DNA of 32,724 nucleotides from assembly GCA_946629525.1 (NCBI GenBank), contig CAMOXU010000025.1, forward strand, positions 1 through 32,724, in the 5' to 3' direction. The position numbers and the translations under genes are program-made. Positions within the stretch are counted from its first letter, which is position 1, and every line of letters begins with the position of its first letter. Below are positions 1-32,724 of this stretch, in pieces. The stretch comes from an uncultured Clostridia bacterium. Its GTDB lineage: Bacteria; Bacillota; Clostridia; Lachnospirales; Lachnospiraceae. The notes under the pieces are model-generated. The model did no database searches, had not been told where the DNA came from, and saw nothing but the letters and a program-made list of their open reading frames with translations.

Positions 1-33
1 GGAACGAATGTGGAGCGGTCCGGATAATAGTGC

Positions 34-39
34 TATAAT
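34..39 (+). promoter_or_regulatory. Extended -10 promoter candidate upstream of cbiC
   Basis: TGCTATAAT is a perfect extended -10 (TGnTATAAT), about 125 nt before the cbiC start. No good -35 hexamer is visible at the usual distance. The window edge is close, so an upstream operon promoter is also possible. Confidence 0.4.
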
Positions 40-163
40 GATTGCAGCCTGCAGGAGCGGACGCCCGCGGCCTGTATTTGTGCCTGCAGCGGCTTCCGGT
101 ACATGCGATGAGAGAGAACTGCGGGGATACGAACAGGCGGCATCCTGCCGCTTTGGAGGTGCG

Positions 164-1048
164 ATGAATACATATACCCGTCCGGCGGATATTGAAAATG
201 AAAGCATGCGCATCATAAGCGCCGAGCTGAAGGAAATGGGAATCGGGATCCCCGAAAAGTACGGGGCGGTGGTAAAGAGGGTCATCCACGCGACTGCGGA
301 TTTTGAGTTTGCTAGAACGCTGACCTTCGTGTGCGGGAAGAGCCCGGAATCAGCCGGACGGCCCGGGGACGGCACAGGATCGAATTCATACGTGGGATCT
401 GCATACGGTACGGAATCGGCCGGACGGCCCGGGGACGGCACAGGATCGAACTCATACGTGGGATCTGCATCCGATACGGAATCGGTCGGTCAGCCCGGAG
501 GCAGCGCACAGCCCGAAGCTCTGAGGCGCGCCGAGGGACAGAATGGACAGACAGATCCCGTCACTGCGGCGGAGAATGCTTTTCTTCACGGGACGACGAT
601 CATCACCGACACCAACATGGCACTCTCCGGGATCTCAAAGCCGTCCCTGCAGAAGCTCGGCTGCGAGGCCTTCTGCTTTATGGCAGATCAGCGGATCGCG
701 GCAGCCGCGAAGGAGAACGGAACGACGCGGGCTGTCGCTGCGATGGAGTACGCGGCGGAGCGATATCCCGGTGCGGTGTACGCAGTCGGGAACGCGCCGA
801 CGGCACTCTTTAAGCTGTCGGAGCTGATGGACCATGGTCTTCGCCCGGCCCTTGTCGTCGCCGTGCCGGTCGGCTTTGTGAATGTCGTCGAGGGCAAGGA
901 GGAGATCCTCCGAACATGCAGGAAGTATGAGATCCCCGCCATCGCTGCCCTCGGAAGAAAGGGCGGGAGCACGGTCGCGGCGGCGATCCTGAACGCGCTT
1001 CTTTATGGGGCGGCGGGAATGCTCGCACCCGCGAGCCGCGGCTGGTGA
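164..1048 (+). CDS. cbiC: Cobalt-precorrin-8 methylmutase with a repeat-built insert
   Basis: Precorrin-8X/cobalt-precorrin-8 methylmutase, which moves the C-11 methyl to C-12 to give cobyrinate in anaerobic cobalamin synthesis in the cytoplasm. Family features are the N-terminal ADIENESMRII, the RVIHATADFEFA stretch with the conserved His, TDTNMALSGI, and the C-terminal VPVGFVNVVEGKEE and PAIAALGRKGGSTVAAAILNA segments. I chose the ATG at 164 because GGAGGT lies just upstream and family homology begins there; the frame is open further upstream but that part does not look like CbiC. At 294 residues it is about 70-80 longer than usual, because a Ser/Gly/Pro-rich insert (about residues 58-130), built from two 22-residue repeats plus a partial third, sits between the DFEFARTLTF strand and TDTNMA. 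No other cobalamin gene is in the window. Function call is confident; whether the insert is tolerated is inference. Confidence 0.9.
   Translation: MNTYTRPADIENESMRIISAELKEMGIGIPEKYGAVVKRVIHATADFEFARTLTFVCGKSPESAGRPGDGTGSNSYVGSAYGTESAGRPGDGTGSNSYVGSASDTESVGQPGGSAQPEALRRAEGQNGQTDPVTAAENAFLHGTTIITDTNMALSGISKPSLQKLGCEAFCFMADQRIAAAAKENGTTRAVAAMEYAAERYPGAVYAVGNAPTALFKLSELMDHGLRPALVVAVPVGFVNVVEGKEEILRTCRKYEIPAIAALGRKGGSTVAAAILNALLYGAAGMLAPASRGW
345..500 (+). repeat. 66-bp tandem repeat inside cbiC
   Basis: Two near-identical 66-bp units (345-410 and 411-476) and a partial third from 477. The unit is 22 codons, so the frame is kept. It encodes SAGRPGDGTGSNSYVGS-type sequence. It lies where ordinary CbiC has a short loop. 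Confidence 0.9.
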
Positions 1049-1073
1049 AATCTGTAAGCGGCCCGGCGCGGAA

Positions 1074-1214
1074 GCCGGATCGAAAGCGGGAGAGGCGCAC
1101 AGCAGGAGAAAAACACGGAAGCCGGATCGAAAGCGTGAGAGACGCGCAGCGGGAGAAAAACACGGAAGCCGGATCGAAAGCGTGAGAGACGCGCAGCGGG
1201 AGAAAAACACGCAG
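1074..1214 (+). repeat. Three 47-bp direct repeats between cbiC and the HAD gene
   Basis: Units start at 1074, 1121 and 1168, each opening with GCCGGATCGAAAGCG; a truncated fourth opens at 1215. The period of exactly 47 bp is not a multiple of 3, which fits a non-coding spacer. The repeat fills nearly the whole cbiC-HAD gap. Confidence 0.9.
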
Positions 1215-1259
1215 GCCGGATTTACAGCGGCCGCGATATTTACCATGAGGAGAAATTGA

Positions 1260-2036
1260 ATGAAACGCAAATGCATTTTTTTCGATATCGACGGAACCCT
1301 CACTGACCTTGCGACGGGAAAGATCGTTCCGTCAGCCCAGGAGGCGGTGAACCGGCTCAAGGAGGCCGGCCACTTTGTCTCGATCTGCACGGGCCGGGCT
1401 CTCTATAAAGCGGAGGCCTTCCGCGCGTCGCACGGCTTCGATCACATGGTCTGCAACGGCGGTCACGGGATCATCCTGGACGGAAAGGTCATCGAGAATG
1501 AACCCATCGACTTTGAAAAGGCGGCAGCCGTCTACCGGGAGGCCCGCGCCCTGGGGTACGGAGTCCTCGTCGCAATCGACGATTCAAAGAAAGTCTACGC
1601 GGAGGATTTCCGGTTTATCGAGCAGGTGGGAGAGCGGCAGGAGCCTACCGTCTATGTGATCGATAAGGAGTTTGATATTGAGAAGGCACCGGCGATCTTC
1701 AAAATGTACATTTCGATCCCCGCGGAGAAGGAATCTGAGCTCACTCTGAAGGATACGGTCGGAAACCTTCGCTTTAAACCGGAATATCTGATGTTCCAGC
1801 ACGACGATAAGAAGCGGGGGATCCTGCGGATGCTCGAGCTCATCGGCGGAGATCCGGAAGACGTCGTCGTCTTCGGAGACGACACCAATGACCTGGCCAT
1901 GTTCGACCCGCGGTTCTTCTGCGTGGCGATGGGCAATGCCCGGGATGAGGAGCTCCTGCGCCGGGCGGATCATATCGCCCCGCGCAACCTGGACGACGGG
2001 ATCTACAGAACGTGCGATGAGATGGGCTGGTTCTGA
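1260..2036 (+). CDS. Cof-type HAD-superfamily phosphatase
   Basis: Cytoplasmic haloacid-dehalogenase phosphatase of the Cof/YidA class, 258 residues, a typical length. Motif I is FFDIDGTLTD (nucleophile and acid Asp, residues 9 and 11), motif II is the ICTGRA Thr near residue 40, and motif IV is VVFGDDTNDLAMF near residue 205 with a Lys (DDKKRG) upstream as motif III. The insert between motifs II and III is the large C2 cap of this class, which usually acts on sugar phosphates, flavin or other small phosphoesters. The substrate cannot be read from sequence. Start ATG has GAGGAG seven bases upstream. It follows cbiC across the 47-bp repeat array; no functional link is evident. Confidence 0.88.
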   Translation: MKRKCIFFDIDGTLTDLATGKIVPSAQEAVNRLKEAGHFVSICTGRALYKAEAFRASHGFDHMVCNGGHGIILDGKVIENEPIDFEKAAAVYREARALGYGVLVAIDDSKKVYAEDFRFIEQVGERQEPTVYVIDKEFDIEKAPAIFKMYISIPAEKESELTLKDTVGNLRFKPEYLMFQHDDKKRGILRMLELIGGDPEDVVVFGDDTNDLAMFDPRFFCVAMGNARDEELLRRADHIAPRNLDDGIYRTCDEMGWF

Positions 2037-2386
2037 TCTCCGTGCTCGGAAGATTTCCACAGGCCATACAGGATCCCTGAAGGCATCCGGGTGACAGGCA
2101 GATCCCCTTCCCCACTGGGATAAAAAAAGCTTGTTCCGCGCGCTCTTGTTTAGTATGATATCTCTGTATGACTATGCCCATTTTGCGGAAGATCAAGCCG
2201 CAGGATTCGCCCAAAATCTGTCATTACACGAGTCTGAGCCCGAAGAAGAGAATGCTCAGACCGATGTCTGCAAAGCCTGTCCGGAATGGCTGGATCCGGA
2301 TCGGAACGGGGCCGCACTGCCGCTGGCGGAAGGACCCGTGAGCAGGGGCTTGCAGGCTACTTTCGTCGAGAGGAAGTTTTACGTTC
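2037..2386. other. Intergenic region, HAD gene to ABC exporter
   Basis: 350 bp without a convincing gene. The open frame over the second half has no family features and overlaps the ABC start. The region holds one good promoter (2131-2159) and an A-tract just before it. The leader to the ABC gene would be about 220 nt. I see no riboswitch I can name. Confidence 0.5.
2131..2159 (+). promoter_or_regulatory. Sigma-A-type promoter for the ABC exporter
   Basis: TTGTTC (2131-2136), a 17-bp spacer and TATGAT (2154-2159). A run of seven A lies directly upstream and could act as an UP-like element. Confidence 0.6.
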
Positions 2387-5300
2387 ATGATCAAGACAAG
2401 ACTGGTCCGCATGCTGGATCACGCAAAAAAGTATATCGTCTTTAATGTCATCTGGCAGTGGATCGCCCTGATCGCCCAGGTCTTTATCGTTTTTCAGGTC
2501 ACGCATGTGATACAGAGCCTTCTGAACGGAGGCCTGGACTCTGACGGGATGATAGAGGCCGTGACAGTCATTCTTGCCTGCATCATCGTACGGGCTGTCT
2601 GCACGAGGCAGGAGAACCGGGCTTCCTTCCTGGCATCGGAGGACGTCAAGCGGATCCTGCGCGAGAAGATATATGACAAGCTTCTTCGCCTCGGCATTTC
2701 CTACAGGGAAAAGGTATCGACCTCCGAAGTCCTCCAGGTGACCGCCGAGGGCGTCGAGCAGCTCGAGACGTATTTCGGCCGCTATCTTCCGCAGTTCTTC
2801 TACAGCATGATCGCGCCGGTCACTCTGTTCATCGTCACCGCAGTCTTTATCGATATGAGGACCGCGATCGTCCTGCTTCTCTGCGTGCCGCTGATCCCGA
2901 TCTCGATCGTGATCGTGCAGAAGCTCGCAAAGAGGCTGCTCTCGAAGTACTGGAAGACCTACACGGATCTCGGCGACAGCTTTCTGGAGAATCTGCAGGG
3001 TCTCACGACGCTGAAGGTCTATCAGGCGGACGGCGTAAAGGCGCGCCAGATGGATGAGGAAGCCCAGGAATTTCGCCGTGTGACGATGATGGTCCTTCTC
3101 ATGCAGCTCAATTCGACGTCCGTCATGGATATCATGGCTTACGGCGGAAGCGCGGTAGGCATATTCGTTGCGCTCAGCCAGTATATGGCCGGCTTCATCC
3201 CGCTCGAGGATGCGGTCGCCGTCATCCTTCTGGCTGCGGAGTTCTTTGTGCCCATGCGCCGGCTGGGTTCTTATTTCCATATCGCGATGAACGGCATGGC
3301 CGCTTCGGACCGGATGTTCGCGATCCTGGATCTCCCGGAGGAGGAGCAGGGAACCGCGAATCTCGACGCGTATATTGCACATTCGGAAAATGAAAACACC
3401 GCAGACCGCGCCGCATCTTCCGCGGATCCGGCAGATGCTTACGCCGCCGGGAAGCCCGGCAGGGAATATGAAGAGCCTCGTTTCCTGCGGCACAGCAGTC
3501 TCACGATCCAGCTGTCCGATGTTCATTTCTCCTATGAGAAGAATCGGGAGATCCTTCACGGGATCGACATGATTCTCCCGCCGGGCGGATTTATTGCTCT
3601 CGTCGGGCCTTCCGGCTGCGGTAAGAGCACCATCGCGGAGATCCTGACCGGACGAAGGAGAGGCTATAAGGGCATGATACGGTTGAGCGGGCCGGATCTT
3701 CTGAACCGCACGGAGCTTCGGGAGATCAATGAGAAAGAGCTCCTTCGGCATGTGGTGCTGGTGCGCCATAATTCTTACATTTTCAAGGGGACGATCGAGG
3801 AGAATCTGAAGATCGCAAAGCCGGACGCTACGCCGCTCGAGATGCTCGCTGCCCTTGAGGCCGTCCATCTGCTGCCGTTCGTCCGCTCCCAGAAGGGACT
3901 TGCGACGGAGATCGCGGAGCAGGGAAGGAACTTGTCCGGCGGGCAGGCCCAGCGCCTTGCGCTCGCCCGGATGCTCCTCGTCGATACGGAAGTCCTGATC
4001 TTCGATGAGGCGACCAGCAATATCGACGCCGAGAGCGAAGAGCTCATCATGGAGATCATCCGTGAGCTGGCGAAGACCAAGACGGTGCTCATGATCTCGC
4101 ACCGGCTCAAAAATGTCATGCAGGCCGACTGCATTTACATGATGGAGAACGGTATGATCACCGAGGCCGGCAGGCATGAGTCCCTCATGAAGCGCCGCGG
4201 TGCGTACAGAAGGCTCTTCGAGAGCCAGCAGAAGCTTGAGGAGTACGTGAATGTCCCGGCAGGAAAGGTCGAGCACGTGAGCCTCGAGGGGACGGCCGGC
4301 GACGTGACGGAGGAGGATATCCGCCTCGAGTCGATCCGGAAGTCGCTGCTTCGGTTCGCGGAGCAGACGATCACCGGGGAGGAGACGCCGGAGGAAGATC
4401 ATGCCGAAGATGCAGACAGGAGAAAGCGCAGCGCTCTCTCGATCATGGGCAGCCTGATCGGGTTCGTAGGGCCGCTGTCCTTTATCATGCTCCTGGCCAT
4501 CCTTCTGGGAACGGCCGGTTATCTGTGCGCGGTCTTTCTCCCCATCGCGGGTGCCCGCGCAGCGCTGCAGGGCGTGGCGATCATGTTCCCGCAGCTTCCC
4601 ATGAAGAGCCGGTGGCTCCTTTCGCAGCCGGTCATGACGATCTTCATCATTCTCTTTGCCATGGCGGTCCTGCGCGGACTGCTGCACTACGCGGAGCAGT
4701 ACTGCAATCATTATATTGCGTTCAGGATCCTGGCGGTCATCCGGCACAAGGTGTTCGCGAAGCTCCGGGTCCTTGCTCCGGCGAAGCTTGAGGGAAAGGA
4801 CAGAGGAAATCTGATCGCGATCCTGACTTCGGACATTGAACTTCTGGAAGTCTTTTACGCGCATACGATCTCACCGATCGCGATCGCGGTGATCATTTCC
4901 GCCATCATGATCGTGTTCACCGGGAGATTTCATATCGCGGCGGGAGCGCTCTCGGCATGCGCCTATCTGGTGATCGGGGTCGTGATTCCGGTCATGACCA
5001 GAAAGCGGAATGCCGACACGGGGGTCGAGCTCCGCAATGCATTCGGAGAAATGAACAGCTACCTGCTGGACTCCCTGCGGGGCCTCGACGAGACGATCCA
5101 GTATGATGACGGAGAGAACCGTCTCGAAAAGCTTTCGGACCGTTCGAGAGGGCTTGCGAGGATACAGGAGAAGCTGTCCGGAATGGAAGGCGTCCAGAGA
5201 GTGCTGGCCGGCCTCATGGTCTCCGTATTCTCCTGCGGGATGCTTGCGCTGACCGCATGGCTCTATCTGCAGGGTGAGATGACCTTTGACGGCGTTCTGA

Positions 5301-6130
5301 CCTGCACGGTCGCGATGATGAGCTCTTTCGGGCCGGTGCTTGCACTTTCCGCCCTCTCAAGCAGTCTCTCACAGACGCTTGCCTCCGGTGAGCGCGTGCT
5401 GGATCTCATGAAGGAGAGCCCGGCCGCCCCGGATATCACGATGGGGCAGGGAGCGGAGAGATGGGACGGACACAGGCATTTCCGCGGCGCGGAGATCAAT
5501 CGCGTCACGTTCGCCTACGACAGTGACGTGATCCTCAAGGATTTCTCACTGCTCATCTGGCCGAACCGGATCATCGGGATCCACGGCCAGAGCGGATCCG
5601 GAAAATCGACGGTCCTGAAGCTTCTCATGCGCTTCTGGGATGTCGAGGAAGGCCGGATCCGGATCTCTGACGAGGATATACAGAGGATCCCGACGCATTT
5701 CCTTCGGGAAGCGGAATCCTACATGACACAGGAAACACATATGTTCCGCGGCAGTATTGCGAGCAACATTCTGATCGGAAAGCCGGGTGCCTCCCGGGCC
5801 ATGATCGTACGTGCCGCAAAGAAAGCTTCGATCCATGATTTTATCGAGTCGCTTCCGCGGGGCTACGACACGCCGGTCGGCGAGCTCGGGGATGCGCTCT
5901 CGGACGGGGAGCGTCAGCGAATCGGCCTTGCGCGGGCATTTCTGCACAACGCGCCGCTCATGCTGCTCGATGAACCGACCAGTAATCTGGACTCTCTGAA
6001 TGAGGCCATCATACTGAAGTCCCTGCGGGAAGAGTGCAGGGACAAGACGGTCGTCGTCGTGTCGCACCGGGATTCCACGATGAATGTCGCGGACACGATC
6101 TTCGAGATGGATTCAGCCAGGGAGTCATAA
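2387..6130 (+). CDS. Tandem (fused) ABC exporter, CydDC-like architecture
   Basis: One 1247-residue polypeptide holding two full half-transporters, TMD-NBD-TMD-NBD. NBD1 has Walker A GPSGCGKST (about 407), signature LSGGQAQR (about 516) and Walker B LIFDEATS (about 537) with ISHR. NBD2 has GQSGSGKST (about 1067), a non-canonical signature LSDGERQR (about 1171) and LMLLDEPTS (about 1192) with VSHR. Membrane segments precede each NBD. CydD and CydC (cysteine/glutathione export for cytochrome bd assembly) are normally two genes; fused versions are seen in Clostridia and are often only annotated as exporters. The substrate is not shown, and no cydAB lies nearby. An Asn/Ala/Asp-rich linker (about 335-360) precedes NBD1. 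The start has AGGAAG ten bases upstream. Confidence 0.85.
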   Translation: MIKTRLVRMLDHAKKYIVFNVIWQWIALIAQVFIVFQVTHVIQSLLNGGLDSDGMIEAVTVILACIIVRAVCTRQENRASFLASEDVKRILREKIYDKLLRLGISYREKVSTSEVLQVTAEGVEQLETYFGRYLPQFFYSMIAPVTLFIVTAVFIDMRTAIVLLLCVPLIPISIVIVQKLAKRLLSKYWKTYTDLGDSFLENLQGLTTLKVYQADGVKARQMDEEAQEFRRVTMMVLLMQLNSTSVMDIMAYGGSAVGIFVALSQYMAGFIPLEDAVAVILLAAEFFVPMRRLGSYFHIAMNGMAASDRMFAILDLPEEEQGTANLDAYIAHSENENTADRAASSADPADAYAAGKPGREYEEPRFLRHSSLTIQLSDVHFSYEKNREILHGIDMILPPGGFIALVGPSGCGKSTIAEILTGRRRGYKGMIRLSGPDLLNRTELREINEKELLRHVVLVRHNSYIFKGTIEENLKIAKPDATPLEMLAALEAVHLLPFVRSQKGLATEIAEQGRNLSGGQAQRLALARMLLVDTEVLIFDEATSNIDAESEELIMEIIRELAKTKTVLMISHRLKNVMQADCIYMMENGMITEAGRHESLMKRRGAYRRLFESQQKLEEYVNVPAGKVEHVSLEGTAGDVTEEDIRLESIRKSLLRFAEQTITGEETPEEDHAEDADRRKRSALSIMGSLIGFVGPLSFIMLLAILLGTAGYLCAVFLPIAGARAALQGVAIMFPQLPMKSRWLLSQPVMTIFIILFAMAVLRGLLHYAEQYCNHYIAFRILAVIRHKVFAKLRVLAPAKLEGKDRGNLIAILTSDIELLEVFYAHTISPIAIAVIISAIMIVFTGRFHIAAGALSACAYLVIGVVIPVMTRKRNADTGVELRNAFGEMNSYLLDSLRGLDETIQYDDGENRLEKLSDRSRGLARIQEKLSGMEGVQRVLAGLMVSVFSCGMLALTAWLYLQGEMTFDGVLTCTVAMMSSFGPVLALSALSSSLSQTLASGERVLDLMKESPAAPDITMGQGAERWDGHRHFRGAEINRVTFAYDSDVILKDFSLLIWPNRIIGIHGQSGSGKSTVLKLLMRFWDVEEGRIRISDEDIQRIPTHFLREAESYMTQETHMFRGSIASNILIGKPGASRAMIVRAAKKASIHDFIESLPRGYDTPVGELGDALSDGERQRIGLARAFLHNAPLMLLDEPTSNLDSLNEAIILKSLREECRDKTVVVVSHRDSTMNVADTIFEMDSARES

Positions 6131-6196
6131 GACCGGGGACGGGATCTGCGCGCGAAGCCTGATTCTTTATCGCGCGAACAGGAAAGCGATTTGCAT

Positions 6197-6236
6197 CCTG
6201 CGAGGTGCGGCAGGAACGTATCGGCGTTCCCTGAAC
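6197..6236 (+). repeat. Intergenic palindromic repeat, copy A
   Basis: A short hairpin-forming stretch (GGAACG, 6-base loop, CGTTCC) flanked by CATCCTGC and CTGAA. It resembles the stretch at 18955-18993 (shared CATCCTGC, CGGC, GGAACG, TTCC, TGAA blocks). No T-run follows, so it is not a canonical terminator. Confidence 0.4.
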
Positions 6237-6289
6237 GGCATGAGCGGCTGCGGATCAGTCACCCGGCATTGATTTGAAAGGTGGTACGA

Positions 6290-7564
6290 ATGTCAGACAC
6301 GAAAATTACATGCAGACACTGCGGCGAGCTGATCGATCAGGATGCGAATTTCTGCCCGGCCTGCGGCGCGATCAACAAGAGAGCTTTTCGTACGGATCCG
6401 AACCGTACATACTGTGTATTCTGCGGTTCGGAGATCGCAAAGAGCGAGGCGGTGTGCCCGATCTGCGGCACGCCTGTCCGCGAAGATACGATGCGTGTCA
6501 ATCCGAATCCGGAAAATGAAGTGCAGCGGCCCTTCGACGAGCGGATGGCGGATGTTGAAAATGCGCTTCAGGGAGAGGTGGAGAAGGATATTGAGGATGC
6601 CCGCGAGGGGATGCTCCGCGGTGACCGCGAGGCCATGCTCGCTTCCATGGCGGGAGCCGGAGCAGGATGGGCAGCGGGAAGCGGCAGTTCCCTCGGGTCC
6701 ACCGGTGATACAAGGCAGTTCGAGGGCCTTGGGAGCTTTGACGAGGAAAGCGGAAAGGCGTCCGGCTACCGGGAAGTTTCCTCAGGCGAGGATGCCGAAT
6801 ACCAAAAAGCATCCGCTTCCGACAGAAGACGGCCGAACAGAAAGGATGAGTGGGAAGAGGAGGAAGAGGAAGACCGGGGCGCGCAGATCCGAAAGTGGAT
6901 CGTGATCGCGCTGGCTGCCTTTGTGGCGATCGCCGCGATCGTTGTGATCGTCATTCCGTCCCTTCGAAGGGTGAACGTGAAGGATGCTCTTGTGACCGGG
7001 TCGACCGCGTCAAAATTGACGGCGACGCCGACACCGACTGCGACACCGACGCCCACGGCAACGCCGACACCGACTGCAACGCCGACGCCGACGGCCACAC
7101 CGACCCCTACGGCAACTCCGACACCGACTGCGACACCGACGCCTACGGAAACTCCGACACCGACCCCCACGGAAACACCGACGCCCGAACCGACGCCCGA
7201 GCCGACTCCTGAACCGACGCCGGAGCCGACGCCCGAACCTGATCCTGAGCCGACGCCGGAGCCTCAGCCCGAAAAGCGCACGGATTATCTTGTGGCCGAC
7301 AGCAGCACGCGGTACATGGAGTATTCCGAACTGGACGGCCGCTCGGAGCGGGAGATCAGGCTGATCGCCAATGAAATTTACGCGAGACACGGCTATACGT
7401 TCCGGAACCAGGAGTATGCGGAGTATTTCAGCCAGTTCGCATGGTACGATCCGACCGTGCCGGTCGGCGAGTTCTCCGACAGCATGCTGAATGATGTCGA
7501 GCGCGCGAATGTAAATATGATCGCTCAGTATGAGACGGATCACGGAATGCGGGGAGCTCAGTAA
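6290..7564 (+). CDS. Double zinc-ribbon, single-pass membrane protein with C-terminal YARHG domain
   Basis: 424 residues. The N-terminus has two zinc ribbons (Cys 8, 11, 22, 25 and Cys 42, 45, 56, 59). A charged, Gly/Ser-rich region and an acidic run follow, then one membrane helix (about 202-226, [20 protein letters not shown]). Next comes a long Thr-Pro repeat stalk (about 243-327) that shifts from TPTPTA to EPTP units. Last is a YARHG domain (about 330-420, containing [15 protein letters not shown]). Orientation is likely zinc ribbons inside, YARHG outside. YARHG domains are extracellular and of unknown function, found in Clostridial surface proteins. ATG 6290 is chosen over an in-frame GTG at 6281 because AAAGGTGG lies before it at normal spacing and the GTG overlaps that site. 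It is followed three bases later by the metallopeptidase gene. Confidence 0.85.
7018..7270 (+). repeat. Thr-Pro / Glu-Pro codon repeat (stalk)
   Basis: Repeating ACGCCGACACCGACTGC-like hexamer/octadecamer units encode (TPTPTA)n and then (EPTP)n. It is a low-complexity coding minisatellite likely to vary in length between strains. Confidence 0.85.
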
Positions 7565-7566
7565 AA

Positions 7567-8196
7567 TTGAAAAAAAGGATGAGCAGAGGACGGACTTCGG
7601 GCACCAGAACGGAGTCCGTTCTGGTGCATCCCCGGACAGGGGAGAAAATTTTGTTAAAAAGGAGCGGCAGAAAGACTCTTTCTGTCGAGATCAGGCCGGA
7701 TGCCTCGCTTCTCGTCCGTGCTCCGCTGGCCGTGCCGGAGGAGCGGATCCTCTCCTTTCTGGAGGGGCACAGTGCGTGGATCGAATCGCGGCGGGAAAGA
7801 CTTATTGACAGGATCGAATCGATGCCCTCCCGCGCTCTTTCCGATGATGAAATCAGAAAGCTCGCGGATGAGGCGGTGCGGGATATCCCGAAGAGGGTCC
7901 GGCACTTTGCGCCGCTTGTCGGAGTGACCTACGGCCGGATCACGATACGGAACCAGAAGACCCGGTGGGGCAGCTGCAGTGCGAAGAGAAATCTGAATTT
8001 CAACTGCCTGCTCATGCTGACGCCCCCGGAAGTGCGCGATTACGTAGTCGTGCACGAGCTCTGCCATATCAGGGAGATGAACCATTCGGCACGTTTCTGG
8101 GCGCAGGTGGAGCGGGTCCTGCCGGATTACAAGGTGCAGGTCCGATGGCTCCGGGAGAACGGTGCGGCGGTCATGCGGAGGATGCTGATCGAATAA
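7567..8196 (+). CDS. YgjP-type (M48-like, DUF45) metallopeptidase
   Basis: 209-residue protein with the zinc-protease motif VVVHELCHIREMNHS (HExxH, near residue 160) and the typical family block KTRWGSCSAKRNLNFN just before it, followed by FWAQVERVLPDY. These are the signatures of YgjP/DUF45 putative zincin metallopeptidases; their substrates are mostly unknown. No signal peptide is seen, so it is probably cytoplasmic. The best start is TTG 7567, with GGGGAG ten bases upstream inside the end of the previous gene; an ATG at 7579 is possible but poorly spaced from any ribosome site. Tight spacing to the YARHG gene suggests co-transcription. Confidence 0.88.
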   Translation: MKKRMSRGRTSGTRTESVLVHPRTGEKILLKRSGRKTLSVEIRPDASLLVRAPLAVPEERILSFLEGHSAWIESRRERLIDRIESMPSRALSDDEIRKLADEAVRDIPKRVRHFAPLVGVTYGRITIRNQKTRWGSCSAKRNLNFNCLLMLTPPEVRDYVVVHELCHIREMNHSARFWAQVERVLPDYKVQVRWLRENGAAVMRRMLIE

Positions 8197-8226
8197 GACG
8201 GGCATCTGTGATCTTATATCCAGGCG

Positions 8227-8290
8227 ATTGCGAAACGCTGTGCTTCATGGAAATTGTGTGAACATTCAAACGGCTTCCGCGCCAGGAACT
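8227..8290. repeat. Shared palindromic element, copy 1 (upstream of LemA-like gene)
   Basis: Begins ATTGCGAAACGCTGT and has TGTGAACA 30 bases after the first base. It matches copy 2 at 27576 in both blocks and in spacing (30 versus 29). The right arm is weak (TTCCGCGCC). Confidence 0.6.
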
Positions 8291-8297
8291 TCTGATC

Positions 8298-8364
8298 ATT
8301 CGTGCAGGCTGCGAAAAAGCATTCGCAAAAAGTACGAACTCGCTTCTCTACATAGTTTCGCAAT
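8298..8364. repeat. Shared palindromic element, possible second copy before the LemA-like gene
   Basis: ATTCGTGCAGGCTGCG aligns with the left arm of the copy at 19161 (CTGCG at the same offset), and the right arm GTTTCGCAAT (8355-8364) is a perfect inverted copy of ATTGCGAAAC at 8227. The right arm ends 39 bases before the start codon, about the distance seen before the SseB-N gene. The middle is degenerate. Confidence 0.4.
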
Positions 8365-8402
8365 TACTTATGATCTTATATCAGATAAAGGGAAGGCAGC
8401 TC

Positions 8403-8996
8403 ATGAGCAGCAAACTCAGGCAGAAAAAAACAGGAAGAACAAATACCGCAGGGATCACCTCCGACGGCGGAAGGGCCAGGATGTCCGAAAAGCAGCGGCA
8501 GAAGAACAGACGGCTCATGATCCTCTCCGTCTTCGCGATCCTCGCAGGCATATTCATGTCGATCAACCAGTCCCTGAACAACGGATACGCAGCGGCGTGC
8601 TCCTGGCAGGAGACGGCCCGGACGGAGGCCTCCGCACTGAAGACGGCTGCGGAGGAGTTTATCTCTTCCGAAGAGGCATCGGGAATCGCTGACAGCGAAG
8701 CGGGGAAGTCCATGAGGGACGCTTCGGGACGCATCACCGACGATGCGGGGATCCCGGAGCTCTATGCTGCAGTCGGGGATCTGAAGGAAGCGGTCTCTCT
8801 CCTCAGGGCGGAGACGGAAAATGGCGGGACAGCTGCCGTGTCCGGAATTGAAACGGTCTCCGCTGCGGCGGAGAAGACGGAGAAGGCGCTGATCGCGGCG
8901 AACGAGCAGGCAAAAGCCTTTAATGAGTCGCGGGGGAAAGTGCTGAATAGAATTTTTGCGAGTACTCTCGGGCTTCCTGAGATGGAGACATTCTGA
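8403..8996 (+). CDS. Small LemA-like membrane protein
   Basis: 197 residues with a basic N-terminal tail, one membrane helix (about 38-55, LMILSVFAILAGIFMSI) and an alpha-helical, Ala/Glu-rich ectodomain. The C-terminus (AKAFNESRGKVLNRIFASTLGLPEMETF region) resembles the LemA family ending, where an FN-x-x-x motif is followed by a hydrophobic N-L-I-A-x-L-F-G-F/F-E type tail. LemA proteins are single-pass membrane proteins of unknown role. ATG 8403 is preferred over an upstream in-frame ATG at 8370, because AGGGAAGG lies six bases before it. Two copies of the palindromic element sit in the upstream gap. LemA assignment is moderate. Confidence 0.6.
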   Translation: MSSKLRQKKTGRTNTAGITSDGGRARMSEKQRQKNRRLMILSVFAILAGIFMSINQSLNNGYAAACSWQETARTEASALKTAAEEFISSEEASGIADSEAGKSMRDASGRITDDAGIPELYAAVGDLKEAVSLLRAETENGGTAAVSGIETVSAAAEKTEKALIAANEQAKAFNESRGKVLNRIFASTLGLPEMETF

Positions 8997-9101
8997 CCCG
9001 TGTTGATGCGGGAGCAGTGCAGCGGCGGGCCCGGTCTGCACGCGGCTTCCATTGTAGACTTTTCACAGGTGAAATGTTAAAATTGATGCATCTTATGGCA
9101 T

Positions 9102-9200
9102 GTTTATCTCAGTGGGGAAGACCCCCGCTTCTATAAGCGGGGGATAGATCAATATCCTGCTTGTCTCAGTGGTGGGTTACAATCCCCCACTGAGATAAAC
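9102..9200. repeat. Nested palindromic element, possible mobile-element relic
   Basis: Outer arms GTTTATCTCAGTGGGG (9102-9117) and its exact reverse complement (9185-9200) form a 16-bp perfect inverted repeat. Inside is a perfect 9-bp stem with a 4-base loop (CCCCCGCTT, 9122-9130; AAGCGGGGG, 9135-9143). A third partial arm GTCTCAGTGG (9163-9172) can pair with the right arm in competition with the left. Such subterminal hairpins recall IS200/IS605-type ends or PATE/REP elements, but no transposase is present. Confidence 0.65.
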
Positions 9201-9267
9201 GCTCCGCGAGGATGCGCAGGGATTCGGTTTGGAAGATATCAGCTGACGCTGATTCGAATCCCGCGCC

Positions 9268-9287
9268 AAGTCTCGCGAGCGAGACTT
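9268..9287. repeat. Perfect 9-bp hairpin, related to one at 17936
   Basis: AAGTCTCGC, GA loop, GCGAGACTT. The stretch with its flank (…TTGAA) is similar to 17936-17959 (ATCTCGC…GTGAGACCTGAA). No T-run follows. Confidence 0.55.
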
Positions 9288-9326
9288 GAACATAGGGCCT
9301 TCGGAAGAGGGACCCGGAGGATGTCA

Positions 9327-10421
9327 ATGTTTTGCAAATATTGTGGAGAGCAAATTTCATATACAGGCAAGTGGTGCGGACATTGCGGCAAGGAAATTCC
9401 TCCGCTTTATATGTACCGCAAGGCGGTCCTTCGTACGAATGTGCCCAAAAGTGCTGCGGAATCTCTCCGCCAGAGCCCGGAAAGCAGGGATGCCGGTCCG
9501 GCCGGTGATCTGAAGAGCTTTATGGCGAATACGGTCGCAGTCACTGAACAGAAGTCTTCTTTCGACAGCGAAGGAGCGAACGCCGGCAGACCCGCCTTTG
9601 ACGGGGATAGAACGCAGGCATCCGTGTCTGCGTTTTACGGAGAAGCGGCGTCCCATGATGCGGCTGCCTTCGACGGCGATGCTACACAGCCCGGCGTATC
9701 TGCGTTTTACGGAGAAGCGGCGTCCCATGACGCGGCTGCCTTCGACGGCGATGCAACGCAGCCCGGAGGATCTGCATTTTACGGAGAAGCGGCGGCACAC
9801 GGCGCGGCTGCCTTCGACGGAGAAAGAACGCAGGCGGACGGACCTGCATATCATGAAGATGCGGCGAAGACAGGCAGTTCTGCCGGCGGATTCTTCTCCG
9901 GAAGCACAGCCGGTTCACCAAATCCCGCAGCATCCTTTAACCGGTCCGGAGACCTCGTCGGGTATCCGGGCGAGGAGGACGCTCTCCCGGGCAAAGAAAA
10001 ATCAGGAAAGGATCCGGTAAAGAAATCAGCCGGGAAAAGAGTGCGGATCTTTACGGGGATCGTACTGGGAGTCCTGGTCGCGGGAATTGTCGGGTTCGGT
10101 CTGGGACGTATATTCCCGAGATCCGACCGCACGGGGACAGGCGATGGGAAGGCGGCAGAGGATGTTGTGGAATCTGCTGCAGTGACCGTAACGCCTGTGT
10201 CGGAGCAGAGCTCCTCCGGAGAGGAGAATGAGCAGAATGAATCCGGAAGCAGCGTCACGTACGATACGAGATCTGCGGTCTTGGAAGCAGTCGCAGACAC
10301 AGCGGGCGTCGAAGCCGGAACCGCTGAGAATATTGAAGAGAAAAATGTGAACGGGCCGAACATCGGCGGTGATATCCCGGTGGAAACGGGAAGCGTTCCT
10401 GCGGAAGGACCGGTCGTATAA
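9327..10421 (+). CDS. Zinc-ribbon single-pass membrane protein with 24-residue repeats
   Basis: 364 residues. It has one N-terminal zinc ribbon (Cys 3, 6, 17, 20; MFCKYCGEQ), then a cytoplasmic, probably disordered region with three 24-residue repeats (AFDGDxTQ…SAFYGEAASHDAA). One membrane helix follows (about 239-262, GIVLGVLVAGIVGFGLG) and an Asn/Ser/Glu-rich outer tail. ATG 9327 has GGAGG six bases upstream; the ATG at 9321 directly abuts that GGAGG and is unlikely. The PP2C gene starts 31 bases after its stop, so it heads a likely operon with PP2C and the kinase. Inferred role: membrane adaptor. It has no catalytic motif. Confidence 0.8.
   Translation: MFCKYCGEQISYTGKWCGHCGKEIPPLYMYRKAVLRTNVPKSAAESLRQSPESRDAGPAGDLKSFMANTVAVTEQKSSFDSEGANAGRPAFDGDRTQASVSAFYGEAASHDAAAFDGDATQPGVSAFYGEAASHDAAAFDGDATQPGGSAFYGEAAAHGAAAFDGERTQADGPAYHEDAAKTGSSAGGFFSGSTAGSPNPAASFNRSGDLVGYPGEEDALPGKEKSGKDPVKKSAGKRVRIFTGIVLGVLVAGIVGFGLGRIFPRSDRTGTGDGKAAEDVVESAAVTVTPVSEQSSSGEENEQNESGSSVTYDTRSAVLEAVADTAGVEAGTAENIEEKNVNGPNIGGDIPVETGSVPAEGPVV
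9594..9830 (+). repeat. 72-bp in-frame tandem repeat
   Basis: Units at 9594, 9666 and 9738 and a decaying fourth at 9810, each 24 codons. Units 1-3 are nearly identical at the GCGTTTTACGGAGAAGCGGC core, so the expansion is recent. Confidence 0.88.
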
Positions 10422-10452
10422 GAACCGCATTCCGGAACGGAGGGTGTACGAT

Positions 10453-11430
10453 ATGGCACAGGAGAAAGAGAGAGGTCTTTTTGCTTTGCTCTCGCAGAGC
10501 CTCTTTACTGCTCAGGATAAGGTGAAGGACTGCGGTGAGGACAGTTATCTGATCGGGTTCCACGAGAATGCCGGCGTCTGCGCTGTCTTTGACGGGCTTG
10601 GCGGGAGCGGCAGCCGTCAGTATAAAGAGTATGGCGATAAGACCGGAGCGTATGTTGCCTCCAGGGCCGTCTCGGAGGAGCTGTACAACTGGTTCCTGAC
10701 ATTTTCAGAGGATCAGGACCGACTGGCAGCCCCCAGGATCGCGGATGCCCTGCATGAGAGGATCGACAGGAGACTGGCGTCCACAAGGATCGCCGAGGCA
10801 AAAAAGAGTTCGCTGAAGAGCAGCATGACGCGGGACTTTCCGACGACGCTGTCCATGCTGGTGTTCCGACCGGACGGGCAGGGAAGTGTCAGCGCAAATG
10901 TGATCTGGGCAGGCGATTCAAGGAGCTACTGGCTGGACGGCGGCGGACTGCATCAGCTCACACTGGATCATACGTCAAAGCAGGATGCCTACGAAGCGCT
11001 CTATAAGGATGCCGCCATGAACAATGTGATCAGCGCGTCGGAGCCCTACACGCTCTCAGAGTATATTCTGGACGGGCTCAGCAGGGGAATCGCATTTTCA
11101 GCGACGGACGGATGCTTCGGGTATCTGCAGTCGCCGATGCACTTTGAATATCTGCTCCTCGACAGTCTGCTGGGGGCGGAGAGCCTTTCTGAGATGGAGA
11201 AGTCTCTGCATGAGCGTCTTGTCAAGATCGCAGGCGATGATTTCACACTGACGGGTGCGATCTTCGGATTCGAGAGCTTTGAGCAGATGAAGGCATACTA
11301 CAGGAAACGGTACGATGTGCTCTTCCCGAAATATATCGAGCACTTCCGGGAGAGCGACAGGGAACAGCGGCTTGGTCTGTGGAAGGAATATCGCGGCGGC
11401 TATGAGAAGTATCTGCCCGCGAAAAAATGA
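10453..11430 (+). CDS. PP2C-family Ser/Thr protein phosphatase
   Basis: 325-residue metal-dependent phosphatase. Family metal ligands are all visible: Asp30 (CGEDSYL), Asp47-Gly (VFDGLGG), Asp219 (SATDGCFG) and the DD pair at 262-263 (AGDDFTL). The internal motif WAGDSRSYWL and the following LTLDHTSKQD are typical. It should remove phosphate from Ser/Thr targets in the cytoplasm. ATG 10453 has GGAGGG eight bases upstream; upstream in-frame ATGs lie inside the previous gene. It ends 15 bases before the kinase start. PP2C beside a kinase and a vWA gene is the composition of the TerY-P triad. The obvious partner is that kinase. Confidence 0.92.
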   Translation: MAQEKERGLFALLSQSLFTAQDKVKDCGEDSYLIGFHENAGVCAVFDGLGGSGSRQYKEYGDKTGAYVASRAVSEELYNWFLTFSEDQDRLAAPRIADALHERIDRRLASTRIAEAKKSSLKSSMTRDFPTTLSMLVFRPDGQGSVSANVIWAGDSRSYWLDGGGLHQLTLDHTSKQDAYEALYKDAAMNNVISASEPYTLSEYILDGLSRGIAFSATDGCFGYLQSPMHFEYLLLDSLLGAESLSEMEKSLHERLVKIAGDDFTLTGAIFGFESFEQMKAYYRKRYDVLFPKYIEHFRESDREQRLGLWKEYRGGYEKYLPAKK

Positions 11431-11445
11431 TGAGGGGCAGGAGAA

Positions 11446-12459
11446 TTGGCTGATCAGAATTTAAAATTAGGAGAGTACGAACTTGTAAGACCGCTCCGGT
11501 CCGAGAACGCAGGCTTTTCAGAATGGGGATTCGGCAAAAAGGACGGACAGACGTATTTTATCAAGAAATTCCTCTCGCCCGTCTATCCGCCGGAGAACGG
11601 GAGGCTCGGAAAGAGGATCGTCGAGAAGAAGAAGGCGATGTGCGCCCGATATGAAGCGGAAAAAAGGGAGCTGTTCTGGAACATCAACGAGGTCTCGGAC
11701 GGGAATCTCCTGAGGATCCATGAGTTTTTCCGGTGCGGGACTCATTATTACATTTCCACGGAGAAGGTGGATGCGATCGACTTTGAGAAGGAAGTCCTGC
11801 GGCTGAGTATGGACGAGAAGGTCGTCCTTATGAAGGTCCTCTGCCATGCTCTGAATTCGCTGCACAATGCGGGGCTTATTCACGGGGATATCAAGCTGAG
11901 CAACGTCCTGTTCTACCGGACGGAGAAGAATACGGTCTCGGCAAGGATCATCGACATCGATTCCTGCTTCCGAAAGGACAGGCCCCCGAAGAATACGGAT
12001 GAACTCGTAGGGGATTTCGTGTATCTGTCCCCGGATTATTACAGGTTCATGTCGGGACAGACGACCACCGTTCTGGATCAGATCGATATTTTTTCGATGG
12101 GGCTCGTCTTCCATGAGCTCCTTACCGGAAAGCTGCCGGATTATGATCATGAGAAGTACAGGTATCTGTACGAGAGTGTCCTGGCCGGGCACAAGCCGGT
12201 GCCGGACCCGTCGATCCCTCCGCAGCTCCGGAACTTTATTCAGTCAATGCTCTGGTGCACGCAGGAAGTCTATCCCTCCGCACTGAGCCTCCTGCAGGAG
12301 CTCCGGCTCATGACGCAGGGAACGGTCAGACCGACGCCGCAGAGAAGAAGCAATACGTATATTCCGGCTCCGCCTCCGGTCTATAAAGAGCCGGTGCCGA
12401 AGAAGCCGAAGTACAGTGAGGACCCGGAGGACTGGTTCCACGCGGCCGGGGACCTGTAG
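11446..12459 (+). CDS. Ser/Thr protein kinase with C-terminal GDL peptide
   Basis: 337 residues. The kinase fold spans about 8-285: Lys40 (YFIKKFLSP), catalytic loop HGDIKLSN with Asp148 (HGD instead of HRD), Asp170 in IIDIDS (DID replaces DFG), APE-like FVYLSPDYYRF, and DIFSMGLVFHELLTG. Lys and both Asp are kept, so it should be active. A Pro/Lys-rich tail (YIPAPPPVYKEPVPKKP) ends in DWFHAAGDL at the C-terminus, a peptide echoed in the zinc-ribbon protein at 13453. Start is TTG 11446 with GAGGGG eight bases upstream; no ATG fits. No membrane helix. It probably phosphorylates partners read by the FHA domains of the ABC ATPase (inference from gene neighbourhood). A 61-bp repeat begins in its last codons. 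Confidence 0.92.
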   Translation: MADQNLKLGEYELVRPLRSENAGFSEWGFGKKDGQTYFIKKFLSPVYPPENGRLGKRIVEKKKAMCARYEAEKRELFWNINEVSDGNLLRIHEFFRCGTHYYISTEKVDAIDFEKEVLRLSMDEKVVLMKVLCHALNSLHNAGLIHGDIKLSNVLFYRTEKNTVSARIIDIDSCFRKDRPPKNTDELVGDFVYLSPDYYRFMSGQTTTVLDQIDIFSMGLVFHELLTGKLPDYDHEKYRYLYESVLAGHKPVPDPSIPPQLRNFIQSMLWCTQEVYPSALSLLQELRLMTQGTVRPTPQRRSNTYIPAPPPVYKEPVPKKPKYSEDPEDWFHAAGDL

Positions 12460-12582
12460 GGACGGCCCTCGAACCGAGGGATATTTAGCCGACTGGTTCC
12501 ACGCGGCCGGGGATCTGCAGCGACAGCCCTCGAATCGAGGGATATTTTGCCGACTGGTTCCACGCGGCCGGGATCTGCAGGG
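12430..12582 (+). repeat. 61-bp tandem repeat across the kinase stop codon
   Basis: Units start at 12430, 12491 and 12552 (third partial), each opening GACTGGTTCCACGCGGCCGG. The period is exactly 61 bp and not a multiple of 3. The first unit encodes the kinase C-terminus and TAG; the second and third have CAG there. Each full unit contains a palindrome CCCTCGAAYCGAGGG. Confidence 0.92.
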
Positions 12583-12621
12583 AACAGTACGGCAAAATCC
12601 CGCTGCGGCCATCAGAATCGA

Positions 12622-12639
12622 ATGTAAATGTTTTTACAT
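12622..12639. promoter_or_regulatory. Inverted repeat upstream of the vWA gene
   Basis: ATGTAAA, 4-base loop, TTTACAT: a perfect 7-bp inverted repeat about 90 bases before the vWA start. It could be an operator or overlap a TTTACA -35; no convincing -10 follows. Confidence 0.35.
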
Positions 12640-12658
12640 AAAGCTGGTAAATGAGAAA

Positions 12659-12702
12659 GTCTGTGCTTCATACATTATGTTCCGCGCAGAGCTTCGCAAA
12701 CG
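12659..12702 (-). repeat. Shared palindromic element, copy 3 (upstream of vWA gene)
   Basis: Read on the - strand it gives TTTGCGAAGCTCTGCGCG and then TATGAAGCA, matching the copy at 19161 (ATTGCGGCACTCTGCGCG…TGTGAAGCA) with one base less spacing. It ends 25 bases before the vWA start codon, just before its ribosome site. Confidence 0.55.
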
Positions 12703-12726
12703 TCTGTTACATGAAGGAGAAAAAGG

Positions 12727-13425
12727 ATGGAAGGATTTAACCAGAATGATTACAGAATGACCTACAATGTCGATATCGCGCTCTGCATCGATATCACGGG
12801 CAGCATGCGTCCAATCCTTGATACGGTCAAGAACAATGCGCTCAATCTGTGTGACGATATCAAGAACACCATGATCAGGAAAGGGAAGGAAATCGACAAG
12901 CTTCGGATCCGCATCGTCGCCTTCCGCGATTATGATGCGGACGGGGATGAGGCAATGCTGGTCACGGATTTCTTTAATATGCCGGAGCAGGGAGCTATCT
13001 TCGAGAAGTGCGTCCGCGGTCTGAAGCCGAAGGGAGGCGGAGATATTCCGGAAGACGGTCTGGAGGCGCTTGCCTACGGCATTAAGAGCAAGTGGGACAA
13101 GACCGGCATGAAGAGCCGTCATATCATTATCGTGTGGACGGACGCCCCGACGCATGATCTCGGATACGGAAGATCGAATCCGTCCTATCCGCGCAATATG
13201 GCTGCTGACTTTGACGAGCTCACCGAATGGTGGGGAGATTCCCAGCTTCCGGGCGTCATGGATCAGAACGCAAAGAGACTTCTTCTTTTCGCGCCGGATT
13301 CCCACTGGTGGAGCGATGTTTCCGACTGCTGGGATCAGGTAATTCATTTCCCGTCCAAGGCAGGCAGAGGTCTTGAAGAGGTCGACTATGAGACGATCGT
13401 CAGCTCGATCTGCAACTCGATCTGA
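12727..13425 (+). CDS. von Willebrand factor A (vWA) domain protein
   Basis: 232 residues, essentially one vWA domain. The MIDAS metal site is complete: Asp22-x-Thr24-x-Ser26 (IDITGSMRP), the GGGDIPEDGLEAL segment near 105, and Asp139 (VWTDAPTH). The FRDYDADGDE and GGGDxPED motifs are closer to the vWA of VwkA-type alpha-kinases than to classical TerY. No signal peptide or membrane helix, so it is cytoplasmic. AAGGAG lies seven bases before the ATG. It sits 267 bp after the kinase and 27 bp before a zinc-ribbon gene. The likely role is a metal-dependent protein-binding scaffold for the kinase/phosphatase pair, by analogy with TerY-P systems. Confidence 0.9.
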   Translation: MEGFNQNDYRMTYNVDIALCIDITGSMRPILDTVKNNALNLCDDIKNTMIRKGKEIDKLRIRIVAFRDYDADGDEAMLVTDFFNMPEQGAIFEKCVRGLKPKGGGDIPEDGLEALAYGIKSKWDKTGMKSRHIIIVWTDAPTHDLGYGRSNPSYPRNMAADFDELTEWWGDSQLPGVMDQNAKRLLLFAPDSHWWSDVSDCWDQVIHFPSKAGRGLEEVDYETIVSSICNSI

Positions 13426-13452
13426 TAATTGTTTTCTCTCAGGAGGAGTCAT

Positions 13453-14070
13453 ATGGCTGGAATCAGATATTGTGAAAGCTGCGGGGCGGTCCTGCAGGCG
13501 GATTATCGTTTTTGTGAGACCTGCGGTGCTCCTGTCCGCGTGCTTGCCTCCGGTCCTTCGGGGGCTTCGGCAGGGAACGTCTTTGAAGTCACAGCGCCGG
13601 GATACGGGAGTGTTCCGGAATTTAACGGCGGTTATGGCGGATATGAGTCCGGTGTTCCCGGACGGGTGACAGGAGGAAATGAGGCTTTTGTCGGTGCCGT
13701 CCCGCCTCCCGGAGGAAACGCCGGTTTTTATCCGGGAGAGACAAAGACGGAGATCCTCGGCAGAGGGCCGGGTAATCGTCCTACCGAGGATTTTCGGGAG
13801 GGATGGTATAACGGATATTCGGGCCCCGGGGATTCAGGGGCGGGATATGACAGGTATCCGGGGGATGTTCCGCCCGGCGAGAGTTCTGTTCCGGAAGGCT
13901 TTGAGCGCGGATGGGCAGGCGGTATTTCCGCGGATCCGGGCAGTTCCTATGAGGTGCCGGCCGAAAAGCCGAAGCTCAAGAATTCGATGGGTCCCGCGTC
14001 GGCGAAGGCGAAGGGGGAATCCGTCTCCGATGAGGCAAAACCGTATTTTCGGGAGGGAGGAGACCTCTGA
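13453..14070 (+). CDS. Zinc-ribbon protein with disordered body and C-terminal GDL peptide
   Basis: 205 residues with no membrane helix. It has an N-terminal zinc ribbon (Cys 7, 10, 21, 24; YCESCG…FCETCG), then a Gly/Pro/Tyr-rich, probably disordered body (for example FREGWYNGYSGPGD and FERGWAGGIS), and a Lys/Ala segment ending PYFREGGDL. The last residues repeat the kinase ending (WFHAAGDL). ATG 13453 has AGGAGGAG just upstream. It starts 27 bases after the vWA stop and is likely co-transcribed. It has no enzyme motif. An adaptor or substrate of the kinase is plausible. Confidence 0.8.
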   Translation: MAGIRYCESCGAVLQADYRFCETCGAPVRVLASGPSGASAGNVFEVTAPGYGSVPEFNGGYGGYESGVPGRVTGGNEAFVGAVPPPGGNAGFYPGETKTEILGRGPGNRPTEDFREGWYNGYSGPGDSGAGYDRYPGDVPPGESSVPEGFERGWAGGISADPGSSYEVPAEKPKLKNSMGPASAKAKGESVSDEAKPYFREGGDL

Positions 14071-14393
14071 AAGACCTATATGGTTCTTTCCCGGCATGCG
14101 GTGTCTCCCGGTATGAGCTGGAAGAGCCTGAGAGCGTCCGGGACATGCTCCGGCATCCGCAGACCGCTCAGGAAGAAGGTGTGCAGCCGGGAGGACGGTT
14201 TTTATTTGCAGGAAGTCGACAAGTTTTTTTTGGTTGTGCTATAATGTGAAGCAGAGATGGTCTGGTTCCCTGCCGCCTGTGCAGGTCCGGATCCCGTGCT
14301 TTTAACCTTGGAGCAGATCGTGAACGGCCGGGCCGTGCGTATCAGCAGCGCCGGTCTGTGAGCCATAAAGAAGAAGGCAGGTGACCCATAATT
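14071..14393. other. Intergenic region before the lipoprotein gene
   Basis: 323 bp without a convincing gene. It holds the promoter at 14216-14245. The stretch GGACGGTTTTTATTT near 14200 has a T-run but I see no strong stem before it. Confidence 0.5.
14216..14245 (+). promoter_or_regulatory. Strong promoter for the lipoprotein gene
   Basis: TCGACA (14216-14221), an 18-bp spacer with a run of eight T, and a perfect extended -10 TGCTATAAT ending at 14245. The leader to the lipoprotein start is about 145 nt. Confidence 0.7.
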
Positions 14394-15422
14394 ATGAAGA
14401 AGACAGTTGTTACAATACTCCTTTCAGCTTCCATTCTGGCGCTCTCGGCGTGCGGGTCCTCCGCAAAGAAAGCGGACTCGTCTGCGGCGGGGACGGACAG
14501 CACGGCAAGTGCGCAGTCTGTGGCGGAGACTCCGGCACCGACAGCTGCACCTTCCGCTGCACCGGCTGCTCCGGCCGCTCCGGCCGGCGGGACTGTGCTC
14601 CCGGCCTATCGGTATACCGGATCGGATCCGTTCCGCGACGAGGCATGCAATGTGATCCTTGCGGATGCGGCGCAGAATTATGAGCCGGCGGATGTGACGA
14701 TTCCGGTTCCCTGCATTTTCCTGGTAGACGGGTCCGATGAGGAGGACATCCGTGTGTGGGGTTCGTTCCAGGTATATAACTATAAGCTTGAGGGCACAAC
14801 ACTTGCAGTGGTCAACGGCGGAAATACGCCCGGCCTCATGCATATGATGGCGACGCCGGACGGGTATGCGTGCACTTCCTGGGAACAGCTCCTGACGGAA
14901 GATGAGGAAGAGCTGGACCGGATCACCGGCGGAAGCGAGGAGATCAAATCCCTCTTCTCAGGCTACAGTGATCAGGCAGAGCTTCTCCGCCTGTCCCTGA
15001 TCAAGGAATATGTGGATGCGAACGGCCTTGCGATCGACAGTGTCCGCAATATGGACGGCGAGGTCATCCTTCTCGACAGCGTCAATTTTGACGGGGAAGA
15101 GGCGGCTCCGGAAGCGGCGGACAGTGAGTTCACACCGGACGGTCGTTTTGAAAATGCCGAAGGCAACGCGATCTATATGGAGTATGACGAGTCCGACGGG
15201 CTCTATGACGTCTATCTTGAGCTTGCGGGAGAGTCTCTCGAGGCAGCAGGATATTATGAGAACGGACGCATGGATGTCGACGGAACAGATCCGTACGGCG
15301 ATCCGATCTATATGCAGGTCATCTCCAATGGCGAGAATCTGGTCCTTACCGTGACGGAATCGTCCTGGGACGGAGCACCGTCAGGGACTCAGTATGTGAT
15401 GAGTGCGTCTTCTGAGGCATAA
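14394..15422 (+). CDS. Lipoprotein of unknown function
   Basis: 342 residues with a type II signal peptide and lipobox LSAC (Cys20), then an Ala/Pro/Ser linker (21-65), then a soluble, acidic domain. I do not recognise the domain. The first half (about 70-210, PCIFLVDGSDEEDIRVWGSF) resembles small cystatin/NTF2-like lipoprotein folds seen in Clostridia. The second half (about 240-340) has a repeated strand pattern (GRFENAEGNAIYMEYDESDG, then GRMDVDGTDPYGDPIYMQV) that suggests a beta-sandwich sensor or binding domain. It has its own promoter and is followed by a good terminator, so it is monocistronic. Outer face of the membrane. Confidence 0.75.
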   Translation: MKKTVVTILLSASILALSACGSSAKKADSSAAGTDSTASAQSVAETPAPTAAPSAAPAAPAAPAGGTVLPAYRYTGSDPFRDEACNVILADAAQNYEPADVTIPVPCIFLVDGSDEEDIRVWGSFQVYNYKLEGTTLAVVNGGNTPGLMHMMATPDGYACTSWEQLLTEDEEELDRITGGSEEIKSLFSGYSDQAELLRLSLIKEYVDANGLAIDSVRNMDGEVILLDSVNFDGEEAAPEAADSEFTPDGRFENAEGNAIYMEYDESDGLYDVYLELAGESLEAAGYYENGRMDVDGTDPYGDPIYMQVISNGENLVLTVTESSWDGAPSGTQYVMSASSEA

Positions 15423-15502
15423 AATTACACAGGCTCGGATCCCGGCCTTCCGGGAAATTCGGAACAAAGGCTGGAATTCATCAATCTCTGAGCAGATTTT
15501 GC

Positions 15503-15535
15503 GGCAGGAAACGCGGGAGCGGGTCCTGCCTTTTT
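15503..15535 (+). terminator. Intrinsic terminator after the lipoprotein gene
   Basis: GGCAGGA (15503-15509) pairs with TCCTGCC (15524-15530), followed by TTTTTATT. Confidence 0.85.
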
Positions 15536-15613
15536 ATTCTTCATCGCGCAATACCTGTGAATGGATTCATGAGATACGCGCGCAGGGAAGTAAATGGAGA
15601 AGGAGAACGGGCG

Positions 15614-16183
15614 ATGGTCGAGGTGGAGGTAAAGATCCCTGTCGGGGATTTGAATGAGGTGAGAGTTTATCTTCAGAAGGCGGGCTTTGTCCATGCGGGG
15701 AACCGGATCGAAAAGGATACGTACTTTGACGGAGGCATAAACGGCATCAGGAAGAGCGGACAGGCCCTTCGGGTGCGGCAGATCCTTGACTGCGATACGG
15801 GAGAGAAAAAAGCGGAGATCAATTTCAAGGGGAAGAAGATAGATTCGGTCTCGATGTCCCGCCCGGAGTATGAGACGACGGTCGGGGACGGGGAAATTGC
15901 CGGAAAGATTCTTCTTGAGGCTGGTTTCTTCCCGGTGAAGCCCTCAGTCATCAAGAAAAGGGAAATGCTCGTCTGCGGGGAGATGACGGCCTGCCTGGAT
16001 GAGGTGGAAGGGCTCGGAACATTTCTCGAACTGGAGATCCTGGCGGACGATGAGAGCGGCAGGGCTCCTGCGCTTCGGAAGATTGAGGCGATCCTTACGG
16101 GGATGGGCTGTACGATGGAGGATACGACGAGGGTGTCGTACCTTACCCAGCTCTCGAGGATGGAGGAGAGAAGACCGGACTGA
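15614..16183 (+). CDS. CYTH-domain protein (CyaB class IV adenylate cyclase/ThTPase-like)
   Basis: 189 residues forming a single CYTH domain. The ExExK signature is VEVEVKIP at the N-terminus, and further charged tunnel residues follow: RQILDCDTGEKKAEINFKG, CLDEVEGLGTFLELEI and the last strand. These bind a triphosphate with divalent metal. The family includes CyaB-type adenylate cyclases, thiamine triphosphatase and tripolyphosphatase, and sequence alone does not say which. ATG 15614 has AAGGAG about nine bases upstream and puts the ExExK motif at the N-terminus as usual; an in-frame ATG at 15557 would add a non-conserved extension. Cytoplasmic. It stands alone between a terminator and the NhaC promoter. 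Confidence 0.85.
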   Translation: MVEVEVKIPVGDLNEVRVYLQKAGFVHAGNRIEKDTYFDGGINGIRKSGQALRVRQILDCDTGEKKAEINFKGKKIDSVSMSRPEYETTVGDGEIAGKILLEAGFFPVKPSVIKKREMLVCGEMTACLDEVEGLGTFLELEILADDESGRAPALRKIEAILTGMGCTMEDTTRVSYLTQLSRMEERRPD

Positions 16184-16288
16184 CGGATGGAAAGATCGGG
16201 ATGCATGTACAAGGAAAATGTTTCCCGTGCCTGGAATCTGCGGCATTCAGAGGGGCTTTGGGAAATTTACTGCACCACAGCAATAAAA

Positions 16289-16300
16289 CTGTGCTATAAT
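16289..16300 (+). promoter_or_regulatory. Extended -10 promoter for the NhaC-type antiporter
   Basis: TGTGCTATAAT with a perfect TATAAT (16295-16300) and TG one base upstream. The -35 is weak. The leader is about 30 nt to the start codon. Confidence 0.55.
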
Positions 16301-16333
16301 GAAGTATCTTTTTGTGAAAGGGGAAGCAACATT

Positions 16334-17860
16334 ATGGAAGGTACTTTTTGGGCACTGGTCCCTCCGATCATCGCGATCGCACTCGCGCTCATCACGAAGG
16401 AAGTTTACAGCTCACTGTTCGTGGGTATTCTCGTAGGTTCCGCCTTCGTCGCGAACTTCAACTTTATGGGCACGCTGAACACGATCTTCACAGACGGTAT
16501 CGTGGCACAGGTCGCCGACTCCTATAACGTCGGTATCCTTGTGTTCCTGGTATTTCTGGGAGTCATCGTCAGCCTTATGAACAAGGCCGGCGGTTCCGCG
16601 GCATTCGGGGAATGGGCGTCAACGAAGATCAAGACACGTATCGGGGCACAGCTGGCGACTGTGGCTCTCGGTGTTCTCATTTTCATCGACGACTACTTCA
16701 ACTGCCTTACAGTAGGTTCGGTCATGCGTCCGGTCGCCGACCGTCATCAGGTATCCCGCGCAAAGCTTGCATACCTCATCGACGCTACAGCCGCTCCGGT
16801 CTGCATCATCGCGCCGATCTCCTCCTGGGCAGCTGCTGTCACGAGCTACGCTCCGGAAGGAACGAACGGCCTTCTTCTGTTCATCCGCGCGATTCCTTAT
16901 AACTACTATGCGCTGCTGACCATCCTCATGATGGTCCTGATCACGGTCCTCCGTGTGGATTACGGCCCGATGGCAAAGCATGAGGCAAACGCTGCAAAGG
17001 GCGATCTCTTCACAGTTCCCGCTCCGCCTTACGGAGACGATGAGGTGAAGGGCAACGGAACGGTCATTGATCTGGTGCTGCCGATCATTTCCCTGATCAT
17101 CTGCTGCGTATTCGGAATGATCTACTCCGGCGGTTTCTTTGACGGCGCAGGATTCGTCGAAGCCTTCGCGAACAGCGACGCGTCCGTCGGCCTTGTACTC
17201 GGATCCTTCCTTGCACTGATCATCACGCTCGTCGTCTACAGGCTGAGAAGAGTCCTCAAGTTCAAGGAGTGCATGGAAAGCCTGACGGAAGGCTTCAAGG
17301 CGATGGTCCCGGCCATCATGATCCTTATCCTTGCATGGACGCTGAAGTCTGTCACACTGTCTCTCGGAGCGGACACATACGTTGCGAATCTGGTATCCGG
17401 CAGCGCGGAGTCTTTCCAGAATTTCCTTCCGGCGATCGTATTCGTGATCGCGGTAGCTCTCGCGTTTGCGACAGGAACTTCCTGGGGAACCTTCGGAATC
17501 CTTATTCCGATCTGCCTGAATGCGTTCCCGCTCGAGGGCGGCAACCCGCTCTCGATTATCTGCGTATCCGCCTGCATGGCCGGCGCGGTCTGCGGCGACC
17601 ACTGCTCTCCGATCTCCGATACGACGATCATGTCCTCTGCCGGCGCGCAGTGTGACCATATCGCCCACGTATCGACGCAGATGCCCTACGCGATGACGGC
17701 GGCTGCGATCTCGTTCATCACATATATCGTCGCAGGCTTCGTGAAGAACTGGATCGTAAGTCTGATCGTCGGTATCGTGGTCATGATCGGCGCGATTTTT
17801 ATGATGCACTATGTGATGGGCAAAACTGACGATAAGGAGCCGGAGAAGGGCGCGGCCTGA
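16334..17860 (+). CDS. NhaC-family Na+/H+ antiporter
   Basis: 508-residue integral membrane protein with about 12 hydrophobic segments. It carries the conserved NhaC-family blocks: LVPPIIAIALALITKEVYSS at the N-terminus, VSLMNKAGGSAAFGEWA, VLIFIDDYFNCLTVGSVMRP, LIDATAAPVCIIAPISSWAA, and AVCGDHCSPISDTTIMSSAG. These fit a sodium/proton (or related cation/organic acid) exchanger at the cytoplasmic membrane. ATG 16334 is chosen because AAAGGGGAAG precedes it and family homology starts there; the frame runs upstream to 16187 across the promoter. A stem-loop terminator follows at 18020. Stand-alone transcription unit. Confidence 0.92.
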   Translation: MEGTFWALVPPIIAIALALITKEVYSSLFVGILVGSAFVANFNFMGTLNTIFTDGIVAQVADSYNVGILVFLVFLGVIVSLMNKAGGSAAFGEWASTKIKTRIGAQLATVALGVLIFIDDYFNCLTVGSVMRPVADRHQVSRAKLAYLIDATAAPVCIIAPISSWAAAVTSYAPEGTNGLLLFIRAIPYNYYALLTILMMVLITVLRVDYGPMAKHEANAAKGDLFTVPAPPYGDDEVKGNGTVIDLVLPIISLIICCVFGMIYSGGFFDGAGFVEAFANSDASVGLVLGSFLALIITLVVYRLRRVLKFKECMESLTEGFKAMVPAIMILILAWTLKSVTLSLGADTYVANLVSGSAESFQNFLPAIVFVIAVALAFATGTSWGTFGILIPICLNAFPLEGGNPLSIICVSACMAGAVCGDHCSPISDTTIMSSAGAQCDHIAHVSTQMPYAMTAAAISFITYIVAGFVKNWIVSLIVGIVVMIGAIFMMHYVMGKTDDKEPEKGAA

Positions 17861-17935
17861 CGGATGCCGGGAAGACGGGATGTGTAAAAGCCGGTCCGTA
17901 AGGTGTCAGTGGACGCCGGCCCGGTTCCCGTGTCA

Positions 17936-17959
17936 GATCTCGCGGGTGAGACCTGAATT
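17936..17959. repeat. Imperfect hairpin related to 9268-9287
   Basis: AGATCTCGC…GTGAGACCTGAA: a bulged palindrome matching the hairpin and flank at 9268 at most positions. Confidence 0.45.
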
Positions 17960-18019
17960 CAACAAATGACACGAGGATTCTCCTGCCTGTGCAGGCGGGG
18001 AAGAACAATTCGTTAAGAA

Positions 18020-18075
18020 AAGAGCCCCTGTGTGAAGAGGTCTGTGAGGATCTCTCCATGCAGGGGATTCTTTTT
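18020..18075 (+). terminator. Intrinsic terminator after the NhaC gene
   Basis: AGAGCCCCTG (18021-18030) pairs with CAGGGG (18061-18066) across a 30-base loop that has an inner weak stem, followed by ATTCTTTTTCTTC. Confidence 0.7.
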
Positions 18076-18249
18076 CTTCATCATGCAATTTGGAGGGACT
18101 TCATACCGTGCGCGGCAAGACGCATTTCCCGGCGAATCTGAGAGACTTCTATGCGATTGGTCCTTTACGACTCCCTGTACGGCACGGAAAGCCGCCGGGA
18201 CGTTCCTGAAGAACGTGTATAAAAGAATTATAAAGTGCAGCAGATATCC

Positions 18250-18278
18250 GTGACAAATTTTGTTCGGTGCGTTAGAAT
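18250..18278 (+). promoter_or_regulatory. Promoter for the HD-domain gene
   Basis: GTGACA (18250-18255), a 17-bp spacer and TAGAAT (18273-18278), about 55 bases before the start codon. Confidence 0.65.
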
Positions 18279-18336
18279 GAATCGACGAAAATACAAAGCC
18301 TGGTTTGACCGACCGGTTTAGAGATAAGGAGTGCTC

Positions 18337-18858
18337 ATGAACGAAAAAATCATAAGAGATGTCTGTGCTGTCGGTTCTGATGTACTGGGCTCCAGATACT
18401 TTGCGGAAGCGATGCAGCAGAAACATCACGGACGGACAACAGTCGGTGAGCACAGCATGCGCGTAGCCTGTACAGGCCTTCAGATATCCAGACTGCTCGA
18501 GAAAATGCATGTCGAAGTCGATGAGAAAGCAGTGATTCGATCCGGTCTCTGCCATGACCTCGGGATCCTGGGAAGAAGTGAAAAATTCAGGAACAATCGG
18601 GAGTGCTGCTGGAGGCACCCGATCGACTCGGTCGATGTCGCAAATTATATTCTGCAGGATCTGACGGAGAAGGAAGCGGACGGGATCTCCAATCACATGT
18701 GGCCGCTGACCGGGAAGAGACCGACGTATCTTGAAGGCATGATCCTCACAATTGCGGATAAGTACAGTTCCATGCTGGATACTGTGAAGCCGAAGATGTA
18801 CCGGAAAGGTGCCGGGAACCAGAATACAGAGCAGCAGGCTGACCATAGAGCAGGCTGA
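18337..18858 (+). CDS. HD-domain phosphohydrolase-like protein
   Basis: 173 residues, one HD domain. Metal ligands are visible: His39 (GEHSMRVA), His73-Asp74 (SGLCHDLG) and an Asp near 139 (TIADKYSSML). HPIDSVDVANYIL and ISNHMWPL, with further His residues, lie between. HD proteins of this size hydrolyse nucleotides or other phosphoesters, or act as metal-dependent regulators; the substrate is not visible. ATG 18337 has AAGGAG five bases upstream; the in-frame GTG at 18331 overlaps that site. Cytoplasmic. It has its own promoter and a strong terminator 35 bases after the stop, so it is monocistronic. Confidence 0.82.
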   Translation: MNEKIIRDVCAVGSDVLGSRYFAEAMQQKHHGRTTVGEHSMRVACTGLQISRLLEKMHVEVDEKAVIRSGLCHDLGILGRSEKFRNNRECCWRHPIDSVDVANYILQDLTEKEADGISNHMWPLTGKRPTYLEGMILTIADKYSSMLDTVKPKMYRKGAGNQNTEQQADHRAG

Positions 18859-18890
18859 CGTGCCATAAAGACGTTCCATGGAATTACACA

Positions 18891-18929
18891 GGGCCGTCGT
18901 CCGATTCGGACGGCGGTCTTTTCTTTTTT
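18891..18929 (+). terminator. Intrinsic terminator after the HD gene
   Basis: CCGTCGTCCG pairs with CGGACGGCGG (one G-U) around a 3-base loop, followed by TCTTTTCTTTTTT. Confidence 0.9.
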
Positions 18930-18935
18930 GCCGCG

Positions 18936-19022
18936 CAATTCGGAAACGCTCCGCATCCTGCACGGCACGGCGGGAACGCCGGGCATTCCTGAATTTCCGC
19001 AGCACGGGAAGAGGTGCATAAA
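18936..19022. repeat. Intergenic repeat, copies C (here) and A (6197)
   Basis: CATCCTGC…CGGC…GGAACG…TTCCTGAA occurs here and, with small gaps, at 6197-6236. A weaker relative is at 18172-18210 (26 of 37 positions shared, CCTG to TTCCTGAA of equal length). Confidence 0.4.
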
Positions 19023-19068
19023 GGAACGCCGGACCCTTCTGAATCCGCCGACGATCTCGCATAAAATA

Positions 19069-19097
19069 TTGCTTCACAGGAAGATATGCATTAAAAT
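19069..19097 (+). promoter_or_regulatory. Promoter candidate for the SseB-N gene
   Basis: TTGCTT (19069-19074), a 17-bp spacer and TAAAAT (19092-19097). The leader of about 160 nt would include the shared palindromic element. Confidence 0.45.
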
Positions 19098-19160
19098 AAA
19101 TATGTTGACGTATCGCGCTTATATTGAAAGCGCAGGCTTTCCATAAGGAGCAGACAGGCA

Positions 19161-19227
19161 ATTGCGGCACTCTGCGCGAGGGAGGATCGTGTGAAGCATT
19201 TCTCGTGAGCGCTCAGTTTCGCGAACG
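19161..19227. repeat. Shared palindromic element, copy 4 (upstream of SseB-N gene)
   Basis: ATTGCGGCACTCTGCGCG, then TGTGAA 29 bases and GTTTCGCG 55 bases after the first base. Both distances are identical in the copy at 27576. It ends 35-40 bases before the start codon. Confidence 0.65.
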
Positions 19228-19261
19228 CATGATAAGGAGTAAAAAGTAAGGGGAGCGGATT

Positions 19262-20056
19262 ATGGGATTTTTCGATTTTTTCAAAAAGAAGAACAAAAGT
19301 GAAGAGATAGAGGAAACGCAGGGCGCAGACAGCCAGGCGGCTGCCCGGGAAATCGCTGCAGATGAGGAATCTGAAGTGAGCAGTGCTGCGGAAGAGACAG
19401 TTCAGGAAGCTGTTGAGACAGCTGAAGAGAAGGCTGATGAGGCAGCGGAAGATGTGCATGCTGCCGAGGCGGAAGCGCCTGCTCCGCAGACAGTGCCGAA
19501 TCCTGTTAGACAGCCCCTTACACCCGAGCAGCAGGCTGAGCTTAAGAAAAAGCGCGAGGAAGAAGAGCGGAAGCGTGAGGAAGAGGGAAAGGTCCTTTCA
19601 TTTCTCATTGACCGCCACAACGATCAGAGGTCCGCGGAGAGCCTTCAGACCTGCATCAAAGCTCTGTCGACCAGCTGGCTCTGGGTCCCGATGCGTATGC
19701 AGATGAGCAATGAGGATGCGGAGGCGATCCGCAATGCCGGAAAGGGCGTGAAGGTCCGCCCGAAGGATCCCGTCAAGCTTCGTCCGGAGCTCCTCAAGAA
19801 TAAGGAGGGCAGGGTCTTTATGCCGACTTTTGCGACGAAGGAAGAAGTGCCGGAGGATATGCGCAAGAGGTTCGTGTGGGTGCAGATGCCGTCCGGGCAG
19901 TGCGGACTGTACGTGCTGCAGAACCAGCAGGTGGGAGCGCTGATCGTCAATCCGTTCTCAAAGGGACTGGTGCTTCAGCGGGAGCTTCTCTCCAAGATCT
20001 TAAAGCCGGTCAATCAGGAGCAGAAAGAGATCACACCGGATGCCATCACGTCATAA
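19262..20056 (+). CDS. SseB N-terminal-domain protein with acidic coiled leader
   Basis: 264 residues. It starts MGFFDFFKKKNK, which could bind membrane by a basic/hydrophobic patch, then an Ala/Glu-rich acidic stretch (about 12-80) and a Lys/Glu/Arg coiled segment (about 85-110). A globular domain follows (about 112-250) with LWVPM, a strand GRVFMPTFATKEEVPEDMRK and the ending GALIVNPFSKGLVLQRELL. This pattern fits SseB_N, a small domain of unknown function first named for serine sensitivity in enterobacteria. AGGGGAG lies six bases before ATG. The promoter-proximal palindromic element suggests shared control with the vWA and tubulin-like genes. Domain call is good; role unknown. Confidence 0.75.
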   Translation: MGFFDFFKKKNKSEEIEETQGADSQAAAREIAADEESEVSSAAEETVQEAVETAEEKADEAAEDVHAAEAEAPAPQTVPNPVRQPLTPEQQAELKKKREEEERKREEEGKVLSFLIDRHNDQRSAESLQTCIKALSTSWLWVPMRMQMSNEDAEAIRNAGKGVKVRPKDPVKLRPELLKNKEGRVFMPTFATKEEVPEDMRKRFVWVQMPSGQCGLYVLQNQQVGALIVNPFSKGLVLQRELLSKILKPVNQEQKEITPDAITS

Positions 20057-20118
20057 GCGGACGGGATCGGCGGCCGGCATAAGAAACTGGACTTGAATAA
20101 AAATCAGGGAGAACGGAC

Positions 20119-21102
20119 ATGAGGAAATCACGAGAGAGAATCGGAAGACTCTGGACCGTTCTCTTTTTGTGCCTTGCGCTCATCCTGCCTGCGGTCCCGG
20201 CCCGGGCAGAGCCGGGGCAGACCGGGACCGAAAGCGGATCGGCAGCGGTCGAATCTGGTGCAGAGAATCCCGAAACGGCCGCTCATGAGGCGACGGCGGC
20301 GATCCCTCTCACTGAGCATACGCAGGCGGAAGCTGTCGAGTGGCTGCACAGTATGGTCGGTACGGGGATCGACTATGACGGTGCTTACGGTGCGCAGTGC
20401 GTCGACTTCATTAAGGCCTATTACGACTGGCTCGGTGTGGAGGCCGCGCACGGAGACGCGCAGGACTACCGCACGAACCGGCTGCCGGACGGATTTCTCC
20501 GTATTGAAAATGCAGAACCCATGCCAGGGGACGTCCTGATCTATACAGGCGGAAAGTATGGGCATGTCGGCATCTTCGAAGCGGAGCACGCGACCTATCA
20601 TCAGAACTGGGGACAGCCGTACGTGAGGCAACTCACGGCCCGCTATGACGCAATCTCGGATTCCCGCTTCTACTGGGGTGTGATCCGGCCTTGTTTTCCG
20701 GAGTATGTGGATCCGGTCCTCGACGGATGGACGACGCCGGACGGCATGAAAGAAGGGCAGACATATCATCCCGGCGGAATCGTGACCTGCCCTGTCGACA
20801 TTGTATCCGTGACCATTGAGGTCCTCGCTCCGAACGGGAAGGCAGTCTGCTCCCGGACGATCGGGGGAGAGGGGAAGACGCTCGATCTATCAAAAAAAGC
20901 GGATCTCGATGTCACAAAACTTGTGCCCGGCATTTACGAGTATGTGATCTCGGCGAAGACGGCGGTGAAGGAGGTCGAACTTCTTCGTATATATTGTGCG
21001 ATATACGCAGATACGGATAAAAACTGTGCGATTCAGGGCGGGAAAGAGGCCATGCGGAGTGCCTGTGACGCGGCGAACCGTATACAGGTGGGGGCTGCAT
21101 GA
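20119..21102 (+). CDS. Secreted CHAP-domain peptidoglycan hydrolase
   Basis: 327 residues with a Sec signal peptide (about 1-30, cleavage after PARA). A short Glu/Ala linker is followed by a CHAP (NlpC/P60-type) domain of about 65-195: catalytic Cys94 (GAQCVDFIKAYYDW), His149 (KYGHVGIF) and a polar third residue near 163 (YHQNWG). Such enzymes cut cell-wall peptide stems or cross-bridges as amidase or endopeptidase. The C-terminal third (about 200-327) looks like a beta-rich domain (VDIVSVTIEVLAPNGKAVCSR, PGIYEYVISAKT) of the Ig-like kind. AGGGAG lies seven bases before ATG. A 70-bp duplication spans its stop codon. Acts outside the cell. Confidence 0.85.
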   Translation: MRKSRERIGRLWTVLFLCLALILPAVPARAEPGQTGTESGSAAVESGAENPETAAHEATAAIPLTEHTQAEAVEWLHSMVGTGIDYDGAYGAQCVDFIKAYYDWLGVEAAHGDAQDYRTNRLPDGFLRIENAEPMPGDVLIYTGGKYGHVGIFEAEHATYHQNWGQPYVRQLTARYDAISDSRFYWGVIRPCFPEYVDPVLDGWTTPDGMKEGQTYHPGGIVTCPVDIVSVTIEVLAPNGKAVCSRTIGGEGKTLDLSKKADLDVTKLVPGIYEYVISAKTAVKEVELLRIYCAIYADTDKNCAIQGGKEAMRSACDAANRIQVGAA

Positions 21103-21190
21103 GGCTGCATTTCCGGGTGCCATGCGGAGTGCATGCGACGCGGCGAACCGCATCCAGGTGGGTGTTGCATGAAGCTGCATTTTCCCGGAT
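21051..21190 (+). repeat. 70-bp tandem duplication across the CHAP stop codon
   Basis: Unit 1 (21051-21120) and unit 2 (21121-21190) both open CATGCGGAGTGC and share GCGGCGAACCG…CAGGTGGG…TGCATGA. Unit 1 holds the gene's TGA, so the second unit is non-coding. The period of 70 bp is not a multiple of 3. Confidence 0.92.
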
Positions 21191-21221
21191 GCGGAAGAAT
21201 GAATTTGATTTGGAGGATCTT

Positions 21222-22088
21222 ATGGCAGAAATTTTGAAAGGAGCACCGGTGGCGAAGGCCATGACGGAGCGCTTCAGACAGGAAGCGGAGATACTGAGAG
21301 AGCAGGGCGTGAATCCGACTCTGGCCATCGTGCGTGTCGGCGAGCGGGCGGACGACCTTTCCTATGAGAGGGGTGCAATGAAGCGCGCAGATTCCATGGG
21401 GATCGATGTGAAGCAGGTCGTTCTTCCCGAGGATGTGGACAGCGAGACGTTCTTTGCGGAGCTTGAACGCGTGAACCGGGATGCGGATGTACACGGAATC
21501 CTTCTGTTCAGACCGCTGCCCAGGCACCTTGACGGGGAGCGGGCAAGGCAGATGATCGACCCTGCGAAGGACGTGGACGGCAGTACGGACGGGTCTCTTG
21601 CGGGAGTTTTCACCAATACGAAGCTCGGATTTTCACCCTGCACGGCTCAGGCGGCCATGGAGATCCTGCTTTTTTACGGGATCGATGTCAAGGGAAAGCG
21701 CGCGGCAGTCATCGGCCGATCCCTCGTGATCGGACGGCCTGTCGCGATGATGCTGATGCATGAAAATGCGACCGTTACCGTCTGCCATACAAGGACAGTC
21801 GACGTCCCGGCAATCACCCGCGAGGCGGATATCGTGATCGCCGCTTCCGGTCAGATGGAGAGCGTCGGTGCGGAGTATCTGAGGGAGGGCCAGGTCGTGA
21901 TCGATGTCGGAATCGGCTGGAACGAGGAAAAGCAGAAGCTCTGCGGGGACGTGAAGTTCGAGGAGGCGGAGGCGATCGTTTCTGCCCTCACGCCGGTGCC
22001 GGGCGGAGTTGGCAGCGTGACGACCGCGGTGCTCTGCAGCCATGTGATCGAGGCGGCAAAGCGGGCTTTTGCGCAGAGGAGCATCTGA
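21222..22088 (+). CDS. folD: FolD: methylene-THF dehydrogenase, apparently lacking the cyclohydrolase Lys
   Basis: 288 residues. FolD oxidises 5,10-methylene-THF to methenyl-THF with NAD(P) and usually also hydrolyses it to 10-formyl-THF. Family blocks: LAIVRVGERADDLSYERG, KDVDGSTDGS, FSPCTAQAAMEIL, VIGRSLVIGRPVAMML and TPVPGGVGSVTTAVL. In the usual S-x-x-Y-x-x-x-K-x-K active site, Tyr is kept (Tyr48) but the fourth residue after it is Ala52, not Lys. This SYERGAMKR form seems typical of a Clostridial subfamily. Loss of that Lys would be expected to remove cyclohydrolase activity. ATG 21222 has GGAGG five bases upstream, and homology starts there. It overlaps the next gene by one base. Confidence 0.88.
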   Translation: MAEILKGAPVAKAMTERFRQEAEILREQGVNPTLAIVRVGERADDLSYERGAMKRADSMGIDVKQVVLPEDVDSETFFAELERVNRDADVHGILLFRPLPRHLDGERARQMIDPAKDVDGSTDGSLAGVFTNTKLGFSPCTAQAAMEILLFYGIDVKGKRAAVIGRSLVIGRPVAMMLMHENATVTVCHTRTVDVPAITREADIVIAASGQMESVGAEYLREGQVVIDVGIGWNEEKQKLCGDVKFEEAEAIVSALTPVPGGVGSVTTAVLCSHVIEAAKRAFAQRSI

Positions 22089-22768
22089 TGGCTGAGAATA
22101 CGGAAGAGAGCAATGTCCGATCCTCAATGAGAGAAGAGAGTGCGGAGCAGGGCAAAGTCCGGTGCCCGATCGGGGAAGAGAATATGGAGCAGAGCAAGGC
22201 CCTGCTCCGGCGGGAGAAGATAAAGGCCCGCGACGCCATCCCGCCCTCCGAGCGGGACGAACGGTCGGAGGCGATCGTCGACCGGATCCTTGAAAGTGAG
22301 AGCTTCAGGAGGGCGGAAGTCGTGATGATCTACCGCGCGGTCCGGGGGGAAGTCCGGCTGGACCTTCTGCCTGTCAGGGCTCCGGAAAAGAAGTATGTTT
22401 ATCCGCTCTGTATGGAGAACAATGCAATGCGGGCGCTGCTCCCCGGCTCACCCGACTGCTGGCGTCCCGGCCCATTCCGTATACCGGAGCCGGATCCGGA
22501 GCTGTCGGAGGAAATTCCGCCGGAGAGGATCGACCTTGTTCTCTGTCCCTGCACGGCATTCGACGCAGAGTGCAATCGGCTGGGGATGGGCGGAGGCTAC
22601 TATGACAGGTTCCTTCCGAAGTGCCGGAACGCGGAGGTCTACGGCGCTGCATATGAGGTGCAGCGGGCAGAGCGTGTTCCCCACGACCTGCTGGACCGGC
22701 CGATGGACGGTGTGTTCACCGAGAAGGAGAGAATTGTTGCCAGAAGTTCCGTAAGGAACTCCCGATAA
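22088..22768 (+). CDS. 5-formyltetrahydrofolate cyclo-ligase with repeat-built N-terminus
   Basis: 226 residues. It uses ATP to convert 5-formyl-THF (folinate) to 5,10-methenyl-THF, which FolD can then use. Family features: ALLRREKIKARDAI with the N-terminal Arg/Lys, VMIYRAVRGEVRLDLL, DLVLCPCTAFDAECNRLGMGGGYYDRFL (conserved GMGGGYYDR) and GAAYEVQRAERVPHDLLDRPMD. The start codon overlaps the folD stop (ATGA-type, TGATG), which suggests translational coupling. The first ~32 residues are outside the family and are made of two 14-residue repeats; an internal ATG at 22184 (MEQSKALLRR) is an alternative start. Cytoplasmic, one-carbon metabolism. Confidence 0.88.
   Translation: MAENTEESNVRSSMREESAEQGKVRCPIGEENMEQSKALLRREKIKARDAIPPSERDERSEAIVDRILESESFRRAEVVMIYRAVRGEVRLDLLPVRAPEKKYVYPLCMENNAMRALLPGSPDCWRPGPFRIPEPDPELSEEIPPERIDLVLCPCTAFDAECNRLGMGGGYYDRFLPKCRNAEVYGAAYEVQRAERVPHDLLDRPMDGVFTEKERIVARSSVRNSR
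22109..22192 (+). repeat. 42-bp in-frame repeat at the 5' end of the cyclo-ligase gene
   Basis: Two 42-bp units (22109-22150, 22151-22192) each end in GGAGCAG and code for 14 residues ending EQ. The true family N-terminus (SKALLRREK) follows as a partial third unit. Confidence 0.75.
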
Positions 22769-22811
22769 AAGACCTGCGATCCGCCGGGTCTGCTTCCGCA
22801 TATGAGGTGCG

Positions 22812-22840
22812 AAAAGGGCTGCCGATCCGGCAGCCCTTTT
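22812..22840. terminator. Bidirectional intrinsic terminator
   Basis: AAAAGGGCTGCCG and its exact reverse complement around a 3-base loop give a 13-bp stem with A-run and T-run on either side. It lies between two convergent genes and can end both. Confidence 0.95.
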
Positions 22841-22873
22841 CGTATGGACTCAGATATGTTTTCAGGGGTCATT

Positions 22874-24034
22874 TTACAGAGCAGCTCTGTAGATCCCCTC
22901 GATATCTTCCGCAGTCAGCGGCACGAAGGAGCCCTTGCTCCCTGCTGCTGCCTTCTTTGCCATTTCCTTAAAGTTCTTATCGTCCTCGATTCCGACCTCG
23001 TGGAGCGATCCCGGAATATGCAGCTCTTTGGTGAAGAATTCGGCAGTCCGGTCGATCGCCGCATTTGCGACTTCATAGTCATCGCCCCCGAAAATTCCCC
23101 AGACATTGCGCCCGTAGTTGGCGAATCTTGTGACGGTGCTGTCATTTAACGCAAAGCGCATCCAGTGCGGCGTCATGATCGCAAGGCCTTCGCCGTGGGT
23201 GATGTCGTAGAATGCGGACAGCTCGTGCTCAATCGGATGGACGCACCACGCAACGCCCGTTCCTGCGTTCAGAATGCCGTTGCTCGCGTTGCTGGAAGCC
23301 CACATGAGGGCAGCTCTTGCCTCGTAATCCTTCGGATTTTCGAGTGCGGCCGGGCCGTACTTGATGCAGGTCATGAGGACGCTCTCGCAGAATTTTTCCT
23401 GCATGAATCCGCCCTCGACAGTCGTGAAATAGTTCTCGAACGTATGGCTCATGATATCCGCAGTGCCGGCTGCCGTCTGCTTTGCGGAGACCGTATAGGT
23501 GTATTCCGGATCGCAGATGGACATCCTGGGCTTGAAGTACGGAGAATAGGTCCCCCACTTTTCATGGGCTTTGAGGTCGGAAATGACCGCGTTGCCGTTC
23601 ATCTCCGAACCGGTGGCTGACATCGTGAGGACGGTGTAGAGCGGCAGGGCTTTCAGGATGTACTGCGGATGGATGACCAGGCTCCAGGGATCGCCGCCGT
23701 AGACTGCGCCGCCGGCGATGACTTTGGCCGCGTCGATGACGGAACCGCCGCCGACCGCGAGGACCATGTCGATCTTGTTCTCCTTGCAGATCTGCACGCC
23801 CTTGCGAACGGACTCGATCTTTGGATTCGGCTCGATGCCCGGAAGCTCATAGATCCTGAGACCGACCTTGTGGAGCAGGGCCATCACTGTGTTGTAGAGG
23901 CCGAGCTTCTTGATGCTTCCCCCGCCGTAGACGAGCAGGACTTTGCTGCCGCTCTCTTTGATCTCGGTAAGGTGCGAGATCTGGCCTTTGCCGAAATACA
24001 CTTTTGTCGGGACATAATAGGTGAAATTGTTCAT
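22874..24034 (-). CDS. Iron-containing (group III) alcohol dehydrogenase, butanol dehydrogenase type
   Basis: 386-residue NAD(P)H-linked alcohol/aldehyde oxidoreductase of the BdhA/YqhD type. N-terminal FTYYVPTKVYFGKGQI and the nucleotide site GGGSVIDAAKVIAGG are family signatures. Metal ligands are visible: GTADIMSHTFENYF (Asp and His) and HPIEHELSAFYDITHGEGLA (two His 14 apart). It reduces butyraldehyde-like aldehydes and helps balance reducing power in fermenters; exact substrate not shown. AGAGAGG lies before the ATG. It has its own - strand promoter (24209-24238) and ends at the bidirectional terminator. No visible link to the tubulin-like gene upstream. Confidence 0.92.
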   Translation of the reverse strand: MNNFTYYVPTKVYFGKGQISHLTEIKESGSKVLLVYGGGSIKKLGLYNTVMALLHKVGLRIYELPGIEPNPKIESVRKGVQICKENKIDMVLAVGGGSVIDAAKVIAGGAVYGGDPWSLVIHPQYILKALPLYTVLTMSATGSEMNGNAVISDLKAHEKWGTYSPYFKPRMSICDPEYTYTVSAKQTAAGTADIMSHTFENYFTTVEGGFMQEKFCESVLMTCIKYGPAALENPKDYEARAALMWASSNASNGILNAGTGVAWCVHPIEHELSAFYDITHGEGLAIMTPHWMRFALNDSTVTRFANYGRNVWGIFGGDDYEVANAAIDRTAEFFTKELHIPGSLHEVGIEDDKNFKEMAKKAAAGSKGSFVPLTAEDIEGIYRAAL

Positions 24035-24165
24035 AAATACCTCTCTGATTTATTGAAATGTGGACCGCGGGGAAGGCGGTCTGTCATAAAGTTTCAAATG
24101 AAAAGAATCTGTCTTCTGCACTCAGGTCCGTAGGGATTTTCCGGAGGACCCTGCATCGCAAAATG

Positions 24166-24181
24166 CCGCAGAGCTCTGCGG
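24166..24181. promoter_or_regulatory. 16-bp palindrome in the alcohol dehydrogenase leader
   Basis: CCGCAGAGCTCTGCGG is perfectly self-complementary and lies about 30 bases downstream of the -10, near the expected transcript start. It could be an operator or an RNA hairpin. Confidence 0.4.
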
Positions 24182-24208
24182 TCTGACGCCTGCAGGAGAT
24201 ACAGCTTC

Positions 24209-24238
24209 ATTGTACCATACGCAGAGGATGCCCTTCAA
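24209..24238 (-). promoter_or_regulatory. Promoter for the alcohol dehydrogenase gene
   Basis: On the - strand: TTGAAG (24238-24233), an 18-bp spacer and TACAAT (24214-24209), with an extended -10 TGG upstream. The leader is about 170 nt. Confidence 0.65.
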
Positions 24239-24278
24239 CTTCGACATTCGGGAATTGCGGAGCGGCGCAAAAGCCCTC

Positions 24279-27200
24279 TCAGTTATTCCCCCCGCTCTCT
24301 GCGAGGATATCCTCGAAATCCCACTTCATCGCCATGAGCCGCCGCTGGGCTACGTCTGCCGCCCGGTCGTACTCCACGAGATCGAAGAGCTGCTTTAAGA
24401 GGTAGGGCGACCGGATGATGTGATCGAGCATGGTGGTCTCGGTCCTTCCCGGGGCTTTTATATAAATGCAGGTAAATTCCCCCTCCCGCATATCCTCCTT
24501 CAGCATGCGGATCCCCCGGATCCAGTGCAGGAGGGCATCCATGTCAGGCTTTCCGCCTGTATAAAGGTACTTCTTTTCCAGCTCGCGGCTTATATTGCGC
24601 CGGAAATCCAGCTCGTCGTCGCATCTGTCCGGTCCGATGCAGCGGAGGATCTCCAGATGGCGGATCGTCTCGGGCATTCGGAAGACGGGCCGGCGGATGT
24701 ATGCATTTTCAAAGGGGGCTCCGGACGGGTCATTCACCTCGATGAGCCCGATGCGCTTTGCGGTGCGGAAGATCCGTTCGGCTGCATGGCCGAAGCCTGT
24801 CGCCTCCGGATCAAGGCTGTAGGGGACCGGGGGAGGGAGCGTGAGGAAGCTGTGCGCCTCCCCTTCATCAAGAAGGATCCCGGGAATGTCGGTCCGGTCG
24901 AATTCGCTTTTCAGCTGCGCGAACTGACTGAGCCCATAGGGCGAGATTCCTCCGTAGAAGCGGATCACACGGACCCTGTCGGAGACGGGGGCCTCCTGCA
25001 GGACATAGTCCGGCTTTCCGGCGCACAGTCTCTCCGCTGCCGACCGGATATCCCTGAGACGGGCCGGGCAGGAGAGCAGAAGCGGCTTGACGAGCGGTTC
25101 CGTCCGAAAAGCGGCTGTGAACCGGATGTCCGGCTTTGCTGTCCGGATCATCGGGGAAAAGAACCTGTCTGCGATCACCCGGTCTCTCTCGTACCAGTTG
25201 GGTCCGGACAGATATTCCTCGTAACTCTTTTTTGTGATCGAATCGATCTCGAAGCCGTAGAGGTCGAGGACAAATTTTCCGATCATGGAGCGGATCCGGA
25301 GCTCGTCCCCGGAGAGCCATTCGTTATCATATGCGAGAAAATGAAGGACCAGCTGCCGTACCGTCGCCTCCGCCTTCAGGTCTTCTGTCAGCCAGTCGAG
25401 CTCGGGAAGGATGAGGCGCAGATCGATGAGAGGACCCTCCGGCCGGGAATGGGAAGACTGCCGGTATCCGGACAGCCTGCCCGGTACCTGACCCTCCGGT
25501 GTCCGGGAATCTGCCGGGGAGAGCGCGTTGAACCAGCGGGTGTTGTCTGCGAAGGATTCGCGAAGATTGACCAGCATCTGCTTCAGATATTCAAAATAAC
25601 CGGTATACAGGCCGCGGATCCTGACCGACAGGGTGCGGAGCAGATCCTCCGCCGCCGAGGCGACGTCGAGATCCAGCTGACTTTTGTACCAGATGAGAAG
25701 CTTTTCGCGATAAAGATCGTAGGCTTCATCGACAGCGCGGGGCTTTGTGATCGTGTTCCGGGAGGCGCAGAAGGACTGCTTTGCGCTCTCTGCCATGTTC
25801 CGGCAGCGGTCTGTCCTGCTCCGAAGCTCTTCGACGTGATCGCCTGCTTCCTCCGTGAGACGGTCCGCTGCGGCGATCAGATTCGGACCGGTCCCCGACA
25901 CGAGGCAGGAGGCAAAGTAGGGACCGCATGCGGGGTCCAGCATGACCCGTTTCAGCTCCCGGAAGAGGTTCCCGATGATGGAATCCGGATTCCGCTCGCC
26001 ATCCTCGTCGACGAAGAAGGACAGGAGGGACGCGGAGTTTTTCTCTATGGTCTCGTGCTCGCGGGCGAACCAGTCGTTGATCGGTCCGATGATGAGCGGG
26101 GCGTGGCCGAAAGGCTCGTTGTAGCGCTTGACGGAGACCGGGTCAGGCCGCGGAACAGCGTGATTTGTGAAGATTCCGCGCCGGAGGGCAGCCTCGATCC
26201 CGGAGAGGTCCGCCAGAATGGTGCGGGACAGGAAGCGCTCGAGATCCTGCTCGAGGGGCTCCCTGTAGAGCAGCGGGGCCAGGCGATTGAAAAGACTTCC
26301 CGCGACATAGGTAGCCGCGTGCCGGGAGATGAGTTCGCTCCCGCCTATGCCGAATACCGAGAATGCGCAGCTTGCCCCGCGGGTGACCGGGAGAGTCCGG
26401 ACACGCAGGGTCATTTTCTTCAGTGTGGAGGGCAGGGAGGTCTCCGCAGCCTGATCCTCCTCCGTGATCCATGCGAAAAGGTATTCTGACAGAAGGTCGA
26501 TCGCCGCATCCCGGGGAAGCAGATCGGGACTGCTTCCGCTGTGTCTGTCTGCGGCCGGAGCCTGCAGGAGAAAGCAGGCATCCGCCGGCGTATTCCGGCT
26601 CCGGATCTCTCCGAAGCGGTAGGTCTGGCGGAACTCCGCGCGGTTCTCCCGCATGCTCATGAGATAATCCATTTCCTTGAGGGCGGCGTAGCTGTTGCGC
26701 TCGAGGGTCGGGACAAGATATGTATTTGCAAGCTCCCCCCCGGAGGTCAGGATATCGGGAAGGAACAGGTAAGTGTACAGCCGGTCAAAGCCGGGTTCTG
26801 CCTCTTCCAGAATGTGCCGTACCATATAGCAGATGTCGGCCAGCGCGCCGCCCATTCCGCCCGCGAGGCCGGAAAGGATGTGGACGGAGAGCATCTTCTT
26901 CGTCTCTTCCCCCGACTCCCCGGAGGATTCGCCGGATACATGCGCAAGGAGCTCCGTGAGAATTGATCTGAGACGTGCATAGACAGTCTGTGAGGAATCG
27001 ATCAGGAAAAATCGTCCGAGCTGACGGGTGCTGCCGGCTCCGTAGAGCGGAGAGGGGAGATGGGGAGTCTCCTCCGACAGCCAGCCAAAGAGGGGAGTGC
27101 TTCTGTTCTTCTTTCGCAGATCGACGTCTGAGAAGGAAGAGACAGCGTTCTCGGTCTCGATATTCAGGGATTCGATGCCATCCGGGAAGTCCGGCGTGCC

Positions 27201-27548
27201 CTCCCAGTCGGCGTGGGCGTCGATCGCGAGGAGGCGGACGGAGCCGGATGAAGATCCTGAGGCACTTGATGAGAAGTAAGCGGCACCTGGAAAGGAACCT
27301 GCGGTACCTGACGAAGAATCTGCGGTATCTGACGAGGAATCTGCGGTGAACCCTTCATCCATGTCGGAAGAGAAGCCCTCTTTGTGATCCGGGACCATGC
27401 GGACGTTCATTTTCCTCCTGAGCGCACGCAAAGCGTCCGCACCGAGGCCGCCCAGCCCGATGATCAGGGCCGGATTTCCCGCAGTGCGGATGAGGTCGCT
27501 TTCTTTCACGATGCCGCCGCCGGAGCGGATCAGCAGAGAGTCGTACAT
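24279..27548 (-). CDS. Large tubulin-like (Tubulin_2-type) putative GTPase
   Basis: 1089 residues. The N-terminus matches the tubulin/FtsZ nucleotide fold: ALIIGLGGLGADALRALRRK (residues 27-46, first Gly-rich loop), VRLLAIDAHADW (like FtsZ strand VKFIAINTD), and a tubulin-signature-like loop LSGLAGGMGGALADI (about 225-240, in place of GGGTGSG). LERNSYAALKEMDYLM follows. The rest (about 500-1089) is a long helical region I cannot assign. This fits Pfam Tubulin_2 (tubulin-like), whose function is not established as far as I know. A Ser/Asp/Gly repeat linker (about 63-105) replaces a loop after the first strand-helix. GGGAG precedes the ATG. It follows the FHA-ABC and permease genes and one copy of the palindromic element. 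GTP use is inferred. Confidence 0.8.
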   Translation of the reverse strand: MYDSLLIRSGGGIVKESDLIRTAGNPALIIGLGGLGADALRALRRKMNVRMVPDHKEGFSSDMDEGFTADSSSDTADSSSGTAGSFPGAAYFSSSASGSSSGSVRLLAIDAHADWEGTPDFPDGIESLNIETENAVSSFSDVDLRKKNRSTPLFGWLSEETPHLPSPLYGAGSTRQLGRFFLIDSSQTVYARLRSILTELLAHVSGESSGESGEETKKMLSVHILSGLAGGMGGALADICYMVRHILEEAEPGFDRLYTYLFLPDILTSGGELANTYLVPTLERNSYAALKEMDYLMSMRENRAEFRQTYRFGEIRSRNTPADACFLLQAPAADRHSGSSPDLLPRDAAIDLLSEYLFAWITEEDQAAETSLPSTLKKMTLRVRTLPVTRGASCAFSVFGIGGSELISRHAATYVAGSLFNRLAPLLYREPLEQDLERFLSRTILADLSGIEAALRRGIFTNHAVPRPDPVSVKRYNEPFGHAPLIIGPINDWFAREHETIEKNSASLLSFFVDEDGERNPDSIIGNLFRELKRVMLDPACGPYFASCLVSGTGPNLIAAADRLTEEAGDHVEELRSRTDRCRNMAESAKQSFCASRNTITKPRAVDEAYDLYREKLLIWYKSQLDLDVASAAEDLLRTLSVRIRGLYTGYFEYLKQMLVNLRESFADNTRWFNALSPADSRTPEGQVPGRLSGYRQSSHSRPEGPLIDLRLILPELDWLTEDLKAEATVRQLVLHFLAYDNEWLSGDELRIRSMIGKFVLDLYGFEIDSITKKSYEEYLSGPNWYERDRVIADRFFSPMIRTAKPDIRFTAAFRTEPLVKPLLLSCPARLRDIRSAAERLCAGKPDYVLQEAPVSDRVRVIRFYGGISPYGLSQFAQLKSEFDRTDIPGILLDEGEAHSFLTLPPPVPYSLDPEATGFGHAAERIFRTAKRIGLIEVNDPSGAPFENAYIRRPVFRMPETIRHLEILRCIGPDRCDDELDFRRNISRELEKKYLYTGGKPDMDALLHWIRGIRMLKEDMREGEFTCIYIKAPGRTETTMLDHIIRSPYLLKQLFDLVEYDRAADVAQRRLMAMKWDFEDILAESGGNN
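27255..27350 (-). repeat. 21-bp repeats coding a Ser/Asp/Gly linker
   Basis: Units 27296-27316 and 27317-27337 and a partial third share AAYCTGCGGTAYCTGACGA; degenerate copies lie on the low-coordinate side. The linker lies in the N-terminal nucleotide domain of the tubulin-like protein. Confidence 0.7.
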
Positions 27549-27575
27549 GGCATCTCCCGTACTTATAGGAATGGG

Positions 27576-27641
27576 ATTGCGAAACGGTGTACGCAGCGGA
27601 TCTGTGTGAACAGTTCACATGGAGTACGGCGTTTCGCGGTT
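27576..27641. repeat. Shared palindromic element, copy 2 (upstream of tubulin-like gene)
   Basis: The best-preserved copy. GCGAAACGgtGTAC on the left and GTACggCGTTTCGC on the right form a 12-of-14 inverted repeat; at the centre is the perfect palindrome TGTGAAC-A-GTTCACA (27605-27619). It lies 28 bases before the tubulin-like start codon on the - strand and just after the permease stop. Confidence 0.75.
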
Positions 27642-27643
27642 CA

Positions 27644-28444
27644 TTAATAGGAATCGACGAATTCGAGTGCAATGACTGTAAGGACCGCGTACACGACTGC
27701 GAAGAGCAGCAGGATCCCCCACTGATGAAGGAGATTTGCGGCGGTCGCCTCCAGTTCCTTATTGTAGGCGAAGAAGGTCATGCTGTTCACGTCCGCGCTG
27801 ACGCAGAGCGCATTGAGTCCGAAGCGGCTGATGGTGAGCTTCGAGACCTTCTCCGGGATGCCCGTGAGCTCAAACACCATGCCGGACATGATGAGCTGTA
27901 TGATCAGGGCGAAGGGCATGACGGTCATCGCGGTGTTCTCATCCTTCACGACTGCGGAGATGACGAGCGCGAGCGCGTCCGCACTGAACGTGATCAGGAA
28001 GAAGGAGATGAAAAGCTCAAGCGTCGGAGTCAAAAGGACACCTTGTTTTATAAAATGTCCTGAGTTTACGATCCGCACGATGATCGTGACGGGAACGGCC
28101 TCGACTGCACAGAGGCAGGCTTCGAAGAGCCATCTGGCTGCGACGTAGGAGGACATGTGCAGACCGGTCCGGTGCTCCCGCTTCAGGATCTCCCGCTCCC
28201 GGCAGATCACTCTGATCGAATTGAAGATCCCGATCCAGATGCATGCGCAGACCAGGGCGAAGGAGCCGCTCCGGGTCTTGTCGTAGTCTGTGAACATTTT
28301 CTCTCCGGTCACTGAGCAGATGAGCAGGGTGATGAGAACGACGGAGAGGAGGAGCTTCCATCCTTTATCATTGAAAAATCCTCTTCTGTTCCGTCCGAAG
28401 TAGATACCCGTCTGCTGGAAGCGGGACGTATGTTTTTTTGCCAT
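27644..28444 (-). CDS. ABC-2-type transporter permease
   Basis: 266 residues with about six hydrophobic segments (for example KLLLSVVLITLLICSVTG, SGSFALVCACIWIGIFNSI, FISFFLITFSADALALVIS, TVMPFALIIQLIMSGMVFEL and ILLLFAVVYAVLTVIALEF). The layout matches ABCG/ABC-2 membrane domains, which in many bacterial FHA-ABC proteins are fused to the ATPase but here form a separate gene. It starts 29 bases after the ATPase stop on the same strand. AAAGG lies upstream of its ATG. It should form the membrane channel for the FHA-ABC ATPase. The substrate is unknown. Confidence 0.82.
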   Translation of the reverse strand: MAKKHTSRFQQTGIYFGRNRRGFFNDKGWKLLLSVVLITLLICSVTGEKMFTDYDKTRSGSFALVCACIWIGIFNSIRVICREREILKREHRTGLHMSSYVAARWLFEACLCAVEAVPVTIIVRIVNSGHFIKQGVLLTPTLELFISFFLITFSADALALVISAVVKDENTAMTVMPFALIIQLIMSGMVFELTGIPEKVSKLTISRFGLNALCVSADVNSMTFFAYNKELEATAANLLHQWGILLLFAVVYAVLTVIALEFVDSY

Positions 28445-28473
28445 TTCATCTTACCTTTCTAAGTGCCTTTGCT

Positions 28474-30180
28474 TTATGTCTTTCCCTGCATCCGCTCATA
28501 CTTCTCAAGGAAATGGTCCGCCAGCCCGTCTCCGTTCTCCGATTTCCGGTTGATCCGGCGGATGATGCCCTCGAGGGAGTCAGTCCCGAAGAAGGCTTTT
28601 GCATTTTCCGGAGTCCCGAAATACAGGAGATGGCCGACGTTGTCCTTCTCCGTCTTGCCGAGCACGATGACCTTCTTGAAGAGGTCGATGGACCGGTCCG
28701 GACTGTGGGTGATGATCAGCACGATCTTGCCGAGGTCCGCGATCTTCCGGAGACTTTCCATGAGATCCCTGGACATCGGTCCGTCGAGTCCCGAATCCGG
28801 CTCGTCGAGGAAGAAGAGGGACGGATTTCCGACAAGCTCCGTCGCAATGCTGAGACGCTTCAGCTGCCCGCCCGAGATCATACTGGCCATGTTGTTCCGC
28901 TCGTCCGTAAGGCCGAGAAGAGACATCGCCCATTCCGTCTGCCGGACATGATCCGCGGCGGAGGCCGATGCCGGCATGCGCATCTGTGCCGCTGCCAGCA
29001 GGGTGTTATAGACCGTGTCGTTCAGCCGGACGAGGTCCTTCTGGGGAACGTACCCGATCTCGTACTTTACTTCCTCGTATTCGCGGTAGACATCCAGATC
29101 ACCGTAAAGGATGGTGCCCTCCGCCTGATTGTAGCCCATGACGGCTTTCAGGAAGGTGGACTTGCCTGCACCGGATCCGCCGAGAATGAGGACGAAATCT
29201 CCGGGATCGATCGTCAGTTTGATGTCGGAGAGAAGCGTGCGCTTCCGGAAATTGTGCCAGACATCGCGCTTCCGGATATCGATCATAAGGCTCTTTCCGC
29301 CCGCTTCATCCGCCGCTGCGGCTGCCTCTGCGCGGACGCTGTCTTCGATCCGATTGATGCGGTCATCTGCACCGGGCTCTCTGCGGTTCCCGAAAGGAGG
29401 ATTCGATTCGGGCGCTGCCGGCGGGATTTCTTCTCCGAAATGCTTCTCATGAGCGCCGTCGGACGACTTCTCGACCGTCATACCGTGCACGGTCCCGTCG
29501 AGAGAAGTTCCCGAAGCCGTGACCGGGACGCCGGCTGTTCCGAAGCAGAGCGCTCTGCCGGTAAAATAGAACCAGGTCGCGCCGATCTGAACGATATCCC
29601 CGGGGACGAGCTTTGACGCACCGTTGATCCTCCGCGTGTTGACGTATACCCCGTTCGTGCTTTTCAGGTCGATGACGGTCCATCCCTGCGCGCTGTTGAA
29701 GAAGGTCGCATGTCTCGTCGAGACATAAGGATCCTCCAGCCGGAAGGATCCCTCGCCCCGTCCGACCAGAATCTCGCGGATGTCCGAACTGAGCGGGACG
29801 GTGCGCCATGTCAGCGGATAGTGCTTTAAGAAAACGGGGATCATGCGGAAGACGGCGGGGCCTTCGGTCCTGTTCTTCGGATAGAAGGTAAAGATGTCAC
29901 CCGGCATGATCTCTTTGATCGATGTGCAGGGCTGGCCGTTTATATAGGTCCCGTTGGTGCTTCCCGTGTCCCGGTACATGATCCTTCCCTGAACGATGCC
30001 GAATTCGCCGTGCCGGCCGGAAATGTAGGGAGACGGGACCGCAAGATCCGCTCCGCGTCCTGCCCGGCCGAAGGTCTGCCGGCCCTTCAGGGGAAAGTCA
30101 CAGGCGTGTCCGTCCGGGAGAAAGCAGAGAAGGAACGGGACAGAGTTCTTATCGTGCCGGAATAACAGGGTCTTATCCAT
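28474..30180 (-). CDS. Double-FHA-domain ABC transporter ATPase
   Basis: 568 residues. It has two FHA phosphothreonine-binding domains. FHA1 (about 30-100) has GRAGRGAD, SPYISGRHGEF and DTGSTNGTYING; FHA2 (about 130-200) has VGRGEGSF, YVSTRHATF and LKSTNGVYVN, both with the conserved GR, S-x-x-H and N-G residues. A Gly/Pro/Glu linker (about 225-300) is followed by an ABC ATPase domain: Walker A GGSGAGKST (about 333), signature ISGGQLKR (about 432), Walker B LFFLDEPDSG (about 451) and ITHS. It resembles ABCG-type FHA-ABC proteins. It should couple phosphorylation by the nearby kinase to transport through the permease below (inference). Start ATG 30178-30180; the ribosome site AGGT is weak. Confidence 0.9.
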   Translation of the reverse strand: MDKTLLFRHDKNSVPFLLCFLPDGHACDFPLKGRQTFGRAGRGADLAVPSPYISGRHGEFGIVQGRIMYRDTGSTNGTYINGQPCTSIKEIMPGDIFTFYPKNRTEGPAVFRMIPVFLKHYPLTWRTVPLSSDIREILVGRGEGSFRLEDPYVSTRHATFFNSAQGWTVIDLKSTNGVYVNTRRINGASKLVPGDIVQIGATWFYFTGRALCFGTAGVPVTASGTSLDGTVHGMTVEKSSDGAHEKHFGEEIPPAAPESNPPFGNRREPGADDRINRIEDSVRAEAAAAADEAGGKSLMIDIRKRDVWHNFRKRTLLSDIKLTIDPGDFVLILGGSGAGKSTFLKAVMGYNQAEGTILYGDLDVYREYEEVKYEIGYVPQKDLVRLNDTVYNTLLAAAQMRMPASASAADHVRQTEWAMSLLGLTDERNNMASMISGGQLKRLSIATELVGNPSLFFLDEPDSGLDGPMSRDLMESLRKIADLGKIVLIITHSPDRSIDLFKKVIVLGKTEKDNVGHLLYFGTPENAKAFFGTDSLEGIIRRINRKSENGDGLADHFLEKYERMQGKT

Positions 30181-30297
30181 AGTGTACCTCGCGAAACGTA
30201 AAAAGTATGTTGGGTTCCTGCCTTGATGTATCAGGAATGCAGCGGCTTTCGTTATACAGCGGTCATGTTTGGTTTTGCACGCTGCAGGGCACCGGCT

Positions 30298-32724
30298 TTA
30301 TTCTGCGGCTGCCCCGCTCTCCGCAGGGCTGCCATCCGATTCGGAAGCTGCCCCGCTCTCCGCGGAGCTCTCAGCCGGGGTTGCTGCAGTTCCGCTCTCC
30401 GCGGAGCTTCCGTCCGATCCGGATTCCTCTTCATCTGACGATTCGCCGTTGACCTCGTCCCGCAGATCTGCCCGCCAGGCGGCCAGCTCGGCATCTGCCT
30501 CCTCCTCCGAGAGGTAGGTGGGCTTTATGGGAATGTTGGTTGCAGGCTTTTCGTCATGCCCTTCCTTGACGGCGACTTCGATCGCTCCCCGTTTATCGAG
30601 AGGGGAGATAACATGCATTTCCTGCGCAAAAGCAGTCATTCCGAGCTGTTTCATGTCCGCATTTTCATTCCAGGAAATGTACAGCTTATCTGAAATAGTG
30701 TTGACGTCCTTGAACTCAGTAAGCTTTGTGAAATCAGAGACCGGATTCCCGTAGAGGACGAGCGCATTGTAGCGCAGACCGTCCGGAAGCGGGCTGAGAT
30801 CGGAAATCCCATTCTTCTCCGCAAGCAGTACGACTTTTTTCTCTGATAATTCGGTGAGGGGGCCGATATCCGTGATGTTATTGCAGCCGATGTCGAGATA
30901 GTGGAGCTTCTTTACGCTGCCCTCGAGGCCCGTGAGGCTCGTGATCTCATTGTGATCGACCATGACTGCGTAGAGCCCGGGCTTTCCCGAGAGCCCGGTC
31001 AGGTCCGTGAGCGCATTGCTGCCTGCCATGACGGCAGAGAGGTTTGCGCATCCCTCGAGCGGTGAAAGGCTCTTTATCGCATTGCTGTCCGCGTTCAGGA
31101 CTTCAAGCGCAATGCACGTGGAGAGCGGGCTGATATCAGAAATCAGATTGTCGGAGATATTCAGGTTCTTCAGAGAAGAAAAAGCATTCTGAAGCGGAGA
31201 GATGTCCGTGATCTTGTTGCTTCTTACATCCAGAATCTCCATCCCGCTGCTGTTTATGATCCCTTCAATATCCGGAAGTGCATTTCTCGCAGCCTCGAAT
31301 TTTTTGAGTCGGATCATCTGCTCGCAGCCGGTCAAAGATGTCAGAAGATTATCGGAGACTGTCATATACGACATGGTGCCGTTGGCGGAGAGCGGAGAGA
31401 GGTCCGCGATCAGATTTCCGTCCGCGTACAGGTTCGTGAGCGGAAGGGACTCCACTCCGGAGAGGCTGTCGACCTGCGCGTTCCTGCAGTTGAGCTCGGT
31501 CAGCTTTATGCAGCCTGCAAGCGGCGAGAGGCTCTTCACGTAGGTATTGTCGATAATGAGTGTTTTGAGATTTTCGTGACCGTCAAGACCATCGAGCTGT
31601 GCCAGCGGATTTTTGCCGAGATTCACGCTGTAAAGCTTCTCGCACCCGGAAAGAGGAAGAACACTTTCAATCCTGTGGTCCCTGAGGGAGAGATATTGCA
31701 GACTCTTGTGGTCAGCAAGCGGGGTCAGGTCAGACACCTGCCCGTTATCTGCCTGCAGTACGCTGAGATCCGCGCATTCAGCTGCCCACTTAAGATCGTT
31801 CAGATTTGCGTCCTCTGCCCTGAAGGTGACAAGCTTCGGGTGTCCGTAGAGATAATCCGCTTCACTGCCGCCGAGATCAAGATAATCCGATCCTTCTGAT
31901 GCTGAATCGTAGAGATAGAGATTTACAAGATCCGGCATACTGGTAATGCAGGCAATCGAATAAGGCTGCCAGAGCGAGACAGATAGTGTCTCCAGATTCG
32001 GAAAATGTCTGAGACACTCTGTTCCTCCGTCGATCACGCTGCTTATGATCGAAAGCTCTGTGATATTCGTAAGATCCCGGGTAAAAAGCTTTGTGCCGTC
32101 CAGGTTGGAGGATCCTTCCGTATACTTGTTGTAGTACTGCTGCCCGATCTCCAGTTTTTTGAGAGCGGGAGCATCCGCAAGAGGATCGAGGGTCGTGAAG
32201 CCGGTGCATTTTTCGATCCTGAGTGTTTCAATGTGCGTGAGCCGGCTGATTTCCGTGACCATTTCGTCAGAGAGCGTACTGTATCCGATCGTCAGATTTG
32301 TGATCCGCTCGTCCTTCTCGATTGCCTTCAGCTGGGCTGCCGTGACCGTCGTCTTTTCGACCCGGGCATACTCCGGGGAGGATGACTGTGTATAGGGCTT
32401 TGTGCTTCCGCCCCGGAAAATGAAGAACACGACTCCGAACGCAGCTGCAATGAGTGCAATCAGGGCGATCAGGGTCTTCTTGGGCAGTCTGCCGCGCCGT
32501 TTTCCCGCCCTTCCGGAATCCGGAGATTTCGGGCTTTTCTTTTTCTCCGGTTCATCGACTTTAGACGCTTCGGAACTCCGGCCCGCCTGCACGTTGTATT
32601 CCGGTGCGGCATAGCCTGAAGCAGCGTGATCCGGTGCGGCATAGCCGTTTGCCGGCTGATTGTAAGGGCCGTATCCCTGTGCGGCCTGCCCTGCAGATGC
32701 ATAGTTTGGCGGAGCGTACCCCTG
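30298..32724 (-). CDS. Large leucine-rich-repeat membrane protein, 5' end beyond the window
   Basis: The - strand frame is open from the stop at 30298 to the window edge; at least 808 residues. An annotated start at 32592 (GTG) is unlikely because 44 more in-frame codons lie upstream, coding a Gly/Pro/Tyr/Gln/Ala-rich stretch (NYASAGQAAQGYGPY). Order: disordered Tyr/Pro-rich region, Lys-rich stretch, one membrane helix (TLIALIALIAAAFGVVFFIF), then about 20 leucine-rich repeats of roughly 22 residues of the SDS22/internalin kind (LSPLAGCIKLTELNC…). The C-terminal tail is Ser/Glu/Ala repeats. Repeats should lie outside the cell. An N-terminal zinc ribbon beyond the edge is likely by analogy with 6290 and 9327. 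Possible outer sensor or binding protein of the system. Confidence 0.8.
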   Translation of the reverse strand, partial: QGYAPPNYASAGQAAQGYGPYNQPANGYAAPDHAASGYAAPEYNVQAGRSSEASKVDEPEKKKSPKSPDSGRAGKRRGRLPKKTLIALIALIAAAFGVVFFIFRGGSTKPYTQSSSPEYARVEKTTVTAAQLKAIEKDERITNLTIGYSTLSDEMVTEISRLTHIETLRIEKCTGFTTLDPLADAPALKKLEIGQQYYNKYTEGSSNLDGTKLFTRDLTNITELSIISSVIDGGTECLRHFPNLETLSVSLWQPYSIACITSMPDLVNLYLYDSASEGSDYLDLGGSEADYLYGHPKLVTFRAEDANLNDLKWAAECADLSVLQADNGQVSDLTPLADHKSLQYLSLRDHRIESVLPLSGCEKLYSVNLGKNPLAQLDGLDGHENLKTLIIDNTYVKSLSPLAGCIKLTELNCRNAQVDSLSGVESLPLTNLYADGNLIADLSPLSANGTMSYMTVSDNLLTSLTGCEQMIRLKKFEAARNALPDIEGIINSSGMEILDVRSNKITDISPLQNAFSSLKNLNISDNLISDISPLSTCIALEVLNADSNAIKSLSPLEGCANLSAVMAGSNALTDLTGLSGKPGLYAVMVDHNEITSLTGLEGSVKKLHYLDIGCNNITDIGPLTELSEKKVVLLAEKNGISDLSPLPDGLRYNALVLYGNPVSDFTKLTEFKDVNTISDKLYISWNENADMKQLGMTAFAQEMHVISPLDKRGAIEVAVKEGHDEKPATNIPIKPTYLSEEEADAELAAWRADLRDEVNGESSDEEESGSDGSSAESGTAATPAESSAESGAASESDGSPAESGAAAE
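30308..30421 (-). repeat. 36-39-bp repeats coding the Ser/Glu/Ala tail of the LRR protein
   Basis: Three units (starts 30308, 30347, 30383) share a GCTCTCCGCGGAGCT core that codes the ESSAESG-type tail. Confidence 0.7.

Follow-up and report, generated by a model that had tools for sequence, protein, structure and literature searches.

An operon of rumen bacteria with genes for a sensor kinase, an FHA-ABC exporter and a tubulin-like protein

Rumen bacteria are hosts of an operon that brings together a sensor kinase, an FHA-ABC exporter and a tubulin-like protein. Its genes lie on one strand throughout, in the order leucine-rich repeat (LRR) receptor kinase, FHA-FHA-ABC ATPase, ABC2 permease and Tubulin_2. 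Each part (a kinase, a phosphothreonine-reading exporter, a tubulin-like protein) is of a known kind; the combination of a receptor kinase with the exporter and the tubulin-like protein looks new. We describe it from a window of 32,724 nucleotides, by which we mean the whole stretch of DNA analyzed, from an uncultured member of the Clostridia. Most likely the LRR-sensing kinase gates the exporter through the FHA domains, and the tubulin-like protein is most likely an accessory recruited into the exporter operon. A second kinase-phosphatase set is found near this operon but is probably separate from it. The reading that we favor, at somewhat better than even probability, is therefore one of two neighboring modules: a self-sufficient minus-strand operon that has recruited a tubulin, and a plus-strand operon forming a separate TerY-P-like switch.

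Gene families in the window were assigned by Pfam and, for selected genes, additionally by NCBIfam (E<=0.01), and transmembrane (TM) helices were predicted by simple hydropathy. The genome set numbered 61, the host (G000) and 60 relatives, which are designated by G-numbers; each search profile was built from between one and eleven sequences, and sensitivity may be low. Compared with relatives G035 and G033, at a dS of 0.6-1.3 that is partly saturated, dN/dS was 0.02-0.24 for the kinase, PP2C, vWA, FHA-ABC, permease, tubulin and LRR part, and up to 0.42 for the zinc-ribbon proteins. Such purifying selection indicates that these are real genes and not chance frames. Promoter and terminator scans of positions 22700-32724 gave no more matches than in shuffles. 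The features of the window are the following:

6281-7564, protein with Zn_Ribbon_1 and YARHG (Pfam)
9321-10421, plus strand, first gene of the plus operon, a zinc-ribbon-like protein (CxxC pairs by eye) with a single predicted TM
10447-11430, plus strand, PP2C phosphatase (PP2C_2, 1.3e-8, Pfam)
11446-12459, plus strand, Ser/Thr kinase (Pkinase, 8.7e-21, Pfam; HGD and DID motifs by eye)
12727-13425, plus strand, VWA_4-like vWA protein (VWA_4, 2.4e-7, Pfam)
13429-14070, plus strand, putative zinc-ribbon protein (24.7 bits, just under the Pfam cut-off of 25)
24279-27548, minus strand, divergent Tubulin_2 (FtsZl1-family) protein of 1089 aa (PF13809, 6.8e-33, over cut-off)
26835-26870, minus strand, T4 (GTP phosphate) loop, altered to GGMGG (alignment)
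27644-28444, minus strand, ABC2-type permease with 6 predicted TM (ABC2_membrane, 4.9e-16, Pfam)
28474-30180, minus strand, FHA-FHA-ABC ATPase of 568 aa (Pfam, motifs)
29467-29529, minus strand, Thr-rich linker segment, residues 218-238, between FHA2 and ABC (alignment)
30298-32724, minus strand, C-terminal part of an LRR receptor Ser/Thr kinase: linker, one predicted TM and LRR (LRR_4 and orthologue)

The minus-strand genes are closely spaced, with gaps of 117, 29 and 95 bp in the window and of 35, 72 and 116 bp in G035. The first of them had been taken for an LRR membrane protein in a previous, sequence-only reading of this DNA. Its leucine-rich repeats (LRR_4 at 30298-32592, 1.3e-41, Pfam) and its predicted TM are indeed present, but it is the C-terminal part of a receptor kinase rather than a whole protein: the frame stays open to base 32724, where the gene is cut by the contig end, its G035 orthologue (L026:3247-6810) consists of an N-terminal Pkinase domain, a linker, a TM and the LRR, and the host's kinase half, 81% identical to that of G035, occupies the start of contig C6 (G000:C6:2-1084). 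The next gene matches FHA, in two stretches, and ABC_tran (Pfam, 9.3e-29 and 2.8e-24), and the GR...S..H...NG residues are kept in both FHA domains; two FHA domains on an ABC ATPase with a matching permease, as had been proposed, are thus confirmed. The ATPase and the permease are two genes here, and ATPase-permease fusions exist in relatives. The Thr-rich linker is identical in G035 and is not kept in G036 or in paralogs; it is a candidate phospho-acceptor.

A kinase adjoins 8 of 10 strong FHA-ABC loci (at 7 of them within 2.5 kb; the eighth is the window gene, whose kinase half is on C6), as against 2 of 14 ABC loci without a strong FHA (Fisher p 0.003), the cut-off for a strong FHA having been chosen after the data were seen; if four kinase-free loci with weak FHA matches are recounted as FHA-ABC, the comparison becomes 8/14 versus 2/10 (p 0.10). 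The loci are related, representing about six lineages of which four have a kinase. Two of the 24 ABC loci (L074 and L075) have a kinase but no FHA by profile. At most 22 candidates were scored per genome in the FHA-ABC search and the best-ranked places were inspected, so that genes may be missed. An LRR kinase immediately precedes the FHA-ABC gene in G036 also. The full four-gene set was met in two species only, G035 and the host, whose kinase gene is split over two contigs. At the G033 locus a cut kinase, the permease and the tubulin remain, and the kinase C-lobe, the LRR and the FHA-ABC are missing, through an apparent deletion or else an assembly fault.

From this gene content and order, and from the conservation of motifs and the co-occurrence of genes, we infer a plausible division of labor. 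The LRR receptor kinase would sense an extracellular ligand and phosphorylate threonines on itself and/or on the FHA-ABC protein; the phosphothreonine would then be bound by both FHA domains, and the ABCG-like exporter formed by ATPase and permease would be switched. A phospho-signal at the membrane that controls transport, suggested previously for the whole region, is thus retained as a proposal inside the minus operon but not across both halves. If true, gut Clostridia would have a compact pathway from receptor kinase to FHA to exporter that is comparable with PknF-Rv1747, and four genes could rebuild it.

The last gene of the operon had been read as a tubulin-like putative GTPase. The Tubulin_2 domain is clear, but the GTP loop is not canonical: T4 reads GGMGG versus GGTGSG, with Thr changed to Met and one residue fewer. 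This loop was seen in 3 of 90 Tubulin_2 sequences, all from the window's clade; the usual GGxGxG at normal length is present in 79 of the 90, and the Thr in 82. To characterize the neighborhoods of such genes, 91 stretches were fetched, of which four (L292-L295) had no tubulin match by profile and were left out. The remaining 87 are part of the Tubulin_2 matches in the order; many are cut by contig ends, and a few overlap one another or share a contig (e.g., L024/L025). The family's usual vWA lies within 10 kb in 40 of these stretches and its GTPase in 29; within 10 kb of the window's gene a profile search found no GTPase and no vWA of that usual kind. FHA-ABC occurs within that distance in 2/87, both from the window's clade, and 84/87 have neither FHA-ABC nor a window-type permease. 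The window's Tubulin_2 protein, a diverged relative of the vWA-FtsZl1 family, would seem to have been recruited without its usual partners, and probably serves on the membrane side as a scaffold or assembly factor, not as a GTP-driven filament. If so, this would be a tubulin-family protein that may function without canonical GTP binding.

On the plus strand, the kinase, the PP2C and a vWA protein with intact MIDAS are present as originally read, the D.TGS of the MIDAS being invariant in 4 aligned sequences. The best Pfam match of the vWA protein is VWA_4, and none of its Pfam or NCBIfam matches is TerY-named. The kinase has no TM predicted by hydropathy (that of G005 has one) and no zinc-ribbon match in Pfam. 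Of the three zinc-ribbon proteins claimed, that at 6281-7564 is supported by Pfam, that at 9321-10421 by eye, with no Pfam zinc-ribbon match, and that at 13429-14070 by its subthreshold score; the "LemA-like" gene at 8370-8996 had no Pfam or NCBIfam match at E<=0.01, and the name is withdrawn. Close vWA and PP2C relatives occur in 4 of the 61 genomes, each with an adjoining kinase, and G005 keeps the set in a different gene order. Fifteen of the 61 genomes have a vWA match; we left 11 of these (32-37% identity, frames of 488-721 aa) out of the family count, together with 5 weak matches in a phylum sample. PADLOC matched the kinase and the ABC protein (to PD-T4-6, mad6, mad3 and others) in what look like generic kinase/ATPase matches, and gave none for the PP2C, vWA, tubulin or permease; hence we claim no named defense system. 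The plus operon would form its own TerY-P-like kinase/PP2C/vWA switch with zinc-ribbon partners, and its kinase could also serve the FHA domains.

A bolder version of our scheme, which we consider unlikely, is that a tubulin with a remodeled loop was captured downstream of the LRR kinase and FHA-ABC, so that one signal would set both export and a nucleotide-independent scaffold, and that the FHA-ABC module serves type VII secretion (T7SS) loci too. A related and quite unlikely alternative makes the exporter operon an outlying accessory of a T7SS locus, secretion and exporter then being under the joint control of kinases and FHA proteins. The host has five WXG100 matches, all of them on the contig that bears the kinase half, C6. 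One G035 contig carries WXG100 genes and an EssC-like ATPase of 1668 aa that bears FHA (10.9-15.9 kb), a paralogous FHA-ABC and permease (23.7-26.1 kb), the window operon (41.7-51.3 kb) and three further single-TM kinases; the paralogous FHA-ABC, with kinases, is within 8 kb of the T7SS locus. About 40 bp separate an FHA-ABC-permease fusion from WXG100 genes in G025, and WXG100 is over cut-off in 5 of the 8 genomes with a strong FHA-ABC versus 14/61 overall (p 0.012, for related genomes and FHA-ABC genes taken from the best-ranked ABC matches inspected). However, about 26 kb lie between EssC and the window operon in G035; G036, G002 and G053 have FHA-ABC and no WXG100 match; 11 other WXG100 stretches fetched contained no FHA-ABC; and EssC or WXG100 lies within 10 kb in 0/87 Tubulin_2 stretches. 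Such a link would add to the T7SS variants described in 2024.

It is decidedly improbable that the tubulin-like gene is a chance neighbor of an otherwise ordinary kinase-FHA-ABC exporter. In favor of this reading, the arrangement was met in one clade only, the stretches of all other ABC loci among the 24 lack a Tubulin_2 gene, and Tubulin_2 is common in the order (over cut-off in 56 of 392 genomes). In opposition, the gene follows the permease by 57-116 bp on the same strand in three genomes, it persists in G033 despite the losses there, and it is under purifying selection (dN/dS 0.17).

Least probable, and very doubtful, is one joint system in which the exporter and the tubulin-like protein would be the targets of the plus-strand triad of kinase, PP2C and vWA, since the minus half is a self-contained operon with a receptor kinase of its own, even if the PP2C could erase that kinase's marks. 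The triad is present in 3/3 genomes with a tubulin ortholog, which are 3 of the 4 triad carriers versus 0 of the 57 other genomes (p 1e-4), and this can be read as linkage; these three, however, share the entire syntenic block, including the housekeeping NhaC, CYTH, FolD and ADH genes, and so are one lineage and not independent evidence. G005 has the triad, no Tubulin_2 match and a generic ABC match only (among 22 of its 101 candidates scored). G036 has the LRR kinase and FHA-ABC and no match to the window-family vWA or PP2C, in an assembly that is 71% complete and cuts the FHA-ABC at a contig end; in the other FHA-ABC stretches with kinases the profiles likewise found no PP2C or vWA. The original proposal, that both halves are one system unless they occur independently across genomes, is thus not supported: G005, G036 and the Tubulin_2 stretches, set against the three linked genomes, speak mostly for independence.

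Among known systems, the two-module reading relates the plus-strand genes to the TerY-P triad of vWA, PP2C and kinase (PMC11090510). The equation with TerY-P holds for the three activities, which lie in one gene run here, but not for the architecture outlined there, as our kinase is not fused C-terminally to a zinc ribbon and the zinc-ribbon proteins are separate genes; in the block read we noticed neither Ter genes nor restriction genes. Among the T7SS variants, T7SSc comes with kinase, vWA and PPM proteins, and T7SSd/e with FHA-bearing ATPases (PMC11217815, the main text of which has 0 occurrences of "ABC transporter"). A WXG100/EssC locus occurs in the same region here as well; unlike in T7SSc as presented there, the triad and EssC are about 47 kb apart in G035, this EssC bears FHA whereas that of T7SSc does not, and in place of a TM-bearing kinase the window's has no predicted TM. 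Leucine-rich repeats on a bacterial Ser/Thr kinase were already listed in 2005, from Pseudomonas (PMC1262709); ours has an FHA-ABC partner, none being mentioned for the Pseudomonas kinase where that paper lists it. An association of Tubulin_2 with GTPases, vWA and kinases was published as early as 2010 (PMC2875224), and a membrane vWA and a GTPase are frequent, though not universal, beside FtsZl1/Tubulin_2. The window's gene shares its Pfam family, and kinases as neighbors, with these and with the GTPase-tubulin-vWA systems (PMC7159879); it differs from those described in having an FHA-ABC exporter instead of the usual vWA and GTPase within 10 kb, and GGMGG instead of a GGGTG(S/T)G-type GTP loop. 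The minus operon compares with PknF-Rv1747 of M. tuberculosis, described as an operon of two genes, one for a kinase and one for an exporter that carries two FHA domains and is modulated by this kinase (PMC3908365). In both, a kinase gene lies directly upstream in one operon (in G035 L026 and, across the contig break, in the host) and the ABC ATPase has two FHA domains. Unlike in that account, ATPase and permease are here separate genes and not one polypeptide, the kinase has an LRR sensor part, and a Tubulin_2 gene follows.

The frame of the LRR protein stays open up to the final base of C25, the 32,724-base contig that makes up the whole window and one among 163 in the host genome (G000). 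Its ortholog in a relative, G035, is a protein of 1187 aa in which a kinase domain (residues 12-210) comes first, then a linker made of repeats, a single predicted TM at 467 and finally the LRR. At the very start of another host contig, C6, lies a kinase half that is 81% identical to residues 1-367 of this ortholog. The LRR protein of the window is thus a receptor kinase cut by the contig end, and repeats may have caused the break in its linker; hence the minus operon has its own writer and reader. The genes concerned, together with the triad of the plus half, are these:

C6 2-1084, minus strand, kinase half of the receptor kinase
C25, open to 32724, minus strand, LRR part of the receptor kinase
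C25 28474-30180, minus strand, FHA-FHA-ABC
C25 27644-28444, minus strand, permease
C25 24279-27548, minus strand, Tubulin_2
C25 10447-11430, plus strand, PP2C
C25 11446-12459, plus strand, kinase
C25 12727-13425, plus strand, vWA

The minus operon thus runs LRR receptor kinase, FHA-FHA-ABC, permease, Tubulin_2, with intergenic gaps (in bp) of 117, 29 and 95 in the window, against 35, 72 and 116 in G035. Both FHA domains retain GR, S..H and NG, residues that belong to the phosphothreonine site. A Thr-rich linker stretch of the FHA-ABC protein (residues 218-238) is identical in G035, where the region behind it diverges, but in the alignment it is not conserved in the relative G036 or in the FHA-ABC paralogs; it is at most a candidate phospho-site limited to this operon. 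In G033 (L022, G033:C5, 3980-4480) the receptor kinase breaks off behind the DF of DFG and passes directly into the permease, with LRR and FHA-ABC missing, an apparent deletion or assembly fault.

The sequence-only reading had grouped the kinase, PP2C, vWA, FHA-ABC and tubulin-like genes as a candidate single system. Close relatives of both vWA and PP2C occur in 4 of 61 genomes (the host and 60 relatives), namely the host, G035 (97/87% identity), G033 (88/80%) and G005 (52/33%), and the kinase adjoins them in all four. The order in G005, zinc ribbon-vWA-PP2C-kinase, differs while every member is present, so the triad has been kept as a set despite rearrangement. Across a phylum sample of 398 genomes the vWA was matched in six: the host itself and five genomes with weak matches. 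The tubulin ortholog is found in three of the 61 genomes, all triad carriers (Fisher p 1e-4); these three have the whole block in common, including antiporter, CYTH, FolD, cyclo-ligase and dehydrogenase genes, and the co-occurrence therefore amounts to one inheritance. The five-part system is not supported: G005 carries the triad, yet the search of its genome gave no Tubulin_2 match, and its ABC search gave only a generic match among the candidates scored. G036 has the LRR kinase and FHA-ABC with no vWA or PP2C match, in a genome 71% complete whose contig ends inside the FHA-ABC gene.

Excerpts of PMC2875224 describe Tubulin_2 as the FtsZl1 family, with vWA, kinase and GTPase neighbors; its main text contains FHA, PP2C and phosphatase zero times each and ABC once. 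Tubulin-vWA-GTPase systems of Firmicutes appear in passages of PMC7159879, and parts of PMC9871819 class Tubulin_2 among sparse "FtsZ-like" proteins. Neighborhoods were gathered by searching the 61 relatives, 398 genomes of the phylum and 392 of the order. In 87 stretches with a Tubulin_2 gene, the usual vWA lay within 10 kb in 40, a GTPase in 29 and a kinase in four; the window's receptor kinase, whose kinase half sits on C6, is for that reason not one of these four. Within the same distance we found the window-type permease in three, ABC in three, FHA in two (both of the window's clade), and PP2C, EssC and WXG100 in none. Some loci hold a cluster of two or three Tubulin_2 genes (L270 in G746:C6, L028 in G034, L284 in G641, L289/L290 in G677). 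A midpoint-rooted tree built from 90 N-domains puts the three orthologs together on a long branch (support 1.0) nested in a group of 11, mostly vWA-associated (0.977). The T4 loop of these three is GGMGG, a residue short of GGTGSG, whereas 79 of the 90 sequences have a GGxGxG loop of normal length and 82 have the Thr. A dN/dS of 0.17 indicates a gene in use, and the altered loop makes a GTP-driven filament doubtful; the protein may instead act as a scaffold.

A strong FHA match was present in 10 of 24 fetched ABC loci, and a kinase adjoins eight of these (in seven no more than 2.5 kb away, the eighth being the window operon with its kinase gene divided between contigs) versus 2 of the 14 others (p 0.003). 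The exceptions are G002, with no kinase in its 9.5-kb contig, and G025, with none within 10 kb and the next about 10.2 kb away. This association is fragile: the loci are related and it depends on the cut-off, the ratio becoming 8/14 versus 2/10 (p 0.10) when four weak FHA matches are counted as FHA-ABC. Most of the partner kinases combine a single predicted TM with differing C-terminal domains (LRR, NPCBM, TPR).

Type VII genes lie in the same region. All five WXG100 matches in the host are on C6, and the G035 contig runs from a kinase through WXG100s, an EssC-like ATPase bearing FHA and further WXG100s to a 720-aa kinase (whose G000 and G033 counterparts carry TPR), an FHA-ABC and permease paralog and an NPCBM kinase; the window operon follows after 13 kb and the triad after another 11 kb. 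Beside the type VII genes, a kinase with one TM (L110, G035:C98, 3458-5602) bears a NADase_transloc domain (PF25302) at its C-terminus. In G025 (L178, G025:C22, 7485-9851) a 788-aa FHA-ABC-permease fusion has WXG100 genes some 40 bp away and EssC at a distance of 3.2 kb, which places a predicted FHA-ABC exporter within a type VII locus. WXG100 occurs in 5 of 8 genomes with strong FHA-ABC versus 14 of 61 overall (p 0.012, among related genomes and inspected matches only); FHA-ABC was found in none of 11 other WXG100 stretches. The main text of a 2024 survey of T7SS variants (PMC11217815) has no occurrence of "ABC transporter".

Elsewhere in the window, 2387-6130 is a single 1247-aa frame with two ABC units resembling, by eye, CydD and CydC. 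The label "LemA-like" for 8370-8996 found no match in Pfam or NCBIfam and is unsupported. Tandem repeats of 72 bp (9623-9849) and 61 bp (12430-12580) lie, respectively, within the first zinc-ribbon gene and at the end of the plus-strand kinase gene and behind it.

Among known systems, excerpts of PMC11090510 describe TerY-P as vWA and PP2C with a kinase fused to a zinc ribbon, those of PMC4978471 note WXG100 and FtsK genes in a TerY-P cluster, and those of PMC1262709 list an LRR-bearing kinase; passages of PMC3482391 contained nothing about FHA-ABC. A literature search covering titles, abstract starts and some passages, with subscription papers largely missing, found no paper joining Tubulin_2 to an FHA-ABC exporter, which is no proof of absence. 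The parts are known, while the combination, its gene model now corrected, looks new and is narrowly distributed. The four-gene minus operon is worth a test, and the M. tuberculosis PknF-Rv1747 pair, as presented in parts of PMC3908365, offers a functional model for its receptor kinase and FHA-ABC.
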